This document shows positions 1 through 64,000 of a stretch of DNA of 64,000 nucleotides, one piece after another. The translations under genes were made by a program, and so were the position numbers. The DNA is taken from assembly GCF_028464065.1 (NCBI RefSeq), contig NZ_CP116808.1, positions 620,001 to 684,000 of the forward strand, in the 5' to 3' direction. The stretch is from Saprospira sp. CCB-QB6. Lineage in GTDB: Bacteria > Bacteroidota > Bacteroidia > Chitinophagales > Saprospiraceae. The notes under the pieces were generated by a model. The model saw nothing but the letters and a program-made list of their open reading frames with translations, was not told the DNA's origin and did no database searches. Numbering within the stretch: position 1 is the first letter of the stretch; every line of letters starts with the position of its first letter.

Positions 1-4
1 TTGC

Positions 5-937
5 CTAAAGTAATTTCAGGTCTTCTAAAATATGCTCTGGATGTCTATATCGTTTGCTGTGCAACTGCCAATGATAACAGGCTGCCAGCATATTATCTAG
101 ATAATCAACATATTGCCGAGCCACTGAAGACGCATCAGGGCTAGCTAAAAAGGCGGATATTGCTTGCTGATAAGTTTTATGTAACTGGTTAATATAAAGG
201 ATCGTCTTTTGAATAGCTTGCTCTAGATTCTGGGCTTCTCCTGTTGCCAAATAAACATTAATTAAATTAAATTGACTATGCTTTTCTTTGGGGTAAGAAA
301 TCAAATCATTAGAAATAGCTCCAATCAACGCCAAAGCTTCTTGTGCTGCCAAAAGATCTAAATTTGCATGCATCTCTGGCGACAAATATTGGTTCGCACA
401 GTATTCAATCAATAGTATAGTTGGGTACATCCCTCCAAAATGCACTCTAGAATCTAAATATTCCTGGCTATTTGTATACAAGCAAGGCGCCAAGCTATGG
501 TCCAAATGCATATAAAGATAGCCCTGATAAAAAACCAAAAACTCTTCTGAGGCCTTAGCTCTAAAGGCCGCCCCTAAACTAGACACCGCCTCATACAATT
601 GATTTTCAATAGGTTCACTAGAACAACTTATTTCTCCACGCTCCCAAGCAGCCTTAAAGTTATTCAAATCAAAACTATACCGTACTTCGCTATCCTCTCC
701 AAATAAATCATCTATATAGTAAAGCAAACTCGCCATCAAACTAGCGTCGATCAAGCGCTCCTCATCTGCATAGGGAAAAAGAAAGGCTGACATATCATGA
801 TGGCCCAAATAAAGTCCATCTAAATACAAACCCAAAGATTTGGCTTTTTCTTTTGCCTTCGTTAATACAGTTTGGTTGTTTTTAGGGAGTTCCGGTTGAG
901 GTAAAGCCGAAATACTCAACATTTTCGCGTAAAACAT
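5..937 (-). CDS. Class I terpene synthase (copy 1)
   Basis: A 310-residue class I terpene cyclase that would ionise and cyclise a prenyl diphosphate. Visible motifs are the aspartate-rich DDLFGED (D76, D77, D82), a pyrophosphate-sensor Arg in the segment YLDSRVHFGG (R164), the NSE-type metal motif NDLISYPKE (N210, D211, S214, E218) and a C-terminal RY pair (about 296-297). All metal-binding and diphosphate-sensing positions are present, so it looks active. An in-frame TTG lies 15 nt upstream, but the ATG giving MFYAKMLSIS matches the start of the neighbouring paralogue. A terminator-like hairpin separates the two genes, so they may be transcribed separately. No prenyltransferase, P450 or other tailoring gene is adjacent. 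The product cannot be predicted from sequence. Confidence 0.85.
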   Translation of the reverse strand: MFYAKMLSISALPQPELPKNNQTVLTKAKEKAKSLGLYLDGLYLGHHDMSAFLFPYADEERLIDASLMASLLYYIDDLFGEDSEVRYSFDLNNFKAAWERGEISCSSEPIENQLYEAVSSLGAAFRAKASEEFLVFYQGYLYMHLDHSLAPCLYTNSQEYLDSRVHFGGMYPTILLIEYCANQYLSPEMHANLDLLAAQEALALIGAISNDLISYPKEKHSQFNLINVYLATGEAQNLEQAIQKTILYINQLHKTYQQAISAFLASPDASSVARQYVDYLDNMLAACYHWQLHSKRYRHPEHILEDLKLL

Positions 938-973
938 CTGCTTGTTCTTCAAAAATTAGTTGGGGAAATCTAT

Positions 974-1008
974 TAAAAAACACAGACTAGCTCAATACTA
1001 GCCTGTGT
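974..1008 (-). terminator. Terminator between the two terpene synthase genes
   Basis: An inverted repeat (ACACAGACTAG at 980-990 with CTAGCCTGTGT at 998-1008, one mismatch) is followed on the minus strand by a run of T. It lies about 90 nt downstream of the 1094-2029 gene and just upstream of the 5-937 gene, so it would end the upstream transcript. Confidence 0.6.
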
Positions 1009-1093
1009 AGCATGCAAATATAAACATTATTCCCTATAAAACAGTCTCTTTCTTGCTCAAAGAGAAAATAGACTATAACCATTCTCTAAAAGG

Positions 1094-2029
1094 CTAACTA
1101 CTTTTTAAATCTGTTAAAATATGCTCCGGATGTTTATAACGATCGGTCTGAACCTGCCAATGATAACAGGCTGCCAGCATATTATCTAAATAAGAAATAT
1201 ATTGTTTAATAAATGGCTCTTTAGCTTCTTCTGCTGCTAAAAAAGCAGCCTTAGCCTGCTCATAATTCTTATGTAACTGATTGAGGTAGATAATTGTCTT
1301 TTGAATAGACTGCTCTAAAGTCTCCGCTTCTGCAGTCTCTAAATATACATTCAGCAAGTTAAACTGACTGTGCTGTTCTTTAGGGTAAGACATCAAATCA
1401 TTAGAAATCACTGCAATCAAAGCCAAAGCTTTCTGAGCAGCCACAAAGTCAGGATGCTCTCGCAAATCCAAGGATAAATACTCTTCTGCACAATACTCAA
1501 TTAACAACAAAGTCGGATACATTCCCCCAAAATGAAGGCGTGTCTCCAAATACTCTTCGCTATTCGTATAAGCTGCAGGCGATATGCTGTGCGCCAAATG
1601 AGCATCCAAATATCCCTGATAATAATTCCAAAAATCTTCCGGTACAGCAGCTCTAAAATCAGCCCCATAACTAGCTGCAGCCTTATACAACTGCGCCTCA
1701 ACTTCATCTCTTGCGGCAGGCTGTTCACCCCGCTCCCAAGCCGCCTTAAACCGATCTAAATCAAAGCTATACCGAACTTTATTATCCTCTCCAAAAAGAT
1801 CATCTACATAGTATAATAAGGTCGTCATCAAACTTGCACCAATCAAACGATCTTCATCTGCAAAGGGGTATAAATAAGCAGACATATCATGATGCCCCAA
1901 ATAAAGCCCATCTAAATACAAACCCAATGCTTTGGCTTTAGATTTCGCCCGTTCCAATAATTCTTCGTTGTTTTTAGGTAGACGAGGTTGAGGAAGCCTC
2001 GAAATACTCAACATTTTAGTGTCAAACAT
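1094..2029 (-). CDS. Class I terpene synthase (copy 2)
   Basis: A 311-residue paralogue of the downstream gene, closely similar along its whole length. It keeps DDLFGED (D76, D77, D82), the sensor Arg in YLETRLHFGG (R164), NDLMSYPKE (N210, D211, S214, E218) and the RY pair (297-298). Differences are concentrated in the region around residues 100-150 and near the C-terminus, so the two copies may make different products. The ATG start gives MFDTKMLSIS. The high similarity and tandem arrangement indicate a local duplication. Family assignment rests on the full motif set; substrate chain length is unknown. Confidence 0.85.
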   Translation of the reverse strand: MFDTKMLSISRLPQPRLPKNNEELLERAKSKAKALGLYLDGLYLGHHDMSAYLYPFADEDRLIGASLMTTLLYYVDDLFGEDNKVRYSFDLDRFKAAWERGEQPAARDEVEAQLYKAAASYGADFRAAVPEDFWNYYQGYLDAHLAHSISPAAYTNSEEYLETRLHFGGMYPTLLLIEYCAEEYLSLDLREHPDFVAAQKALALIAVISNDLMSYPKEQHSQFNLLNVYLETAEAETLEQSIQKTIIYLNQLHKNYEQAKAAFLAAEEAKEPFIKQYISYLDNMLAACYHWQVQTDRYKHPEHILTDLKSS

Positions 2030-2056
2030 TTACTTTGTTGTTTATCATTTTAAAAA

Positions 2057-2088
2057 ACGTAAACTAATTCATTTCAACTAGTTTGCGT
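2057..2088 (-). terminator. Terminator-like hairpin after the DUF3298-like lipoprotein gene
   Basis: An imperfect inverted repeat built on AAACTA and TAGTTT with flanking ACG/CGT is followed by a T-run on the minus strand. It is located between the stop of the 2110-2973 gene and the start of the 1094-2029 gene. Confidence 0.45.
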
Positions 2089-2109
2089 AATAAAACAATA
2101 AGAAAGCAT

Positions 2110-2973
2110 CTATAAAACAGCCTCTTGCTTTAAAATTGGCAAAATGGCCTGATAGGGCAACTCAAATTCTATGGTCCCCATAGAATAAGGCGCAATATCA
2201 TACGGATTAAAACAAAAAGCTATGCCCGTTTTCCCCAAGGCAAAGTTCCGAGGCAATAAGAAACGCCCTCCCGGAAACTCATAATCCGTCTCCCCCATCG
2301 GCTGTTTAGCCGGAATCTCCCTAGCCATCCGAAAATATCGCTCGGCTGTCTGCAATAATTCCTGCTGATACCCCTCCACAAAAATATCCTCTAAAGCCAA
2401 TAACTTAGCCGTCTTCAAATCAAAATTAAAGTACCTCGTGTAGCTATTCGGATGCGCCCCACCCGTAAAATTGGCCTCATGCAATTGCAAAGATAAAATC
2501 CGATTGCTGTTCAAAACGACCTTAATCTCTACCTCACAAGTCCAACGATTAGGTAAAACTAACTGCTTTTTCATCTCTTCCTTGGCCATCTCATACTCCC
2601 GAATAAAAGCATCCAAGCGCTGCTGCAAGTTATCATACGCAATCTCCCCCGCATCATTGAGCAACATAATCTCATAAATCACCGCATTGATGCTGTCTTT
2701 CACTTCTTCCGCCTTGAAATCCGTAATTTTCGGATAACTCAAACGAATTTGCGTCACCTGCGCTTCCTCCCCAAATGGCTCTACCTCCTTGGCCAATACA
2801 AGCTGCTCATAATGAGCCGTATCTCCCGAAATCTGCAACTGAAAACCAGGCCCAGCCTCCCGCTGAGCCGCAGCCCGCGCTTCACTATCTACTACTGCCG
2901 CTGGCTGATCAGACTGACAAGCCGTAGCCAAAAAGAGACAAACTAACCAACAACTTCCTACTAAATATCGCAT
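2110..2973 (-). CDS. RsiV/DUF3298-like lipoprotein
   Basis: A 287-residue predicted lipoprotein. The N-terminus is a signal peptide ending in a lipobox-like LATAC (Cys at about 19). The middle region resembles DUF4163, and the C-terminal half carries the GGAHPNSYTRYFNFD signature of the DUF3298/RsiV C-terminal domain, followed by an aromatic segment (FCFNPYDIAPYSMG) also typical of that family. In Bacillus the RsiV version binds lysozyme, but many Bacteroidota members are stand-alone periplasmic lipoproteins with unknown ligand. It has no transmembrane anti-sigma part, so a sigma-regulating role is not supported. The gene stands alone and is read away from rimO. Confidence 0.75.
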   Translation of the reverse strand: MRYLVGSCWLVCLFLATACQSDQPAAVVDSEARAAAQREAGPGFQLQISGDTAHYEQLVLAKEVEPFGEEAQVTQIRLSYPKITDFKAEEVKDSINAVIYEIMLLNDAGEIAYDNLQQRLDAFIREYEMAKEEMKKQLVLPNRWTCEVEIKVVLNSNRILSLQLHEANFTGGAHPNSYTRYFNFDLKTAKLLALEDIFVEGYQQELLQTAERYFRMAREIPAKQPMGETDYEFPGGRFLLPRNFALGKTGIAFCFNPYDIAPYSMGTIEFELPYQAILPILKQEAVL

Positions 2974-3004
2974 ATATATGGTATTAAATGTATAATCTTC
3001 TTTT

Positions 3005-3123
3005 GGGGCCTCCGCCTCGCTGCGCTCGTCGGCGCTACGTTCCGCAGCTCGCTATTCGCTCGGCCCTCCGCCAGCTTTGCTGGCTCGGTCTGGCCTACGG
3101 CCACTGCTGCACATCGCTAGGCC
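3005..3123 (+). repeat. GC-rich hairpin element, type A (copy 1)
   Basis: Starts GGGGCCT and ends ATCGCTAGGCC, with the conserved blocks CGCTACGTT, GCTCGGCCCT and GGTCTGGCC. The second hairpin is GCCAGC-ttt-GCTGGC and the third GGCC-tac-GGCC. It sits in the divergent interval between the 2110-2973 lipoprotein gene and rimO. The rest of this interval (3124-3401) holds the rimO promoter region and no gene. Confidence 0.85.
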
Positions 3124-3347
3124 AAATGCAAATTCTTCGCTTCAAGTATGCTTTGACAAAAGCAAAAGAATAGCTCTCTCTTTGGCCCCAACGCTCCACC
3201 CTACAAAGCTGCAAAACCCCCTACACAAAAAATAAATTCTACTCTCTACTCTAAAAAAAAACTTCTTTGAACTAAAGTTCCCTAAAAAAGAGCCCCGCAA
3301 AAATGCCTAAAAGTTGGCCAACAAAGGCAATTTTCGTTCAACTTCTT

Positions 3348-3355
3348 TATCTTTG
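3348..3355 (+). promoter_or_regulatory. Putative Bacteroidota -7 box upstream of rimO
   Basis: TATCTTTG fits the TAnnTTTG consensus of the Bacteroidota primary sigma factor and lies 46 nt before the rimO ATG. No convincing -33 TTTG is visible at the expected spacing, so the call is tentative. Confidence 0.35.
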
Positions 3356-3401
3356 CGCCTACCCTAATCGGAATTAGGGCCAAAAATTAGAACGAAAGAA
3401 A

Positions 3402-4727
3402 ATGAAAACCAAAAAGATAGGAAAGGATAAGGTCAATGTGATCACCATGGGCTGCTCTAAAAACATGGTCGACTCCGAAATCCTTATGCACCAACTCCGT
3501 GTCAACGATTTTGAGGTCAGCCACGATAGCGAAGAAGATGATTCGGATATTATTATTATCAATACTTGCGGATTTATCGACCGAGCCAAAGAGGAATCAA
3601 TCAATACAATCCTCGCCTATGCAGACGAAAAGGCCGAGGGCAATATTGAAAAATTATACGTCACGGGCTGCTTATCTGAACGCTACAAAGAGGACCTCCA
3701 AAGAGAAATCCCCGAAGTAGACGCTTTCTTTGGTACTCTTGAGCTGCCCGCCCTACTCGAAAAACTAGAGGCCGATTATCGCCAAGATTTACTAGGCGAA
3801 CGCATGCTCATGACTCCGCCTCATTACGCTTATGTCAAAATTTCGGAAGGCTGTAACCGTACCTGCTCTTTTTGTGCCATCCCCCTTATGCGCGGCAAAC
3901 ACATTTCTAAACCCATCGAAGATTTGGTCCAAGAAGTTAAAGGCCTAGTCAAAAATGGCGTGAAAGAAGTAATGCTCATCGCTCAAGAACTCACTTATTA
4001 CGGCCTCGACATTTATAAAGAACGCCGTCTTGCCCAATTACTACATGCCCTCAACGAAATTGAAGGCCTAGAGTGGATCCGCCTACACTACGCCTATCCC
4101 TCAAAATTCCCCACAGACGTTTTTGACGCTATCCGAGAGCTGCCCAAGGTCTGCAATTATCTCGATATGCCCCTACAACATATCAATACGGAAGTACTCA
4201 AAAGAATGCGCCGCCAAATTGACCGCCAAGGGACCAAAGAAGTGATCGAGGAAGCTCGTCGACTCGTTCCCGGTATTGCCGTGCGTACCACTTTCCTCGT
4301 TGGCTTCCCCGGCGAAACAGAAGAAGAATTTGAAGACCTCCTCGCCTTTGTCGAAGAAATGCGCTTCGAACGCGTTGGCGTTTTTCAATACTCTCATGAA
4401 GAAAATACCCTAGCCCATCAGCTAGAAGATGATATTAGCCCAGAGGTAAAAACCGAACGCGCTAACCGCCTTATGCAAGTCCAACAAGCTATCTCTTTCG
4501 AACTCAACCAAGAAAAAATTGGGCAACAGCTCAAGGTTTTGGTCGACCGCATCGAAGGAGGCTACTTTGTAGGCCGCAGCGAATTTGACTCCCCAGAAGT
4601 TGATAATGAGGTCCTTATCGAAATGCAAGAAAACGATTATCTCCGCCTTGGTGATTTTGCCTGGGTAGAAATTACCGATGCAACAGAATACGACCTCTTC
4701 GCAAAGATTTTTCCTAAAGAAAAATAA
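3402..4727 (+). CDS. rimO: Ribosomal protein S12 methylthiotransferase RimO
   Basis: A 441-residue radical-SAM methylthiotransferase that adds a methylthio group to an Asp of ribosomal protein S12. The N-terminal UPF0004 domain has the auxiliary-cluster cysteines C18 (in MGCSKNMVDSE), C56 and C90. The radical SAM motif CNRTCSFC gives C151, C155 and C158. A C-terminal TRAM-like region runs from about residue 375. The MGCSKN signature separates RimO from MiaB. Length is normal for the family. The ATG is preceded by an A-rich stretch, as is usual in this phylum. A strong terminator follows the stop. Confidence 0.96.
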   Translation: MKTKKIGKDKVNVITMGCSKNMVDSEILMHQLRVNDFEVSHDSEEDDSDIIIINTCGFIDRAKEESINTILAYADEKAEGNIEKLYVTGCLSERYKEDLQREIPEVDAFFGTLELPALLEKLEADYRQDLLGERMLMTPPHYAYVKISEGCNRTCSFCAIPLMRGKHISKPIEDLVQEVKGLVKNGVKEVMLIAQELTYYGLDIYKERRLAQLLHALNEIEGLEWIRLHYAYPSKFPTDVFDAIRELPKVCNYLDMPLQHINTEVLKRMRRQIDRQGTKEVIEEARRLVPGIAVRTTFLVGFPGETEEEFEDLLAFVEEMRFERVGVFQYSHEENTLAHQLEDDISPEVKTERANRLMQVQQAISFELNQEKIGQQLKVLVDRIEGGYFVGRSEFDSPEVDNEVLIEMQENDYLRLGDFAWVEITDATEYDLFAKIFPKEK

Positions 4728-4732
4728 AAAAT

Positions 4733-4778
4733 AAGCCTTCCCCTGACAAATTCGATTGGGGGAAGGCTTCTAGTTTTT
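4733..4778 (+). terminator. rimO terminator
   Basis: The perfect stem AAGCCTTCCCC (4733-4743) with GGGGAAGGCTT (4759-4769) is followed by a T-rich tail. It lies a few bases after the rimO stop codon. Confidence 0.8.
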
Positions 4779-4897
4779 GTATCTTATAAGAGAGCGCCTT
4801 TAAAATAATGGTCCCTGACCAACTTAGTTTAAAGGAACTCGGATACCACACAGATCATCCAAAACCATCGGCCTGACCGAAGAAAAATGAATTGCCT

Positions 4898-5749
4898 ATG
4901 AGTTGGTTCAAAAGAGACAATAAAGGTATTACAACCTCTACCCGCGAGAAAAAAGAAGCTCCAGAAGGAATTTGGCATCAGTGCGGGAAATGCCAGCACC
5001 GTGTAACGGTAAAGGACCTCAGAGAAAATCTCTATGTTTGTCCTAGCTGTAAGCACCATGAGCGCCTAGGCTCTGGCGCTTACTTTGAACTCTTCTTTGA
5101 TGATGGAAAATACAAAGAACTATTTGAGAATATCGCCGCTGTAGATTCTATCAACTTTGTAGATCTCAAGCCTTATCCAGAACGCCTAGAAGCCGCCCGC
5201 AAAAAAACGGGCCTAGTCGACGCCCTTAGCGTAGCTAAAGGAAAGGTCCATAAAAATGATCTCGTTATTGCCGCTATGGATTTTTCTTTCATCGGCGGAT
5301 CTATGGGAGCTGTTACAGGTGAAAAAATTGCCAAGGCTATTGATTATTGTATTAAGCACAACTGCGCTTTTATGATTATCTCTAAATCTGGCGGCGCTCG
5401 TATGATGGAATCAGCCTTCTCTCTTATGCAAATGGCCAAAGTATCGGCCAAGCTCACCCAATTGGCTGATGCTCGCCTGCCTTATCTTTCCTTTATGACT
5501 GACCCCACCACAGGAGGTGTTACCGCTTCTTTTGCTATGTTGGGCGACTTTAACTTTTCGGAACCTGGCGCGCTTATCGGCTTTGCAGGTCCCCGAATTG
5601 TAAAGGAAACTATTAAGGTAAAAGAATTGCCCGAAGGTTTCCAAAGAGCAGAATCACTCCTTCACAACGGATTCCTCGACTTTATTGTAGAGCGTAAAAA
5701 CCTCAAGGATAAAGTGGGCGATATCTTGACCCTCTTTAAGAAAATCTAA
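4898..5749 (+). CDS. accD: Acetyl-CoA carboxylase carboxyltransferase subunit beta
   Basis: A 283-residue AccD, the subunit that with AccA transfers carboxyl from biotin to acetyl-CoA to make malonyl-CoA for fatty acid synthesis. The N-terminal zinc ribbon has C29, C32, C48 and C51. The crotonase-fold core contains the SGGARM segment and a GALIGFAGPR segment typical of AccD. I choose the ATG giving MSWFKRDNK, the usual family start, over a TTG six bases upstream. No accA is in the window. A terminator hairpin follows. Confidence 0.95.
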   Translation: MSWFKRDNKGITTSTREKKEAPEGIWHQCGKCQHRVTVKDLRENLYVCPSCKHHERLGSGAYFELFFDDGKYKELFENIAAVDSINFVDLKPYPERLEAARKKTGLVDALSVAKGKVHKNDLVIAAMDFSFIGGSMGAVTGEKIAKAIDYCIKHNCAFMIISKSGGARMMESAFSLMQMAKVSAKLTQLADARLPYLSFMTDPTTGGVTASFAMLGDFNFSEPGALIGFAGPRIVKETIKVKELPEGFQRAESLLHNGFLDFIVERKNLKDKVGDILTLFKKI

Positions 5750-5772
5750 TCGCTAAGCGATGGATTAAAATA

Positions 5773-5806
5773 AAGCCGCATTCTCTACTTAGAGAATGCG
5801 GCTTTT
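5773..5806 (+). terminator. accD terminator
   Basis: The stem AGCCGCATTCTCT/AGAGAATGCGGCT with a short loop is followed by TTTTCT, about 25 nt after the accD stop. Confidence 0.8.
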
Positions 5807-5823
5807 CTATTGATCCTATTTTG

Positions 5824-5972
5824 CGGCGGACAGGGCGCGCAGCGCCCGCGGGCCTAGCGATGTGAAGGGGGGCGGCAAAGCCGCAGACCCAGCGGGCCTA
5901 GCCCGCGCAGGGCCGAGCAGACCTGCGAGCCCTGAAACGTAGCGCCGACGAGCGCAGCGAGGCGGAGGCCCC
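5824..5972 (-). repeat. GC-rich hairpin element, type A (copy 2)
   Basis: The minus-strand copy begins GGGGCCT at 5972 and reaches CATCGCTAGGCC at 5851, then runs into an extra palindrome (GGGCGCGCAGCGCCC). Hairpin 2 is GCGGGC-tag-GCCCGC and hairpin 3 is GCGGC-ttt-GCCGC. It begins about 24 nt after the stop of the 5996-7432 kinase gene and in the same sense. Confidence 0.85.
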
Positions 5973-5995
5973 AAAACACAACAAAAATACAGTTG

Positions 5996-7432
5996 TTATT
6001 TTGGCCAATGAGGACGTTCTCGGTGGTTGAGGCGAATATCGAGTTCTGGGCCAAAACGGCTTTGCAAAAACTGTTGTAATCGCTCGGCAGAATAGACCGA
6101 TCGATGTTGGCCGCCCGTGCAACCAAAATGCACTCCTAAATCGGAATGCCCACGGTCCAAATACTTTTGTATAGCCCCCTCAATAACAGGAAAAATCTGG
6201 GCTAAAAACTGTTCAATTTCGCCGTCTTCTACCAAAAAGAGTTTGACCTCTTCGTCTAGGCCCGTTTTCTTTTTGTAGGGCGTATATCGGCCTGGATTAT
6301 GGATAAATCGGCAATCGAAGATAAAGCCAGCTCCGTGTCCCCCCGTGGGATCTTCGGGCAAGCCTCTTTTGTAGGAAAAGGAAGAAATATGTAGGCGAAG
6401 GGCTTGTTCTTGGGGTTGGGGCAATTGTTCTTGTGGCTGTCGGATTAGCCCTTTAAGCAGGCGATTCAGCTCGGGTAGCGGCAATAAATCTTGCATCAGC
6501 AACCAGCGAATATTGGCCAAGGCAAAGGGAATACTGGCCAGAAAATGTCCCTTCTTTTGGTAATGTCCCTTAAAACCATAGGCGCCCAAGACCTGCAAAC
6601 TGCGCAAAAGCACAAAGCCCAGATAATAGCGCTCAAACTCTTGGCGATCCCATTTGGGGTCTCGTTTTTTGAGTGCCTGCCAATACTCTTCTAGCAAGCG
6701 TTCGCGATCTTTATTGGACAATTGCGCTTTGGCCTGAAAAAGCAAAGAGACCAAATCGTATTGAAGCGGACCACGTCTTCCTCCCTGATAATCAATAAAA
6801 TAAGGCTGTTCATCTTTAATAATGATATTGCGCGCTTGAAAATCTCTAAACATGAAATAATGCGCAGGAGCTTGGGCCAAAAATTCGACTAGGCGATCAA
6901 AATCTTGCTCTAGGGCCTCGGCATCAAAGGGGAGTTTGGCGGGTAGCAAATACCAATACTTAAATGATTGGCAATCCCACTGCATGGATTGTTTATCGAA
7001 ATCAGCTTTGGGATAAGCCAAGCTATAATCTACTTCTTGATGGCCCTCAATCTGTAAATCGAGCAGAGCGATCAGGGCTTTTTTATAATATTGATAGAAG
7101 CGATTGGGAAAATGGCCTTCTCCATTTTGGCGGGCTTCTTCTAGGCTTTGGAGTAGCGTATTGGGACCTAAATCCTCAATCAAATAGCAATTTTGGTCTA
7201 GGGATTGGGCCAAAAGTTTAGGGACGGGCAAGCCCAATTTTAAAAAGCTTTGCGTAAAAGAAACAAAGGCCAAATTCTCTTCTTGAGCGGGATTCTCCAC
7301 CCCCAGAGCCTGTCCAAAAGGGGAAGAAAGACGATAATATAAGCGATCGGAACCAGAAAGGGGCAGCGCTTTGATCTCTTGGGCGGCTGCGCCAAAATGC
7401 TCCTGATAAAGGTCGAGTATAGTTTGATTCAT
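5996..7432 (-). CDS. Aminoglycoside-phosphotransferase-fold sugar kinase fused to RapZ C-terminal domain
   Basis: A 478-residue two-domain protein. Residues 1-330 form an APH/AmgK-like kinase: a catalytic FRDFQARN loop (D197, N202) and a metal-binding FIDYQGG (D214). Residues about 345-478 match the C-terminal domain of RapZ, including FDCRFIHNPG, a TGLD segment and the diagnostic GCTGGQHRSVYSAERL (about 437-452). In enterobacteria the RapZ C-terminal domain senses glucosamine-6-phosphate and binds the small RNA GlmZ. AmgK kinases phosphorylate MurNAc/GlcNAc. The fusion therefore suggests an amino-sugar recycling kinase with a built-in amino-sugar-phosphate sensor, but this is inference. The N-terminal Walker-type GTPase half of RapZ is absent. 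The gene is followed by a type A hairpin element. Confidence 0.85.
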   Translation of the reverse strand: MNQTILDLYQEHFGAAAQEIKALPLSGSDRLYYRLSSPFGQALGVENPAQEENLAFVSFTQSFLKLGLPVPKLLAQSLDQNCYLIEDLGPNTLLQSLEEARQNGEGHFPNRFYQYYKKALIALLDLQIEGHQEVDYSLAYPKADFDKQSMQWDCQSFKYWYLLPAKLPFDAEALEQDFDRLVEFLAQAPAHYFMFRDFQARNIIIKDEQPYFIDYQGGRRGPLQYDLVSLLFQAKAQLSNKDRERLLEEYWQALKKRDPKWDRQEFERYYLGFVLLRSLQVLGAYGFKGHYQKKGHFLASIPFALANIRWLLMQDLLPLPELNRLLKGLIRQPQEQLPQPQEQALRLHISSFSYKRGLPEDPTGGHGAGFIFDCRFIHNPGRYTPYKKKTGLDEEVKLFLVEDGEIEQFLAQIFPVIEGAIQKYLDRGHSDLGVHFGCTGGQHRSVYSAERLQQFLQSRFGPELDIRLNHRERPHWPK

Positions 7433-7468
7433 AGTAGATATTGTTCTGCGACAAAACTACTAAAAAAA

Positions 7469-7852
7469 CTAGTTTTTTGGAGCTTCAGCCCCCTGTTCTA
7501 CCAACCAAGCAATAGCATCTGCTTCTTCTTTGAAAAGCTTAATCGGGTAAGGAAGGCGATTGAAGCTGATAAAGATATTACTGAGCAAGACCGCAGGGCC
7601 ACTTTTGGCTAAAATAGCTACCGCTTTGGCCCTCGTGTTCGCCGCTAAATATCGTCGGACCTCAATGCTGGTATGCTTCACAAAGCGTGTATCCGAGATA
7701 TAATAATTATTATCACTAAAGGCCTCTCGAATAGCCTTTACATGTTCTTTGACGACCTCTAAATCATTCAGTTGAGCCACCAAGGTAATGCTCTTCACAA
7801 TATTTCCAGATAAGGCATAAGCCTCTCCTAGAGGAGTCTTCACTTTATTCAT
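7469..7852 (-). CDS. DUF7793 (SpoIIAA/STAS-like) protein, array member 1
   Basis: A 127-residue single-domain protein of the DUF7793/SpoIIAA-like group. Recognisable features are a central sDTR..K...VR.YLA block and the C-terminal PYPIKLFKEEADAIAWLVEQG, the usual ending of the family (FxxExxAxxWL). The start is the ATG giving MNKVKTPLGEAYALSGN, which aligns with its neighbours; a longer reading frame upstream overlaps the previous gene and is not credible. It is the most downstream of a tandem run of similar genes on one strand, so co-transcription is likely. No phosphorylatable Ser block like that of SpoIIAA is evident. Function unknown. Confidence 0.8.
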   Translation of the reverse strand: MNKVKTPLGEAYALSGNIVKSITLVAQLNDLEVVKEHVKAIREAFSDNNYYISDTRFVKHTSIEVRRYLAANTRAKAVAILAKSGPAVLLSNIFISFNRLPYPIKLFKEEADAIAWLVEQGAEAPKN

Positions 7853-7857
7853 AAGGT

Positions 7858-8241
7858 TTATTTTGTAAGGGGCTGAGCGCCCTGCTCGATCAGCCAAGCA
7901 ATAGCCTCGGCCTCTTCTTTAAATAGCTTTGTGGGGTATGGGGGTTTACTAAAGTTAATAAACATATTGGCGAGCATCACTGTGATGCTATTTTTAGCCA
8001 AAATGGCTGCCGCAGAAACTGTAGCCTGCTCTGCCAAATACTTACGAACCCGCATACTCGTATGTTTAACTAAACGAGTATCAGATAAGTAAAAACTATG
8101 CGTTCCAAAATGATCGCGGACCATTTGCATATGTTGTTTAACCAACTCCAAGTCATCAACCTTAGCCAATTTTATTACAGCCTTAATCAAATTATCAGAA
8201 AGTTGATATACATCGCCTAAGGGGGTCTCTATCTTTTTCAT
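7858..8241 (-). CDS. DUF7793 (SpoIIAA/STAS-like) protein, array member 2
   Basis: A 127-residue paralogue starting MKKIETPLGDVYQLSDN and ending KLFKEEAEAIAWLIEQGAQPLTK. The SDTRLVKHTSMRVRKYLAEQ block is closest to member 1 (SDTRFVKHTSIEVRRYLA), so these two form a subpair. The stop lies only 5 nt from the start of member 1. The same alpha/beta pattern as anti-sigma antagonist-like proteins is inferred from the family, not shown here. Confidence 0.8.
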   Translation of the reverse strand: MKKIETPLGDVYQLSDNLIKAVIKLAKVDDLELVKQHMQMVRDHFGTHSFYLSDTRLVKHTSMRVRKYLAEQATVSAAAILAKNSITVMLANMFINFSKPPYPTKLFKEEAEAIAWLIEQGAQPLTK

Positions 8242-8253
8242 GGGGATTTGTTT

Positions 8254-8420
8254 TACGGAGCCTTGGCACCTTGTTCAATCAACCAAGCTATTGCTTTTCT
8301 CTCATCTTGAAAAATTCGAGTGGGATAAAGTGGCGAACTAAAACTTATATACATATTGCCTAACACCTTTGATAGACCGCCCCCACGATAATCGCTGCTG
8401 CCGCTGCTCCAGAATGATTT
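8254..8420 (-). pseudogene. Truncated, frameshifted DUF7793 copy (3' half)
   Basis: This stretch is nearly identical to the last 55 or so codons of the intact gene at 9056-9436 (same NHSGAAAA...LGNMY...PLYPTRIFQDERKAIAWLIEQGA ending). It lacks the 5' half and has a one-base deletion relative to that gene in the run around 8370-8385. It is cut off where the next intact gene begins. It records a partial duplication or a recombination within the array. Confidence 0.7.
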
Positions 8421-8435
8421 CTCAGAGGTAGGATC

Positions 8436-8822
8436 CTACTCAGAATACAAGATCCCGCCTTGTTCTTCCAACCACTTTAATGCCGCCGATTCTTTCCGAA
8501 AAGCTCTGGCCAAATAGGGGGGGCGACTGATATTTATAAATAGGTTGCTCACCATCATCGATAGACCACTATTAACCAAAATGGCTACAGCAGTGACTGT
8601 AGAGTGCTCCTTCATATACTCTCTAACCTCTCTGCTAATAGACTTTAATTTGCGAATGTCGGTCAGACAATACCCCCCTACTCCAAAGAGCTCCTGCCCC
8701 TGCCTAACATGGTCCTTGACCATATTGATTTCCTTTACCTCGGGTACTAAATAGACCTCCTTGGCGACATTTGGTCCTAATTGAAGTATATAGCCTACTT
8801 CTGTATGTATTTTTTTTGCCAT
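8436..8822 (-). CDS. DUF7793 (SpoIIAA/STAS-like) protein, array member 3
   Basis: A 128-residue paralogue (MAKKIHTEVGYILQLGPN...) with the TDIRKLKSISREVREYMKE block and a YLARAFRKESAALKWLEEQGG ending. It belongs with member 5 (both have VRQ..E.FGVGGYxLTDIRKLKS). Decayed fragments of other copies lie on both sides (8254-8420 and 8881-9044), as if this gene had been placed between the two halves of an older copy. Confidence 0.8.
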   Translation of the reverse strand: MAKKIHTEVGYILQLGPNVAKEVYLVPEVKEINMVKDHVRQGQELFGVGGYCLTDIRKLKSISREVREYMKEHSTVTAVAILVNSGLSMMVSNLFINISRPPYLARAFRKESAALKWLEEQGGILYSE

Positions 8823-8880
8823 AGTTCTTAGTTATTAAAAATTGGCTGCTTCTAAGAGCGCCTACTAATGTGTTATTTTT

Positions 8881-9044
8881 TTAGAAAAAAATGTACTTAT
8901 CTGACATAAAAAGTTCCTTTATAAGCGCCATATGTGCCTTGACTTCTTATAGGTCCTCTCCTCTAGCTTTTGGTCCTTATCCCTTTGACCATATTCCTGA
9001 ACAAAAAATAAAGCTCTCCCCAATGCTGTCTCTACTTTTTTCAT
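8881..9044 (-). pseudogene. Decayed DUF7793 copy (5' half)
   Basis: The minus strand reads MKKVETALGRALF, like the N-termini of the array members (MKKIETPLG...). After a frame change it reads VKAHMALIKELFMSDKYIF, like VKEHVKAIREAFSDNNYYI of member 1. The frame is broken and the C-terminal half is missing. With the 3' fragment at 8254-8420 it could be the remains of one or two lost copies. The adjoining 8823-8880 is AT-rich spacer. Confidence 0.6.
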
Positions 9045-9055
9045 CTTTGTATAAT

Positions 9056-9436
9056 TTACGGAGCCTCGGCACCTTGTTCAATCAACCAAGCTATTGCTTT
9101 TCTCTCATCTTGAAAAATTCGAGTGGGATAAAGTGGCGAACTAAAACTCATATACATATTGCCTAGCATCTTTGATAGCCCCCCACCTACAATAATTGCC
9201 GCTGCCGCTGCTCCAGAATGATTTCTCAAATATTCTCTAGCTTCCTTAGAAGCTGACTTTAATAATCGAATATCTGTGACGTAATACTGGTTTAAACCAA
9301 ATGTCTCATGACAAAGTTGTATATGATCCTTAATTATATCCATATCATTTGCCCGCCCTGGATGGTATACTTCTTTTATTAGATTTGGGCTCAATTGCCA
9401 AACCTTTGCAAAAGCAGTGTTAATTTGCTTACTCAT
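9056..9436 (-). CDS. DUF7793 (SpoIIAA/STAS-like) protein, array member 4
   Basis: A 126-residue paralogue starting MSKQINTAFAKVWQLSPN, with TDIRLLKSASKEAREYLRNH and the ending RIFQDERKAIAWLIEQGAEAP. It matches the best-known Bacteroidota form of the family, with L.KMLGNMYMSF.SP.YPT..F. Its 3' half was the likely source of the fragment at 8254-8420. Confidence 0.8.
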   Translation of the reverse strand: MSKQINTAFAKVWQLSPNLIKEVYHPGRANDMDIIKDHIQLCHETFGLNQYYVTDIRLLKSASKEAREYLRNHSGAAAAAIIVGGGLSKMLGNMYMSFSSPLYPTRIFQDERKAIAWLIEQGAEAP

Positions 9437-9514
9437 ATATAATCTTGTTCGTTCCTTAACAGAACTCCTTGGAAATCATTTCTGTTCGCTAAAAGCCTAG
9501 TTTTAAGCTTTTCC

Positions 9515-9898
9515 TTAGGGGTAAAGCTCTGCCCCCTGCTTAACCAACCAAGCTAAGGCCAATTCTTCCTTATGAAAAACCTTTGCCAAATAAGGGGGTT
9601 TAGTAAAGCCTATAAATAAATTTCCCATTAACATAGATAAGCCCCCCTGCACTAAAATAGCCACAGCAACCACCTGAGAATGATCTCGCAAATATTCCCT
9701 TGCCTCTTTTTTAGCCGATTTTAGCTTGCGAATATCCGTCAGATAATAGCCCCCAACCCCAAAATGCTCATGACATTGCCTAACATGTTCCTCTACAATC
9801 GATAGCTCATGAACCTGCTCTGCAGTATAAACCTCCTTGATTAGGTTGGGCCCTAACTGAGTTAGCTCCGCTACAGCTGTCCGAATTTGTTTTGCCAT
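9515..9898 (-). CDS. DUF7793 (SpoIIAA/STAS-like) protein, array member 5
   Basis: A 127-residue paralogue and first gene of the array in transcription order. It starts MAKQIRTAVAELTQLGPN, carries TDIRKLKSAKKEAREYLRDH and ends KVFHKEELALAWLVKQGAELYP. Its 5' flank (9899-9970) is AT-rich and probably holds the array promoter, though no clear TAnnTTTG box is assigned. Confidence 0.8.
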   Translation of the reverse strand: MAKQIRTAVAELTQLGPNLIKEVYTAEQVHELSIVEEHVRQCHEHFGVGGYYLTDIRKLKSAKKEAREYLRDHSQVVAVAILVQGGLSMLMGNLFIGFTKPPYLAKVFHKEELALAWLVKQGAELYP

Positions 9899-9975
9899 AC
9901 CCTCATTGATGTTTAAAATGGTCTAAGCAACTAATATCCAAAACTTTTATCAAAAAACTGTACCTACAATCACAA

Positions 9976-9998
9976 AAAAGCCCCTAAATAGGGGCTTT
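9976..9998 (-). terminator. prpE terminator
   Basis: The stem AAAGCCCCTA/TAGGGGCTTT with a T-run on the minus strand lies 10 nt beyond the stop of the 10009-11892 gene. Confidence 0.75.
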
Positions 9999-10008
9999 CT
10001 AATCAATA

Positions 10009-11892
10009 CTATCTATAGGCCTGAATTTGGGCCTGCAATTCTGGAATAACGCTAGGATCATCTATTGTAGATGGCATTTTGTAAGGACGCTGATCTACGA
10101 TGTCTCGCAACAACCGACGCAAGGTTTTACCCGAACGCGTTTTGGGCAAACGCTGCACAGGCAAAATCTCTTTTAAGGCCGCTACCGCACCAATCTTTGT
10201 CCGTACCAACTGCACCAATTCCTTTTCTAATACAGATTCCGCTCTCCCCTCTTGCCCCTGCCAAACGACAAAAGCCATAGGCCGCTGCCCTTTAAGCTCA
10301 CAAGCTCGTCCAATTACAGCAACTTCCGCTACCGCTGGATGCCCAGCCAACACCTCTTCCATCTCGGCCGTAGACAAGCGATGCCCAGCCACATTGATGA
10401 CATCATCCACCCGGCCCGTAATGAAGTAATACCCCTCTTCATCTATATAAGCCCCATCTCCTGTGCTATAATAGCCCTCAAATTGACTAAAATAACTTTT
10501 CTGGAAACGCACTGGATTTTCCCAAAGCCCCATCAAACAACCCGGAGGCAATGGCGTCCGAATACTCAACAACCCCTCTGCATTCGCAGGCAATGCCTGC
10601 CCATCCTCATCCAATATATCAAAGGCAAATCCACAAACTGGACGACCCGCAGAACCTGGCTTGATCGGCATCAATTCATGCCCCGCCATATTGGCTAACA
10701 TAGGCCAACCCGATTCTGTTTGCCACCAATGGTCAATCACTGGCTTGTTTAACTTCGATTGCAACCACTCTAAAGTCGCCGCATCACAACGCTCTCCAGC
10801 CAAAAACTGAAAACGCAAAGAAGATAAATCATATTTCTTGATCCACTCCCCTTCTGGGTCCTCCTTACGTATCGCCCGAATAGCCGTAGGCGCCGTAAAC
10901 ATAGAAGATACCTTATACTCCTCGATCATCCGCCAAAAAGTACGCGCATCTGGCGTCCTAATCGGCTTGCCCTCAAATAATATGGTGGTGTTCCGATGCA
11001 ATAATGGTCCATAGACAATATAACTATGCCCCACAACCCAACCAATATCACTAGCCGCCCAGAAAACCTCTCCTGGCTTCAACCCATAAATATGCTGCAT
11101 GCTAAAATGCAAAACCGTAGCATAGCCCCCCGTATCTCGAATAACCCCCTTGGGCGTTCCTGTAGTGCCCGATGTATATAAAATATAAGAAGGATGATTA
11201 GCCAATACAATCACAGGATCTACAGGCTCCGCCTTGAGCAATTCCTCAAAATCTACATCATAATCCCGCTCAGGATGCTCAATGCCCAACCGTCTATTAT
11301 ATAATACAACCTTTTCAGGCGGAAACTCCGCCTCTTCTAAAGCCGCATCCACCAATACTTTATACGGAATTATTTTTTGTATTTCAATCCCCGCAGAAGC
11401 CGTAATCAAGACCTTCGGCTTGCAGTCATCTATCCGAATCGCTAACTCATGAGCCGCAAATCCACCAAAAACAACCGAATGCGTCACTCCCAAACGAGCA
11501 CAGGCCAACATCGCAATTACAGCCTGCGGAATCATCGGCATATAAATTACCGCTCGATCCCCTTTCTCTAAACCCAACTCCCGCAAACCTCCAGCAAAGG
11601 CCGCTACCAAATCTCGCAATTCATTATACGTATATTTCGCCTTGGTCTGACTAACCGGAGAATCATAAATCAACGCACAATCCTCCCCATATCCATCCGC
11701 AATGTGCTGGTCCAAACAAAGCGCCGATAAATTCAACTCCCCATCCGCAAACCATTGCGGATAATCTCCTGTATCATCCAATATGGTCTCCGGAAACTTA
11801 TGCCAAGCCAAACGCTGGGCTTGCGCTTTCCAAAATTCTAGGGGCTGTTCCAAACTCCAATTATAGAGTTCATCATAGGTCTTTTCAGGCAT
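10009..11892 (-). CDS. prpE: Propionyl-CoA synthetase (AMP-forming)
   Basis: A 627-residue ANL-superfamily acyl-CoA synthetase that activates a short-chain acid through an acyl-AMP. The nucleotide-binding loop is YTSGTTGTPKGV, followed by the RDTGGY segment seen in PrpE. The A5-type motif is YYSTGDGAYIDEEGYYFITGR and the catalytic Lys is in PKTRSGKTLRR. The PSTIDDP near the C-terminus is characteristic of propionate-CoA ligases rather than AcsA. Activity on acetate as well is possible. The gene is monocistronic, with its own terminator. No methylcitrate or methylmalonyl genes are in the window. Confidence 0.88.
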   Translation of the reverse strand: MPEKTYDELYNWSLEQPLEFWKAQAQRLAWHKFPETILDDTGDYPQWFADGELNLSALCLDQHIADGYGEDCALIYDSPVSQTKAKYTYNELRDLVAAFAGGLRELGLEKGDRAVIYMPMIPQAVIAMLACARLGVTHSVVFGGFAAHELAIRIDDCKPKVLITASAGIEIQKIIPYKVLVDAALEEAEFPPEKVVLYNRRLGIEHPERDYDVDFEELLKAEPVDPVIVLANHPSYILYTSGTTGTPKGVIRDTGGYATVLHFSMQHIYGLKPGEVFWAASDIGWVVGHSYIVYGPLLHRNTTILFEGKPIRTPDARTFWRMIEEYKVSSMFTAPTAIRAIRKEDPEGEWIKKYDLSSLRFQFLAGERCDAATLEWLQSKLNKPVIDHWWQTESGWPMLANMAGHELMPIKPGSAGRPVCGFAFDILDEDGQALPANAEGLLSIRTPLPPGCLMGLWENPVRFQKSYFSQFEGYYSTGDGAYIDEEGYYFITGRVDDVINVAGHRLSTAEMEEVLAGHPAVAEVAVIGRACELKGQRPMAFVVWQGQEGRAESVLEKELVQLVRTKIGAVAALKEILPVQRLPKTRSGKTLRRLLRDIVDQRPYKMPSTIDDPSVIPELQAQIQAYR

Positions 11893-12060
11893 AGTCGATC
11901 TGTTTTATCGCTTATATATAAAAATCTATATAATGGTAAGCATTTTAATTTACTCAACAAAAAGATTGGGTAATTTATATCAGATCTAAAATATTATTGG
12001 CCTTCTAAGCGCCTCTACCATAGAATGAAAGTATTTAAAATAATTTTATTTGTCTTTTTT

Positions 12061-12150
12061 GGGGCCTTCGCAGCTTTGCTGCGGAGGTACGTTTACTCCC
12101 TTTGGTCATCGAACTGCGGACTAAAGTCCTTGTTGTCGCAGCTCGCTGCT
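12061..12150 (+). repeat. GC-rich hairpin element, diverged partial type A
   Basis: Starts GGGGCC, has a first hairpin GCAGC-ttt-GCTGC, a recognisable TACGTTT block, another small hairpin (GGACT-aa-AGTCC) and CGCAGCTCGCTGCT, then stops where the full copy begins at 12156. It is a degraded or rearranged head-to-tail neighbour of that copy. The interval before it (11893-12060) is AT-rich and holds the presumed prpE promoter, with no gene seen. Confidence 0.65.
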
Positions 12151-12155
12151 GTTTT

Positions 12156-12269
12156 GGGGCCTCCCGCCTTCGGCGGGCGCTACGTTTCGCAGCTCGCTCT
12201 TCGCTCGGCCCTGCGGCGGCTTTGCCGCCTAGGTCTGGCCTGACGGCCACTGCTGCACATCGCTAGGCC
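12156..12269 (+). repeat. GC-rich hairpin element, type A (copy 3)
   Basis: A full copy from GGGGCCT to ATCGCTAGGCC. Hairpin 1 is CCCGCC-ttc-GGCGGG and hairpin 2 is GGCGGC-ttt-GCCGCC. It lies between two minus-strand genes, antisense to both. The 12270-12383 stretch beyond it has no gene. Confidence 0.85.
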
Positions 12270-12383
12270 AGTCGCTTCGCTCCTTCTAGACCTAGGCCAA
12301 CACGAATTTATCTCTTTTTAGGAGAGAGCTTCTTTTTCCTGTCCTATCTAGCCCACCTGAAAAGAAAGTTATTTTGGTCCAAT

Positions 12384-12527
12384 AATAGGCGGCAAAGCCG
12401 CCTTGGCCGAAGGCCAAAAGGCCCAGCGCTGCGGAGCGGGTGGCCGAAGGCCAGACCGAGCTGGCGAAGCCAGCGAAGGGCCGAACAGACCTGTGAGCCC
12501 CGCAGCATAGCGGCGGCCGCGGGCCCC
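12384..12527 (-). repeat. GC-rich hairpin element, type A (copy 4)
   Basis: A diverged minus-strand copy beginning GGGGCCCGCGG at 12527. It keeps GTTCGGCCCTTC, hairpin 2 GCTGGC-ttc-GCCAGC, GGTCTGGCC and hairpin 3 GGCC-ttc-GGCC, and ends CAGCGCTGGGCC, followed by two more small palindromes (GGCC-ttc-GGCC and GGCGGC-ttt-GCCGCC). It begins about 60 nt after the stop of the MDR gene, in the sense direction. Confidence 0.8.
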
Positions 12528-12529
12528 TA

Positions 12530-12561
12530 AAAAAAAAGAAGCTACATTTCTGCAGCTTCTT
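12530..12561 (-). terminator. Terminator of the MDR oxidoreductase gene
   Basis: On the minus strand AGAAGCT, a short loop and AGCTTCT are followed by eight or more T. It sits between the gene end (12587) and the hairpin element. Confidence 0.65.
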
Positions 12562-12586
12562 CTATATCGCACTTAAAGAGATGGAG

Positions 12587-13597
12587 TTAGTCATTCATTT
12601 TCAGGACCAATTTGCCAAACTGTTGGCCTTTATCCATACAATCAAAGGCTTTTTGTGCTTCGGCCAATGGCCAAACTTGCTCCACCAACGGTTTGATTTT
12701 ATGCTGTTCTACCCAAGCAATCATTTGGGCAAAGTCTTCATCGCTGCCCATAGTGCTGCCCATAATATCGAGCTGTTTCCAAAACATCTTTTGGGGGTTA
12801 ATTTGGAATTTGCCTCGGGTTCCGCCATAAAAAACGATCCGTCCAGCAGGGCGGGCCAAATCAACAAAATAGCTAAAGTCTGCGCCGCCAGCACTATCAA
12901 TAATCAAATCGAAGCCAGCGGGATCTTGGGCCAACAAGGCTTTATGCCATTGTTCTTCCTTATAGGAAATTCCGTTTAGGGCCCCCATTTCCTTGGCCTT
13001 TTCGATCTTCTCGGCCTGTCCAGAACTAACCCAAATATCAATACCCAAGGGCTGGGCCAATTGCAGGGCCGTCAGGGCCACGCCCCCACCAATACCCGAA
13101 ATAAATAGGCGTTCGCCTGTCTGCAAGCGGCCTCGGCTAAAGAGCGCGCGATAGGCCGTGAGTCCAGCCAAGGGTAGGGCGGCCGCCTCCTCGGCAGAAA
13201 GGTGGGCGGGTCGCAAAAACAGGCGATCTTGAGGGACCAGAAGATACTCGGCCATGCTGCCATGCTGAGGCATTCCCAAAATGCTATATGCTTTGGCTTG
13301 CACGGCTTGTTGTTCGCCCCAATTTTGGTTGGGGTTGACGATAACCTTCTGGCCCAGCCATTTTTTATCGGCTTGGGGACCTAATTCCACCACCTCGCCA
13401 CTAGCATCTGAGCCTAGAATAACACCTTCTCGAACGCCAGGATAAAGGCCTTGCGTAATATATAAATCGCGATGATTGAGCGCGGCGGCCTCCACCTTAA
13501 TCAGTACTTGATCAGCTTGGGGACTAGGCTTTTCAATTTGGCGATAAACTGCGGGAGATTTTTTTTGGTCCAAGACCATTGCATACATCTTGCTCAT
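12587..13597 (-). CDS. Zinc-independent MDR oxidoreductase (quinone oxidoreductase/alcohol dehydrogenase-like)
   Basis: A 336-residue medium-chain dehydrogenase/reductase. The N-terminal GroES-like domain has the LNHRDLYITQG and GSDASGEVVELG segments. The Rossmann domain has a GIGGGVALTALQLA nucleotide-binding turn (about 160-175). The catalytic-zinc Cys of true alcohol dehydrogenases is replaced (LNHRD region), which favours an NADPH:quinone or enoyl reductase-type role. The substrate cannot be named. The start ATG is 12 nt from the stop of the LRR gene upstream, so the two may be co-transcribed. Confidence 0.8.
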   Translation of the reverse strand: MSKMYAMVLDQKKSPAVYRQIEKPSPQADQVLIKVEAAALNHRDLYITQGLYPGVREGVILGSDASGEVVELGPQADKKWLGQKVIVNPNQNWGEQQAVQAKAYSILGMPQHGSMAEYLLVPQDRLFLRPAHLSAEEAAALPLAGLTAYRALFSRGRLQTGERLFISGIGGGVALTALQLAQPLGIDIWVSSGQAEKIEKAKEMGALNGISYKEEQWHKALLAQDPAGFDLIIDSAGGADFSYFVDLARPAGRIVFYGGTRGKFQINPQKMFWKQLDIMGSTMGSDEDFAQMIAWVEQHKIKPLVEQVWPLAEAQKAFDCMDKGQQFGKLVLKMND

Positions 13598-13609
13598 AGT
13601 TCAAAAGAT

Positions 13610-14083
13610 TTATTCCTCTCCGCCAACCACTTGAGTTTTGGGCAAATAGCCTCGAAGCTCTTGCCGCTCTGCTGCAGAAATGGCATTGCCTCCTAGGTAG
13701 AGATTTTGCAACTTCTTGAGTTGGGCAATTTCTTTGGGAATCTTGTCCAATCGGTTATGTCGCAAATCTAGCTCCTTGAGATTCTTCAGTTGAAAAATGC
13801 TAGGGGGGAGTTCTTCAAACTGGTTGTTAGAGAGATCTAGTTTTTTGAGGGCCTGCAATTTGGTAATATCATCGGGCAGGTCCTCCAATTCATTTTCCGC
13901 TAAATTTAGCTTTTTTAGTTGATCAAATTGCGCAATATCACTAGAAACTCTTTGCCAGGCCCCATCGCTGAGGTCTAAGCTTTTAAGTTGGTCGGCTTTG
14001 ACTAAGAGGCTGGGTTCTGCGGACCAGCTACGCTTGCAGCCCATTAGCGTCAATAGGCTTAAGCCTAGAATTACATTCTTCAT
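13610..14083 (-). CDS. Leucine-rich-repeat lipoprotein
   Basis: A 157-residue predicted lipoprotein. The start MKNVILGLSLLTLMGCKRSW gives a short signal peptide with the lipobox Cys at about 16; a longer upstream frame would bury this signal. Residues 30-150 contain about five leucine-rich repeats of about 23 residues (LKKLNLAENELEDLPDDITK, LKKLDLSNNQFEELPPSIFQ and so on), the PxxI/LxxL pattern of bacterial LRRs. Probably surface- or periplasm-facing protein binding. Last repeat NLYLGGNAIS is followed by a short polar tail. Confidence 0.8.
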   Translation of the reverse strand: MKNVILGLSLLTLMGCKRSWSAEPSLLVKADQLKSLDLSDGAWQRVSSDIAQFDQLKKLNLAENELEDLPDDITKLQALKKLDLSNNQFEELPPSIFQLKNLKELDLRHNRLDKIPKEIAQLKKLQNLYLGGNAISAAERQELRGYLPKTQVVGGEE

Positions 14084-14162
14084 AAGTTGAGGGATTTTAC
14101 AAAAGTGGGGAAATGATATAAACTTGAGAAAGCCTCCAAGTTTATAGAAAAGCGAACAAAAA

Positions 14163-14196
14163 AAGGGCCGCTCTCTAATGGAGAGCGGCCCTTTTG
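14163..14196 (-). terminator. Terminator after the NlpC/P60 gene
   Basis: The stem GGGCCGCTCTC/GAGAGCGGCCC with a 4-nt loop has a T-run on the minus strand (and a shorter one on the plus strand). It lies 13 nt past the stop of the 14209-15006 gene and separates it from the LRR gene. Confidence 0.8.
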
Positions 14197-14208
14197 GCAA
14201 GGCTGACT

Positions 14209-15006
14209 TTATTTTTCGGCCAAGGGAGCAGCTTGATTTTCTGCTCCGACGGGGTCAATAACGTTACGAGCGAATAGGATTTTCTTTTTCCAGTAAGAAG
14301 ACTTGCTCACATTTTCGATCATGATACCGTGGCGGGGGCCATTGGCATGAATAACCGTGATGCCTTCTGCGGTATTGCTGAGAATAAGTCCTACATGAGT
14401 AACCATACCGCCTTTGCCGTAACGGCTAAAAAAGAGGAGGTCTCCTACTTTTGCGTCTTTTAGGTCGACATGTTTTCCTTGAGTTGCTTGATAACGAGAG
14501 CCGGGAGAGATTTCGATTCCAAAGAGGCGCATTACGAAAGAAGTGTAGCCAGAGCAATCGAAGGCATTGGGGCCTTTGGCGGCATAAACATAAGGGCGAC
14601 CTAAGTATTTTTTGGCGGCGGCAGTAATTTCAGAGCGGATGAGGATCCGTTTTTCTAGGGTAAGTTCTCCTTGGAACTTTACGGGAACAGGAGGATAAAC
14701 AGCTTGGCGCATTTCGGCCAATTGAGCGCGGCGTTTGGCTTTGGCTGCGGCTTGGCGTTTGCGTTGGATGAGTGATTTCATCCCAGTAATATCCGATTGT
14801 TCAATTTGGGCTTTTTCTAGCTCTAGGGCTTGGATAACTTTTACTTTTTCGGCAAAAGTAGCCATAGTTGCGGCGAATTCTTCGGCTTGGGCTTTTTCTT
14901 CGGCCAATTGTTCTTGCTGCATCCGAATGTATTGATCTCCTACGATCAAGAGGGTCATATAGAGCAAAAAAATCTGAAAGATCTCTACCTTAGATATGGA
15001 ATTCAT
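14209..15006 (-). CDS. NlpC/P60 family cell-wall peptidase with coiled-coil
   Basis: A 265-residue secreted or membrane-tethered peptidoglycan endopeptidase. Residues 8-25 are a hydrophobic signal anchor, residues 30-100 a charged coiled-coil rich in Glu, Ala and Gln, and residues 125-245 an NlpC/P60 domain with catalytic C151 (DCSGYTSF), H204 (THVGL) and a third polar residue around H220. Such enzymes cleave gamma-D-Glu-meso-DAP links in stem peptides. A similar coiled-coil plus NlpC layout is used by division-associated hydrolases, but no activator partner is nearby. Confidence 0.9.
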   Translation of the reverse strand: MNSISKVEIFQIFLLYMTLLIVGDQYIRMQQEQLAEEKAQAEEFAATMATFAEKVKVIQALELEKAQIEQSDITGMKSLIQRKRQAAAKAKRRAQLAEMRQAVYPPVPVKFQGELTLEKRILIRSEITAAAKKYLGRPYVYAAKGPNAFDCSGYTSFVMRLFGIEISPGSRYQATQGKHVDLKDAKVGDLLFFSRYGKGGMVTHVGLILSNTAEGITVIHANGPRHGIMIENVSKSSYWKKKILFARNVIDPVGAENQAAPLAEK

Positions 15007-15168
15007 ATATTTTATTCTTCTGTTTTTCGTCCTTCTGCTTAGTTTAAGCAGCTATTTTTGGGAGGACCAAAGACACGATCAAAAATCTTTTTTCACATAA
15101 AGCGGCTGCAAATGTATTTATTTTGGCCCAAAAACCAAAAGAATCTCTTTCATTGAGAGGGTAAGCTT

Positions 15169-16029
15169 ATGAAATTTAACAGTTTAAGAACTTTTTGCCT
15201 TATTTTATCTTTGCTGATCTGCTCTTCTTTTCTTCTGGCCCAGAACAAAACGGAACGTCCTACTACCTACGCCAAAGTTTGCTTTTACACTATAGAGAAG
15301 GGGGGATTTGAGCGTTTTTTAGAAATTGCGGAGGCGGTACAAAAGGGTGAAGAGCGAAAGGTACAGGCTCAAATTCGGAAGATGCTCAAGGATTTGCGAA
15401 AATTTGATTCTAAGCAAACCAACCGTAGTTTTGAGCTTTGGTATAGGGCCAATTATAGTGATTTTGAGCAGCAAGTAGAAGTAGTTAGGAGCTCTACGAT
15501 AAAATCCTTACAAATATATCGAGCGAGATGGCGCAGTAATCAGTGTCATTATTTTGACCATACAGCTTTTTTGATGCAGGTTTTGGCCTTTGAGAGTGAG
15601 CGTTTTTACCCTCATTATTGGTTTATGGGGCAAGAGCGTTATTTTTCGGAAACTTTGGTGGAGAATATTCGGGCAGCGGCTCCGGCAAGAGCAACAGATA
15701 TTTTTGAATATTCTGATTTGCACCAGGAATTTGAGGTCATGCAAGCGCTACAAGCTTGGGAATTGGATCAGATGAAGCGTTATTTGCAGATTGGTCCTTA
15801 TGGGACCGATACCGAAGGAATTGGCCAAAAACCGCTTATTCCCTATTCTTATGGGTTAATCAATCGGGCAGCGGCCAGTTATTTATTGCAGCAAATTGAG
15901 TTTGATGATCGCAGTTTAGATTTAGATTTGAATCGACAAGTGCGAGCTTTAGAGCGTTTCTTAAAAACTTGTCGGGCAGGAGAAATCTATCTTTTAGTTC
16001 GTTTTGAGGGCCGTCCCTTTCAGCCTTAG
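15169..16029 (+). CDS. Secreted protein of unknown function
   Basis: A 286-residue protein with a clear signal peptide (MKFNSLRTFCLILSLLICSS, ending LLAQ). The mature part is mostly helical and rich in aromatic, Arg and Gln residues (for example HYFDHTAFLMQVLAFESERFYPHYWF), with no motif I recognise. Its ATG is preceded by GAGAGGGTAAGC. It stands between a divergently read NlpC gene and a hairpin-element module. Codon use looks like that of its neighbours. Confidence 0.7.
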   Translation: MKFNSLRTFCLILSLLICSSFLLAQNKTERPTTYAKVCFYTIEKGGFERFLEIAEAVQKGEERKVQAQIRKMLKDLRKFDSKQTNRSFELWYRANYSDFEQQVEVVRSSTIKSLQIYRARWRSNQCHYFDHTAFLMQVLAFESERFYPHYWFMGQERYFSETLVENIRAAAPARATDIFEYSDLHQEFEVMQALQAWELDQMKRYLQIGPYGTDTEGIGQKPLIPYSYGLINRAAASYLLQQIEFDDRSLDLDLNRQVRALERFLKTCRAGEIYLLVRFEGRPFQP

Positions 16030-16099
16030 TCTTTTCTATCTTCTGCATATTTTCTTGGCACTTGTATAAAAAAAGCCGATTTTGGCCTTTTGCGTCTAG

Positions 16100-16212
16100 C
16101 AGGGCCCACAGCACCCGCAGGCAATTTTATGGGGACTTCCCCCTCATTCATAGATTTTCGCAAAGCGAAACCGCTTTTGCGCTGGGTTTTAACCCGCCGG
16201 CGGGGCAGCCCC
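16100..16212 (-). repeat. Repeat module, type C (solo copy)
   Basis: Contains CCCTCATTCATAG, TTCGCAAAGCGAAACC, GCGCTGGGTTTTAACCCGCC and the terminal GGGGCAGCCCC. The same ordered blocks occur inside the elements at 29519-29609 and 23657-23745. The end GGGGCAGCCCC is the reverse complement of the GGGGCTGCCCC that opens type B elements. It ends 15 nt before the next ATG. Confidence 0.7.
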
Positions 16213-16227
16213 TAAAAAGGAAACAAA

Positions 16228-16554
16228 ATGAAAAAAGAATGTCCAAGCTGTCACAAAAACTTTGAGTGTCAGCCTGAAAATATAGCCATTTGTCAGTGTG
16301 TGGGCCTAGAAATTGGACCTGCCTTAAAGGCCCATTTGGCCAAGAGTAAGAAAGATTGTTATTGTGCAAACTGCTTGTGCGAATTGAATGAAATTTGTGC
16401 GCAGGCGGCTCAGGAATCGCTACCTAAAAAGGCCCATGAATTTGTAGAAGGCAAGCATTTTTATAAGGAAAATGGGCTTTGGATATTTAGCAAATACTAC
16501 CTGATTCAGCGGGGATATTGTTGTGGCAATGGCTGCAAACACTGCCCCTACTAA
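16228..16554 (+). CDS. Cysteine-rich CWC / DUF5522 protein
   Basis: A 108-residue small protein with two cysteine-rich parts. The N-terminal half (CPSCHKNFECQPENIAICQC, then CYCANCLCELNEIC) matches the cysteine-rich CWC family. The C-terminal YYLIQRGYCCGNGCKHCPY is the DUF5522 signature. The spaced cysteines suggest metal binding, probably zinc. Function unknown. The stop lies 11 nt before the next gene's ATG, so the two may be co-transcribed. Confidence 0.85.
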   Translation: MKKECPSCHKNFECQPENIAICQCVGLEIGPALKAHLAKSKKDCYCANCLCELNEICAQAAQESLPKKAHEFVEGKHFYKENGLWIFSKYYLIQRGYCCGNGCKHCPY

Positions 16555-16565
16555 ACGATAGAAAA

Positions 16566-17111
16566 ATGGCGTTTTGGAACAATGCTTTTGGTGCCGTAGA
16601 CGAGGTACTACCTGAATTTAAGAGCCTACCAGAGGGAATTGGATATCTCATGGGAAGAGTTCGGAGCATGAGTGATAGTTTAGCAGATACTCCAGTTTAT
16701 GTAGATAAACGTTGGTTAGAAGTACGTGACGACCTTGATTTTCAGGAGTCGGTTTTACATGTATTTAAGGAGGGCGGAAGCTATCTGCGCATTTTGGATG
16801 GCGACATTGCCAGCGGAAGTTGGGAAGCTAGTCTAGGTGGCCTAATTATTAAGTTTGGGGGTAAACATGAGCTCTATGAATTGGTCTTTTTGGACCTTGA
16901 CTTTTTTATTCTTAAGAAGCATGGACAGCAAGGCCCCAAAGGGGGGCGTCCCTATTTTGTTTTGGCCCGAGAAGGACGGGCAAAAGGAAGAGAGTGGCCA
17001 GAGCTTTTAGAGCTACTTTTTCAGGACTACAAAAGCGAATCTTCTTATTTTCAATGGGTTTTTGTACTTTTTGTGCTCATTTTGGGAATTTTACTCTACT
17101 CCATTTTGTAG
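16566..17111 (+). CDS. Unknown protein with C-terminal membrane anchor
   Basis: A 181-residue protein starting MAFWNNAFGAVDEVLPEFK (an earlier in-frame ATG would overlap the CWC gene and is unlikely). The body is soluble and mixed in character, with LRILDGDIASGSWEASLGGLI in the middle. The last 22 residues (WVFVLFVLILGILLYSIL) form a single transmembrane helix at the very C-terminus, a tail-anchor layout. No family recognised. Confidence 0.65.
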   Translation: MAFWNNAFGAVDEVLPEFKSLPEGIGYLMGRVRSMSDSLADTPVYVDKRWLEVRDDLDFQESVLHVFKEGGSYLRILDGDIASGSWEASLGGLIIKFGGKHELYELVFLDLDFFILKKHGQQGPKGGRPYFVLAREGRAKGREWPELLELLFQDYKSESSYFQWVFVLFVLILGILLYSIL

Positions 17112-17203
17112 ATGTCACAAAAACCTTTTACAGTTAAGAACGTTATATATAGAAAATTACCTATTTTGGCCCATTCAAATCGAACTCATCAACCGTCGAA
17201 CTT

Positions 17204-17668
17204 ATGTCAGAGAACAAAACGCAAAACACTATAAACGAAGTAACCAAAATCTTTTCTACTTACTTGGTTAAAAATGGCCTTCGCAAGACCCCAGAACGCT
17301 TTGCCATTTTGGAAGAGATTTATAAGCGCAATGATCATTTTGATGCAGAAGCGCTATATATTCATATGAAAACCCAGAATTATCGGGTTAGCCGAGCTAC
17401 AGTTTATAATACGCTAGAGCTTTTGGTGGCCTGTGATTTGGTGCGCAAGCATCAGTTTGGAAAAAACTTGGCTCAATATGAGAAAGCCTATGGCTTTAAG
17501 CAGCACGATCATGCTGTTTGTATTGAGACTGGAGAAGTCTTTGAATTTTGTGATCCCCGTATTCAGCAAATCAAGGAGTTGGTAGCCGAAATGCTCGACT
17601 TCGAAATTACTCACCATTCGCTAACCTTCTATGGGTACAGCAAAGAAGGCCGCGAAAAAAAGAAATAG
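17204..17668 (+). CDS. Fur-family transcriptional regulator
   Basis: A 154-residue Fur/PerR-type metal-dependent repressor. The winged-helix part (LRKTPERFAILEEIY, then RVSRATVYNTLELLVACDLV) is typical. The dimerisation part has QHDHAVCIETGEVFEFCDPRI, with HDH and CDP metal-site residues. The CxxC zinc site of PerR/Zur is not complete, which is common in Bacteroidota Fur. Which metal or peroxide it senses is unclear. It sits 6 nt upstream of a STAS gene. Confidence 0.88.
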   Translation: MSENKTQNTINEVTKIFSTYLVKNGLRKTPERFAILEEIYKRNDHFDAEALYIHMKTQNYRVSRATVYNTLELLVACDLVRKHQFGKNLAQYEKAYGFKQHDHAVCIETGEVFEFCDPRIQQIKELVAEMLDFEITHHSLTFYGYSKEGREKKK

Positions 17669-17674
17669 GGCCCA

Positions 17675-18025
17675 ATGACTTTTCAACTAGAACAATTAGA
17701 AGACATTTGCATCCTAGCGCTGGATGATCTTTGGAATCCAGAAGAGAATCAGGCCATCATTCAAGAAGTAGAGCATTTGATTGCTCAGGGACAACGCCTT
17801 TTTTTGATTGATTTGGGGCAAATGCAGTTTATGAACTCCTCTGGATTAGCCTTTTTAATTAGCATCTTAACCCGTGCCCGCTCTGCCGGTGGAGAATTGG
17901 CCCTTTGCCACATCTCTCCTAAAATTGAGCAACTCCTACTCATGACTCGCTTGCGCTCTACCTTTGAAGTAGCCGACAGCCGAGAAGAGGCCTTAAATAT
18001 TTTGCAGGCCTTGATGAAGAACTAA
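17675..18025 (+). CDS. STAS-domain anti-sigma-factor-antagonist-like protein
   Basis: A 116-residue single STAS domain. The FLIDLGQMQFMNSSGLAFLISILTRAR segment contains the conserved (D/N)SSG site whose Ser is phosphorylated in SpoIIAA-like proteins. Probably works with a serine kinase and phosphatase in partner switching, but none is encoded nearby. The tight spacing to the Fur-family gene suggests co-transcription, and purA follows with its own promoter. Confidence 0.85.
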   Translation: MTFQLEQLEDICILALDDLWNPEENQAIIQEVEHLIAQGQRLFLIDLGQMQFMNSSGLAFLISILTRARSAGGELALCHISPKIEQLLLMTRLRSTFEVADSREEALNILQALMKN

Positions 18026-18034
18026 AGCAAGTTC

Positions 18035-18068
18035 TTTGACCGCTTTTCAAAAGTTGTTTTTATTTTTG
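18035..18068 (+). promoter_or_regulatory. Putative purA promoter (TTTG - 22 nt - TATTTTTG)
   Basis: TTTG at 18035-18038 and TATTTTTG at 18061-18068 match the Bacteroidota -33/-7 consensus with 22-nt spacing. The -7 box is 53 nt upstream of the purA ATG. Confidence 0.55.
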
Positions 18069-18121
18069 TGCGCCAAAAGTAGATTCCATCTACATTTTTC
18101 GCTACACAAAATTTTGCAACT

Positions 18122-19390
18122 ATGGTTGATGTTCTGTTGGGACTCCAATGGGGAGATGAGGGAAAAGGTAAGGTCGTAGATTATTTAGCTCGACAATACG
18201 ATATTGTCGCTCGCTTTCAAGGAGGCCCCAATGCTGGGCACACTTTGGTCCTCGATGGCCAAAAATTTGTACTGCACACCATCCCTTCTGGGATTTTCAG
18301 ACCACAGGTGCTCAACCTGATTGGTAATGGCGTAGTGATTGACCCCACTACCCTCATTAAAGAAATGGAAAGTATCTCTGCCGCTGTCCCAAATTTTGGG
18401 GAGCGGCTTTTTATTGCCAAAAAAGCACAGCTTATCCTGCCCTCACATCGTTTGCTCGATACCGTGATGGAAGCCGCCAAAGGCGATGGTAAAATTGGCT
18501 CTACCCTCAGAGGAATTGGCCCCACTTATACCGATAAAATTGCTCGCCGTGGCCTCCGTATGGGCGATATTCTCTTGCCCAATTTCAAAGCCCGCTATGA
18601 AGAACTCAAAGCCGAGCACTTGAAAATGGCCCAAATTTACCCTGAAGTAGATTTTGATTTGGCTGGACAAGAAGCAGCCTTTTTTGCCGCTGTAGAAACC
18701 CTAAAAGGCCATCAACTGGTAGATGGCGAATACTTTATCAATAAGCAGTTGGCCCAAGGCAAAAAAGTTCTGGCCGAAGGTGCCCAGGGTTCTATGCTCG
18801 ATATTGATTTTGGAACTTATCCCTTTGTCACTTCTTCCAATACCATTAGCGCTGGGGTTTGCAATGGCCTAGGCGTGGCTCCACAAAAGATCGGAGAGGT
18901 TATCGGCATTACCAAAGCCTATTGCACCCGCGTAGGTAGCGGCCCCTTCCCTTCTGAACTCTTTGGCGAAGAAGGCGAAAATCTTCGCCAAGCAGGTGGA
19001 GAGTTTGGCGCAACTACAGGCCGTCCCCGCCGCTGCGGTTGGCTCGATTTGCCCCAGCTCAAATATACCATCATGTTGAGCGGAGTGACCCAATTGGTCA
19101 TTACTAAGGTAGATGTCCTTAACGAAATGGAAGAACTCAAAGTGGCTACAGCCTATAATTATGGCGGACAAAAAAGCCAAGATCTTCCACATGATTTGGT
19201 CCTTGAAGACATTAGCTTGGACTATCGCAGCTATGAGGGCTGGCAAAGCAGCCTCAAAGGCATTCAAAAGTTTGAGGATTTTCCACAAAAGCTACAAGAT
19301 TACATTCATAGCCTAGAAACAGAGCTAGCTGTACCGATGAAAATGATCTCTACTGGTCCAGAACGCGAAGCTTTGATTATTAGAGATTAG
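18122..19390 (+). CDS. purA: Adenylosuccinate synthetase
   Basis: A 422-residue PurA, which condenses IMP and aspartate using GTP in AMP synthesis. It has the N-terminal P-loop GDEGKGK (11-17, with catalytic D12), FQGGPNAGHTL with H40, the IMP-site GSTLRGIGPTY, the TTGRPRRCGWLD segment and a KVDVLNEM guanine-specificity segment. Length is normal. A promoter lies just upstream, and a type B element and a terminator follow. Confidence 0.97.
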   Translation: MVDVLLGLQWGDEGKGKVVDYLARQYDIVARFQGGPNAGHTLVLDGQKFVLHTIPSGIFRPQVLNLIGNGVVIDPTTLIKEMESISAAVPNFGERLFIAKKAQLILPSHRLLDTVMEAAKGDGKIGSTLRGIGPTYTDKIARRGLRMGDILLPNFKARYEELKAEHLKMAQIYPEVDFDLAGQEAAFFAAVETLKGHQLVDGEYFINKQLAQGKKVLAEGAQGSMLDIDFGTYPFVTSSNTISAGVCNGLGVAPQKIGEVIGITKAYCTRVGSGPFPSELFGEEGENLRQAGGEFGATTGRPRRCGWLDLPQLKYTIMLSGVTQLVITKVDVLNEMEELKVATAYNYGGQKSQDLPHDLVLEDISLDYRSYEGWQSSLKGIQKFEDFPQKLQDYIHSLETELAVPMKMISTGPEREALIIRD

Positions 19391-19403
19391 TCAATTATTT
19401 TTT

Positions 19404-19524
19404 GGGGCTGCCCCGCCCTGCGGGCGGGTCGGGCCATTGCGCAGCTCGCAAGTCTGCTCGGCCCTGCAGCGCTTTCAGCGCTTTGGTCTGCCGCCTGCGG
19501 CGGCCCTGCTACAGCCCCTCAGCC
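19404..19524 (+). repeat. GC-rich hairpin element, type B (copy 1)
   Basis: Starts GGGGCTGCCCC 13 nt after the purA stop, in the sense direction. It shares TCTGCTCGGCCCTGC and GGTCTG with type A but has GGGTCGGGC in place of CGCTACGTT and ends CCCTCAGCC. Hairpin 2 is AGCGCT-ttc-AGCGCT and hairpin 3 is CCGCC-tgc-GGCGG. It is followed by GCTGTAGGTTAAAACCTACAGC, a palindrome like the last arm of type C. Confidence 0.8.
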
Positions 19525-19553
19525 GATGCTGTAGGTTAAAACCTACAGCAAGG

Positions 19554-19585
19554 AAGGCCCAAACCTAAAGGTTTGGGCCTTTTAT
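19554..19585 (+). terminator. purA terminator downstream of the type B element
   Basis: The stem AAGGCCCAAACCT/AGGTTTGGGCCTT with a 2-nt loop is followed by TTATTTT. The repeat element therefore lies inside the purA transcript's 3' UTR. Confidence 0.75.
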
Positions 19586-19608
19586 TTTGGACCAAGATCT
19601 GCGTCCTA

Positions 19609-19744
19609 CAGGCCCGAAGGGCCGCACTGGCTGAGGGATGGTAGGGGGTGGCCGAAGGCCAGACCAAGCCAGCTTGCTGGCGATGGGCCGAGCGAGCAGC
19701 GAGCCCCCGAACAGCCCGACCCGAATGCAATGAGGGGCAGCCCC
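19609..19744 (-). repeat. GC-rich hairpin element, type B (copy 2)
   Basis: A minus-strand copy starting GGGGCTGCCCC at 19744 and reaching CCCTCAGCC near 19629, then GGCCC-ttc-GGGCC. Hairpin 2 is GCCAGC-aa-GCTGGC and hairpin 3 GGCC-ttc-GGCC. The first hairpin is imperfect in this copy. It follows the lepB 3' end in the sense direction, so the purA/lepB convergent interval (19391-19799) holds two copies facing one another and no gene. Confidence 0.8.
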
Positions 19745-19745
19745 A

Positions 19746-19781
19746 AAAAAGCCCCTCTACAGCAAACTGCAGAAGGGCTTA
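19746..19781 (-). terminator. lepB terminator
   Basis: The minus strand has AAGCCCTTCTGCAG, a short loop and CTGTAGAGGGGCTT followed by T's. It lies 20 nt after the lepB stop. Confidence 0.6.
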
Positions 19782-19799
19782 AAACTTTCATCTCGCTTT

Positions 19800-21422
19800 T
19801 TATTGAGCGGCATTTTTTAAAATGCGGTCAAAGCGAATACCGTTGGGACCAATAGACATCCAGACGAACAGCGGTTTACCGACGACATGGGTTTCGGGAA
19901 CAAAGCCCCAAGAACGAGAATCCGCAGAATCATCGCGGTTATCTCCCATCATCCAGTAATAATCCATTTCGAAAGTATAGCTATTTGTCGTTTGGCCATC
20001 AATGGTAATTTGGCCATTTTGGATAAGTAAATCGTGGCCTTCGTAGGCGGTAATTACTCTTTTATAGAGATCGATATTATCCATAGTGAGCTTTATCGTT
20101 TCGCCCTTTTTGGGAATCCAGATAGGCCCATAATTATGATTATTCCAAGGGAAAAGCGCTGCATTGTAGGGGAAAATCCCTTGACCTGCGCCTTTTTCCT
20201 TTACAATAGGGCGAATTTCTTTTAGGATAGGAGCCAACTGAGGGTCTTGCAACATCTGCTCGACCACCAAAGGAGAAATATTTCTGGTATTACTAGCCTT
20301 TCCATAAGTTGAAGTAATAGAAAGTGCGTAATTATCATCTACATAATTCATGTTGATGCTCTTATTATCTTGAGGCACTAACTCATAAGCATACTGCACA
20401 CCAGGAATAATATCGGGTTCTTGGCCATTGACAAAAAGTCGGTTAGCGCGAACCTCAATCTTATCGCCTGGCAGTCCCACACAACGCTTAATATAGTGAT
20501 CTCGCTTATCTATAGGGCGAGTGACAATACGATTATTAAAGCGTTTAAGCAATTGTTGGCGGGTCAGCTCTCTTTGTGCTTTGGGCGTTCTTTTAAGAAT
20601 ATTATGATAATCGCTAGAATAGTCTACCCCTTTGATAATAGTATCGCCTTCGGGATAATTAAAGACCACAGGATCGTAGCGATTTACCTTTTGTAGGGCT
20701 GGAGCTCGATTATAATCCCAACTTGGCCATTTAGAATAGCATTCGCCGCCAGTTAGGGGCATTACATTGTGTAAAAGGGGGAAAGATAGTGGCGTCATTG
20801 GCATTCTAGAGCCATAATGCACCTTACTCACAAAAAGAAAATCTCCGACCAAAAGCGAGCCCTCCATAGATGGAGTGGGAATCGTATAGGCTTCGATTAG
20901 GAAAAGGCGAATAAAGTGAGCGGCAAAAACGGCAAAGAGAATAGAATCGGCCCATTCCCGAATAAAAGTCTTTTTGGGAAAAGGGCGTTCTTTTTCCAAT
21001 CGGCGGATAGCCACTTGGTCCTTATTTTTCACAGCCATTTTATAGGCGGCCTTATACTCCTTTCTCTGTTGATGGGCTGGGCCTTTATAACTCAATTCAT
21101 CTTTTTTGACAAAGCCCATATAGGGAAACCAAGCAAAGGGGGCTGCAATGGCAAAAACATTATCTAAAAAGCCATATTTTCCAAAGCTACGATTAAGCTC
21201 AATAGCCATAGCGGCTACAGTAAAAATATTGACGATAGGAATAAAAAGCCAGATGATATGCCAGCTAGGTCGGCCCACAATTTTGGCCCAACTCAGGTAG
21301 TTCAAAATGGGTACATAGGCTTTCCAGCCTGTTTCTCCTGCTTTTTCAAAGAGTTTGGAAATACCGGCAAAAGGCAGCAAATAGCCCAAAATAAATACCG
21401 ATAAATAATAGAGGATATCCAT
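19800..21422 (-). CDS. lepB: Signal peptidase I with N-terminal membrane domain
   Basis: A 540-residue type I signal peptidase that removes signal peptides from exported proteins. Residues 1-105 form a three-helix DUF5684-like membrane domain, and the S26 peptidase follows. Catalytic S185 is in IPTPSMEGSLLVGD and the general-base Lys (K312) in YIKRCVGLPGDKI. The MMGDNRDDSADSR box lies near the C-terminus. A large insert between the Ser and Lys boxes is typical of Bacteroidota LepB. I use the ATG giving MDILYYLSVF; a TTG 24 nt upstream is possible. It lies 35 nt downstream of a GT2 gene in the same direction. Confidence 0.93.
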   Translation of the reverse strand: MDILYYLSVFILGYLLPFAGISKLFEKAGETGWKAYVPILNYLSWAKIVGRPSWHIIWLFIPIVNIFTVAAMAIELNRSFGKYGFLDNVFAIAAPFAWFPYMGFVKKDELSYKGPAHQQRKEYKAAYKMAVKNKDQVAIRRLEKERPFPKKTFIREWADSILFAVFAAHFIRLFLIEAYTIPTPSMEGSLLVGDFLFVSKVHYGSRMPMTPLSFPLLHNVMPLTGGECYSKWPSWDYNRAPALQKVNRYDPVVFNYPEGDTIIKGVDYSSDYHNILKRTPKAQRELTRQQLLKRFNNRIVTRPIDKRDHYIKRCVGLPGDKIEVRANRLFVNGQEPDIIPGVQYAYELVPQDNKSINMNYVDDNYALSITSTYGKASNTRNISPLVVEQMLQDPQLAPILKEIRPIVKEKGAGQGIFPYNAALFPWNNHNYGPIWIPKKGETIKLTMDNIDLYKRVITAYEGHDLLIQNGQITIDGQTTNSYTFEMDYYWMMGDNRDDSADSRSWGFVPETHVVGKPLFVWMSIGPNGIRFDRILKNAAQ

Positions 21423-21457
21423 ATGTTTTATAAAGTTGTTGTGCAAAAGGAAGGGCC

Positions 21458-22243
21458 CTACTGACGGGCATAAGAATTACCAAAAGCTTTGAAACGCATG
21501 CTCCAAACGCCCCAAAACGCCTCGCTAAAGATTGCGGTGCTCATTTTAGAGGCGCCCTCTTCTCTGTCTTTAAAGGTGATAGGAACTTCTCGGAGTTTAA
21601 AGCCCAATTGCCAGGCGGCAAATTTCATCTCAATTTGAAAGGCATAGCCTTTAAAACGGATTTTCTCAAAATCTAGTTGGGCCAAAAAATCTCGCTTATA
21701 GCAAACAAAGCCAGCTGTAGCATCCGAAACGGGCATCCAAGTGATCAGGCGAACATAAAAAGAGGCCCCTCTTGACATCAGGATGCGTTTAAGCGGCCAA
21801 TTCACTAATTTCCCCCCCTTCACATAACGAGAGCCTACGCTTACGCCCACGCCTCCTTCACTGCAGGCCTTGGCCAAGCGAGGAAGATCTTTGGGATTAT
21901 GCGAAAAATCGGCATCCATCTCAAAAATATATTGATAATCTCGCTCCAAGGCCCATTTGAAACCTGCTATATAAGCAGTTCCTAGGCCCTGTTTGCCTGC
22001 TCTTTGCATAAGAAAAAGCCGATCGGCAACTTCTTTTTGCAATTCCTGTACTTTTTCGGCTGTACCATCAGGAGAGCCGTCATCAACCACCAAAATATCA
22101 AAAGGGCAATCTTCGGGCAAAGCCAAAACTGCTCTGATGATATGTTCAATGTTTTCAATTTCGTTATAGGTGGGTATAATCACCAAATTTTCACTTGCCA
22201 ATTCGCTAGATTTTATTGAGATTTCGCTCTTTATGCAAAGCAT
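21458..22243 (-). CDS. Polyprenol/dolichol-phosphate mannosyltransferase-like GT2
   Basis: A 261-residue GT-A glycosyltransferase of the DPM1 type, which transfers a hexose from a nucleotide sugar to a polyprenyl phosphate. It shows VIIPTYNEIENI, ILVVDDGSPDGT, the GKQGLGTAYIAGF loop and the metal-binding EMDADFSHNP, all DPM1 hallmarks. No C-terminal transmembrane segments are present. Probably provides lipid-linked sugar for envelope or protein glycosylation. It is probably co-transcribed with lepB. Confidence 0.9.
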   Translation of the reverse strand: MLCIKSEISIKSSELASENLVIIPTYNEIENIEHIIRAVLALPEDCPFDILVVDDGSPDGTAEKVQELQKEVADRLFLMQRAGKQGLGTAYIAGFKWALERDYQYIFEMDADFSHNPKDLPRLAKACSEGGVGVSVGSRYVKGGKLVNWPLKRILMSRGASFYVRLITWMPVSDATAGFVCYKRDFLAQLDFEKIRFKGYAFQIEMKFAAWQLGFKLREVPITFKDREEGASKMSTAIFSEAFWGVWSMRFKAFGNSYARQ

Positions 22244-22392
22244 ATTTGGCCCAATGGGGATGGAGCAAATATATATAAGTTGTTTTACTTTTTTTCGACC
22301 TTATTAGCGCCTTAAGGTTTTTTAGTTTTTCCTTAAAAAGCGCCCTAAAATAATGAAGTTGACCGAAAAACATCTTTTATCACTCCAGAAAA

Positions 22393-23610
22393 TCAGCCTT
22401 TGCGCTGCAATAGCGCCATATAAAAACCGTCTTCAGGCCCCCGATCTGGCCCTAAATGCTGCTCTTTGAGCAATTCGAACTCTTGACCGTCCTCGCTTTG
22501 CAAAAAACGCTGAACCTGCCACTCATTTTCTGAAGGCAGAATGCTACAAGTGGCATAAAGTAACTGCCCGCCAGGCTTACACAAAAGTGAATACTCTCTT
22601 AATATATGCGCCTGTGTAGCCTGTATTTCTTCCAAAAACGCTGGATTGATGATCCACTTTGTCTGTGGGTTTCGACGCAATACGCCCAAACCCGAGCAAG
22701 GTACATCCAAAACCAAATAATCGGCAATGTTGTAGTAGGCTGGCGAAAAACGCCCTGAGGCAGGAATTTTCTCTGTTTTAATAATGCTTACTCCTGCTCT
22801 TTTGGCCCGTTTCTGCAACTCTTTGAGCTTATGCTCAGAGAGGTCCATAGACAATATTTCTCCCCGATTTTTCATCAAGGCAGCCAAATGCAAACTCTTT
22901 CCACCGGCCCCCGCACAAGCATCTACCAAGTAACTGCCCGCCTGCGGCTTAAGAAAATGGGCCAACTGCTGAGAAGCATAATCCTGCACCTCAAACCAAC
23001 CCTCTTCATAAGATTTTAAATGCGTAAATTTTCGGTTTTGACCCAAAACCAAAGCTTCCCGATCCCCCAAAAGCTCTACGGGCAAACCCTCTTTGCGCAA
23101 ACGATGCAAAACCTTTTGCCGAGGCGCCTTAAGACTGTTGGTCCGCAAAACCACATCGGCAGAACTATTGAGTGCAGGCAATAATTTCGCCCAACGCTCC
23201 TCCCCCATTTCCTGTAGGGCACGCTCCTCCAACCAATCTGGAATAGACTCTCGAATCGCTCGATTTTCTACCGCTAAGCGATGCCGACGCCAGATTTCTA
23301 AACTATCCAATCCCTGCATCTCTGGCCAATCTTCTGGCGGCTGCTGCCCTTGCAACAACCAAGCAGTTTTTAGCATCAACCACCAATCAGCTTCCGTCTC
23401 TGGCGGCCGTTCCAAGGCCAGCTCATAGTACAAACGATACCAGCGAATAAGCTCGTAAATTTGCTCGGCCACAAAACGACGATCGCGGCTGCCCCATTTT
23501 TTGTTGGCCCGCAAAAGCTGCTGTATGCTGCGGTGCGCATGGGCTCCCTCTTGCAAAATGGCTCGAGCAGTTTGCCAAATTGGGGGAATCAAATTCTTAT
23601 AAAATCGCAA
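22393..23610 (-). CDS. rRNA m5C methyltransferase, RsmB/NOL1-NOP2-Sun family
   Basis: About 405 residues. The N-terminal NusB-like helical domain is followed by the SAM-binding domain: DACAGAGGKSLHLAALM (motif I), MDLSEHKLKEL, the catalytic DVPCSGLGVLRRNP and the YATCSILPSENE motif with the second Cys. This fits 16S rRNA C967 methyltransferase RsmB or a close relative. No ATG opens the frame: a TTG at 23610 is the likely start. A further TTG at 23643 lies inside a repeat element, and using it would add 11 repeat-derived residues. Confidence 0.85.
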   Translation of the reverse strand: MRFYKNLIPPIWQTARAILQEGAHAHRSIQQLLRANKKWGSRDRRFVAEQIYELIRWYRLYYELALERPPETEADWWLMLKTAWLLQGQQPPEDWPEMQGLDSLEIWRRHRLAVENRAIRESIPDWLEERALQEMGEERWAKLLPALNSSADVVLRTNSLKAPRQKVLHRLRKEGLPVELLGDREALVLGQNRKFTHLKSYEEGWFEVQDYASQQLAHFLKPQAGSYLVDACAGAGGKSLHLAALMKNRGEILSMDLSEHKLKELQKRAKRAGVSIIKTEKIPASGRFSPAYYNIADYLVLDVPCSGLGVLRRNPQTKWIINPAFLEEIQATQAHILREYSLLCKPGGQLLYATCSILPSENEWQVQRFLQSEDGQEFELLKEQHLGPDRGPEDGFYMALLQRKG

Positions 23611-23626
23611 GACTTTTGTATCTCTT

Positions 23627-23763
23627 GGGGCCTCCCGCAGCAAGCTGCGGGCGCTACGTTTAATTCATGAGGGTTTCACCCCTCATTTATATATAATCGC
23701 AAAGCGATACCACAGTTGCTGTGGGTTTTAACCTACAGCTAAAAACAGCCAGATCGCTAGGCC
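23627..23763 (+). repeat. GC-rich hairpin element, chimaeric type A/type C
   Basis: Opens as type A (GGGGCCT, hairpin 1 CCCGCAGC-aa-GCTGCGGG, CGCTACGTTT). It then switches to the type C series (TTCATGAGGGTTTCACCC, ATCGCAAAGCGATACC, GCTGTGGGTTTTAACCTACAGC) and closes as type A (ATCGCTAGGCC). The central blocks of type A are missing. It overlaps the presumed 5' end of the rsmB-like gene, in antisense orientation. Confidence 0.75.
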
Positions 23764-23791
23764 AATTGCAGGCGGGCTTTGCCCGCCTGCA
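23764..23791. repeat. Perfect palindrome next to the A/C chimaera
   Basis: TTGCAGGCGGG, CTTT and CCCGCCTGCAA form an 11-bp perfect stem. It lies 19 nt after the stop of the rlmD-like gene. It has no T-run, so it resembles the extra arm found after other hairpin elements more than a normal terminator. Confidence 0.6.
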
Positions 23792-23809
23792 ACCTCCCAG
23801 ACGTCTAGG

Positions 23810-25246
23810 CTATTTTTTCAAGTATAAAATGACCGATTCAATATGGCTAGTGTGCGGAAACTGGTCCACCAAACTGAGTTTTACTGCCTCATAGCCCGCT
23901 TCTTTAAGGACCAAGCTATCACGAGCTTGTGTAGCTGGATTACAAGAAATGTAAACGATAGCAGGCGCCTCCAACTCAATCACTCTTAGCAAGGCCTTGG
24001 GCACAATTCCCCCACGAGGCGGATCCAATACAATGACCCCAATTTTTTGCTTAAACTGTGGATATTCCCAAAGGAATTTGCGCACATCAGCAGCATAAAA
24101 CTCAATGCCTTCAATATTGTTGCGGGCCGCATTTTTGGCCGCATCCTCAATAGCTTCAGGGACAATATCTACCCCAATAATTTTTTGAATTTTGGGGCTA
24201 CGGCTCAAAAGCTGGGCAATGGTTCCCGTTCCACAAAAGAGGTCCATCACCCAAAGACCTTCTTGGCCCAATTTGGCCATAGCTTCTTCGGCATAATCAA
24301 TGGCTCTTTGGTAGAGCAATTCTGCACAGGCGGGATTCGTCTGGAAAAAGCTCTGCATAGAAATCTCAAAAGAGAGGCCCAATAATTCTTCTACCACCTT
24401 GGGCTCCCCATAAAGTAACTTTTGGTTTTCGGGCAATTGCTTGACCGCATCGCCTACCTCATCATTGAGGCTATGCAAAACGCCGGCTAGACGGTCTTCG
24501 CCCAAAATATCTTTGAGTAGGTCCACAAATGCAGCTTGGTCAAATTGGTCCAAGCCTTTAGAGGTAGTCACCAAATTAAACAAAAGCGCATCTTGAGCAA
24601 ATGATTTTCGGACCACCAAAAAGCGGAAAAATCCTTCGCTTTTGGCGGGATCCCAAGCGGGAAGGCCCGTTTTTTCGCAAAACTCGCGAATGCGGAACAG
24701 CTGCGACTCCAATTGCTCATCAAAGAGGCCAGAATCTGCATCTAGGTTTTCTACGGCCCACCATTGGCCCCTTCTTTTGAAGCCTAGGGCAAAATCCCAA
24801 CTTTCTTCTTCGGTCCCTAGCTCTGAGCGCAGGCTAGAAAAAGAATATTCCATTTTGTTGCGGTAGTGCCAGCTTTTGGGCGAGGCAATATAGCCTTCAA
24901 AAACCTCTTCTACATTTTCCCATTCGCCTAGGCGCTTGAACATCTCTAGGGTAGATTGCTCTTTGGCCGTTCTTTGCTTTTCTATGGGCCAAGCGGCAAA
25001 AGGAGCGCCTGGAATCCGTTGGTAGGGCAATTCTGTTTCTTCGGCTGCGGGCTGCAAAACCTTAATGAGCTTGGCCTCGGCAAAGCGCTTTTTCTTTTTG
25101 GTAATGCGAGCCGCTACTTTTTGGCCTGGAATACTATTGTTTACAAAGACAATAAACTCCCCATTTTCGGTAGGGAGTTTAGCAATGCCTTTGCCGCCAA
25201 AGGCCATATCTACGATATCTAATTCTAGGGTAGTTCCTTTTTTCAA
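23810..25246 (-). CDS. rlmD: 23S rRNA (uracil-5-) methyltransferase, RlmD/TrmA family
   Basis: A 478-residue TrmA-family enzyme. An N-terminal TRAM domain (about 1-60) is followed by a central domain and a SAM domain with MDLFCGTGTIAQLL, DVVPEAIEDA-like (GVDIVPEAIEDA), LDPPRGG and the catalytic Cys in YISCNPATQARD. The usual iron-sulfur cysteines between TRAM and the catalytic part (CxxxxxCxxC in RlmD) are not visible; the segment YQRIPGAPFAAWPIEKQ occupies that place. So it is a cluster-less member, and the exact uridine modified is uncertain. Confidence 0.85.
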   Translation of the reverse strand: MKKGTTLELDIVDMAFGGKGIAKLPTENGEFIVFVNNSIPGQKVAARITKKKKRFAEAKLIKVLQPAAEETELPYQRIPGAPFAAWPIEKQRTAKEQSTLEMFKRLGEWENVEEVFEGYIASPKSWHYRNKMEYSFSSLRSELGTEEESWDFALGFKRRGQWWAVENLDADSGLFDEQLESQLFRIREFCEKTGLPAWDPAKSEGFFRFLVVRKSFAQDALLFNLVTTSKGLDQFDQAAFVDLLKDILGEDRLAGVLHSLNDEVGDAVKQLPENQKLLYGEPKVVEELLGLSFEISMQSFFQTNPACAELLYQRAIDYAEEAMAKLGQEGLWVMDLFCGTGTIAQLLSRSPKIQKIIGVDIVPEAIEDAAKNAARNNIEGIEFYAADVRKFLWEYPQFKQKIGVIVLDPPRGGIVPKALLRVIELEAPAIVYISCNPATQARDSLVLKEAGYEAVKLSLVDQFPHTSHIESVILYLKK

Positions 25247-25287
25247 TTTAGCTGTTTTTATGATGAAGCGAAGGTACTTTTGGATTC

Positions 25288-25426
25288 AGCAGGCCCAAAG
25301 GGCCGCAGGCCTAGCGATGTGCAGGGGGGCGCCGCAGGCCAGACCAAGGCGCTTTGCGCCGCAGGGCCGAGCGAATAGCGAGCCCCGAAACGTAGCGCCG
25401 CAAGGCGAAGCCGCAGCGGAGGCCCC
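25288..25426 (-). repeat. GC-rich hairpin element, type A (copy 6)
   Basis: A minus-strand copy from GGGGCCT at 25426 to CATCGCTAGGCC near 25308, then GGCCC-ttt-GGGCC. Hairpin 2 is GGCGC-aaa-GCGCC. It begins 12 nt after the stop of the GNAT gene, in the sense direction, and sits just upstream of the rlmD start. Confidence 0.85.
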
Positions 25427-25437
25427 AAACCTTCATC

Positions 25438-25971
25438 TTACTGCTCTTCTTCCGTTGTTTCTTCGGTAATGGGGGCTTCCAACTGAGGGGCTTCGGCCTC
25501 TACCAACAACTCTTCCTTCATGCGTTTAACCATCAGGTGGTGGGCCTGATCTTGAATCATTTTTTCTTTGCCTTGTTGCTTATAGCCTAATTTTTCGTAG
25601 AAGGCCTTAGCGGCGGTATGTGTGAGCAGACTGAGGTGGTTCCAGCCTGCAAAAAGGGCCACTCTTTCCAGTTGAGAGAGCATAAATCGGCCAAGGCCTT
25701 GGCCCTGATATTCTGGAGCGATCACGATTTGCTGCAATTCGGCTTTTTCGTTGCGTTTGCCCGCCTCCGTTTCGATTTCGGGTTTGAGGATCACGCCGCC
25801 TAAAAGCTCATGGTCTTCAGAAAAGAGGGCATAATGCAAAAGCTCGGCCTCGGCGGTCCAGTCCTCCAGTTCAAAAGTCATTTTCAGAGGATCAATCAGG
25901 GCCTCTTTGCGGAGAGCCACCAAGTCGTCATAATTGGGAGAGGCAAATTCAATTTTTGCTAAGTACATCAT
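25438..25971 (-). CDS. GNAT-family N-acetyltransferase
   Basis: A 177-residue acetyltransferase. It has LLGGVILKPE (beta 4), the acetyl-CoA-binding LQQIVIAPEYQGQGLGRFMLSQLE (Q/RxxGxG/A type) and a C-terminal AKAFYEKLGYKQQGKEKMI. The last 25 residues are a Glu-rich tail (ITEETTEEEQ). It lies 3 nt downstream of lpxB and is almost certainly co-transcribed with it, though a link to lipid A is not implied by the sequence. Substrate unknown. Confidence 0.85.
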   Translation of the reverse strand: MMYLAKIEFASPNYDDLVALRKEALIDPLKMTFELEDWTAEAELLHYALFSEDHELLGGVILKPEIETEAGKRNEKAELQQIVIAPEYQGQGLGRFMLSQLERVALFAGWNHLSLLTHTAAKAFYEKLGYKQQGKEKMIQDQAHHLMVKRMKEELLVEAEAPQLEAPITEETTEEEQ

Positions 25972-25974
25972 ATC

Positions 25975-27096
25975 TTAATTTTTTGGAGGCGCCAGAAACT
26001 TCAAAATGCCTTGGGCCACCCGTTGAGGGGCGCCAGCTTGGCCAAGTTTATTGCGCAGCGCCTTATATTCTTGGGCTATACGTTGACGATTTTCATCCTC
26101 AAAAAGTTGTTGGAGTTCCGCTTTTAGGCGTTGAGGATTCAAATCATTTTGGATCAATTCGGGCACCAACTCCTTTTGCATAATCAAATTGACCAGCGAA
26201 ATATAAGGAACCTTGATAATTTGCTTGGCAATCCAATAAAAAATTGGGTGCGTTTTATAGCAAACCAACTGCGGGAGCTCGAAAAGAGCGGCCTCTAAGG
26301 TGGCTGTTCCCGAAGTGACCAGGGCTGCTTGGCTGTGCGCCATCAGGTCGTAGGTTTGGTTTTGGACAAAAGTGACTTGGGGAAAAGGCGCCAAAAAATT
26401 GCGGTAAAATTCGGGCTCTAAACTCGGTGCACCTGCCACCACAAATTGAGCTTCTGGAAAACTGGGCAAAACGGTCAACATCAAGGAGAGAATAGAGCGA
26501 ATTTCTTGTTTTCGGCTACCGGGCAAAAGCGCAATAATGGGTTGATCTGCGCTTAAATTATTTTGGGCCAGAAAATCGGGATTGGGATGGTGTTTATCCA
26601 CCACCTCAATCAGCGGATGGCCTACATAATGCACCTTCATGCCCCTTTGGCGGTAAAATTCCTCCTCAAAAGGCAAAATCACATACATTTCGTCTACATA
26701 TTGCTTGATCTTCTCGACACGGCTAGCGCGGCTGGCCCAAACCTGAGGCGAAATATAGTAGACCACCTTTAGGCCTTGACTTTTGGCCCATTTGGCCATA
26801 CGCAGATTAAAGCCCGAATAATCAATGAGAATCAGGACATCTGGCTGAAAGTCGAGAATATTCTTTTTGCAATCGGCAAAGTTCTGGAAAATCTTAAAAA
26901 TCTTGAGCAAAACCTCAACGGGGCCCATAATGGCCAGCTCCCGAATGTGTTTGTCTAGCTCGGCCCCTTGGGCCTGCATAAGATCGCCCCCCCAAGCGCG
27001 AAACTGGGCTTGAGGATCTAGGGTTTTGAGGGCCGAAAGCAAAAAGCTAGCGTGTAGGTCGCCAGAAGCTTCTCCGGCAATGCAGTAATATTTCAA
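25975..27096 (-). CDS. lpxB: Lipid-A-disaccharide synthase
   Basis: A 373-residue GT19 enzyme joining UDP-2,3-diacylglucosamine and lipid X into the lipid A disaccharide at the inner membrane. It has the N-terminal YYCIAGEASGDLHA, IDYSGFNLRMA, YYISPQVWASRASRVEKI, the LLPGSRKQEI nucleotide-sugar loop and a TSGTATLEAAL motif, all diagnostic. The frame opens with TTG at 27096, which gives the family-typical N-terminus. It is in an operon with a GNAT gene. Confidence 0.94.
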   Translation of the reverse strand: MKYYCIAGEASGDLHASFLLSALKTLDPQAQFRAWGGDLMQAQGAELDKHIRELAIMGPVEVLLKIFKIFQNFADCKKNILDFQPDVLILIDYSGFNLRMAKWAKSQGLKVVYYISPQVWASRASRVEKIKQYVDEMYVILPFEEEFYRQRGMKVHYVGHPLIEVVDKHHPNPDFLAQNNLSADQPIIALLPGSRKQEIRSILSLMLTVLPSFPEAQFVVAGAPSLEPEFYRNFLAPFPQVTFVQNQTYDLMAHSQAALVTSGTATLEAALFELPQLVCYKTHPIFYWIAKQIIKVPYISLVNLIMQKELVPELIQNDLNPQRLKAELQQLFEDENRQRIAQEYKALRNKLGQAGAPQRVAQGILKFLAPPKN

Positions 27097-27143
27097 GAAA
27101 TTAGAGTTTTGCTGATGGGCGCAAAGATAAACAACTTATCGAA

Positions 27144-27584
27144 CTAGCTCAATTGTTCGATCAGCAACTCTAGGCCTTTTTTGAGTTCATGCAGGTCTTC
27201 TAGCTGCAATTCACTTTTTTCTAGGCCCGCAATCAATTGAGTAGGCACTTTTTGGCCCTCCTCTTTGAGCGCTTGCCCTTTGTCTGTCAAATGAATACGC
27301 CAAACTCGCTCATCTTGAGGGTCTTTTTGGCGCTGTAACCAGCCCTCTTTTTCCATCCGCTTTATCAAGGGGGTGATGGTGTTGCTATTGAGCAAAAGGC
27401 GCTCTCGCAAATCCTTCATGCTACGGCCATCCTCCTCCCAAAGGAGCAAAAAGACCAAATATTGCGGATAACTAATGCCCAAAGGGGCCAACAAAGGCTG
27501 ATAAGCCCGAATAATCAGGCGCGAAGCCGCATAAACCGGAAAACAAAACTGCTGGTCGAGCCGTAAAGCTGTCTTTTCGTCCAT
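27144..27584 (-). CDS. ohrR: MarR-family organic peroxide sensor OhrR
   Basis: A 146-residue MarR-type repressor. The N-terminal FCFPVYAASRLI carries C14, which matches the reactive Cys of OhrR. The winged helix (LRERLLLNSNTITPLIKRMEKEGWLQRQ, then the wing DERVWRIHLT) is normal. I choose the ATG giving MDEKTALRLDQQ over an upstream in-frame start. It follows ohr by 73 nt on the same strand, the usual partner arrangement. Confidence 0.9.
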   Translation of the reverse strand: MDEKTALRLDQQFCFPVYAASRLIIRAYQPLLAPLGISYPQYLVFLLLWEEDGRSMKDLRERLLLNSNTITPLIKRMEKEGWLQRQKDPQDERVWRIHLTDKGQALKEEGQKVPTQLIAGLEKSELQLEDLHELKKGLELLIEQLS

Positions 27585-27657
27585 AAGTACAGATTTAAAC
27601 AAAAAAAGAGAGGACCAAAGATAGCCCTCTCCCTACAAAGAATTAAAATTCTTGCCC

Positions 27658-28071
27658 CTAATCTGCTAAGCTGATGCTGCAATCTACATTCCCTCGAATG
27701 GCTCTAGAGTAAGGACAAACGGCATGGGCAGCCTCTAAAAGCGCCTGAGCTTGGGCTTTTTCTACGCCCTCAATTTTGGCCTCAATCGCCACTTTGAGGT
27801 CAAAACCGCCCTCCTGATTCTTAATCAAACCCACTTCCGTTCTGATTTCAGAAGTAATCTTGAGCTTTTGGGTTCGTGCCACCAAATTGAGCGCACTATC
27901 AAAACAAGCCGCATAACCGGCCGCAAATAATTGCTCAGGGTTGGTGTGTTCGTCATTGGCCCCACCCAAAGCCTTGGGCATGCGTACCGATACGCTCAAA
28001 ACGCCATCTTCTGTGGCTACTTCTCCATTTCGGCCACCTTTGGCCTTGGCTGCTGTGCTGTAAATAAGCAT
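27658..28071 (-). CDS. ohr: Organic hydroperoxide resistance protein Ohr
   Basis: A 137-residue OsmC-superfamily thiol peroxidase that reduces organic hydroperoxides. The two redox cysteines are C56 (AGYAACFDSA) and C119 (AVCPYSRAIRGN), both in standard Ohr contexts. Length and start (MLIYSTAAKAKGGRNG) are typical. It is upstream of ohrR and preceded by a candidate operator with a 9-bp inverted repeat. Confidence 0.94.
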   Translation of the reverse strand: MLIYSTAAKAKGGRNGEVATEDGVLSVSVRMPKALGGANDEHTNPEQLFAAGYAACFDSALNLVARTQKLKITSEIRTEVGLIKNQEGGFDLKVAIEAKIEGVEKAQAQALLEAAHAVCPYSRAIRGNVDCSISLAD

Positions 28072-28108
28072 AATTATGTTGGTTTTTGGTGATTTTTAAT
28101 GTCGCTTA

Positions 28109-28139
28109 CGATACAAATATAATCTAGACTTTTGTATCG
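28109..28139 (-). promoter_or_regulatory. Candidate OhrR operator and ohr promoter
   Basis: CGATACAAA (28109-28117) and TTTGTATCG (28131-28139) form a perfect 9-bp inverted repeat 38 nt upstream of the ohr ATG. On the minus strand TATATTTG (28113-28120) inside it matches the TAnnTTTG -7 box. A further imperfect half-site (GCGATATTTGTATAC) follows at 28142-28156. Binding of OhrR over the promoter would give peroxide-inducible control. Confidence 0.6.
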
Positions 28140-28179
28140 CAGGCGATATTTGTATACTTTAAGTTTTTAGTAACATTTT

Positions 28180-28292
28180 GGGGCCTCCTGCCTAGGGCAG
28201 GCGCTACGTTTCGGGGCTCGCTGATCGCTCGGCCCTGCGGCGCAAAGCGCCTTGGTCTGCGGCTACGCCGCCCCCCTTCACATCGCTAGGCC
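28180..28292 (+). repeat. GC-rich hairpin element, type A (copy 7)
   Basis: GGGGCCT to CATCGCTAGGCC. Hairpin 1 is CCTGCC-tag-GGCAGG, hairpin 2 GGCGC-aaa-GCGCC and hairpin 3 GCGGC-tac-GCCGC. It is followed by an additional arm AGGCGGC-t-GCGCCGCCT. It lies between two minus-strand genes, antisense to both. The whole interval 28072-28373 holds the ohr regulatory region, this element and a GC-rich hairpin at about 28330-28354, and no gene. Confidence 0.85.
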
Positions 28293-28329
28293 AGGCGGCT
28301 GCGCCGCCTCTAGACGCAGAACGCCCGCT

Positions 28330-28356
28330 GCTTGGGGCAGCGGGCGCTTTTGGACC
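28330..28356. terminator. GC-rich hairpin between the element and the KGKG-protein gene
   Basis: CGCCCGCTGC, a short loop and GCAGCGGGCG form a perfect stem, with CTTTT on the plus-strand side only. It lies about 20 nt past the stop of the minus-strand gene at 28374-29009. The T-run is on the wrong side for that gene, so its role as a terminator is uncertain. Confidence 0.4.
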
Positions 28357-28373
28357 AAATTGCTTGATCTTCC

Positions 28374-29009
28374 TTAATCGTCTAGTTCTTCGGTATCTTT
28401 TTGTTTGCCTTTTCCTTTGCCTTTATTTGGCCGCTCTTCTATAGGCAGTTGACCCAAAGCTTTTTTGGTATTGATAATATCGCTTTCTAGGGTTTGGGCA
28501 AAGCGCTCAAATCCTTTGATGGCTTTATCCATTTTTTCGGCGTCCAGATTGGCTCCAAATTGTGCTTGAGGAAGTTTTTCGTTTAGGCGTCTTTGTTGGT
28601 GATAGACTTTTTTTGGTCCTTGCATCTTGTGGGCTTTCTGATGGCCTTTACCTTTTTTGTGGCCCTTGCCTTTGCCCTTTCCTTTACCTTTGCCCTTATG
28701 GCCCTCCCCTTTTTCGGGCCGCTCTTTAATTTTGATTCCTGCTTCGTTAATACGATTTTGGGTTTGCCCAAATTCACGAGCCACATCTTGAAGCAAAAGA
28801 TTTTTTTGACGTTCGGCCCCAGCATAATCTTTAGCCGAATAAGCTGACTTAAGGGCATTTAGGCGAACTTGATAATCAGCTAACTCTTGTTGATCTCGGT
28901 TGAGATCGGCTTGAGTCACTTTCAATTTTTTTACTGCATTTTGGGCTTCTGCTTGAGTGGTTAAAGCCAAGGCCATTAGGGCCATTCCCCATATTTTGAT
29001 CATTTTCAT
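28374..29009 (-). CDS. Secreted helical protein with Lys-Gly-rich low-complexity linker
   Basis: A 211-residue protein with a signal peptide (MKMIKIWGMALMALALTTQAEAQ). Residues 24-95 and 130-190 are charged helical segments. Between them lies a strongly basic stretch, residues about 97-125, made of repeated KGKG and GHKKGKGHQK units, and a second short KGKGKGK lies near the C-terminus. The basic linker could bind nucleic acid, polysaccharide or membrane, but nothing in the sequence proves this. I do not recognise the family. Confidence 0.65.
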   Translation of the reverse strand: MKMIKIWGMALMALALTTQAEAQNAVKKLKVTQADLNRDQQELADYQVRLNALKSAYSAKDYAGAERQKNLLLQDVAREFGQTQNRINEAGIKIKERPEKGEGHKGKGKGKGKGKGHKKGKGHQKAHKMQGPKKVYHQQRRLNEKLPQAQFGANLDAEKMDKAIKGFERFAQTLESDIINTKKALGQLPIEERPNKGKGKGKQKDTEELDD

Positions 29010-29079
29010 AGCGAGTCTGTTTTTAGTAAAAGATCTTGAGTTCGCTTAGGCTAAGGCAAAGTTTGCGCCCAAATGAAAA

Positions 29080-29113
29080 AAGCGCTCATTTTTTTGGAAA
29101 AAAATGAGCGCTT
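29080..29113 (-). terminator. Terminator-like perfect hairpin upstream of the KGKG-protein gene
   Basis: AAGCGCTCATTTTTTT and AAAAAAATGAGCGCTT form a 16-bp perfect stem with a 2-nt loop, flanked by A/T. It lies between the small Cys-rich gene (29156-29365) and the KGKG gene and would terminate the former. Confidence 0.65.
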
Positions 29114-29155
29114 GATTGGAAAACAGAGCACAAATCAGCAGTCAATACAAAGCTG

Positions 29156-29365
29156 CTAATCAGCACATTCTATACGGCAATTACAGCGTCCTATATAATA
29201 GCTGGAATAGCTATAATCAGTAAATCCATTTTCACATGTTTCGGCCACTTCACGACATTTCTTGCGATTGTAGTTGTCTGTAATTGCATGAGTAGCCATA
29301 GTAACCATAGCTACACCTAAGACGGCCAGCATTATTTTTTGATAAAAAATAGGGCTAAGTTTCAT
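29156..29365 (-). CDS. Small secreted cysteine-containing protein
   Basis: A 69-residue peptide starting MKLSPIFYQKIMLAVLGVAMV, with a signal sequence and a short mature part (about residues 29-69) holding five cysteines (KKCREVAETCENG, GRCNCRIEC). The layout resembles the short NVEAL-like secreted peptides of Bacteroidota, but the match is weak. The ATG is preferred over a GTG two codons upstream. Stable disulfide-bonded peptide or lipoprotein-like signal are both possible. Confidence 0.55.
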   Translation of the reverse strand: MKLSPIFYQKIMLAVLGVAMVTMATHAITDNYNRKKCREVAETCENGFTDYSYSSYYIGRCNCRIECAD

Positions 29366-29414
29366 ACACACTGATTTTGTTATTTGTTAAACGTTCAAGG
29401 CAATAAACAACCTT

Positions 29415-29609
29415 CTGGCTGAGGGATGGCAGTGGGTGGCCGAAGGCCAGACCCAGCAGGCGAAGCCTGCGCAGGGCCGAGCGAGCAGCGAGCCCCGACA
29501 CAGCCCGACCCGCCCGATCATTCATGAGGGTTTTCACCCTCATTTTGTATAGCTTCGCAAAGCGATACCGCTTTGCGCTGGCTTTCAAGCCCGCGGAAGG
29601 GGCAGCCCC
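29415..29609 (-). repeat. GC-rich hairpin element, type B with nested type C module
   Basis: On the minus strand it opens GGGGCTGCCCC at 29609. The type C series follows (GCGGGCTTGAAAGCC, GCAAAGCGGTATCGCTTTGCG, ATGAGGGTGAAAACCCTCAT). At about 29518 it resumes the type B blocks GGGTCGGGCTG, GCTCGCTCGGCCCTGC, hairpin 2 GCAGGC-ttc-GCCTGC, GGTCTGGCC-ttc-GGCC and CCCTCAGCC. It begins 10 nt after the stop of the 29619-30428 gene, in the sense direction. Confidence 0.8.
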
Positions 29610-29618
29610 AAAAAAATA

Positions 29619-30428
29619 TTATTCTATAATAAAATGGTCGCTTAGATCTCCAGCGTCTTCTATTTCTTCTTCTTGGCCAAATTTGAGGGCATCGGCTAAG
29701 ATGACATATTGGGCCAGCATAACAACGGGTATGGCCACCAACAAGCCGACTAACAAGGCGATAGCGGCGAAAAATAGCAAGAGCAAAGAGATAAAGGCAT
29801 AAAAAAACCAGCTCAGAAAATTCCCTTTCATTAGTTTCAGACTTGCTTTCAGTGCCTCTACTGGTCCTAAATTAGAGAAAGTGACAATAGGCAGCGCCAA
29901 AGAGGTTGCGGCATAGGTTAAAAAGCAACCAACTCCCCCTAAAAATAAGAGACTGAAACTAATAATGCCAAAAGAAGACTGGCCAATGCTAGAGCTAATC
30001 ATATTAGATAGAGAATCAAACTCACTATTTTGATCAATGATCAAAACAATTATCATCGGCAAAAAGGGAATGACAACCAATATGCAAATTAAAAAATAGG
30101 TTAATGTGAGTTTAAGCAGCTTGGGGCCAGCCAGAAAGAAATCGCTAAACTTCGGTTCTTCTTTTCGATAAATTTTATCGGCCATATAATAATAGCCCGC
30201 AACAAAAAAAGCATTAACAAAAAGGTTTAGTATATCTGATAAGATCTCAAAAGTCAGCTGGCCAATAATGGCAAGCAGAAACTTAGCTAGCCCCCATAAT
30301 AAGGTATAGCCAATAAAATAAAAAAAGTAATCGCGCAGGAGTTCATAGCCTTTGTTGAGTACATCGCCAGCGGAGAAGCGATAATTGTTCTGCACCGCCT
30401 GTTCTAAGCGGCGCTCAAAGTTGTTCAT
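29619..30428 (-). CDS. Multi-pass membrane protein (paralogue 2)
   Basis: A 269-residue inner-membrane protein with about six hydrophobic segments after a soluble start (MNNFERRLEQAVQNNYRFSAGDVLNKGYELLRD). It is clearly related to the product of 30895-31707, with the same N-terminal F..RL.QA...Y.FS..... and a C-terminal V.A.AQYVI.AD..K acidic tail ending DLSDHF. The architecture resembles DUF975-like or glycerophosphodiester-phosphodiesterase membrane-domain proteins. Function unknown. Last gene of a probable four-gene operon starting with adenosine deaminase. Confidence 0.7.
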   Translation of the reverse strand: MNNFERRLEQAVQNNYRFSAGDVLNKGYELLRDYFFYFIGYTLLWGLAKFLLAIIGQLTFEILSDILNLFVNAFFVAGYYYMADKIYRKEEPKFSDFFLAGPKLLKLTLTYFLICILVVIPFLPMIIVLIIDQNSEFDSLSNMISSSIGQSSFGIISFSLLFLGGVGCFLTYAATSLALPIVTFSNLGPVEALKASLKLMKGNFLSWFFYAFISLLLLFFAAIALLVGLLVAIPVVMLAQYVILADALKFGQEEEIEDAGDLSDHFIIE

Positions 30429-30449
30429 TGATTTAGAGTTTAGAAAAAT

Positions 30450-30941
30450 TTAGAAATGTACATGCACCTCTTCCAGAGAAAGCTCAAAAGAGAGAATACT
30501 GTGCCCAGGAATATCCGGGGCTAGGCCCTGCTCGCCATAAGCTAGGCGAGAGGGCAAAATAAATACAGCTTGGCTGCCCACATACATCTTTTGGCTAGCG
30601 AGCTGAAAGCCGGGGATAGTCCCCGAAAGAGGCAGCATATCGGCCGAGCTGCTATCAAAGCTGTTGTAAAAAGTGGCCCCTTGCCAGATTTGGCCCTTAT
30701 AGCGCAGCTCTAGCGTAGAAGAAATATCGGGCTGATCTTTAAGGGTATCTGGCTCTTGCAAAAAGTAGAGGAAATAACCCGCTTCAGGATCTTCATAATA
30801 GTCGATTCCCGCTTGCTCTAAAAAGCTTCTGATTTCATTCCGCTCATTGATCCAGCGTTCTTCGCTGGCCTTTTCGCAACTGCCTAAAACTAGGCTAGTG
30901 GCTAACAAAATGATCCCTAAGATCTTGTTCCTGATCATCAT
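30450..30941 (-). CDS. FKBP-type peptidyl-prolyl isomerase lipoprotein
   Basis: A 163-residue FKBP-domain protein with a lipoprotein signal (MMIRNKILGIILLATSLVLGSC). The FKBP part has LELRYKGQIWQGATFYNSFDSS, PGFQLASQKMYVGSQAVFILPSRLAYGEQG and the C-terminal LSFELSLEEV, a complete domain. The start lies inside the end of the preceding gene (overlap about 47 bp), so translation is probably coupled. Other Bacteroidota carry similar envelope FKBPs, including the GldI gliding protein, but this gene's place among membrane-protein genes does not show a gliding role. Confidence 0.85.
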   Translation of the reverse strand: MMIRNKILGIILLATSLVLGSCEKASEERWINERNEIRSFLEQAGIDYYEDPEAGYFLYFLQEPDTLKDQPDISSTLELRYKGQIWQGATFYNSFDSSSADMLPLSGTIPGFQLASQKMYVGSQAVFILPSRLAYGEQGLAPDIPGHSILSFELSLEEVHVHF

Positions 30942-31707
30942 CTTCTTGAAGTTTGAAGATATCCGCAAATACGATATAAGTACTGACTAAACTGACGGGA
31001 ATAGACACTAACATGCCCACAAAAAGCAGCAGAGCACCAAGTAGGTTAATCCCTAAAATGACAAAAAAGAAGCCGACAAAAGTAAAGAACTTTTGCTGGA
31101 CCAATTTGCGGCTAGCCTCTAAAGAGCCCCAAACACTAAAGTCAGATAGAACCACCGTAACTTGCCCCAAAGAATAGGCGACACTCAAGAAAAGAGTAAT
31201 CGCAAAACCAATAGCAAAAAGGATAATGGACAGGCTACTCACTACAGGCATATAAAACTCTCCCTCTTGGGCCATTTCCTGCATCAATATAATCTCCTCC
31301 ACAATATTATCTTGCAGAAATAGAGAAGCAATGGCAGGGAGTAGAGGCAAATAAACGAGTATCCCCAACAAAACCTGAAAACCAATGAGTTTGCCAGCCT
31401 TTTGGTGGCCTTGCATAAAGGTATTGAAAGAGATGGCCTCGCCTTTTTGAGCGCTATGGGCGGCATAAAAGAAGCCCGGTATCCAAAGGGCCGATAAAAT
31501 CGTTGATATAACATTATTTAAACCTGGCGAAATAGCCTGAGCTAAACTAGAAGCTATTCCACTGACGACAAGATAAATTAACGTAAAGCCTATAAAAAAG
31601 CCCATTTGAGATTTCACAATCTCATAAGCGCGGCCAACAACTTCGGTGGGCGAAAAATCATAGCCCTGCTCTAGGGCTTGCCTCAGACGATCTTCAAAAT
31701 TGATCAT
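30895..31707 (-). CDS. Multi-pass membrane protein (paralogue 1)
   Basis: A 270-residue membrane protein with about six hydrophobic segments, a soluble N-terminus (MINFEDRLRQALEQGYDFSPTEVVGRAYEIVKSQ) and an acidic tail ending DLRDHFVSH. It is similar along its length to the 29619-30428 product; the two flank the FKBP gene, so a duplication with the FKBP gene between them is likely. It starts 12 nt after the stop of the adenosine deaminase gene. Function unknown. Confidence 0.7.
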   Translation of the reverse strand: MINFEDRLRQALEQGYDFSPTEVVGRAYEIVKSQMGFFIGFTLIYLVVSGIASSLAQAISPGLNNVISTILSALWIPGFFYAAHSAQKGEAISFNTFMQGHQKAGKLIGFQVLLGILVYLPLLPAIASLFLQDNIVEEIILMQEMAQEGEFYMPVVSSLSIILFAIGFAITLFLSVAYSLGQVTVVLSDFSVWGSLEASRKLVQQKFFTFVGFFFVILGINLLGALLLFVGMLVSIPVSLVSTYIVFADIFKLQEDDDQEQDLRDHFVSH

Positions 31708-31719
31708 TAGATTTAATTT

Positions 31720-33015
31720 TTATTGGTTAATGGGGTTAATTTTACGGCTTTCAAAAGACAAAAATGCCTTTTTTAGTTCCTGCTCCAAATTTTCTTTTTC
31801 TCTTTGAGGCAAAAAACTATATCGAATACTATTAAAGGAGAGCTGTTTAAAGTCCTCATAGCCCAATTGACTGTTTTGGGCCAAAAGGCAATACTCCTGA
31901 CTCAGGCTAGTGGCCAAAAGGGCCGGATCATCGCTAGCGAGCACAATAGGTACTTCAGCCGCTAAATAAGTAGAAAAAGGATGTTGATCTGGAGACAGCC
32001 CCAAGATAAAGGCATTGCTACTCAGTAATAACTCTAAGGGAATAGCTCGCTCTTTCATCATTTCTAAACAAGTGGCTGAATGCTCTTCTAAAGCTAAGCC
32101 CACCCCATGCCCAATGCGCTGCGCCCCAATTTGGATCGCTTGCTCAATGGGATTTTGGTAAGGGCGGCCCGCCAAAATATCGGACCTTAACTCTCCAGCA
32201 TGTAGGGCCAAAGAAACGGCTGGAAATAATTGTTTGAGGTAGCGAATTGCCTGCATCTGCCCCTCAAATTCTGCCTGAGAGAGCTCGGCATGTTCTGGCC
32301 CCACTAAATTGACGCCCAAAACCCAATCCGATTCCTGAGCCAACTGAAAAGCCAGATACAACTGGGCAAATACCATGGGCAAGGGATAGGTCCGTACCGC
32401 ATACCACTGTAGCCCAAGCTGGGCCTTTGGCCCCGCTAAAGCCTGATATTCCGCTTTCCAAGTGGCTATTTCGGCCAATACTTCTTGGATTAAATCCCCT
32501 ACTCCATAGTTGATTAGGCTTTGGCTCCAGCCCTCAAAGTCAGGCTGATTATATTCCCAGTCGTCGGTCCAGCTCCATAACTTTTGACGGGCAGCTGGGG
32601 CCTCAATTAAGGTTTCTACATAAAGGATATTCTCCGCTGCGGCCTGCTGGGCAATTTGGCCCAACCAATAGCCTTCTTGGCCCTGAAAGATGGGGGCAAT
32701 TTTACCAAAGAAATCAAAAAATTGCTGAGCATGTTGTTCAGGCGCCGCCCCTGTTACTGACCAGTTCGCTAGCATTTCGCTTTTATCGTAACTATACAAA
32801 GGCAAAAAGCCAGGTTGAGCAATAGTCGATAACTGCCCCTCTGCATTGGCCCAAAAGCATTCTCCCTTAGCCCAAATGGCCTCGGGCAAAAGTGCCCCCA
32901 AAGCATGATGATGGATATCCCCCCCTTTGGGAAAAGCCTCAAAAAAGGCTTGCAAGGCCTTTGCCGAGCTGCGAATGGAAGCAAAGTATTGAGCGGTGGT
33001 GGACTGGCTGGTCAT
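31720..33015 (-). CDS. Adenosine deaminase-family protein
   Basis: A 431-residue metal-dependent TIM-barrel deaminase. The metal-binding GDIHHHALGAL is at about 32-42. A catalytic ALHAGE, an RIGHGV segment, LLLSSNAFILG and the metal Asp in ASDDPAL follow, as in adenosine deaminase. It is longer than bacterial Add (about 340), with an insert in the first third like ADGF-type enzymes, but no signal peptide is visible, so it should be cytoplasmic. Purine salvage is the likely role; the exact substrate is uncertain. Confidence 0.85.
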   Translation of the reverse strand: MTSQSTTAQYFASIRSSAKALQAFFEAFPKGGDIHHHALGALLPEAIWAKGECFWANAEGQLSTIAQPGFLPLYSYDKSEMLANWSVTGAAPEQHAQQFFDFFGKIAPIFQGQEGYWLGQIAQQAAAENILYVETLIEAPAARQKLWSWTDDWEYNQPDFEGWSQSLINYGVGDLIQEVLAEIATWKAEYQALAGPKAQLGLQWYAVRTYPLPMVFAQLYLAFQLAQESDWVLGVNLVGPEHAELSQAEFEGQMQAIRYLKQLFPAVSLALHAGELRSDILAGRPYQNPIEQAIQIGAQRIGHGVGLALEEHSATCLEMMKERAIPLELLLSSNAFILGLSPDQHPFSTYLAAEVPIVLASDDPALLATSLSQEYCLLAQNSQLGYEDFKQLSFNSIRYSFLPQREKENLEQELKKAFLSFESRKINPINQ

Positions 33016-33081
33016 GCTTTATATTTAGTTGATTTAACCCTAGCTTAAGTTCGATTTGGCCCAAAATAATGAAAAAGCGTT

Positions 33082-33089
33082 TACCTTTG
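33082..33089 (+). promoter_or_regulatory. Putative -7 box for the acyl-CoA thioesterase gene
   Basis: TACCTTTG fits TAnnTTTG. If used, the transcript would carry the antisense strand of the hairpin element at 33131-33266 in its 5' leader before the ATG at 33305. Confidence 0.35.
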
Positions 33090-33130
33090 CCCCATATTTT
33101 AGCGATAGTCCGAGATTTTATTGCCGCGTA

Positions 33131-33266
33131 CAGGCGGCTTCGCCGCCGCAGGCCTAGGGACTTGTAAGGGGGGCCGCAGGCCCGACCGAGCTGCTTTAGC
33201 AGCGAAGGGCCGAGCAGACCTGCGAGCCCTGAAAAGGCCCGCAGCAGCTTGCTGCTGAGGCTCCCC
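33131..33266 (-). repeat. GC-rich hairpin element, type A (copy 8)
   Basis: A minus-strand copy with a slightly altered head (GGGGAGCCT), hairpin 1 CAGCAGC-aa-GCTGCTG, a degenerate CGCTACGTT block, TGCTCGGCCCTTC, hairpin 2 GCTGC-ttta-GCAGC and an AGTCCCTAGGCC end, then GGCGGC-ga-GCCGCC. It lies in the divergent interval between adenosine deaminase and the thioesterase gene. Confidence 0.8.
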
Positions 33267-33304
33267 CTCCTAAAATAGCATTTCAAAACTCTTTAGATTC
33301 TAGC

Positions 33305-33823
33305 ATGAAAGCAAAAAAAGTAGCCGACTCGAAAACGGTCATGACCGAAATGATTATGCCCAACGACACCAACCCTATCCATAACCTAATGGGCGGCAAC
33401 CTAATGCGATGGATGGACGTGGCCGCTGGCATCTGCGCCGGCCGACATTGCGAAAGCTATGTAGTCACTGTTTCTGTAGACCATGTTTCTTTCCAAAAAC
33501 CTATTCCACTAGGCGATGTGATTACACTACAATGTAGCGTTACTCGCGCCTTTTCAACCTCCGTCGAGGTCTATGTCGAGGTCTTTTCTGCCGATATCAA
33601 AGGCGGAAATACCCGCCGCTGCAATGATGCCTATTTTACCTTTGTGGCCGTTGATGACGAAAGCAAACGCCCTCGAGAGGTCCCACAGGTACTGCCCCTA
33701 ACCGCCGAACAAGAAAAACGCTATGAGGAGGCCCTCCACCGCCGCCAAATGCGCCTTCTTTTGGCCGGCAGAATCAAAGCCGATGAAGCAAACGAATTGC
33801 GCCAATTCCTTTTTGAGGAATAA
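33305..33823 (+). CDS. Acyl-CoA thioesterase (hotdog fold)
   Basis: A 172-residue BFIT/YciA-type hotdog thioesterase hydrolysing acyl-CoA. It has the MIMPNDTNPIHNLMGGNLMRWMDVAAGI signature with the catalytic-region Asn/Asp, then VDHVSFQKPIPLGDVITLQ and a DAYFTFVAVD beta strand. The C-terminal 40 residues form a charged helix. Length is normal. A terminator and a type B element follow. Confidence 0.88.
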   Translation: MKAKKVADSKTVMTEMIMPNDTNPIHNLMGGNLMRWMDVAAGICAGRHCESYVVTVSVDHVSFQKPIPLGDVITLQCSVTRAFSTSVEVYVEVFSADIKGGNTRRCNDAYFTFVAVDDESKRPREVPQVLPLTAEQEKRYEEALHRRQMRLLLAGRIKADEANELRQFLFEE

Positions 33824-33838
33824 ACTTTAGCAAAAGAC

Positions 33839-33871
33839 GAAGCCAGTTACCGATCAAGTAACTGGCTTATT
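33839..33871 (+). terminator. Thioesterase gene terminator
   Basis: The stem AAGCCAGTTAC (33840-33850)/GTAACTGGCTT (33858-33868) is followed by ATTTAT, 17 nt after the stop and just before the type B element. Confidence 0.7.
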
Positions 33872-33874
33872 TAT

Positions 33875-33991
33875 GGGGCTGCCCCTCGCTTCGCTCGGGT
33901 CGGGCTGTGCGTGGGCTCGCTGCTCGCTCGGCCCTGCGCAGGCTTCGCCTGCTGGGTCTGGCCTTCGGCCACCCACTACCATCCCTCAGCC
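33875..33991 (+). repeat. GC-rich hairpin element, type B (copy 4)
   Basis: GGGGCTGCCCC to CCCTCAGCC. The first arm is CTCGCT-tc-GCTCGG-like, hairpin 2 GCAGGC-ttc-GCCTGC and hairpin 3 GGCC-ttc-GGCC. It follows the thioesterase gene in the sense direction. The remaining 33992-34195 has no gene and shows a small GCCC-ttc-GGGC hairpin near 34157. Confidence 0.85.
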
Positions 33992-34195
33992 AGATTTAAT
34001 CGCGCTGCTTTGGCCATGGTTTGCTATGAATTTTCTGCTAGGCCAGCTATTTTTTAAGGGCATAGCCTTCGCTATGGCCGAGAAAAATAGGGACGACTAG
34101 CCGGAAATTGCTGCAAACTATAAAAGCGAGTGCGTTTAAATCTGGCTATGGCCATTGGCCCTTCGGGCCTGCAAAACCGTTTATTGGACCAAGAA

Positions 34196-34696
34196 TTACC
34201 AGTTCCCAAAAGCCTTATTAAATACATCTTCAATAACTTGGGCGTAAATCTCTTCCACCAACTGGCTCTCCACCGAAGAGATATCCACATCAGCCGAGAA
34301 ATCTGAAAAGCGGCTAAAACTCTGCTCCCAGTTCTTCTCCTTGTCTGTATTATCCCTAAACTGAATATTCAGCTTGATCGTCAAGCGCTGCAAACTAACA
34401 GTAGCCCCAGGCTGAGGCGCAATAGGACTAACCTCATAGTTCGTTACCGCTCCCGAAAACTGTATATCCCCCTTATTGGCATTAAAGACCAAACGTGTAT
34501 CATTCATGATCCGCTCCTTAATCTGCTCCGAGAACTGTTGGCCCAAGGTGGGCGGTGCATTGCCCGCCGTTGTTTCAAATTGCTGAATGGAAAATGTCTT
34601 TACGTCTTGACTAATGTCCCAATCATTAAAACGAATCGTGCAACTGCTCACAAAAACTAAAGATAAAACGGATAAGAGCGCCCAAAACCTTGGCAT
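34196..34696 (-). CDS. lptE: LPS-assembly lipoprotein LptE (Bacteroidota type)
   Basis: A 166-residue outer-membrane lipoprotein expected to plug the LptD barrel for LPS export. The signal peptide ends VFVSSC (Cys about 19). The mature part follows the phylum's LptE pattern: FSIQQFETTAGNAPPTLGQQFSEQIKERI, GDIQFSGAVTNYEVSPIAPQPG, LQRLTIKLNIQF and a final W....S.FSDFSAD. lptD is not in the window. The assignment is by family pattern only. Confidence 0.8.
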   Translation of the reverse strand: MPRFWALLSVLSLVFVSSCTIRFNDWDISQDVKTFSIQQFETTAGNAPPTLGQQFSEQIKERIMNDTRLVFNANKGDIQFSGAVTNYEVSPIAPQPGATVSLQRLTIKLNIQFRDNTDKEKNWEQSFSRFSDFSADVDISSVESQLVEEIYAQVIEDVFNKAFGNW

Positions 34697-34794
34697 ATTA
34701 TGATTTTTAAACTAAATTGCGAAATCTATATATAGAGCAATACTACCAATAACTTATTGGATAATTACTTCACGCAAAAATAAGAAAAACCTGC

Positions 34795-36240
34795 ATGAAA
34801 AAGATCGCAGTGGCTTACGGAGACGGTATTGGACCGGAAATTATGGAGGCCGTACTTAAAATTATGAAAGCAGCTGGTGCTGAATTGGAATATGAAACGG
34901 TAAAAATTGGTAAAGAGGTTTATCTCTCTGGCCAAGAGTCTGGCATTGATCCCTCTGCTTGGGAGACTTTCCGCGAGACTGGCGTTTTCCTCAAAAGCCC
35001 CATTACTACTCCCCAAGGAGGCGGGTACAAAAGCCTAAACGTAACCATTCGCAAAACTTTGGGCCTTTTCGCCAATGTACGCCCCGTTAAGGCTTATACG
35101 CCTTATGTACATAGCCACTTCCCCACTATGGATGTTGTGGTTATCCGTGAAAACGAAGAAGATCTTTATGCAGGGATTGAGCACCGCCAAACCTCTGAGG
35201 TTTTCCAATGCCTCAAGTTGCTTTCTCGCCCCGGTAGCGAAGCCATCATCCGCTACGCTTTTGAATATGCCAAAGCCAACAACCGCAAGAAGGTGACTTG
35301 TATGTCTAAGGACAACATCATGAAGATGAGCGACGGTATGTTCCACCAAATCTTTAATGAAGTAGCTAAAGAATATCCCGAAATCGAAGCCGATCACTGG
35401 ATTATTGATATCGGATCTGCTCTTTTGGCCGATCAACCCGAACGTTTTGATGTAGTCGTTACTCTTAACCTCTATGGCGATATCATTTCTGATATCACTG
35501 CTCAAGTAGCTGGCTCTGTTGGACTCGGTGGTTCTTCTAATGTAGGCGAAACTTTCGCTATGTTCGAAGCCATCCACGGTTCTGCTCCCGATATCGCAGG
35601 CAAAGACATCGCTAACCCCTCTGGGTTGCTCAATGGCGCTTGCATGATGTTGGTACACCTCGGCCAAGCCGAAGTAGCTGCTAAAATCCAAAACGCTTTG
35701 ATGGTGACCCTCGAAGATGGTATCCACACTGGCGATATCTACACCGAAGGAAGCAGCAAAGAAAAAGTGGGCACTCAAGCCTTTGCCGATGCAATCATCG
35801 AACGCCTAGGCCGCGTACCAAGCCAACTCAAAGAGGTGACTTATGACGCTAATGCCAAACCCGTACAAGCTAAACGCCCCACTGTTAGCCGTGCGAAGAA
35901 AGAATTGGTAGGTATCGATGTATTTTTAGAATGGGCTGGCGAAAATGGCGAGCGTAACCCCAATACCTTGGGCCAAAAACTAGAAGCCTTAGCCCAAAAT
36001 GGTCTCCGCCTCAAAGCCGTGACCAACCGTGGCCAAAAGGTTTATCCCAACGGTCGCCCAGAAACCTACTGTACAGACCACTGGCCTTGCCGCTTCATCA
36101 GCCAAGAAGGTGCCGCTAGCTACGAAAGCGTTTTGGGCCTCCTCCAACGCCTACATGCCGAAGGTTTTGATGTAGTAAAAACAGAAAACCTCTACAACTT
36201 TGACGATGAGCGGGCTTACTCGCTTTCTCAAGGAGAATAA
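34795..36240 (+). CDS. icd: NADP-dependent isocitrate dehydrogenase
   Basis: A 481-residue isocitrate/isopropylmalate dehydrogenase-family enzyme converting isocitrate to 2-oxoglutarate. It has AVAYGDGIGPEIMEA at the N-terminus, a substrate-binding LNVTIRKTLGLFANVRPVK (the phosphorylatable Ser position is replaced by Asn/Val, as in this subclass), VIRENEEDLYAGIEHR, NLYGDIISDI and GSAPDIAGKDIANPSGL. The extra 140-residue C-terminal domain (from about 345) matches the longer Thermus/Rickettsia-type IDH. A strong terminator follows. Confidence 0.92.
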   Translation: MKKIAVAYGDGIGPEIMEAVLKIMKAAGAELEYETVKIGKEVYLSGQESGIDPSAWETFRETGVFLKSPITTPQGGGYKSLNVTIRKTLGLFANVRPVKAYTPYVHSHFPTMDVVVIRENEEDLYAGIEHRQTSEVFQCLKLLSRPGSEAIIRYAFEYAKANNRKKVTCMSKDNIMKMSDGMFHQIFNEVAKEYPEIEADHWIIDIGSALLADQPERFDVVVTLNLYGDIISDITAQVAGSVGLGGSSNVGETFAMFEAIHGSAPDIAGKDIANPSGLLNGACMMLVHLGQAEVAAKIQNALMVTLEDGIHTGDIYTEGSSKEKVGTQAFADAIIERLGRVPSQLKEVTYDANAKPVQAKRPTVSRAKKELVGIDVFLEWAGENGERNPNTLGQKLEALAQNGLRLKAVTNRGQKVYPNGRPETYCTDHWPCRFISQEGAASYESVLGLLQRLHAEGFDVVKTENLYNFDDERAYSLSQGE

Positions 36241-36262
36241 TAAAGCGATCATCCGCTAAAAC

Positions 36263-36294
36263 AAAAAGGGCCAAGCAATTGCTTGGCCCTTTTT
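36263..36294 (+). terminator. icd terminator
   Basis: AAAAAGGGCCAAGC, AATT and GCTTGGCCCTTTTT form a perfect hairpin with T-run. It is symmetric, so it may also serve the minus-strand peroxidase gene that converges here. Confidence 0.85.
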
Positions 36295-36331
36295 TATGGC
36301 ACTAATTCTAATTTGTCACTAAGCATCTCTC

Positions 36332-37315
36332 CTAATCCTCTTTCTCTGCTAATAAATGTACAAATTGAGGGGCAGTTAAACTGCGCATAAAGGCTTCTAG
36401 ATCATCCATCTCCTGCTCGGTCAAGCCCAAAGGTTCTCTCAATAGCGTGTCTCGACCTATAGCATGTGGACGAAAAGCATCAGGCCTGTTGTAGTACTCA
36501 ATCACTTCACGCAGCGTCTTAAAGCTTCCATCATGCATATAAGGAGCCGTAACCGCTACATTGCGCAAACCTGGCACCTTAAATTTACCCAAATCATTGC
36601 TGTCTTTGGTCTCCGAGAAACGCCCAACATCATTAAATTGCTGCCCATTGTAGGTCCCAATGTTCTTAAACTCATCTCCCGTCATGTCTGGACCAAAATG
36701 ACAGTCAAAGCATTTCCCCTTTACATTAAAGATCTCTATGCCTCGCATAGCCGAGGCCGAAATTGCCGAGCTATCCCCATCCGCAAACTGGTCATAAGCA
36801 GAACCCGTCTCTAAGGTTTCTTCATAAGCCGCTATGGCCAAACCCAAGTTTTCTTTGGTCAATCCTTCTTCTGGATAAAGGGCCGCAAAAGCCGCAGCAT
36901 AATATTCGTCTGCCAATAAACGAGCAATAGCCGAATCTAAAGGCAAGTTCATCTCTACAGGGTTCTCTATCGGCCCAAGCGCCTGCTCGGCCAAAGTAGC
37001 CGCTCGCCCATCCCAAAAAAAGATGTCTCGAGAAAGCATATTCATCGCCGAAGGCGTATTCCGATCCCCTAAAGTCCCACCAACGCCCTTACTCAAAGCA
37101 GAAGTATCCGCAAAGGCATACTCTGGAATATGACAAGAAGCACAACTAATCGTCCGATCCAATGACAAAATGCTGTCAAAGAATAAACGCTCCCCCAACT
37201 CCGCTGCATTAGTGGGCAATGCTGGCGTTAATGGAATAGGCTGCACCTCTGGCGCTTTGGGCAAAAAGAAAAATAAGGCCACTAAGGCCAAAGAACTAAG
37301 GCTAAGTATTTTCAT
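36332..37315 (-). CDS. Di-haem cytochrome c peroxidase (MauG/CcpA family)
   Basis: A 327-residue exported di-haem protein that reduces hydrogen peroxide in the periplasm. After an N-terminal signal or anchor come two CxxCH haem sites, C58ASCH62 and C202FDCH206. Between them are GDRNTPSAMNM and FFWDGRAATL, and near the C-terminus PYMHDGSFKTLREVIEYYN, all standard in this family. Length is normal. It stands alone. Confidence 0.92.
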   Translation of the reverse strand: MKILSLSSLALVALFFFLPKAPEVQPIPLTPALPTNAAELGERLFFDSILSLDRTISCASCHIPEYAFADTSALSKGVGGTLGDRNTPSAMNMLSRDIFFWDGRAATLAEQALGPIENPVEMNLPLDSAIARLLADEYYAAAFAALYPEEGLTKENLGLAIAAYEETLETGSAYDQFADGDSSAISASAMRGIEIFNVKGKCFDCHFGPDMTGDEFKNIGTYNGQQFNDVGRFSETKDSNDLGKFKVPGLRNVAVTAPYMHDGSFKTLREVIEYYNRPDAFRPHAIGRDTLLREPLGLTEQEMDDLEAFMRSLTAPQFVHLLAEKED

Positions 37316-37489
37316 ATCATCGGTGATTTTCTAAAACAAAGATAAGGCAAGAACCTACACTTTTAGGTGACTATTATCCCCTATCTATTTCACTATTCAA
37401 TACAAAAATAAGGCTAAAAGGGCAGAGCAAAAAATCTAAGCCCTCCTTTAGAATTGGTCTAAAACCAATACTCGCTAAACTCCTCAAAA

Positions 37490-37522
37490 AAAGGTCCTTA
37501 GTAAGATTTACTAAGGACCTTT
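37490..37522 (-). terminator. Terminator of the methyltransferase gene
   Basis: AAGGTCCTTAGTAA, a 2-nt loop and TTACTAAGGACCTT form a nearly perfect stem with an A/T run on each side, 12 nt past the stop at 37534. Confidence 0.75.
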
Positions 37523-37533
37523 CTAGCTATTCA

Positions 37534-38208
37534 TTAAGCTTGAAGATAAAGCGCACCCGCCTCTACATAAGCCAGATATTGTGCATAAGAAGGGAAGGAG
37601 GGCGAGGGTTGAAATTCCGCCTCTGTCTTGACCGTCGTTCTCCGAATGCGGCTCGCTTTGGCATTGGGGAAACCCGCTTTTTTCAAGGCCGCTACCCATT
37701 CCGCTTCCGACCAAATGACCATGGCCGTCGGTAAGTTCTCGGCCCAAACATGAGAAGCCTCATTCTCCGCAAAGAACTCAATCATGATGGCCAAACGACC
37801 CTCCGCTTTCAATACTCTGCGGATTTCAGCCAATCCCTGATTTGGATCCTCTAAATAATATAAAGCTTCTACCGAAAGTACATGGCTAAAGCTATCCTCG
37901 GCCCAAGGCAAGGCCTCAATGCTCCCCACTTGCAAATCTGCAGTAGGAACATTCTTTTTCGCCTCGGCAATCATTTTGTCCGATACATCCAAACCCGCCA
38001 ATTGCTTTGCCCCCCAAGCCTGCGCCAAAGACAAAGCCCGTCCATTGCCACAACCTAGGTCCAAAACAGCCTCTACTTGCTCCCAATTCCAATCGGTTTT
38101 TAGCGGCTGCAACAAAGGATCATGCCCCAAAGCCATGCGCTCGCCACGTTCTGTGCCCGCCCAACTGTTAAATAATGTATTGACTTTCTGATGCTGTTCC
38201 GTTTTCAT
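37534..38208 (-). CDS. SAM-dependent methyltransferase (class I)
   Basis: A 224-residue Methyltransf_11-type enzyme. Motif I is VLDLGCGNGRALSLA, motif II LDVSDKMIAEAKK, and SFSHVLSVEALYYLEDPNQGLAEIRRVLKAEG covers motifs IV-VI. No substrate-specific domain is visible. Stand-alone gene. The 5' flank (38209-38244) is short and is followed by a type A element. Confidence 0.85.
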   Translation of the reverse strand: MKTEQHQKVNTLFNSWAGTERGERMALGHDPLLQPLKTDWNWEQVEAVLDLGCGNGRALSLAQAWGAKQLAGLDVSDKMIAEAKKNVPTADLQVGSIEALPWAEDSFSHVLSVEALYYLEDPNQGLAEIRRVLKAEGRLAIMIEFFAENEASHVWAENLPTAMVIWSEAEWVAALKKAGFPNAKASRIRRTTVKTEAEFQPSPSFPSYAQYLAYVEAGALYLQA

Positions 38209-38244
38209 TTTTCGCTATTTTGCTGTTTGTTGTATAATTCTTTT

Positions 38245-38360
38245 GGGGCCTCAGCAGCTAAAGCTGCTGCGCTATGTTGCGCAGCTCGCAGTTCTGCTCG
38301 GCCCTGCGGCCAAAGCGCCTTGGTCTGCGGCTGCGCCGCCCTGCTCCACAGCGCTAGGCC
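38245..38360 (+). repeat. GC-rich hairpin element, type A (copy 9)
   Basis: GGGGCCT to CAGCGCTAGGCC. Hairpin 1 is CAGCAGCT-aa-AGCTGCTG, hairpin 2 is imperfect (GGCCAAAGCGCC) and hairpin 3 is GCGGC-tgc-GCCGC. A further partly palindromic tail (CTGCGGCTTGCAGC, GGCC-ttcgcccc) continues to about 38400. It is antisense to both neighbouring minus-strand genes. Confidence 0.8.
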
Positions 38361-38420
38361 CTGCGGCTTGCAGCCGCTATTGGCCTTCGCCCCTTCAGGG
38401 CTCAGTCGTTAATATGATGA

Positions 38421-39347
38421 TTAACAGTCTGCCAAGCTACAAGCTACCCCATCTAACTCAAAAGCTAAGGTGGCATGGCTCACGCCCTTCTCTTTTAGGC
38501 CCGCTTCTAACCTGGCCTTAATCGGAGAAAGCTCTGCTAAACTCTGATAAGCTTGATCGACCACCAAATGCACCGAGAAGATATGAGATTGCCCATCGAT
38601 GGTCCACAAATGCAAATCATGTAGGTCCAAAACAGCAGGCTCGGCCAACAAAAAGGCGCTAAGCTCATCTGTATCAATGCTTACTGGCGTAGCTTGCAAA
38701 AAGATTTCAAAGGTCTGCTTTAAGGTTTTTGATACATTATATAGTATATAAAGCGCCAAAGCTACCGACATCAATGGATCAAGCCAATACCACTCAAAAA
38801 AGTAGATGCCCAAAGAACCCACAAATACAATGACCCAGCCCATGACATCTTCTAATAAGTGTAAGCGCACGGCCTTTGCATTCAGTGAATCACTATCCTT
38901 TAAGCTAAAGACAGCCCAACCATTGACGAGTATACCCAAAACGGCAAAGCCCAACATCCCCAAACCATTGCTAGGTTCTGGCGCCATAAAGCGACCAATT
39001 GCCGCCCAAAGGATCCCAATAGAACCCAAAACCAAAATAGAAGCCGTAATCAAAGCCCCTAAAACAGAATAGCGCTTATGACCAAAACTATACTTTTTGG
39101 TCCGCCCCTTACTCGCATAGCGTTCTAGCCCCCAAGCAATGCCCAAAGCTAAACTATCGCCAAAATCGTGTAAAGCATCCGATAAAATGGCCACACTATT
39201 GGTCCAAAAACCACCAAACAACTCTAAAATCGCAAAGCTGATGTTAATCAGAAATGCACGGCCCATGTTTTCACTATCCCCATGATGATGGTGATGATGA
39301 TGTCCATGACTACAGCCCGTATGATGCTCATGATGATGTCCTGACAT
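38421..39347 (-). CDS. Cation diffusion facilitator family metal exporter
   Basis: A 308-residue CDF/CzcD-type exporter of Zn(II), Co(II) or a related ion. The N-terminus is a metal-binding His-rich stretch (MSGHHHEHHTGCSHGHHHHHHH). Six transmembrane helices follow, with the first metal site in SDALHDFGD and the second in HLLEDVMGW. The C-terminal cytoplasmic domain has LHDLHLWTIDG. It starts 12 nt after the mnmG stop, so the two are probably co-transcribed. Confidence 0.9.
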   Translation of the reverse strand: MSGHHHEHHTGCSHGHHHHHHHGDSENMGRAFLINISFAILELFGGFWTNSVAILSDALHDFGDSLALGIAWGLERYASKGRTKKYSFGHKRYSVLGALITASILVLGSIGILWAAIGRFMAPEPSNGLGMLGFAVLGILVNGWAVFSLKDSDSLNAKAVRLHLLEDVMGWVIVFVGSLGIYFFEWYWLDPLMSVALALYILYNVSKTLKQTFEIFLQATPVSIDTDELSAFLLAEPAVLDLHDLHLWTIDGQSHIFSVHLVVDQAYQSLAELSPIKARLEAGLKEKGVSHATLAFELDGVACSLADC

Positions 39348-39359
39348 ACTAATAGATAT

Positions 39360-41225
39360 TTATCGGCCCATATACACCAACAAAATAGAGATATCACTGG
39401 CCGACACCCCACTAATGCGGCTTGCTTGACCAATACTGCCCGGACGAATACGGCTCAGTTTCTCCTGCCCTTCTGCTGATAGGCCCTGGATGTTGTAATA
39501 ATTAAAGTTTTCGGGTAGACGTACCGACTCTAAACGGTTCATTTTCTCTACCTGCTCTTCTTCTTTTTTAATGTAGCCCGCATATTTAGCCTTAATCTCA
39601 CTGTACTCGACAAATTCTGCAGGATATTGGTCCAAGACCGCCTTGAGTTCTGGCAAATGCACCGCCAAATCAGTAGCGTTTACCTTGGGACGAAGCAATA
39701 CCTTCATCAACTTAAGCGGTTGGCGCAAAGGCGCAGACCCTAAGCTATCCAGATAGCCATTGATGGCCTCTGGACGCACACTATAGGTCTCCATAAATTC
39801 ACGGATATCTCGCTCAGCCGCTTCTTTGGCCCGAACTCTCTGCATGCGCTCCTCTACATCCATGCCCAAAGCCTGAGCAATTGGTGTAAGGCGAATATCT
39901 GCATTATCTTGACGGAGCAAGATGCGATATTCGGCCCGAGAAGTAAACATCCGATAGGGTTCATTGGTCCCCTTGTTAATCAAGTCATCAATCAATACCC
40001 CAATGTAGGCATCAGAGCGCTTGAGTACGAAAGGCTCTTCTTCACGGACCTTGCGGATGGCATTGATTCCCGCCATTAGCCCCTGACAAGCGGCCTCCTC
40101 ATATCCTGTGGTCCCGTTAATTTGTCCAGCAAAATAAAGTCCATCTACCAGACGCGTCTCTAAGGTCTGTTTGAGCTGTGTAGGCTGAAAGAAATCGTAC
40201 TCAATGGCATAGCCAGGGCGAAACATCTTCGCCTGCTCAAAACCAGGAATCAGGCGCATGGCCTTAAATTGTACATCTTCGGGCAAGGAGCTAGAGAAAC
40301 CATTGAGGTAAATCTCGGCGGTATTCCAGCCCTCAGGCTCTACAAACAACTGATGTCGATCTCTTTCTGAAAAGCGGTTGATTTTATCCTCAATAGAAGG
40401 GCAATAGCGGGGACCTAGGCCCTGAATTCGACCATTAAACATGGGCGAGCGGCTAAAGCCTTCTTTCAAGCATTCGTGCACTTTCTTATTGGTATAACCA
40501 ATATGACAGGGACGTTGTTCTTTGAGTTCTGGAGTATCTGTATAAGAAAACTTTCCCGCAGGCTGATCTCCTTCTTGAATCTCCAGAGCCGACCAATTGA
40601 TGCTGCGAGCATCGATCCGAGGCGGGGTGCCTGTTTTCATACGGCTAGCTTCAAAGCCAAGCTCTACTAATTGTTCGGTAATGCCTTTAGCGGCTCGTTC
40701 TCCAGCACGGCCACCGCCCATTTGCTTTTCTCCGATATGGATAATGCCATTGAGGAAGGTCCCGTTGGTGAGGATAACCGATTTGGCGGGAATTTCTAGG
40801 CCCAAAGAGGTGCGAATTCCAACGGCCTTTTTGTCTTTGACCACAATTCCCGTGACCATTTCTTGCCAGAAGTCAATATTGGGATGAGCTTCTAGCATCA
40901 GGCGCCATTTTTCGGCAAAGCGCATACGATCGCTTTGGGCGCGGGGGCTCCACATAGCGGGGCCTTTTGAGCGGTTGAGCAGACGGAATTGGATCATGGT
41001 ATGGTCCGTCACAATGCCTGAATAGCCGTTTAGCGCGTCGATTTCTCGAACGATTTGCCCTTTGGCCACCCCGCCCATAGCGGGATTACAAGACATTTTG
41101 GCAATGGTTTCCATATTCATGGTGGCCAACATGACTTTGGCCCCTAGGTTGGCTGCTGCTACGGCAGCTTCGCAGCCCGCATGGCCTGCACCAACAACAA
41201 CGACATCATAAGTATCAAAAATCAT
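39360..41225 (-). CDS. mnmG: tRNA uridine-5-carboxymethylaminomethyl modification enzyme MnmG
   Basis: A 621-residue FAD protein that with MnmE makes cmnm5U34 in tRNA. It has the N-terminal dinucleotide fold VVVVGAGHAGCEAAVAAANLG, a KMSCNPAMGGVAKGQIVREIDAL segment, QMGGGRAGERAAKG, KTGTPPRID, and the C-terminal helical domain with LSRIRPGSIGQASRISGVSASDISILLVY. Full length. First gene of a pair with the CDF exporter. A type A element lies upstream. Confidence 0.96.
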   Translation of the reverse strand: MIFDTYDVVVVGAGHAGCEAAVAAANLGAKVMLATMNMETIAKMSCNPAMGGVAKGQIVREIDALNGYSGIVTDHTMIQFRLLNRSKGPAMWSPRAQSDRMRFAEKWRLMLEAHPNIDFWQEMVTGIVVKDKKAVGIRTSLGLEIPAKSVILTNGTFLNGIIHIGEKQMGGGRAGERAAKGITEQLVELGFEASRMKTGTPPRIDARSINWSALEIQEGDQPAGKFSYTDTPELKEQRPCHIGYTNKKVHECLKEGFSRSPMFNGRIQGLGPRYCPSIEDKINRFSERDRHQLFVEPEGWNTAEIYLNGFSSSLPEDVQFKAMRLIPGFEQAKMFRPGYAIEYDFFQPTQLKQTLETRLVDGLYFAGQINGTTGYEEAACQGLMAGINAIRKVREEEPFVLKRSDAYIGVLIDDLINKGTNEPYRMFTSRAEYRILLRQDNADIRLTPIAQALGMDVEERMQRVRAKEAAERDIREFMETYSVRPEAINGYLDSLGSAPLRQPLKLMKVLLRPKVNATDLAVHLPELKAVLDQYPAEFVEYSEIKAKYAGYIKKEEEQVEKMNRLESVRLPENFNYYNIQGLSAEGQEKLSRIRPGSIGQASRISGVSASDISILLVYMGR

Positions 41226-41273
41226 AAGTTAGTTTCTTCTTTTAGTTTGGGCGGGCTCTTTTTGGGCGCCCTA

Positions 41274-41407
41274 CAGGCGGCGAAGCCGCCGCAGGCCTAG
41301 CTGCCTGTAAGGGTGGCCGAAGGCCAGACCAAGGCGCTTTGCGCCGAAGGGCCGAGCAGAACTGCGAGCCCTGCAAGGGAGCGCCGCAGCAAAGCTGCGG
41401 AGGCCCC
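41274..41407 (-). repeat. GC-rich hairpin element, type A (copy 10)
   Basis: A minus-strand copy beginning GGGGCCT at 41407, hairpin 1 CCGCAGC-ttt-GCTGCGG, hairpin 2 GGCGC-aaa-GCGCC, hairpin 3 GGCC-ttc-GGCC, CTAGGCC near 41293, then GGCGGC-ttc-GCCGCC. It starts 49 nt after the stop of the 41456-42805 gene, in the sense direction, and lies upstream of mnmG. Confidence 0.85.
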
Positions 41408-41455
41408 AAATCAACCACAAAGATACTCAAGAAGTTTGAGTTAGTCGAGAATGCT

Positions 41456-42805
41456 CTATTTCTTTTTGTAGGAGAGCAGGATAACTAGGGCCGAGAAGTA
41501 GAAGGGAAGAGCGGGAATTTTGTAGCGGGCCAGGGCGCCAAAGTTCATTGAGGTGAAGCCGACCGCAAAGGCGAAAATGATGGCAAAAATGAGGCAGAAA
41601 AGCACCGTAGGATCTTTAAAGAGAGCCTTTAGAGTGGTCCATACGCCTACTCGGACGAAAACATAAACCGTAAAAAGAAGGGTAAATAGGGCCTCGGCGG
41701 CAGAGGGAATAACAATCACTTTGCGGGCCTCCCAGGGATAGGGACGAAAGAGGCTCACATTGACTGCGGCAGGAAAAGTTTTGAGCATGCCCATGACGGT
41801 AGGCTCTACTAGACCTAAGCTATAGCCCGTTCCTCCATCTCGCTCGGTACTTACCGACAGCCACCATTGTGTGCGGACTACCTCGACCATCATGTTTTCT
41901 AGGGCAAATTTTTCAGAGATGCTGCCCAATTGCATTAAAGCCAAAGCGCCAAAGGCCGTCCCAAAGACGAGGAGAACTGGCCCCATCAGCATCCGAACCG
42001 TCTTATTTTCAATCTTCTCCTTATATAAAAGTGTAATCCAAACCAAGGAGGCGGGCATCAGTGCCAAAGCGATATAAGCCTTAATCACTGCGGCATAATA
42101 TAGGCCTATAATCAGGGCAAAAATGGGTAAAATATATCCTCGACTTCGTTTATAGGCTAAAAAATAGAGCCCATAAACAAACATCCCCAAGCCTGCTAGC
42201 GAAAGAGGGTCCTTCATCACGCCTGTCCCCCAAAAGCAAAGAGAAGGGACATAAAGTACAGCGATGGCAAAGGGTAAATGTAGTTTGGGGTAGATATCCG
42301 TAAACACCCGATAGAGCATCCAATTGCCGAGGAAGGCCAAAGTGGTTATGCCAAAAGAGGTCCCGATAAAACTCCCAAAGCTAAAAAGGCTAAAAAAGCC
42401 TCCTGTACGGATTACTGCAGCGGCAGAATTTTGCCGAAAGAGCAGATGGTAGGTTAAGGCATCCTTAGCTTCTCCCGAATAATTATCATAGTTCGAGATA
42501 ATCATCTCTAGGCCTGTAATTGGCGATCTAAAAAAGGCATTGAAGATATCGACTACCCCTTGATAATAATAAAAGGTATCGCCATAGCCATAATAGTATT
42601 GATACATTAGGGCAGTCAGAAAAGCCCCAGCTAGACGAAACCATAGGGCGGGCAAAAAGTATCGGCGAACGATAGGGTCCTTGTACCGCCAGTTCCGAAA
42701 TGCCCAGAATATCCCTGTGTAAAAAAGGATAAAAAACGGCAGGAGCAAAAAGTCGATGCTCGTCAGAATGGGGACCAGGGCCAGGCAGGAAGTGGGTAAG
42801 GGCAT
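41456..42805 (-). CDS. Polytopic membrane protein, possible polysaccharide or glycan assembly
   Basis: A 449-residue protein with about 11 hydrophobic segments. A YQYYYGYGDTFYYYQG segment lies in the first third and a FRPYPWEARK segment near residue 360. The pattern resembles O-antigen/exopolysaccharide polymerases or GT-C enzymes in Bacteroidota, but no catalytic signature is certain. It is divergent from a GT4 glycosyltransferase gene with a shared 92-bp interval, which supports a role in surface glycan work. Function inferred from context only. Confidence 0.65.
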   Translation of the reverse strand: MPLPTSCLALVPILTSIDFLLLPFFILFYTGIFWAFRNWRYKDPIVRRYFLPALWFRLAGAFLTALMYQYYYGYGDTFYYYQGVVDIFNAFFRSPITGLEMIISNYDNYSGEAKDALTYHLLFRQNSAAAVIRTGGFFSLFSFGSFIGTSFGITTLAFLGNWMLYRVFTDIYPKLHLPFAIAVLYVPSLCFWGTGVMKDPLSLAGLGMFVYGLYFLAYKRSRGYILPIFALIIGLYYAAVIKAYIALALMPASLVWITLLYKEKIENKTVRMLMGPVLLVFGTAFGALALMQLGSISEKFALENMMVEVVRTQWWLSVSTERDGGTGYSLGLVEPTVMGMLKTFPAAVNVSLFRPYPWEARKVIVIPSAAEALFTLLFTVYVFVRVGVWTTLKALFKDPTVLFCLIFAIIFAFAVGFTSMNFGALARYKIPALPFYFSALVILLSYKKK

Positions 42806-42897
42806 TTGGCTAAAGCCTTAATAAAATTCGAGAAAAGTAATAGAAAGTCTGTACTTTGCGCCCAGTTTTTTGGACAGACAAATTTAAGTAAAAAAGC

Positions 42898-44025
42898 ATG
42901 GCGAAGCAGGCAAATGCAAAAAAAATAGGTTTAGTCGTCAATACGGCTTGGAACATTCTCAACTTCAGGCTTGGCCTCATCAAACAATTGATTGCCGATG
43001 GGCATGAGGTAGTGGCCATTGCCCCTGCAGATGAATATGTCCCCCAAATTGAGGCGACAGGAGCCCGCTTCTTGCCCCTTGGGCAGCTCGATCGTAAGGG
43101 CAGCAACCCCCTTAAAGAGATGCAGCTTTGCCGAGAACTCTATAAAGCATTTAAGCAGGAGCAGCTCGACTTAGTTTTGCTCTATACCATTAAGCCCAAT
43201 ATCTATGGGGCCTTAGCGGCAAAATGGGCAGGCATTCCCAGTATCTGTACGGTTACGGGTTTGGGGTATACCTTCTTGCATGACAATATCGTCAGCAAAT
43301 TGGCCCAAGGATTATATAAGTATGCCTTCAAAAGGGCCAGTTGGGTGGCTTTTCAGAACCGTGATGATCGCCAACTCTTTATTGATCGGAAACTAGTGGC
43401 TCAAGAAAAGAGCTTACTCATCCCGGGTTCGGGCATCAACACCCAAGTTTTTGCCCCAGTAAATGGGCAAGAAAAACCTCAGGCCTTTACCTTTTTGTTT
43501 GTGGGGCGTTTGCTCAAGGACAAGGGGGTCAATGAGCTTTTGCAAGCCGCAGAGCTTTTGCAAGCCGCCCAATCTAAGGCGCAAATTTGGGTTCTTGGGG
43601 GGCTAGACCCCGATAATCCCGCCTGTATTGCTCCAGAAACCTTAGAAGCGGCCCAAGCTTTAGGCAATTTGCAGTATTTTGGCCGCTCCGATAAGGTCAA
43701 AGACTTTATGGCCCAGGCCGATGTCGTGGTTCTTCCTTCCTATCGAGAGGGCTTGCCTAGAGTGATGCTCGAAGCCCTAGCCATGTCTAAAGCGGTAATT
43801 ACCACCGCCGTAGCGGGCTGTAGAGAAACTGTAGAAGAAGGTCTAAATGGTTATCTGATCCCTGCCAAAGATGCTCAAGCCCTAGCAGCTGCTATGCTCA
43901 AAATGAGCCAGTTGCCCGAAGAGCAACTAAAAAAGATGGGAGAGGCAGGTCGTCAAATGGCCCTTAATCGTTTTGATGAACAGATCATTATACAGCATTA
44001 TAAAAGGCTTATTAAAGAGCTATAA
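42898..44025 (+). CDS. Family 4 glycosyltransferase
   Basis: A 375-residue GT-B glycosyltransferase. The N-terminal domain has WNILNFRLGLIKQLIADGHEVVAIAP and ICTVTGLGYTFL. The C-terminal domain has FLFVGRLLKDKGVNELLQA and PSYREGLPRVMLEALAMSKAVITTAVAG, with the EX7E-type donor site. It resembles WbpH/PglA-like enzymes adding a sugar to a lipid-linked glycan. Substrate unknown. It is divergent from the membrane protein gene above. Confidence 0.88.
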   Translation: MAKQANAKKIGLVVNTAWNILNFRLGLIKQLIADGHEVVAIAPADEYVPQIEATGARFLPLGQLDRKGSNPLKEMQLCRELYKAFKQEQLDLVLLYTIKPNIYGALAAKWAGIPSICTVTGLGYTFLHDNIVSKLAQGLYKYAFKRASWVAFQNRDDRQLFIDRKLVAQEKSLLIPGSGINTQVFAPVNGQEKPQAFTFLFVGRLLKDKGVNELLQAAELLQAAQSKAQIWVLGGLDPDNPACIAPETLEAAQALGNLQYFGRSDKVKDFMAQADVVVLPSYREGLPRVMLEALAMSKAVITTAVAGCRETVEEGLNGYLIPAKDAQALAAAMLKMSQLPEEQLKKMGEAGRQMALNRFDEQIIIQHYKRLIKEL

Positions 44026-44070
44026 GGACAAAAAAAGGCAGAAAGCAAGCTAGAGGACAAAAAATAATAG

Positions 44071-44078
44071 TAGCTTTG
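44071..44078 (+). promoter_or_regulatory. Putative -7 box for mlaE
   Basis: TAGCTTTG fits TAnnTTTG and lies 20 nt before the mlaE ATG. No good -33 box was found. Confidence 0.35.
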
Positions 44079-44097
44079 CCAAAAATTATTACGCATT

Positions 44098-44829
44098 ATG
44101 TTTTACCATCTCGGTCGGTATTTCATACTCATGAAGAGTATGTTTGCCAAACCCGAGCGGTTTTCTATGTACTGGAAAGCGACCGCTCGGCAGATGAATG
44201 ATATTGGTGTAGGCTCTCTCATTATTGTGGGCCTCGTCTCTGTTTTTATTGGAGCGGTTACCGCCGTTCAGTTCGCCTATCAATTGCAGGCTTCCTCGAT
44301 CCCGCCCTACTACGTTGGCTATATCGTTCGCGATATCATGATTATCGAGCTAGCCCCCACTTTCTCTTGTTTGGCCTTGGCCGGAAAAGTGGGCTCTAAC
44401 ATTGCGGCAGAAATTGGCGGGATGCGCCAAAAGGAGCAAATTGATGCCCTAGAAGTGATGGGGGTAGATACAGCAGCCTATTTGGTGGCGCCCAAGATCA
44501 TTGCCGCCGTCGTTGTGATTCCCATGCTCGTCATTTTGTCTGCCTTTATGGGAATGGCTGGCGGCTATTTGGCCTGTGTGATCGGGCAGCTCGTCACGGT
44601 CTCTGAATTTATGCAGGGCTTGCGTTCCTTCTTCATTCCCTACAACGTTTTCATGATGGAAGTCAAGGCCTTTGTCTTCGCCTTCCTACTCACGTCTATC
44701 TCTTGCTACCAAGGCTATTTCGTTAAAGGCGGTAGCATCGAGTTGGGAAAAGCCAGTACTTCGGCCGTAGTGATTAGTAATATCATGATCCTTTTGGCCG
44801 ACTATGTGATTGCCCTCTTGATGACCTAA
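44098..44829 (+). CDS. mlaE: MlaE-family ABC transporter permease
   Basis: A 243-residue MlaE permease with about five transmembrane segments, part of the phospholipid transport system between inner and outer membrane. It has VFIGAVTAVQFAYQL, the long APTFSCLALAGKVGSNIAAEIGGMR loop (coupling region with the conserved GR-like KVGS.IAAE.G.M) and LEVMGVDTAAYLVAPK. The ATP-binding partner lies downstream, separated by a hairpin element. No MCE (MlaD) gene is in this window. Confidence 0.92.
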   Translation: MFYHLGRYFILMKSMFAKPERFSMYWKATARQMNDIGVGSLIIVGLVSVFIGAVTAVQFAYQLQASSIPPYYVGYIVRDIMIIELAPTFSCLALAGKVGSNIAAEIGGMRQKEQIDALEVMGVDTAAYLVAPKIIAAVVVIPMLVILSAFMGMAGGYLACVIGQLVTVSEFMQGLRSFFIPYNVFMMEVKAFVFAFLLTSISCYQGYFVKGGSIELGKASTSAVVISNIMILLADYVIALLMT

Positions 44830-44860
44830 TGGCTTTTGCTCCTTCTTTTTTTATTTTTTT

Positions 44861-44974
44861 GGGGCCTCCGCAGCTTTGCTGCGGCGCTACCTTTCAGGGC
44901 TCGCAGTTCTGCTCGGCCCTTCGGCGCAAAGCGCCTTGGTCTGGCCTTCGGCCACCCTTACAGATCGCTAGGCC
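44861..44974 (+). repeat. GC-rich hairpin element, type A, between mlaE and mlaF
   Basis: GGGGCCT to ATCGCTAGGCC. Hairpin 1 is CCGCAGC-ttt-GCTGCGG, hairpin 2 GGCGC-aaa-GCGCC and hairpin 3 GGCC-ttc-GGCC. It begins 32 nt after the mlaE stop and precedes mlaF by 78 nt, so it lies inside what should be one transport operon. Confidence 0.85.
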
Positions 44975-45052
44975 GCTCCACCATTTCTCTTGCGCTCGGC
45001 CTTCGGCTTCGGCCCCTTAGATTTTCATCTTTACCATTAGTCCAATTCCGCT

Positions 45053-45820
45053 ATGATTCGCGTAGAAAATATTAAGAAACAGTTTGGTGAACAAGAGGTC
45101 CTTAAAGGCATTAGTACCGTCTTTGAGGAAGGAAAAACCAACCTCATTATTGGTAAGAGTGGAGCGGGTAAAACCGTTATGCTCAAAATTTTGGTGGGTC
45201 TGCTACAACCTACTTCTGGCCATATCTGGTATGGCAATACCAATTTCACTCAGCTCAGCAATAAACAACGTAAAGCAATCCGCACCGAAATGGGGATGCT
45301 TTTTCAGGGCTCGGCCCTTTTTGACTCTATGACTGTAGAGCAAAATGTACGCTTCCCCCTCGATATGTTTACCAAATTGACGGCTAAAGAAAAGCGCATC
45401 CGCGTAGATGAGACCTTAGAAAGAGTAGAGCTAGGCGGCGCCAATAATAAATACCCCTCAGAGATTAGTGGAGGGATGCAAAAACGGGTTGGTATTGCCC
45501 GAGCTATCATCCTCAAGCCCAAGTTCCTCTTTTGCGATGAGCCCAACTCTGGACTAGACCCTACTACCTCTATGCGCATTGATGAACTCATTCATCAAAT
45601 TACCGTAGAAAATCAGATGACCACCGTCATCAACACTCACGATATGAACTCGGTTATGGAGATTGGCGATAAGATCAACCTCCTTTACTTTGGCGAGTTG
45701 GCCTGGGTCGGCAATTGCGGAGAAGTTATGGGTAGCGATAATGAACTACTACAAGACTTTATCTTTGCTTCTCCCTTCTTACAACGCCTTAGAGATTCGG
45801 CCCTAAAGAATGGTCATTAA
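45053..45820 (+). CDS. mlaF: MlaF-family ABC transporter ATP-binding protein
   Basis: A 255-residue ATPase that powers the MlaE permease. Walker A is GKSGAGKT (34-41), the Q-loop is near FQGSALFD, the signature is SGGMQKR (139-145) and Walker B is FLFCDEP (E163), followed by the H-loop in INTHDMNSV. Full length. The paired mlaE is upstream. A terminator with a duplicated twin further downstream follows. Confidence 0.93.
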   Translation: MIRVENIKKQFGEQEVLKGISTVFEEGKTNLIIGKSGAGKTVMLKILVGLLQPTSGHIWYGNTNFTQLSNKQRKAIRTEMGMLFQGSALFDSMTVEQNVRFPLDMFTKLTAKEKRIRVDETLERVELGGANNKYPSEISGGMQKRVGIARAIILKPKFLFCDEPNSGLDPTTSMRIDELIHQITVENQMTTVINTHDMNSVMEIGDKINLLYFGELAWVGNCGEVMGSDNELLQDFIFASPFLQRLRDSALKNGH

Positions 45821-45842
45821 ACCTTATACTATATATTATAGT

Positions 45843-45885
45843 AAATGCTGCCCTTTATGGATAAGGGGCAGCATTTTTTGTTTTT
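45843..45885 (+). terminator. mlaF terminator (first of two similar copies)
   Basis: ATGCTGCCCTTTATGGATAAGGGGCAGCATTTTTTG forms a hairpin with a T-run, about 25 nt after the mlaF stop. Nearly the same hairpin recurs at 46507-46553. Confidence 0.75.
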
Positions 45886-45929
45886 TAGAATCTATTTCAA
45901 GTAGAGTCTATACTCTCTTTGCTCTGTAC

Positions 45930-46403
45930 TTATACTCTATTCAACATTAACGATACAACTAATTGTACAAAAGCATCCGCTGCGATATCGTTAAGAACCT
46001 TCGTATCTAAATTAGGTCCAAAAAGACTACTACTCCAGATAGTATAATAATCATGTTTATTTGCTACATTTTCTACGGTTTTGATTGTTTCTCCTCTAGT
46101 TCGTGTTGCACAGAAAATAATGTCGCAATTTCCCAAATCCCCATTTGGAGATGCTAATAACTCTAATGTTTCATCTTCTACCATTCTGCTTTTTGGATCT
46201 CCTTGGCTTTCAAAGCCAATTTTTACACCATTAACAGTTAGGGCCGCTAAAACATCTATCTCCCATTGTATATCCGAAACGCCTTCAGGTAAATGTTTTT
46301 TTGCATTAGGAAACATCTCCAACAGTTTTCGACAAACAGCTTTAATTGTCTCAGATTTACCTTCATTAGATCGTCCATAAACAACAACAATTGTCTTCTT
46401 CAT
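45930..46403 (-). CDS. Small P-loop NTPase-like protein
   Basis: A 157-residue protein with an N-terminal Walker A motif GRSNEGKS preceded by a hydrophobic strand (TIVVVYG). A Walker B-like CDIIFCATRTRGET lies near residue 93. No other domain is recognised. The gene is visibly more AT-rich than its neighbours and is bracketed by two copies of the mlaF terminator hairpin, which suggests insertion. It could be a small kinase or defence-type NTPase; the evidence does not decide. Confidence 0.65.
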   Translation of the reverse strand: MKKTIVVVYGRSNEGKSETIKAVCRKLLEMFPNAKKHLPEGVSDIQWEIDVLAALTVNGVKIGFESQGDPKSRMVEDETLELLASPNGDLGNCDIIFCATRTRGETIKTVENVANKHDYYTIWSSSLFGPNLDTKVLNDIAADAFVQLVVSLMLNRV

Positions 46404-46506
46404 TTACTTTATATTTTTATTTTAGAATAAGCTATAAGATAATAAATTTCATCCTACAGAACTAAATTCACCGCCCTATTACAAAGAAAATCATTGTCTA
46501 GCAATA

Positions 46507-46553
46507 AAAAAATGCTGCCCCTTATAAATAAGGGGCAGCATTTTTTGTTTTTG
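46507..46553. terminator. Second copy of the mlaF-type terminator hairpin
   Basis: ATGCTGCCCCTT, ATAA-type loop and AAGGGGCAGCATTTTTT with T-run are almost the same as at 45843-45885. It lies upstream of the P-loop gene and next to the 41-bp repeat array. Confidence 0.65.
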
Positions 46554-46589
46554 GGGCTGACGGTTGGGCTCATGAAGGACATGCTACTG

Positions 46590-46919
46590 CCGCCACAGAG
46601 CTAATCCGAGATGTCCGTAGACCTCCGTGGCCACCACGGAGCCAATCTGAGATGTCCGTAGACCTCCGTGGCCGCCACGGAGCCAATCCGAGATGTCCGT
46701 AGACCTCCGTGGCCGCCACGGAGCCAATCCGAGATGTCCGTAAACCTCCGTGGCCGCCACGGAGCCAATCCGAGATGTCCGTAAACCTCCGTGGCCGCCA
46801 CGGAGCCAATCCGAGATGTCCGTAAACCTCCGTGGCCGCCACGGAGCCAATCCGAGATGTCCGTAAACCTCCGTGGCCGCCACGGAGCCAATCCGAGATG
46901 TCCGTAGACCTCCGTGGCT
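46590..46919. repeat. 41-bp tandem hairpin repeat, 8 copies
   Basis: Eight consecutive units of exactly 41 bp, marked by ATGTCCGTA at 46611, 46652, 46693, 46734, 46775, 46816, 46857 and 46898. Each unit has the perfect palindrome CTCCGTGGCCGCCACGGAG (8-bp stem, 3-nt loop), followed by CCAATCCGAG. Variation is small (TAGA/TAAA, one or two other bases, more in the edge copies). All three minus-strand frames stay open, because 41 is not a multiple of 3 and the repeat has no stops, so the long frames here are not evidence of genes. The rest of the interval (46404-46506 and 46920-47161) is AT-rich, with no gene seen. Confidence 0.9.
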
Positions 46920-47161
46920 AACACTCCACAGTTTTGTATCTATTTATTGGTCCTTCCATTTTCAAAGGGTAACAAGCTATTAAACAGAAAGATATTGAAA
47001 TAGCAGCTTGGCAATCCTAATTTAAACATGTATATACTATAGCCCTAAAGACAAATATCAAAAAAGTTATAACTTTTTTAGTAAACTTCTTGATGTTTCA
47101 AAACATTAGCCCTACACTTGTAATGTTATAACTATTTTATAAACAATAAAACTTCAGGCAG

Positions 47162-48133
47162 ATGAACGATACACTTTGGTTGTTTCTGCAAAACACCTTT
47201 GATAACAGGACAAAAAAGAATTTCAAGCTGATGTACTTGCTAGCTACGGATCACATTGATCGTTTGCGTAGACGGGCATTGCGGGAGCCTCGGATTGATC
47301 CTTTGTTGCAGTATTTGATTCCCTATTATGATGCTTACATTACACATTATCGGAAGCGGCAATTAGATACGCGTAACTATCGGATCAATACATTAACGAT
47401 AGAGCGGCTTTTGGCGGAGCTATCGGGCAGTTTGATTCGGACTTGGGATGTATTGATACAGGTACAGCATCCGATTACGAGCATTGAATATCAGGCTTTG
47501 CTTCCTCGTGGGCGTGCTCCTTTTCAGACGGGGGCTTATGAGATGCGTATTGATGCGGTATTTGTCTTAGCGGATAGTTTGCAGCGTTTTTCGAGTCTAA
47601 GCAACTTAGAGCAGGATGTTCGTCAGTTTGCCCAGCAGATTCGAGATGCAAGAGGGGCCCAGCAGGGGATTGAAGAGGAGGAAGATGGGAATGGTGGAGA
47701 GTTGGAGCGTCTTCGCATCGAATTAGCAGATGCGATTCACTATGTATTTGCGGGTTTGCTTCAGATTTATAATAAGTCCTTGCACATTGTTGAGGAGCTT
47801 TATGAAATGCAGTACTTACGTTCTACAGGGAATAGCAAAGCTGTCGATGAGGCTCTTAATAGTTTGTCTGTTAATTTGGCGCCCAGCAGTCGAGAGCGTT
47901 TTTTAGAGAATGAATTAGAGATGGACCAGCGTTTGGTCTTGACCAATACGGGGGGAGCGGCTGTAATGGCTTATACCTTGGCCAATGCGGGAGATCAGGC
48001 GCAGACGGTCCACCACCTACAGTTGGATGAGTCGGTTAGTCTTATTGTTCCAGCAGGGCATCATTTACTCATCTTGGAGAATCCCAATGAATTTGTGGCT
48101 GAGGTGATGATAGAGCAATATCCTTCGGCTTAG
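47162..48133 (+). CDS. Protein of unknown function (323 aa)
   Basis: A 323-residue predicted cytoplasmic protein with no recognised family. Residues 1-240 are helical and charged, including a Glu/Gly low-complexity stretch at about 172-182 (IEEEEDGNGGELERL). Residues 245-323 look like a small beta-sandwich with AVMAYTLANAGDQAQTVHHLQLDESVSLIVPAGHHLLILENP. There is no signal peptide. It is followed by its own terminator. The neighbourhood (AT-rich flank, tandem repeats, P-loop gene) looks accessory. Confidence 0.7.
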   Translation: MNDTLWLFLQNTFDNRTKKNFKLMYLLATDHIDRLRRRALREPRIDPLLQYLIPYYDAYITHYRKRQLDTRNYRINTLTIERLLAELSGSLIRTWDVLIQVQHPITSIEYQALLPRGRAPFQTGAYEMRIDAVFVLADSLQRFSSLSNLEQDVRQFAQQIRDARGAQQGIEEEEDGNGGELERLRIELADAIHYVFAGLLQIYNKSLHIVEELYEMQYLRSTGNSKAVDEALNSLSVNLAPSSRERFLENELEMDQRLVLTNTGGAAVMAYTLANAGDQAQTVHHLQLDESVSLIVPAGHHLLILENPNEFVAEVMIEQYPSA

Positions 48134-48167
48134 GACAAGGGCTAATTCGATCTTGATTTTCAGGCAA

Positions 48168-48213
48168 TAAAAAGTCCTCCACGACCATCTCGGTCGCTGG
48201 AGGACTTTTGTTT
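48168..48213 (+). terminator. Terminator of the 47162-48133 gene
   Basis: AAAAGTCCTCC and GGAGGACTTTT enclose a second short stem (CGACC/GGTCG) and are followed by TTTTTATTTT. Confidence 0.75.
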
Positions 48214-48242
48214 TTATTTTCAGGGCCCAAAGGCGGTCTGGA

Positions 48243-48752
48243 TTAGTTTTGTCGCTGTTGGTGGCGATAAGTAGAAGGAGCTAGGCCGAAAGTTTCGGCT
48301 AGTTCGACTTGGGGGTAGGCATATTTGAGGCTAATTTTGAAGATAGCCATGTGGTGGATTGCGTGTTCTACATTAAAGGCGATTTCGCGATGTAGAGAGC
48401 TTTGGATGGGGCTTTTTTCTTGTTCTTCTTTGGCTAGGCTGTGATCTACCAATAGTTGTAGTTCTTGTTCTTGGGGTTCTGTTTGGAGCCAGGCGAGAAT
48501 TTCGTCGATAGCGAGGCTAGCGGCTTCGGTAGAGGTTTCGATTTCTCTTTTTCGTTCGCGCAGGTCATAGCAGATGCTTCCTTCTGGGGCTTGTTCTTCT
48601 AGGCATTGGAAAAACTCGATAATGTGGCGGCTGTGTTGACCTACGGAAGCGTTGATTAGGGTATTGGGGGTAGAAAATTGCTCATCGCTGAGTTGTTCGA
48701 TGGCAGTTTGTAGGTCTTCTAGGATATATTGGGCAGTGGTAATGATAGACAT
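48243..48752 (-). CDS. DinB-superfamily protein
   Basis: A 169-residue four-helix-bundle protein of the DinB/YfiT type. The metal-site histidines are in SVGQHSRHIIEF and FNVEHAIHHMAIFK. These bundles usually bind a divalent metal and may act as thiol transferases or nucleases, but no activity can be assigned. I choose the ATG giving MSIITTAQYIL; a TTG nine nt upstream is in frame. Confidence 0.75.
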   Translation of the reverse strand: MSIITTAQYILEDLQTAIEQLSDEQFSTPNTLINASVGQHSRHIIEFFQCLEEQAPEGSICYDLRERKREIETSTEAASLAIDEILAWLQTEPQEQELQLLVDHSLAKEEQEKSPIQSSLHREIAFNVEHAIHHMAIFKISLKYAYPQVELAETFGLAPSTYRHQQRQN

Positions 48753-48820
48753 AAAATGCAAATTTATGTGTGAGTAGGTAAATTCGGACCTAAAGGTCGG
48801 TTTTTTTTGTTATTTATTAT

Positions 48821-49220
48821 AGAACTCCTTTAAAAACAACTGTTCTTGCGCTTGAAAGCTAGTTTTGCGCTCTTTGTCGTTATTTTTCTCCACGATAGCG
48901 CTGCTATCCTGTCAAAAAATGCCTAAAACAGCAAAAAACTAGTACTCAAGCGCGGAGAAGAAACTCGTCTTTAAAGCAGTTCTCAGAACTCCTCTTAAAA
49001 ATAACTCCTCTTGCAGCTGACAACTAATTTTACTCTCTTGCTTCGTTTTTTTTCTCCACGATAGCGCTGCTATCCTGTCAAAAAATGCCTAAAACAGCAA
49101 AAAACTAGTACTCAAGCGCGGAGGAAGAAACTCGTCTTTAAAGCAGTTCTCAGAACTCCTCTTAAAAACAACTCCTCTTGCGCTTGAAAGCTAGTTTTGT
49201 GTTCTTTGTCGTTATTTTTC
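48821..49220. repeat. About 165-bp tandem direct repeat (2.4 copies)
   Basis: Copies start with AGAACTCCT at 48821, 48985 and 49152 (periods 164 and 167). Each has CTTTAAAAACAACT, TCTCCACGATAGCGCTGCTATC (a palindrome, GATAGC-gct-GCTATC) and AAACAGCAAAAAACTAG. The third copy stops after GTTATTTTTC at 49220, exactly where a type A hairpin element begins. No gene is present in 48753-49490. A small hairpin with a T-run (GACCT-aa-AGGTC) at 48787-48810 has no associated gene. Confidence 0.8.
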
Positions 49221-49376
49221 AGCGGCCGCAGGCTGCTTTTGTTTGCCTGCAGGGCATTTTTTTGGCCTAGCGATGTGGAAGGGGGGCCGCAGGCCAGACC
49301 GAGCCGCTGAAAGCGGCGAAGGGCCGAGCGAATAGCGAGCCCTGCAACGTAGCGCCCGCCGCAGGCGGGAGGCCCC
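49221..49376 (-). repeat. GC-rich hairpin element, type A (copy 12), joined to a truncated tandem repeat
   Basis: A minus-strand copy starting GGGGCCT at 49376 with hairpin 1 CCCGCC-tgc-GGCGGG, hairpin 2 GCCGCTttcAGCGGC and hairpin 3 GGCC-tgc-GGCC, reaching CATCGCTAGGCC at 49264. A GC-rich tail to 49221 follows (GCCTGCAGG, GCAGGCTGC). It replaces the rest of the third copy of the 165-bp repeat. Confidence 0.8.
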
Positions 49377-49490
49377 AAAAAGTAAACATTATATAGTAAG
49401 TTGATAAAAAAAGAGTAATTTTGGACTAAGGTTTACGCCTAATCAGACGGTAGTTGCATCTATAAGGTTGAATTATGAAAATACAACCCT

Positions 49491-50078
49491 ATGCCAGCAG
49501 CTCGAAGCTATTCTGTACATCAAAGCACTAAAACTGTGACCGAAGAGGAACTCATTGAAGGATGCCGTGTTGGGAACCGCCTTGCTCAGGAGCAGGTGTA
49601 CCAGCGTTACTCTGCCAAGATGTTTGGTTTGAGTAGGCGGTATGTGAAGACCACCGAAAATGCGGAGGAGGTCTTGGTACAGGCCTTTTGCAAGGTCTTT
49701 AGGAAGATAGACAAGTATTCTGGGCAGGGGAGTTTTGAGGGTTGGATTCGTCGGATTGTGGTCAATGAGGCCTTGATGTTTTTGCGGAAGAAGTATCGAT
49801 TTAGTGAGCATGTAGAGATCACGGAAGTGCCAGCCAAGGCGGTTCAGGTGAGTGTAGAGGACGAGTTATCGGCCAGAGAGATTTTGGATTTGCTGGAGCA
49901 ATTGCCTACGGGTTATCGGACCGTTTTCAATCTTTATGTTGTTGAGGGTTATAAGCATCGGGAGATTGCGGAGATGTTGGACATTAGCATCAATACCTCG
50001 AAATCGCAATTGATCTTGGCCAAAAAGAAGATGCGTGCATTAGTGGAGGCGGCCCGACAGATTCGACGTGCGGAGTAA
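49491..50078 (+). CDS. ECF-type RNA polymerase sigma factor
   Basis: A 195-residue extracytoplasmic-function sigma factor. Region 2 (about 30-95) has AQEQVYQRYSAKMFGLSRRYV and AFCKVFRKIDKYSGQGSFEGWIRRI. Region 4 (about 130-180) has LLEQLPTGYRTVFNLYVVEGYKHREIAEMLDISINTSKSQL. An N-terminal stretch of about 20 residues is additional. Followed 41 nt later by a membrane protein that is its probable anti-sigma factor. The signal is unknown. Confidence 0.92.
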   Translation: MPAARSYSVHQSTKTVTEEELIEGCRVGNRLAQEQVYQRYSAKMFGLSRRYVKTTENAEEVLVQAFCKVFRKIDKYSGQGSFEGWIRRIVVNEALMFLRKKYRFSEHVEITEVPAKAVQVSVEDELSAREILDLLEQLPTGYRTVFNLYVVEGYKHREIAEMLDISINTSKSQLILAKKKMRALVEAARQIRRAE

Positions 50079-50119
50079 ATTTCATCCCATTTTTAAAATG
50101 TTATTATACACACTAAATT

Positions 50120-51388
50120 ATGAGTCGAGAGGATTACATCTCTAAGCTCTTTCGGGAGAATGCCGACAAGCTAGACGAACAGCCTAGTCATGATCTATGG
50201 TCTCGCATTAGCGGGGAATTGGATCGTCCTGAGGGCAGTAGTGAGCAGGAGGATTTGCCTAAATTTGAACAAGTTTCTCCCAAGTCGGCGGCTCGGCCTA
50301 GGGGCGGACTGATGCAGCTTGCGCCTTATTTTGCGGCGGCCTCCATTGTGGCTGCGGTTTTGTTGGCGAGTCCTTTATTTTTTGAGCGGGAGGCCGAGCT
50401 AAAGACAGCCCATCAAATGGCGGAGTCTTCTGATCGGGGTTTATTGGCGGAAGAAATGAAGTTGGAGAGTGAAAGTGAGGCGCTTCCGCTCAATGCGGAG
50501 GAGCAGGAAGCTCAGTTTGAGGCCCAAGAGAAAGAGCAAGCCAAAAAGATTTTTCGGGCTGCGCAAGAGAAGGCTCCCAAGCCCTTAGCCGCAGATGATT
50601 TTGATGATATTAAGTTATCAAAGGAAGAGGCTTCGGATGATATTGTTATTCTGAGTCCGGAAGAAAAAGTTGTAGAAGAGGAACCCTTATTGGTTCAGGA
50701 AGAGGCGAGGGCGGAATTTGATTATCCTTTGCCTAAAATGAATCCGTCTATAGCTAGGAACTATGCTAGTCCTCCGGCTGCAGATCCTAGTTTGGCCCCA
50801 CAGATAGAGGCCTTACAGGAGCAAAATGCAGTAATGACGGCTCCTAAGGAGGCTGAGCAGTTGAATAAGCGGGGCTTAGTTAGTAAAAGAGCCAAGGAAA
50901 AGTCGAGAAAGAAAGTGGTTCGGCATAAGATACACCCTCGCATTCAGCTGTTTGAGTGGTTATTGGGGGAGTATGAAGATCAGACGCCAGAGGCGGGAAC
51001 CTCGATTGAGCGTTGGCGGCTATTAGGGCCGAATGTGATAGAGGGCATAGCGGTATTGAAGAAAGGAGAGGATAAAATTTTTGAGGAGCGGATGCGAATT
51101 TTTTATGATGAGGATTTGCGTCAGGTGTTTCTTGATCTTCCTTTAGATGATAGCCGTTTACCTGCTCGGTATATGCTTAGTCAATTTGATACAGAGCGGA
51201 TCATCTTTGAGCAGAATGATCAATCGGACTTACCAAATAAGATTATTTTGCAACCTTCTTTACAGGGATACACCCTAATTATCTTGCAGGAGCGAGGATT
51301 TTTAAAATCGGGACAGCAACAATACTTACAGCATCGAAATCGGCTCTCTAATGTGCGGGCCATTCGCGACTTAAAGTTGAAAGAATAA
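50120..51388 (+). CDS. Putative anti-sigma factor / membrane-anchored regulator
   Basis: A 422-residue protein with a short cytoplasmic N-terminus (HDLWSRISGEL, as in anti-sigma domains of Bacteroidota) and one transmembrane segment at about 66-88. A long acidic, Glu-rich linker (about 95-200) follows, then a basic stretch (KRAKEKSRKKVVRHK) and a C-terminal domain (about 270-422) that resembles small DUF6265/lipocalin-like beta folds only loosely. The position after the sigma gene supports a regulatory pairing. Not a zinc-finger anti-sigma factor: no HxxxCxxC is seen. Confidence 0.65.
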   Translation: MSREDYISKLFRENADKLDEQPSHDLWSRISGELDRPEGSSEQEDLPKFEQVSPKSAARPRGGLMQLAPYFAAASIVAAVLLASPLFFEREAELKTAHQMAESSDRGLLAEEMKLESESEALPLNAEEQEAQFEAQEKEQAKKIFRAAQEKAPKPLAADDFDDIKLSKEEASDDIVILSPEEKVVEEEPLLVQEEARAEFDYPLPKMNPSIARNYASPPAADPSLAPQIEALQEQNAVMTAPKEAEQLNKRGLVSKRAKEKSRKKVVRHKIHPRIQLFEWLLGEYEDQTPEAGTSIERWRLLGPNVIEGIAVLKKGEDKIFEERMRIFYDEDLRQVFLDLPLDDSRLPARYMLSQFDTERIIFEQNDQSDLPNKIILQPSLQGYTLIILQERGFLKSGQQQYLQHRNRLSNVRAIRDLKLKE

Positions 51389-51392
51389 AGCT

Positions 51393-51428
51393 AAGCCTAG
51401 ATTCCAAGTTTGGAGTCTAGGCTTTTTT
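51393..51428 (+). terminator. Terminator after the anti-sigma gene
   Basis: AAGCCTAGATTCC, a 6-nt loop and GGAGTCTAGGCTT are followed by TTTTTT, 5 nt after the stop. 51429-51651 is AT-rich and holds the next promoter region. Confidence 0.75.
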
Positions 51429-51651
51429 TATGCCCGATAAGTATTATTCCTAGGTGTTATCCTTAAAATACCTTAGGGGGGAAAACTCTCATCTTCATTT
51501 GATAACAACTTAAAGTTTCCTAGCGTTTTTCGGTTAGAGCTTTTGTCTTAGGTTTGTTCACATAGAATTAAATTTAGAAATCTATATACTAAGGGATCTA
51601 GCTGTATTTTCATTACCTTAATCACCAACACTTATAAAGAACATCTACATT

Positions 51652-53241
51652 ATGAACATCAATCGGCTCTTAATTTTATGCTACAGTATTTTGCTCTTTT
51701 CGGCGAGTAGTTATGCACAATACCAAACCGTTCAGGATGGCAACTGGTCGGATCCTAGTACTTGGCTTAATGGGCAAGTTCCTCCAGGTTATGGAAGTCC
51801 TACAATTACTATTACCCATACGATTACCTTAGATCAGGATTATTCTGCTGGGGATTGGGAGTTATATATTTCTCCTACGGGTAATCTAAGTCAAGCTTCG
51901 GGCAATTGTTATAATTTTGGGGCTTATGGTGCCAATGCACAGATTACGAATGAGGGCATTTTAAATGTTGGTATTTTAAACCATCCTGGGGAAGTTTACA
52001 ATCATGGGCAGTTATCGGCAAGCTATATAAACATGTATGGTTATAATGCACCTTTGTTTTATAATACAGGAAGTACGAATTTTTATTCCAGCAACTTCGC
52101 CAATACGAGTATTATGCAAAACTATGGGCAGTTTACTAATGTTCCTTCGCTTCCTTGTAGTGGGCAGCCTTATGGGGTCAGTTTTAGTGGAGATTATTTT
52201 TACAACTATGGGCAGGTAGATATTAGCACAGTTCAGTTCAGTTCCGCCTTTTTGCAGAATGCGATAGGCGGAACTTTTTTTATAGCTGGAGATATAGATT
52301 TTAATAATTCAACAGTTATCCAGGAGGGCAGTCTGATTGCTCAGGGAGATTTACAGCTTAACTCTGGGCGGATCAGTAATTATGGTCATTTAGAGACTTC
52401 TGCTCGTTTGGCGGTCAATAATAGCTCTAGTTTATTAGAAAACTTTGGTTGCGATTGCCATCCGGGTTCTCAAGGAGAGATCTATAGTAGTTACTTAGAC
52501 ATTCCTGGTACCGTTGACAACTCTGGACGCATTTTCGTCCAGAATGATGTACAAGCCTATGGCCCCCTATACTCTAGCAGCTGTGGCTATTTGCAAGCGA
52601 CTAACCTTTATAGCTATGATCGCTTGGATGGCAATATGGTCATTTGTGCCTCATTGACCTGTTATGGCTGTAGTTCAGATGGTAGCCCCGTTTTTAGTTG
52701 CCCTGCAGATAATAGCTGTAATACCATTTTACTTGCTCAAGATTGGGTAACCGATTTTGAACTCAATGGAACACAACTTCAATGGAACTTTTGGCCAGAT
52801 AGCAGTGCTCAATCACTCGAGTTGCAGTCTAGCCCCAATGGAATAGAGCAGTGGAGTACTATAGCTAATTTTTCGATTAAGGAAGAGCTTCAAACTTATG
52901 AGGACAACCGCCAATTAATTGCTGATCGTTATTATCGTCTTGTACTTAAGAAACAAACAGGTTTACAGCTTTATTCTAAGCTATTGCAAAGCAGTCAGGC
53001 CATTGAATTCCAAACTAAACTCTACCCTCAGCCCGCCAAAGAAGAGGCTTTTATCTTTTGTCCTGTCCAATCAGCTTCCTTGCGCCTTTTTAACCTTATG
53101 GGGCAAGAGCTCCCTCTTTCCTACCAACTCATTGAAGAGGGCGAAAAAGGCAGTCGTTATCGTCTAAATCTTCAATCCTTAACCGCTGGACAATATATTT
53201 TGCAAACAGCCTATGGGGCACAGCCTCTTATTAAACAATAA
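51652..53241 (+). CDS. T9SS-exported protein with type A sorting domain
   Basis: A 529-residue secreted protein. The signal peptide is MNINRLLILCYSILLFSASSYAQ. The start of the mature part, GNWSDPSTWLNGQVPPGY, is a common entry to beta-helix surface proteins. A long Asn/Ser/Tyr-rich beta-repeat region follows (about 60-350). Residues about 455-529 (YPQPAKEEAFIFCPVQSASLRLFNLMGQELP...LTAGQYILQ) match the T9SS type A sorting domain, so it would be exported across the outer membrane and anchored. Function of the passenger unknown. Stop is 7 nt before a type A element. Confidence 0.8.
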   Translation: MNINRLLILCYSILLFSASSYAQYQTVQDGNWSDPSTWLNGQVPPGYGSPTITITHTITLDQDYSAGDWELYISPTGNLSQASGNCYNFGAYGANAQITNEGILNVGILNHPGEVYNHGQLSASYINMYGYNAPLFYNTGSTNFYSSNFANTSIMQNYGQFTNVPSLPCSGQPYGVSFSGDYFYNYGQVDISTVQFSSAFLQNAIGGTFFIAGDIDFNNSTVIQEGSLIAQGDLQLNSGRISNYGHLETSARLAVNNSSSLLENFGCDCHPGSQGEIYSSYLDIPGTVDNSGRIFVQNDVQAYGPLYSSSCGYLQATNLYSYDRLDGNMVICASLTCYGCSSDGSPVFSCPADNSCNTILLAQDWVTDFELNGTQLQWNFWPDSSAQSLELQSSPNGIEQWSTIANFSIKEELQTYEDNRQLIADRYYRLVLKKQTGLQLYSKLLQSSQAIEFQTKLYPQPAKEEAFIFCPVQSASLRLFNLMGQELPLSYQLIEEGEKGSRYRLNLQSLTAGQYILQTAYGAQPLIKQ

Positions 53242-53247
53242 TTTTTT

Positions 53248-53360
53248 GGGGCCTCCCGCCTGCGGCGGGCGCTACGTTGCAGGGCTCGCTATTCGCTCGG
53301 CCCTTCGCCGCTTTCAGCGGCTCGGTCTGGCCTGCGGCCACCCCTTCACATCGCTAGGCC
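53248..53360 (+). repeat. GC-rich hairpin element, type A (copy 13)
   Basis: GGGGCCT to CATCGCTAGGCC. Hairpin 1 is CCCGCC-tgc-GGCGGG, hairpin 2 GCCGCT-ttc-AGCGGC and hairpin 3 GGCC-tgc-GGCC. It begins 7 nt after the stop of the T9SS gene, in the sense direction. Confidence 0.9.
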
Positions 53361-53610
53361 ACTGCCCGCCCAACTGCGAAGCTACAAGCTGCTGCCGCAG
53401 CTTCAAGCTTCGCAGGCTCGCGCCAAGCGCGCCCGGCCGGCGGTAGGCGGCGGCCACCTCCTCCCCTGCTTTTAACCTAGTCTGCCCCTCAATATATTCC
53501 ATTTCAAGTTCAGCCTTCCCTTCCGCCGCCTCCGCCTGGGGGCTGGCCTCCTTTGGCCCAAGGGCCAAAGCGCCCAGCATGACATGCCCCCTTCGGGCCC
53601 ATCCTCCACA
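53361..53610. other. GC-rich spacer with unexplained open frame
   Basis: Between the element and the adhesin terminator lies an unusually GC-rich stretch. It has palindromes such as GAAGCTaCAAGCTGCTGCCGCAGCTTCAAGCTTC-type nested arms around 53379-53411 and a minus-strand open frame (53314-53580) reading KAELEMEYIEGQTRLKAGEE. The frame overlaps the repeat and has no recognised domain or good start, so I do not call a gene. Confidence 0.45.
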
Positions 53611-53611
53611 A

Positions 53612-53646
53612 AAAAAGGGCTGTCGGATTTTCCGACAGCCCTTTAT
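53612..53646 (-). terminator. Terminator of the SprB-like adhesin gene
   Basis: AAAGGGCTGTCGGA and TCCGACAGCCCTTT form a perfect stem with a short T loop, flanked by A/T runs, about 22 nt past the stop at 53668. Confidence 0.8.
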
Positions 53647-53667
53647 CTATTTAATTCCTTCCGCTAA

Positions 53668-56600
53668 CTAGCGAAGCAAATTCACTGCGCCCTTAATCAC
53701 AGTCGTCTCTCCATCAATATAGAGCACTTCTGCAGACCAAGCAAAGGTTCCAGAGTTCATTGGTTTGCCCTTAAAGCTACCATCCCAACCCTGTAAAGGA
53801 TCATTCGGATCAAGGTTCAAGCCCTCATACACCAATTCGCCCCAGCGGTCATAGACTCTAAAGCTTAGAATCTGCTCTACCTTTTCATCAGCTTGAACAA
53901 AGAAACGATCATTATTCCCATCACTGTTCGGCGTAAAGGCCGTAGGGGCTGCTGCATTTCTAGGCTTAACCATCTTCACCACAATCGAGCTATCCTGAAC
54001 ACAGCCCGAAGCATTCGTGGCCGTAAACTGATAAATGCCTGCATCATAAGGCGTCAGTGAAGCCGTCAAACTGCTATCCACCAATGCCCCAGAGTTAATC
54101 TCTGTCCAAGCCCAAATCGCCCCAGTCGTATCATTCAAGTCTGCAAATAGCGTCAACGTATCTCCATACTCCAACACATACTCCACTTCGCCTGAATCTA
54201 AGGCTGGACCAAAGCTCGTCAGGAAGAATGGATCTGCCGCCTCTACTGTTACTAGCGTATCATACATACAACCATTATTGTCTCGGATATACAAAGGATA
54301 AATTCCCGACTCCAAACCAACAAAAAGATTGCCTCCTGTAAAGTTTACACTATCCAAACTGTAAGTGTAGCCCCCCAATAGGGTCGAGCCACCAATTCCA
54401 TCTACTTGGATACTTCCGTTCGCATCATCCACACAGGCTACGCCTCTAATACTGAGGTTGCCAATACCTACTTCCGTCGGATTCGCCAAATTGATGCTCG
54501 TATCTGCCTTACAGCCATTCGCATCTTCCACATTAAGCGTATAGTTGCCCGCAGCTATGCTGTCTAAGCTTGGCGTTGCCAACCCATTCGACCAGATATA
54601 AACATAAGGTGATATTCCGCCTTCTACTGTAGAACCTAAGGCGCCTGTACTGTTATTGTAGCAATCTACTGCCCGTACTTGGTTCAAGCTCACCGACAAT
54701 TCCGAAGGCTCGCCTACCACATAGCTAAAGCTATCCACACAACCATTGATCGACTGGACCACTACTTCGTACTCGCCTGCCGCTACATTCGTAATGCTCG
54801 TTCCTACAACGCCATTACTCCAATAGCTCGCCTGCAAAGGCTCATTCGAGTTCGTTATGCTTATAGAACCTGTAGACTCTCCATAACAAGAGGCATCTTC
54901 TATCGCTACCGTAATGCTCAAGGCCAAGGCCTCTCCCACTACAGCCGTATCTACCTGCGTACAGCCATTCAGATCCGTTACACTCACATAATAAGTCCCT
55001 GCAGATAGACCCGTCGCTACATTCGTCGTCTGACCCAAGGGATCTGACCACTGATAGCTCAAGGTCCCTGTTCCCCCTGAAGCTGTTACCTGTGCACTTC
55101 CATCTGCGCTACCTGCACAACTGGCATCCGTTACATTCACGATCTGGCTCGTGATTCCTGAACTCTCGTTCACTGTTGCTGTACGGACCACGGAACAGCC
55201 ATTCCCATCCGTGATTGTCACACTATAGGTTCCTATACTCAAGTTCGAGTTTACATCTGTACTCGCTCCATTCGACCAAGCATAAGTATAGTCTCCATTA
55301 CTATTGGGCGTACCCCCACTCACAATGGCCGTAATTTGACCAGAAGCACCTCCAAAACATAGGGCATCTGCTGTATTCAATGTCGCTACTAAAGCACTTG
55401 TTGGCTCCATGACAATCACCTGACTAAGCGTCTGACAACCATTCGCATCCGTTACCGTCAACACATAAGTACCTGCGGCCAAACCGCTAATACTTTGACC
55501 CGTCATGCCATTGGACCATGCAAAGCTATAAGGTAGCGTTCCCCCTGTCAAGAAGGCCGTCGCTGTACCATCTGAGCCCCCTTTACAATTCACCCCTGTC
55601 GTCCGAATCGTATCGACAACCAAGAGCGCGGGCTCTACCAAGTTCACCGTTAAGGTCGTACTACAACCATTCGCATCTGTAGCCGTTACCGTATGCTGTC
55701 CGCCTGCTAAACTTGTAGCACTAGCTGTCATCTCGCCATTGGGCCAAGCATAGCTATAGGGGGCTGCCCCTCCTGTAGCAACTACCGTTGCACTTCCATC
55801 CATATCTCCATGACAGCTCGGATTCACACTTGAGACAAAGCTCAATACTACTGGATCGGGATTTTGCAATAAAACCTGATCCGTTACCGAACAGCCTTGG
55901 CTATCCACAACCACTACCGAATAAGCACCTGGCGCCAAGTTCGTCGCAGTCGCTGTCGTTTGACCATCTGACCAAAGGTAAGTATATGGGGCCGTGCCTC
56001 CTGTCGGTACCGCTGTTGCACTTCCACTATTCGCTCCAGCACAGGCTGCCGCATTAGTCGTAATGCTGGTTGTCAGCAATGTAGGCTCGCCTAGAACATA
56101 GCTTTCTACAAGCTGACAAGCATTCCCATCTGTTACCGTCACACTATGTGTGCCCGCTGACAAGCCCACGGCCGTAGCCGTTCCTTGGCCATCTGACCAG
56201 AAGTAAGTGTAAGGAAGCGTACCTCCTTGAACCATTACGGCTACAGTTCCATCTGTACTTCCATTACAGCTAGGTTCATTCCCACTCATACTCGCTGTTA
56301 ACGCTGCTGGCTCTTCTACTTCTGTAGTCGATACCATATCACAGCCATTCGCATCCGTTACCGTCACTTCATAAGTACCCGCCAATAGGCCTGTAATCGT
56401 CGCAGCAGTCATCCCATTATCCCAGTTGTAGCTATATGGAGCCGTTCCGCCTGTTGCACTTACCGTAGCCGTTCCATCGCTACCTCCTGAACAAGACACA
56501 TCTGTATCACTCAGACTCAACTGTATGGCTGTTGGCTCCGTAATCGTTACCGATACAGGCAACACACAGTTATTCCCATCACGAACCTCTACCGTGTAAG

Positions 56601-59600
56601 TCCCTGCACAAAGGCCCGTAAAGTTATTATTGCTACTGAATACATTACCCGTTTGACCAGGACCTAATATTCGGTATTCATAGCCATTAACACCTAGCGT
56701 TCCTGTGCCAGATACGGCCGTAGCGATAATCTGTCCATCACAATCATTGGCACAAAAGACATTCACCTGCTGGATTGTCGCATCCAAAGGTACAGGATCC
56801 GCCAAACTAATACTATCTATTGCCGTACAGCCAGAGGCATCCGTCACCGTTACCGCATAAGTCCCTGCCGCCAAGTTCGTCGCAAGTGTACCATTCTGCG
56901 CCTGTGGACCAGACCATGCATATACATAAGGCGATACGCCTCCACTAGCCGTCACCTGTGCCGCTCCATCCGAGGCTCCTGGACAGCTAATCGCTGCTCC
57001 ATTGTAATTAGAGTATTGTTGGACATTCAATACAATCTCTGCAGGTTGAGAAATAGTAATTGTATTTGTTGCTGAACAGCCTCGACTATCTGTAGCTGTA
57101 AGTGTGTATGTACCAGCTTCTATATTATTGAGATCTTCAGTAAGTTCTCCATTAGACCATACAAAAGTATAATTAGGTGTTCCTCCTTGAGCATCTGCAT
57201 CAATACTTGCATCTTCAGCACCAAAACAACCAGCATCATTAGAGCTCAAAAAGTTTACTTGTACAGCTGTAGCAGGCTCACCAATCAAAGCATTATCTGT
57301 AATAGTACACCCATTAAGATCAGTTACTGTCAATCGATAAGTTCCTGCTGTTAAGTCACTATTGACTGCTAAACCACTATTAGTAGGTGACCAGTGGTAT
57401 ACATAAGGAGCTGTTCCTCCAGATACAGTGGCTGAAGCTTGGCCATCATTACCAAAACGACAACTTACAGAATCTGTGATTAAACTAAGCTGCAATGCTG
57501 GAGGGCTACTTACCTGAGCACTGTCAACATATGTACAGCCATTAGCATCAGTTACTGTTAGGTAGTACTGTTGTGCAGACAAGCCCGTGGCTGTTTGTGT
57601 AGTTTGGCCATTAGACCAAATATAACTATAGGTTCCAGTTCCCCCTGTGGCATTTACAGTAAGTTCTCCATCCGTGTTATAAGAACAACTGATACTATTA
57701 GTTGTAAAAGTAGCAGTGATGGCTGTAGGTTCTGTAATTTGGATACAGGTATCATGCAAACAACCGTTTACATCTGTAATTGTTACGCAGATAGAACCAG
57801 CTGACAAATTTGTAGCAGTTTGGGTTGTCTGACCATCGCCCCAAAGGTAAGTATAAGGTGCACTTCCATTGATAGGGGTAATCGTTGCACTAGCATCATT
57901 TCCACCATTGCATGACACCATACTAGCACTTGTCGTAGAAGTAATAATAACTCCATTGTTAACAACAACGCTATCCACTAATTGACAACCATTCGCATCT
58001 GTAACTTCTACAGTATAAGTTGCAGCCTCAAGGTTCATAGCAGTAGCAGTACTTTGCCCATTCGCATCATTCCACAGATAGGTATAAGGACTAGTTCCAC
58101 CTGAAGCTATAACTGTTGCACTTCCACTTGCTTGTCCAAAACAAGCAGCATCTATAGCCGTAAGACTAGCTGTAAGCGCAATTGTGGGTTCATTAACTAC
58201 AATAGAATTGATATGCAAACAACCATTCGCATCTGTAACACTAACAGTGTAAGTAGCTGCTGTTAAATTATTAGCTGTAGGTGTATTTTGAGCCAAAGGA
58301 TCATCCCATATATAAACATAGGGAGCAACGCCACCTGTTACAACAGCAGAAGCTGATCCATCTCCTCCACCAAAACAGTTTACATCCGTACTACTCATTG
58401 TGCTGCTTACTGCAGTAGGTTCAGAAATCACTACTTGATCAGTTATACTACAGCTATTTGCATCTGTAATTGTTACATTATAAATTCCCGCAACTAGGTT
58501 ATTAGCAGTAGCGGTGGTTTGATTTAAAGCATCATCCCAACTATAGGTGTAAGGAAAAGTTCCTCCTTGGGCTGTAGCCGTCGCCTCCCCATCATTTCCC
58601 GTATTGCAGCTCACGTCTTGACCTGTTGTTGTTATACTCAGAGCCACAGGTTCTGTAATTGTTACTATAGAGCTTACGCCACATCCAAGGCTAGCGTCAT
58701 TTACTTCAAACGTATAGGTTCCTGCTGCAAGACCGGTAAAGTTAGGACTAGATTGGACAGCTCCTAAGCTTGGGGCGATTTGCTGAAAACTTAATGCTCC
58801 TATATCGTTACTCACAACAAAATCTACCTCTCCATCTGCAAAGCCGTTACAACTAGCATTAGTTTGATTGTTGATAGTCAGAATAAGAGGGCAACTCAAA
58901 CTTGTACAAGTAATAGAATCAATAGGATTTGGACAAATCCCAGTCCCTCCCAAAGCACGCACATAAATATGGACAGAAGTACTTGGTGCCAAACCAGTTA
59001 CTGTATGGCTTAGCGCTCCTGTTGGGCTAAGCCAGGTTAGCCCTGAATCTAAACTCACCTCATATCCTGTAGCTGAAGGAACTGCGCCCCAATCAAACGT
59101 AATATCATTCGCAGTAGTCATTCCACAATTTACCGTAGGTTGAGCTAAAGAGCTTCCTACCTCAATTCGTACAGAATCTACATAGGTACACCCCACTGCA
59201 TCGGTGAGGGTTACACTATAATCTGAGCTAACAGTAGGTCCAGCTGCAGGATTTGCGCAAGTCGTACAACTTAGGTTTGGTCCAGACCAAACATAAGTAT
59301 TACTAGCAGAAGAAGGGGCAAAGTAAATAGACCAATTGTTAATTGTCCCTGCTCCCCCTAAAGAATTATGAGAAACAGCTAAAGACCAAGTTCCATTACT
59401 AGCTCCTAAGTTAAGATTAGAAAAAGGCTCTTCAGGAGAAACAATCGCATTGGCTGGTATATTTGAAAAAGGAGTTGAATATGCTGTAATAGAGGTTGTT
59501 GCACTAGGAGAAAAGCAGACATTATTAAAAGCTCCTGTATTTATCCCTCCATTTCCGCTAGATAAATCAATACTGTCTCCATTCGGGGATACTAATGTTA

Positions 59601-61017
59601 AGTTTATATTAGAGGTTGGGTTATTCGTAATATTTACACATACAGAATCAATGCTGTTACTAGTTAAAACTAAAGGTGATACAGCTCCTACTGTAATATC
59701 TGAACGTACATATCCGCCAAAGTTAATACCAACACTATTGGGGTTGCTAAAAACAGAAGGAGTTGTGACCGCACCTGGCAAATTAGCAGAGAGATAAGTA
59801 GAATCTCCATTACAAACTGTATCGGGTGCTGCAGTAATTAGAGTTGCCCCTGTATCACAGCAAACAATTACCGTTTGCTGCTCGCTTCCGACACAACCAT
59901 CTCCACTATCCCAATCATAAATAATATTATGAACTCCTCCTCCAGCAATTGAAGGGTCCCAACTAGCTGTACCATTACCATTGTCAACAACACCTAGTCC
60001 AGAAAAAGTACCTATACCTTCAGGAGTACCTAAGTTAATAATGGTACAACCCGCACCACCATTCAGTATGGTATTAGAAATAATGGTATTGGACCCTGAC
60101 ATTCGGATTTCATTACTAAATGTTCCGCTGTTCCCCAAATCACACCACTCCATTGAGTAGGAAGTCGCAGGATCTAAATACTCAATTGTCGTTTGGAACT
60201 GACTATTTGAGGGCAATTGCCCCTGATAGTTCCCTCCCGTATTTGTTGGCCCCCAATAGGCAATAATATTACCTGTTGCATTGGGTCCATCATAAACGCG
60301 CAAAGTATTCTGCGTGGCAGAAAAAGCATCTGTTATGATATCAAAAGCGAAACCAGGGGTGATTCCTAAATCGCCTGGAGAGGCAGTTGTAGGATCGGCT
60401 GTTAATGTAATAGCCCCTCCAGTACAATCATAGGGACTACTCACTGTAAGATCATTAAAATTAACGGGGGCACAGGGTAAAAGGATACCACAATCTGTTG
60501 TCCCACTCCCCCCTGACTGACTTGCTGATATCTGAGTAGGCTGATTAGAGTAATTGGTAATCAGTAATACATATACACTTCCAGGAGTAGCTCCAGTGAT
60601 TGTTACTGTTTCATTAGCGCTCGCAGAGTAACTACAAGACTCTATTGCTCCACTAGCCCCCCCATTACCGAGGTTGCCACATTGTCCAATAGCTGCACCT
60701 GCGTTATTAAAGGGGCCGTAGAGAATAAAATCAATATCTACGTTATTGCTATTTGTCAAGTTAATAGTCAGACTGCCGGGTTGATCAATTTGTAGATAGT
60801 ACCAAGCGGGGTTGGGTTGAGACCCTAAACAACCATAGTTATTTCCTGCAGGCGCATCTGGTTGATTCGTCCCTGCAGGAAAAGTAACGCCCGAGCCAGA
60901 ACAAAAGGGCTCTGCGGCTGCACAAGTAGCCCCTTGGGCCGAGGCTGCTGCTGGCATCAGCAGCAAAGCCAAAAGTGGTAATAGAAAAAATCGAGTCATC
61001 TGCTGGTAGGATAGCAT
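53668..61017 (-). CDS. Giant SprB-repeat adhesin with T9SS type B (CHU_C) sorting domain
   Basis: A 2449-residue secreted surface protein. The signal peptide ends PAAASAQ. Residues about 30-180 form a pre-peptidase/beta-sandwich region, and about 185-300 a CUB-like part. A P/Homo-B-like domain lies at about 424-567 (SVCVNITNNPTSNINLTLVSPNGD), then a fibronectin-III-like part (about 625-705). Twenty SprB repeats of about 77 residues follow (about 705-2260), each with a SCxGxxDG start, a GGTxPYTYxWS core and a VTDANGC end. A last PKD-like part and the gliding-type C-terminal domain (TAFTPNSDGNNDRF...YDRWGELVYEG) end the protein. In Flavobacterium, SprB is the mobile adhesin moved by the gliding motor; this is a likely functional counterpart. 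Confidence 0.9.
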   Translation of the reverse strand: MLSYQQMTRFFLLPLLALLLMPAAASAQGATCAAAEPFCSGSGVTFPAGTNQPDAPAGNNYGCLGSQPNPAWYYLQIDQPGSLTINLTNSNNVDIDFILYGPFNNAGAAIGQCGNLGNGGASGAIESCSYSASANETVTITGATPGSVYVLLITNYSNQPTQISASQSGGSGTTDCGILLPCAPVNFNDLTVSSPYDCTGGAITLTADPTTASPGDLGITPGFAFDIITDAFSATQNTLRVYDGPNATGNIIAYWGPTNTGGNYQGQLPSNSQFQTTIEYLDPATSYSMEWCDLGNSGTFSNEIRMSGSNTIISNTILNGGAGCTIINLGTPEGIGTFSGLGVVDNGNGTASWDPSIAGGGVHNIIYDWDSGDGCVGSEQQTVIVCCDTGATLITAAPDTVCNGDSTYLSANLPGAVTTPSVFSNPNSVGINFGGYVRSDITVGAVSPLVLTSNSIDSVCVNITNNPTSNINLTLVSPNGDSIDLSSGNGGINTGAFNNVCFSPSATTSITAYSTPFSNIPANAIVSPEEPFSNLNLGASNGTWSLAVSHNSLGGAGTINNWSIYFAPSSASNTYVWSGPNLSCTTCANPAAGPTVSSDYSVTLTDAVGCTYVDSVRIEVGSSLAQPTVNCGMTTANDITFDWGAVPSATGYEVSLDSGLTWLSPTGALSHTVTGLAPSTSVHIYVRALGGTGICPNPIDSITCTSLSCPLILTINNQTNASCNGFADGEVDFVVSNDIGALSFQQIAPSLGAVQSSPNFTGLAAGTYTFEVNDASLGCGVSSIVTITEPVALSITTTGQDVSCNTGNDGEATATAQGGTFPYTYSWDDALNQTTATANNLVAGIYNVTITDANSCSITDQVVISEPTAVSSTMSSTDVNCFGGGDGSASAVVTGGVAPYVYIWDDPLAQNTPTANNLTAATYTVSVTDANGCLHINSIVVNEPTIALTASLTAIDAACFGQASGSATVIASGGTSPYTYLWNDANGQSTATAMNLEAATYTVEVTDANGCQLVDSVVVNNGVIITSTTSASMVSCNGGNDASATITPINGSAPYTYLWGDGQTTQTATNLSAGSICVTITDVNGCLHDTCIQITEPTAITATFTTNSISCSYNTDGELTVNATGGTGTYSYIWSNGQTTQTATGLSAQQYYLTVTDANGCTYVDSAQVSSPPALQLSLITDSVSCRFGNDGQASATVSGGTAPYVYHWSPTNSGLAVNSDLTAGTYRLTVTDLNGCTITDNALIGEPATAVQVNFLSSNDAGCFGAEDASIDADAQGGTPNYTFVWSNGELTEDLNNIEAGTYTLTATDSRGCSATNTITISQPAEIVLNVQQYSNYNGAAISCPGASDGAAQVTASGGVSPYVYAWSGPQAQNGTLATNLAAGTYAVTVTDASGCTAIDSISLADPVPLDATIQQVNVFCANDCDGQIIATAVSGTGTLGVNGYEYRILGPGQTGNVFSSNNNFTGLCAGTYTVEVRDGNNCVLPVSVTITEPTAIQLSLSDTDVSCSGGSDGTATVSATGGTAPYSYNWDNGMTAATITGLLAGTYEVTVTDANGCDMVSTTEVEEPAALTASMSGNEPSCNGSTDGTVAVMVQGGTLPYTYFWSDGQGTATAVGLSAGTHSVTVTDGNACQLVESYVLGEPTLLTTSITTNAAACAGANSGSATAVPTGGTAPYTYLWSDGQTTATATNLAPGAYSVVVVDSQGCSVTDQVLLQNPDPVVLSFVSSVNPSCHGDMDGSATVVATGGAAPYSYAWPNGEMTASATSLAGGQHTVTATDANGCSTTLTVNLVEPALLVVDTIRTTGVNCKGGSDGTATAFLTGGTLPYSFAWSNGMTGQSISGLAAGTYVLTVTDANGCQTLSQVIVMEPTSALVATLNTADALCFGGASGQITAIVSGGTPNSNGDYTYAWSNGASTDVNSNLSIGTYSVTITDGNGCSVVRTATVNESSGITSQIVNVTDASCAGSADGSAQVTASGGTGTLSYQWSDPLGQTTNVATGLSAGTYYVSVTDLNGCTQVDTAVVGEALALSITVAIEDASCYGESTGSISITNSNEPLQASYWSNGVVGTSITNVAAGEYEVVVQSINGCVDSFSYVVGEPSELSVSLNQVRAVDCYNNSTGALGSTVEGGISPYVYIWSNGLATPSLDSIAAGNYTLNVEDANGCKADTSINLANPTEVGIGNLSIRGVACVDDANGSIQVDGIGGSTLLGGYTYSLDSVNFTGGNLFVGLESGIYPLYIRDNNGCMYDTLVTVEAADPFFLTSFGPALDSGEVEYVLEYGDTLTLFADLNDTTGAIWAWTEINSGALVDSSLTASLTPYDAGIYQFTATNASGCVQDSSIVVKMVKPRNAAAPTAFTPNSDGNNDRFFVQADEKVEQILSFRVYDRWGELVYEGLNLDPNDPLQGWDGSFKGKPMNSGTFAWSAEVLYIDGETTVIKGAVNLLR

Positions 61018-61061
61018 AGATTTTAGCTTGATTTAAAAGGCTATTGCCTCTAAGCGATAAA

Positions 61062-61082
61062 AAAAAGCGCTAAGCGCTTGAT
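61062..61082 (-). terminator. Terminator-like hairpin upstream of the adhesin gene
   Basis: AAGCGCTTAGCGCTT followed by T's on the minus strand. It lies 170 nt downstream of the 61253-61549 gene, beyond the type B element, and 45 nt upstream of the adhesin ATG. Confidence 0.5.
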
Positions 61083-61107
61083 TTGTGGGGGAGGTTGGGT
61101 GCTATAC

Positions 61108-61243
61108 AGGCCCCTTAGGGGCCGCAGGCTGAGGGATGGAGAGAGTGGCCCGCAGGGCCAGACCGAAGCGCTTTAGCGCTGAAGGGCCGAGCGAGCAGCG
61201 AGCTGCGAAACAGCCCGACCCGAGCGAAGCGAGGGGCAGCCCC
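61108..61243 (-). repeat. GC-rich hairpin element, type B (copy 5)
   Basis: A minus-strand copy from GGGGCTGCCCC at 61243 (hairpin 1 CTCGCT-tc-GCTCGG-like) through GGGTCGGGCTG, GCTCGCTCGGCCCTTC, hairpin 2 AGCGCT-aa-AGCGCT, GGTCTGGCC and CCCTCAGCC, then GGCCCC-taa-GGGG. It begins 10 nt after the stop of the small secreted-protein gene, in the sense direction. Confidence 0.85.
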
Positions 61244-61252
61244 TTATCCATC

Positions 61253-61549
61253 TTATTTTGAAGACTTTTGTTGTTTAGCCAAACCCGCTCTTTCCTCATT
61301 TTCTAAGGCTAAAGCTTTTTTGCGGCGAGCCAAAGCAGCCTCATATTTGGCCAGCGTTCCATCTGCAATACGATCAGGGTTTTGCTTTACTTTGGCAATA
61401 TCTTTTTCTATCCGTTTCACCTCCTCGGCATTTGTAGGCAGCTTGCGAATATTTGTACTAATTTTGGGTCCAGTTTGTTGTTGAGCTTGAGCATTTTGTC
61501 CCATAAAGAGAAATAAAACGACCAAGCTACAGGCTAGTATATTTTTCAT
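61253..61549 (-). CDS. Small secreted helical protein
   Basis: A 98-residue protein with a signal peptide (MKNILACSLVVLFLFMGQNAQAQ) and a charged mature helix (EEVKRIEKDIAKVKQNP...KYEAALARRKKALALENEERAG). It has no known domain. It follows the BlaI/M56 pair by 71 nt and could be part of the same transcript, perhaps as a periplasmic partner, but nothing shows this. Confidence 0.6.
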   Translation of the reverse strand: MKNILACSLVVLFLFMGQNAQAQQQTGPKISTNIRKLPTNAEEVKRIEKDIAKVKQNPDRIADGTLAKYEAALARRKKALALENEERAGLAKQQKSSK

Positions 61550-61619
61550 CTAATTTAGTTTGATTGATCTTAAAACGTATACATTGATTATTCTGCTGCA
61601 TCTTATTATATAACGCAGG

Positions 61620-62693
61620 CTAACCATTTTCTGTATTTTTAGGTAAAAAAAACTGCTCCTTTTTTGTTGTTGGTTGCGCATCAAATTGCCGATGTAAAGG
61701 GAAATACAAGCCAACAGAAAGCAGAAAAAGCCCTGATAACAAACAAATTTGTAACAATTGAAACTGTTTTTTGGTACAGCCTTTTGGAGCGGCTTGAAAG
61801 AGCAAAACTTCTAAGCGCTTTTGCAATTTTTTCTTAGCCAAAAAGAAGGCCAAAGCCTGTCCCTTGTGCTGAAAGGCTGTCATCTTGAGCAGCATTTCTG
61901 CATAACTTCTACGGCTGGCTAAGCGCTGAGCCGCATAATCATCTGCTAAAAGTTCATTGATTTCCAAGAGTTCTTTGCGAAAAACATAATAGAGCGGATG
62001 CCAAAACCAAAAAATCTGTAATAGGCCCAAAAAATATCCAGCCCAACTATCTCGCCCCTTCAAATGCCCCAACTCATGATAAAATGCAGCCTGTTGCTCT
62101 TCTTCATTTAAACAATCTAAAGCTGGCGACCAAAGAATATAATGTCGCAGCAAACTGAACGTACTAAAGGGATAACTTTTATACCCCTTAGGATAAAGCA
62201 TTTGATATGACTGATTCTCTAGCTCCCTAGGCTCTGCATAAGATTGCAAGCGCAACCAAATCAAGCCCCCAAACCGCCATAAAAATCGCAGTAAAAAATA
62301 AGTGGCTAAGAGCAAAAACACCGACTCCAAAGCCCAACGAACATCCATTAAGGTATCATAATAGGGATCAGGCTGAAAGTCAACTAAGGCCGCCTTTTGC
62401 TTAATCTCACAATGACAAACCCCCTCACTATTATTGGCCGATTTATAACAAGACAATAATTTAGGATCCTCAATATCTACCTGATTCCAACCCTCATAAC
62501 TCTCATAGTCAATCCATGTCTTCTCAAAATAATGCTCCAAAGAAGGCATAAGACTAGGCAAAAGCAGAGCCGCTAGCAAAAATGTCCAGATGAATAATTT
62601 TCTATTCTGCCAAGACAATCGCTTTCTCAATGCCCAATAAAAGAGCGCCCCTGCAGCCAATAGTAGCGCAGAAAGAAGTAGAAAAATTAGCAT
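61620..62693 (-). CDS. BlaR1/MecR1-type M56 family membrane peptidase
   Basis: A 357-residue membrane metalloprotease of the M56 family. Transmembrane segments flank a loop, and the zinc motif HELGH (H206, E207, H210) is followed by LLEINELLADDYAAQRL, the third ligand region. A final transmembrane helix lies at about 318-338. The penicillin-binding sensor domain of true BlaR1 is absent; the C-terminus is short. It starts 9 nt after the BlaI-like gene ends, so the pair forms a two-gene signalling unit that would cleave the repressor on an envelope cue. Confidence 0.85.
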   Translation of the reverse strand: MLIFLLLSALLLAAGALFYWALRKRLSWQNRKLFIWTFLLAALLLPSLMPSLEHYFEKTWIDYESYEGWNQVDIEDPKLLSCYKSANNSEGVCHCEIKQKAALVDFQPDPYYDTLMDVRWALESVFLLLATYFLLRFLWRFGGLIWLRLQSYAEPRELENQSYQMLYPKGYKSYPFSTFSLLRHYILWSPALDCLNEEEQQAAFYHELGHLKGRDSWAGYFLGLLQIFWFWHPLYYVFRKELLEINELLADDYAAQRLASRRSYAEMLLKMTAFQHKGQALAFFLAKKKLQKRLEVLLFQAAPKGCTKKQFQLLQICLLSGLFLLSVGLYFPLHRQFDAQPTTKKEQFFLPKNTENG

Positions 62694-62702
62694 AAGTAGC
62701 GT

Positions 62703-63071
62703 TTATCGGTCCAATAATTTTTTGAGCTCCTCTAAATCCGCGTCCGTCATTCCCTCCTGCTCTATAAGCGCAGAAAGCAAGGAGTGTACAGAACCCGAAA
62801 AGACTTTCTCTACCGCATTTTCCAAAAAATCTTGCTGATAGGTTTCCTTAGACACCAAAGGGTAGTACTGATGACTCCTCCCCTTTTCCATATGCCCAAT
62901 GTACTTCTTCTTATCTTGCAAAATGCGGACTATAGTAGAAACGGTATTGTAAGCCGGTTTGCTGGCCTCTGGCCAATGCGCTAAGATATCTTTAATATAC
63001 GCCCGCTCTAATTTCCATAAAATATCCATCACCTTTAGCTCCAAAGGCGTGAGCATAATTTTCTTTTCCAT
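62703..63071 (-). CDS. BlaI/MecI-family transcriptional repressor
   Basis: A 122-residue winged-helix repressor. LTPLELKVMDILWKLERAYIKDIL and PAYNTVSTIVRILQDKKKYIGHMEKGRSHQYYPLVSKETY are typical of BlaI/MecI, with the C-terminal dimerisation helices. Together with the M56 peptidase downstream it forms a BlaR/BlaI-like pair. No beta-lactamase or PBP gene is nearby, so the regulated target is unknown. Confidence 0.9.
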   Translation of the reverse strand: MEKKIMLTPLELKVMDILWKLERAYIKDILAHWPEASKPAYNTVSTIVRILQDKKKYIGHMEKGRSHQYYPLVSKETYQQDFLENAVEKVFSGSVHSLLSALIEQEGMTDADLEELKKLLDR

Positions 63072-63215
63072 AAGCTTTAGTTATTTTTCAGCCCCAAAAA
63101 TAAGGCTTTTTCTGCTTTGCCTAAAAAATCAACGCTAAAGACCACAATATTTAGCCCAAAGGAACGTCTTAAAGCCCGAAAAGTCACTTTTTTATCCTTA
63201 AAAACAAAAGTTTTT

Positions 63216-63758
63216 ATGTCCGCAACATGCTCTCGCCTCTTGGCCATCTGCCTGCTCTTTAGCCTTTCAGCCTGTCACCTCCTAGAGGTTTCTAACAATA
63301 ATAATAGTAATGCCAGCAGTGGTAGCGCCACGGCTACCGCCTCCGCCTACATAGAACGCTTCAAACCTATCGCTATTGCCGAGATGAAACGAACGGGCGT
63401 TCCCGCTAGCATCAAAATGGCCCAAGCTATCCTCGAATCTGGCTACGGCCGCAGCGAACTCGCCAAAAAAGCCAATAACCACTTCGGAATCAAATGCGGC
63501 AGCAACTGGAACGGAAAAACCTATAAACTCAAAGCCTCTTGCTTCAGAGCCTATAGCAGCGCTGAAGAAAGCTTTAAACAACATTCCGACTTCCTCCGAA
63601 ATGGCAGCCGATATGCCGACCTCTTCAAACTCAAAACTACAGACTATAAAGGCTGGGCCAAAGGCCTCCGAAAAGCCGGCTATGCCACTTCTTCCTCCTA
63701 CCCTAGCAAACTAATCGAACTGATCGAAAGATACCGACTCCATCAATACGACCAATAA
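63216..63758 (+). CDS. Glucosaminidase-domain lipoprotein
   Basis: A 180-residue peptidoglycan hydrolase. The ATG giving MSATCSRLLAICLLFSLSAC yields a lipoprotein signal with Cys at about 20; a longer upstream frame adds a basic leader without function. A Ser/Asn/Ala-rich linker leads to a glucosaminidase domain (LYZ2/FlgJ type): GVPASIKMAQAILESGYGRSELAKKANNHFGIKC with the catalytic Glu (in ILESGYG), then the YSSAEESFKQHSDFLRN and WAKGLRKAGYATSSSYPSKLIELI segments. It would cut GlcNAc-MurNAc bonds. Divergent from the blaI-like gene. Confidence 0.9.
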   Translation: MSATCSRLLAICLLFSLSACHLLEVSNNNNSNASSGSATATASAYIERFKPIAIAEMKRTGVPASIKMAQAILESGYGRSELAKKANNHFGIKCGSNWNGKTYKLKASCFRAYSSAEESFKQHSDFLRNGSRYADLFKLKTTDYKGWAKGLRKAGYATSSSYPSKLIELIERYRLHQYDQ

Positions 63759-63788
63759 TCCAAAACAAGTTTTTCCCCTTTTTGTTTT

Positions 63789-63901
63789 GGGGCCTCCTGC
63801 CTTCGGCAGGCGCTACGTTGCAGGGCTCGCTGTTCGCTCGGCCCTTCAGCGCTAAAGCGCTTCGGTCTGGCCTAACGGCCCCCCTTCCACATCGCTAGGC
63901 C
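63789..63901 (+). repeat. GC-rich hairpin element, type A (copy 14)
   Basis: GGGGCCT to CATCGCTAGGCC. Hairpin 1 is CCTGCC-ttc-GGCAGG, hairpin 2 AGCGCT-aa-AGCGCT and hairpin 3 GGCC-taac-GGCC. It begins 31 nt after the glucosaminidase stop, in the sense direction. Confidence 0.9.
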
Positions 63902-63924
63902 TTAAAAGACGGCTCCGCCGCCAA

Positions 63925-63975
63925 AAAAAGAGAAAAGCCCACAGCTTCTTTAGCTGTGGGCTTTTCTCTTTCCTA
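63925..63975 (+). terminator. Terminator downstream of the glucosaminidase gene and its element
   Basis: AGAAAAGCCCACAGCT, a 5-nt loop and AGCTGTGGGCTTTTCT with a T/C tail. As with purA, the hairpin element lies between the gene and its terminator. Confidence 0.75.
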
Positions 63976-64000
63976 AAATACCGCCTAATCCATCATATTA

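Follow-up and report, generated by a model that had tools for sequence, protein, structure and literature searches.

Saprospira sp. CCB-QB6 is a marine gliding bacterium, and a 64-kb stretch of its DNA (NZ_CP116808.1, positions 620,001-684,000; hereafter the window) contains many copies of a short structured repeat. What kind of element is this, and why do neighboring copies so often face in opposite directions? An orientation rule that spans kilobases and is independent of genes has no ready explanation, and our literature search found no description of such an alternating arrangement.

Copies in the Window and the Genome

An iterated profile identified 18 copies of the core in the window, and one further place holds an outer frame with a different interior (Table 1). 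A first-pass annotation had given a figure of about 20, and its account of the blocks and their order agrees with ours. A copy is present at each of the 13 coordinates listed there, although the six minus-strand starts were 20 to 43 bp off (5824, for example, corresponds to 5851-5972, and 49221 to 49264-49376). An ordinary core occupies the place in G003 that matches the outer frame. The element has no room for a protein, as had been noted, and the ORFs of at least 80 aa that overlap copies in a mechanical ORF list extend well outside them. The view that it matches no named element is also borne out by Rfam release 15: nothing in the window exceeded the gathering threshold, and of six sub-threshold matches obtained at four loci with E values up to 5, none lies over a core.

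Table 1. Copies of the core in the window. Strands are given as in the first-pass annotation, which reads from the GGGG end; folding is on the complementary strand.
Feature	Coordinates	Strand	Remarks
Core copy	3005..3123	+	
Core copy	5851..5972	-	
Core copy	12156..12269	+	Close + - pair with 12420..12531 in one intergenic region
Core copy	12420..12531	-	Partner of 12156..12269
Core copy	19403..19524	+	GGGGCTG...CAGCC subtype
Core copy	19629..19743	-	GGGGCTG...CAGCC subtype
Outer frame (P1, hairpin 1, P2)	23627..23763	+	AT-rich hairpins in place of interior
Core copy	25308..25426	-	
Core copy	28180..28292	+	
Core copy	29417..29541	-	AT-rich module in hairpin 1
Core copy	33151..33267	-	
Core copy	33875..33991	+	GGGGCTG...CAGCC subtype
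Core copy	38245..38360	+	
Core copy	41294..41407	-	
Core copy	44861..44974	+	
Core copy	49264..49376	-	
Core copy	53248..53360	+	Served as query
Core copy	61127..61243	-	GGGGCTG...CAGCC subtype
Core copy	63789..63901	+	

The element is not confined to the window, since copies were found genome-wide and in relatives. There are 155 copies in 464 kb and 251 in 760 kb of held-out DNA; a 1.56-Mb genome sample contains 510, which extrapolates to approximately 1,390. The predicted spacing of 3 kb holds as a mean (259 copies in 800 kb, or about one per 3.1 kb), but the copies are unevenly distributed, falling into plus-then-minus pairs with a median gap of 1.4 kb, separated by longer minus-then-plus gaps (median approximately 3.5 kb). 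Two motifs recur beside the copies. An oriented motif, GGACCAA, is present in 80 versus 27 of 504 Saprospira flanks and possibly marks the far end of the element there; of 179 copies, 49 have CTN(T/G)AG (which includes CTGTAG) within 80 nt past the GGCC end, versus 15% of random places.

A Conserved Multi-Branched Fold

One strand of the core (approximately 115 nt) folds into a conserved multi-branched structure of nine helices. The first-pass annotation had proposed a three-arm cloverleaf with paired ends. The element is indeed structured, and its opening and closing ends pair and covary (among 149 distinct copies, one pair is UA in 90, GC in 39, and CG in 14, and another is CG in 102 and UA in 41); in place of the cloverleaf, however, there are four local hairpins, three long-range helices, and an extra multi-branch level. 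The strand read in that annotation is not the better-supported one: the types of mismatch in paired columns (GU 105 versus AC 21; G-A 176 versus C-U 26) favor its reverse, which we therefore regard as the folding strand.

Covariation lies above background, exceeding all shuffles and slid controls. In alignments fitted to the fold model, 95.0% of 5,423 cells are paired in Saprospira, with a covariation of 0.427 versus 0.128 (sd 0.004) after shuffling and at most 0.060 in slid controls; other genera supplied 73 distinct copies that played no part in building the model, and these give 94.9% paired cells and a covariation of 0.262, versus 0.074 (sd 0.004) for shuffles and no more than 0.041 for slid controls. 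Comparison of 38 ortholog pairs from two species revealed 177 two-sided stem changes, against approximately 34 expected if the sides were independent, and 160 of the 177 keep pairing. On the folding strand, hairpins 1 and 3 are mostly capped by C-GNA-G triloops, a form that is very stable in single-stranded DNA. The fold may have a use of its own.

Orientation of Neighboring Copies

Neighboring copies alternate in orientation in 214 of 240 pairs in the first sample and in 218 of 247 in the held-out DNA, with approximately 11 to 12% of neighbors breaking the rule. The effect is one of exclusion over a limited range: 7 same-orientation pairs closer than 2.5 kb were seen where approximately 109 are expected, and numbers are normal beyond 3.5 kb. 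At 1.5-3 kb the exclusion weakens from 5 versus 39 in the first sample to 15 versus 36 in the held-out DNA. A genome of another genus in the same family (G102) alternates more weakly (54 of 72, a count that 1 shuffle in 20,000 attained); its pieces contain no close plus-minus doublets, and same-orientation pairs are still depleted in them. A small contig (L031) with 8 copies in 20 kb alternates too, and in the few pieces of G041 only 4 of 10 neighbors do so.

Several simple causes are not supported. Alternation shows no bias with gene direction. Overlooked copies do not account for the exceptions, since only one of 26 same-orientation gaps holds both ends of a missed frame (three others have a left-end fragment next to a copy already identified). 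Nor do the plus-minus intervals behave as mobile cassettes: genes inside them are as conserved as those in minus-plus intervals, 29 of 40 and 72 of 104, respectively, being present in all three congeners. Matching between partners is likewise unsupported: the 63 plus-minus pairs closer than 600 bp have a mean similarity of 0.724, which is below all comparison sets (more distant plus-minus, 158 pairs, 0.781; minus-plus, 211 pairs, 0.774; short fragments being excluded from these means; random pairs, 0.750). A second repeat family of similar identity in the same genome lacks alternation and shows no shortage of direct pairs at short range (79 of its 186 pairs under 2.5 kb); a called gene separates only 10 of these 186 pairs, 4 of them direct, versus 4 of 131 for the core.

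Shared Positions and Module Swapping in Relatives

In a 200-kb comparison, the position and orientation of the copies are nearly always common to four species. Among intergenic regions where either of the two genomes compared has an element, the string of elements was identical in 31 of 33, 38 of 41, and 33 of 37 in three comparisons. The Saprospira copies thus look fossil and seem to be immobile. Nine regions differ across the three species comparisons; the three places aligned contain no clean empty site, and parts of the frame remain there with other interiors. Interiors at some places have been replaced by other hairpins, and hairpin modules have been swapped between copies, which suggests that recombination or gene conversion exchanges them; in only 41 of 113 cases does a copy match its ortholog best. 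Homogenization of adjacent copies is weak, the opposite-facing next copy being the best match in 17 of 133. Module swapping, like the orientation rule and the MITE-type ends described below, does not figure in the first-pass annotation. In one genome with one or a few copies (L179), a copy lies between an oxidoreductase-like frame and two further frames, which we take to be Ku and a ligase-like protein.

A MITE-Like Unit in a Related Genus

In G102 the core of approximately 115 nt lies inside a MITE-like unit of 170-226 bp with terminal inverted repeats, the ends reading GGGCG...AAACCA. End motifs and core go together: 61 of 64 end-motif rows are within 400 bp of a core, and two end-motif places in 603 kb have no core nearby. 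An exact 8-bp target duplication lies outside the end motifs in 9 of 76 copies, as a raw count with no shuffled control, and some copies look young. Around the Saprospira copies, target duplications were not detected (shared 8-mers in 96 of 473, versus 103 on average when partners were shuffled), nor were terminal inverted repeats in the flanks (216 inverted 7-mers versus 245); a MITE origin in Saprospira therefore rests on G102.

Origin and Maintenance

The explanation we favor, with confidence a little above even, is a MITE-derived structured repeat that is now immobile and whose close same-orientation neighbors have been purged. The copies would share an origin in an old non-coding MITE-like mobile element of the bacterial family, spread, to judge from G102, by a transposase acting on the terminal inverted repeats. 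In Saprospira the ends would have decayed beyond detection and the copies become immobile, some 1,390 remaining with the fold kept and with hairpin modules swapped among them. Same-orientation copies closer than approximately 2.5 to 3 kb would be lost and selected against, and alternation would follow because direct repeats delete the DNA between them whereas inverted neighbors only invert it. The lower similarity of close plus-minus pairs is expected if near-identical close repeats are unstable. On the other side, the second family, which does not avoid close direct pairs, speaks against a general deletion hazard; deletion offers no explanation for core pairs without a called gene between them, 83 of which are convergent and only 2 divergent; and no deletion between copies was observed. 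If deletion is the cause, the genomes preserve a record of chromosome shaping by unstable repeats, with a measured length scale.

The exclusion zone could instead reflect function. Opposite-facing copies might mark the two ends of small domains, the folded strand (as RNA or single-stranded DNA) binding a chromosome-organizing protein, so that orientation would be under direct selection; we regard this as possible but unlikely. It would accommodate an exclusion that recurs in two separate genome samples and, more weakly, in another genus; the alternation on the small contig; the lack of exclusion in the other repeat family and of bias with gene direction; the sites that four species have in common across the compared region; and the compensatory changes that keep the fold at fixed positions. 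Against it stand the neighbors that break the rule, the replaced interiors, the poor alternation in G041, and two draft genomes placed in the Saprospira genus (G004 and G005, the latter 63% complete) that gave no match to a single DNA query; we know of no binding protein or phenotype. The broader claim that approximately 1,400 polar folded elements tile the chromosome as an architectural system, with a host factor reading the folded strand, is doubtful; were a host factor to read the fold, this would be a new kind of chromosome element. If an HUH (Y1) transposase moved the element in the form of single-stranded DNA, in the manner of REPs and REPINs, alternation would be automatic, provided the plus-minus doublet were the mobile unit. 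The strand-specific fold, its triloops, a doublet pattern that is its own reverse complement, and three Y1 transposase genes in the genome fit such a REPIN-like element, which we nevertheless consider improbable: the nearest cores are approximately 840 and 930 bp away at two Y1 matches and more than 1.5 kb away at the third, as expected from general density, so an association with Y1 is unsupported; many plus-minus pairs enclose genes as conserved as those outside; and G102 combines same-orientation depletion with an absence of close doublets, its ends being of the inverted-repeat and 8-bp-duplication type. Polar target immunity, in which an existing copy blocks nearby insertion in the same orientation, would act before selection and is consistent with a fixed length scale and with the pattern in G102, where some copies look young; it is slightly more improbable, as the target immunity known to us is not orientation-dependent, and the young copies (9 with intact duplications) are too few to bear on it. 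A cis-acting RNA of neighboring genes (leader, riboswitch-like, or terminator) is very improbable. Copy midpoints are outside gene calls in 485 of 510 cases, the covariation is RNA-like, and the GGGG end lies near genes (median 50 bp to a stop and 100 bp to a start), but between co-directional genes the element shares their direction 154 times and opposes it 142 times, and the folding strand leads into an A-rich rather than T-rich flank (on the opposite strand, a T-run precedes GGGG). Four species whose copies share positions, a genus with young-looking copies, and relatives that yielded no copy together form a natural experiment.

Comparison with Known Repeats

The integron attC site is one imperfect hairpin whose signal resides in the folded form of one strand; our element resembles it in that one strand folds and differs in its multi-branch fold. 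Pneumococcal BOX and RUP are also small interspersed repeats with many copies per chromosome, and the available part of PMC3049150 states no orientation rule for them.

REPs, in the available parts of PMC2817692 and PMC3733652, are 20-40 bp palindromes that carry a tag, GTAG or CGTC; neighboring REPs alternate in BIMEs, and many REP dimers are oppositely oriented. The element shares with REPs, BIMEs, and REPINs very many intergenic palindromic units of alternating orientation. It differs from REPs in its core of approximately 115 nt with several helices and in alternating across kilobases with genes between, REP alternation being confined, in those parts, to clusters or dimers. No GTAG or CGTC tag was seen by eye at the core ends, and the RAYT-type arrangement of a Y1 gene flanked by repeats was not found at the three Y1 loci.

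From bacterial MITEs such as RUP, NEMIS, Bcr1, ERIC, YPAL, Nezha, and EFAR, as presented in the available part of PMC3733652, the element differs in its approximately 1,390 copies, its long-range covarying multi-branch fold, its orientation exclusion, its positions common to four species in the compared region, and the lack of detectable ends in Saprospira. It resembles them in being small, intergenic, foldable, and without a protein, and, in G102, in its inverted ends and 8-bp duplications.

Abundance and Distribution

The genome of Saprospira sp. CCB-QB6 (G000) comprises 4.24 Mb; besides the chromosome, which supplies the window (bases 620001-684000), there is another contig of 53 kb. An iterated nucleotide profile recovered 18 copies of the core, a folded intergenic repeat of about 115 nt, in the window; the first-pass annotation had claimed a dense family of about 20 elements there, and such a family extends genome-wide. 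The same profile found 155 copies in 464 kb of the genome and 259 in a larger sampling of 800 kb (440 kb contiguous plus 18 separate 20-kb pieces); held-out DNA that had no role in profile building contained 251 in 760 kb. The search beyond the stretch that the annotation had proposed thus yielded 510 copies in 1.56 Mb of pooled samples, besides copies in other genera, and extrapolates to about 1,390 copies, near 4% of the genome. Cores occur on the 53-kb contig as well (8 in 20 kb).

Under strict filters, by which weak matches may be missed, the family was found in 25 of 150 Saprospiraceae genomes, and a phylum sample of 296 genomes gave 2 carriers, both Saprospiraceae; in the samples searched, it is confined to this family. 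Two drafts placed in the same genus (G004 and G005, the latter 63% complete) gave zero matches to a single-copy DNA query.

Fold of the Core

Folding of single copies is weak evidence: one copy folded on both strands gave z -0.8 with the GGGG end first (the + orientation) and -2.8 on the opposite strand, four more + copies gave -1.6, -0.8, 0.0, and -2.2, and DNA parameters gave -0.9 to -1.2 for three + copies. A structure was drawn by hand for the reverse of the + strand from 14 copies, and the covariance model made from it was searched against the G000 sample and other genera. At an E-value cutoff of 0.001 it returned 153 matches in 464 kb of G000, the best 150 of which were aligned; at a cutoff of 0.01, 543 kb from other genera yielded 74, all aligned. 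Among the 149 distinct G000 copies 95.0% of cells are paired, and each of the five measures is higher than in any of the 500 shuffles or any slid version, as is also the case for 73 distinct copies from other genera that were absent from the model; the alignments were fitted to the model, so some bias towards it is expected. Sliding reduces the covariation score to about a seventh or less.

The covariance-model check that the annotation had suggested bears out covariation in both sets, and its proposal that the opening and closing ends pair corresponds to the outer helix P1 (GGCCT/AGGCC). Hairpin 1, helix P2, and helix P3 follow, with three arms inside P3; compared with the proposed cloverleaf, the fold branches at one further level. 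One P2 pair (columns 11-213) is unpaired in 71/145 G000 copies and 60/73 copies from other genera and is not counted as part of the supported fold; another (columns 14-210) is unpaired in 42/149 G000 copies. Mismatch types in paired columns point to the reverse of the + strand as the folding strand (GU 105 versus AC 21; G-A 176 versus C-U 26), with one pair supplying 75 of the 105 GU and a ratio of 30 to 21 elsewhere. C-GNA-G triloops, which are unusually stable in DNA, form most of the apical loops of hairpins 1 and 3. The folded product may be RNA or single-stranded DNA; the sequence fits both alike.

Conservation among Congeners and a Mobile Relative

About 200 kb was compared with each of three congeners (DNA identity 86 to 88% in one two-gene stretch). 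Among regions with an element in at least one of the two genomes, the same element string lies between the same two genes in 31/33, 38/41, and 33/37 regions. In three differing places that were aligned, no clean empty site was seen: the outer frame survives in part, and other hairpins have taken over the interior. Orthologous copies have a mean identity of 0.82 to 0.84 and their 60-nt flanks 0.69 to 0.77. Within the compared region, however, a copy's best match is its ortholog in only 41 of 113 cases. Across 38 ortholog pairs between G000 and the congener G002, 177 stem changes are two-sided, against about 34 expected if the sides were independent, and 160 of these are still paired; the 81 one-sided changes include 59 that create or abolish a pair and 14 that leave pairing intact. 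At least one of two processes must be at work: selection on the fold or conversion between copies.

In G102, from another genus of the family, 712 first-look candidates were seen (7 scored), and the profile gave 76 matches in 603 kb. Here the core is part of a larger unit, 170 to 226 bp long and bounded by inverted ends. The left-end pattern (up to 2 mismatches) has 211 matches, its reversed control has none, and a core is present within 400 bp of 61 of the 64 end-motif rows. An exact duplication immediately flanks the end motifs in nine of the 76 copies, counted without a shuffled control; all nine duplications are 8 bp long, though 6 to 12 were permitted. Ends of this type were undetected around Saprospira cores. 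Descent from a MITE-like element that later became immobile would account for the core, for the ends seen in G102, and for the places shared among congeners. The motif GGACCAA is enriched in one orientation on the GGCC side of G000 cores, mostly 20-80 nt out (80 versus 27 of 504 flanks), and may be the former right end of the unit.

Orientation of Neighbouring Copies

Neighbouring copies alternate in orientation in 214 of 240 pairs of the first sample (800 kb; mean 120 and maximum 149 in 5,000 orientation shuffles) and in 218 of 247 pairs of held-out DNA. The cause is an exclusion zone for same-orientation pairs: in the pooled 1.56 Mb, 7 lie within 2.5 kb, versus about 109 expected from shuffled orientations, and their number climbs between 2.5 and 3.5 kb to equal expectation farther out. 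The zone edge is less sharp in held-out DNA (15 versus 36 expected at 1.5 to 3 kb, and 29 versus 39 at 3 to 4 kb) than in the first sample (5 versus 39, and 31 versus 30). Below 1.5 kb, divergent pairs, with GGGG ends facing, are scarce (4 versus about 36 expected) and convergent pairs in excess (128 versus about 33). Convergent pairs less than 600 bp apart have a likeness of 0.724, compared with 0.77-0.78 for farther inverted pairs. In G102, 54 of 72 neighbours alternate, with 11 same-orientation pairs below 8 kb versus about 24 expected; small pieces of genomes G041 and G018 gave 4/10 and 4/5. Neither the core family nor such an orientation rule was found in searches of open-access literature on the organism, repeats, MITEs, repeat orientation, hairpin loops, and ERIC, a coverage that stops short of the 2012 genome paper on strain Lewin.

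With genes called by a simple codon-usage script, 485 of 510 core midpoints fall outside genes; convergent genes flank 100 cores and divergent genes 77. Among pairs closer than 2.5 kb, 83 are convergent, 3 same-orientation, and 2 divergent where no called gene intervenes, and 90, 4, and 37 where one does; a gene block therefore has inward GGGG ends at both sides or at neither.

A second, AT-rich repeat of 77 nt with its own hairpins (142 copies in 1.56 Mb; mean identity 0.73 versus 0.75 for the core) is nested in hairpin 1 or substitutes for the core interior, and is often clustered without genes between. Its pairs below 2.5 kb comprise 79 of same and 107 of opposite orientation; it is an imperfect control for the core rule because no called gene intervenes in 176 of these 186.

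Deletion acting between close direct repeats would spare inverted neighbours and so explain the pattern in part, with a length scale that may be near that of single-stranded gaps at replication; it leaves unexplained why divergent pairs are absent within one intergenic region and why the AT-rich repeat shows no orientation effect. A functional, polar array of cores is a less probable reading. A cis-acting RNA of the neighbouring genes is disfavoured, since cores between co-directional genes point with them (154) about as often as against them (142).

Other Repeats

Some copies carry a third module just outside the GGGG end or replacing part of the core, and further repeats occur in the window (see table).

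Repeat modules and repetitive features, with positions in the window unless another locus is named
Feature	Position	Description
AT-rich module	16126-16198, 23664-23738, 29520-29591; sampled locus L013, 18515-19500	
Third module	around 12126-12155; several GGGG-side flanks in other loci	TCGTCGAACTGCG, hairpin, TTGTTGTCGCAGCTCGCTG
Tandem array	46548-46957	about ten units of 41 bp, those mid-array 95-96% alike
59-nt repeats	48830-49220	three, spaced about 165 bp, adjoining a core copy
Open reading frame	53668-61017	2,449 aa; contains at least 15 repeats, most at 225-240 bp spacing; its probable product is a large repetitive surface protein
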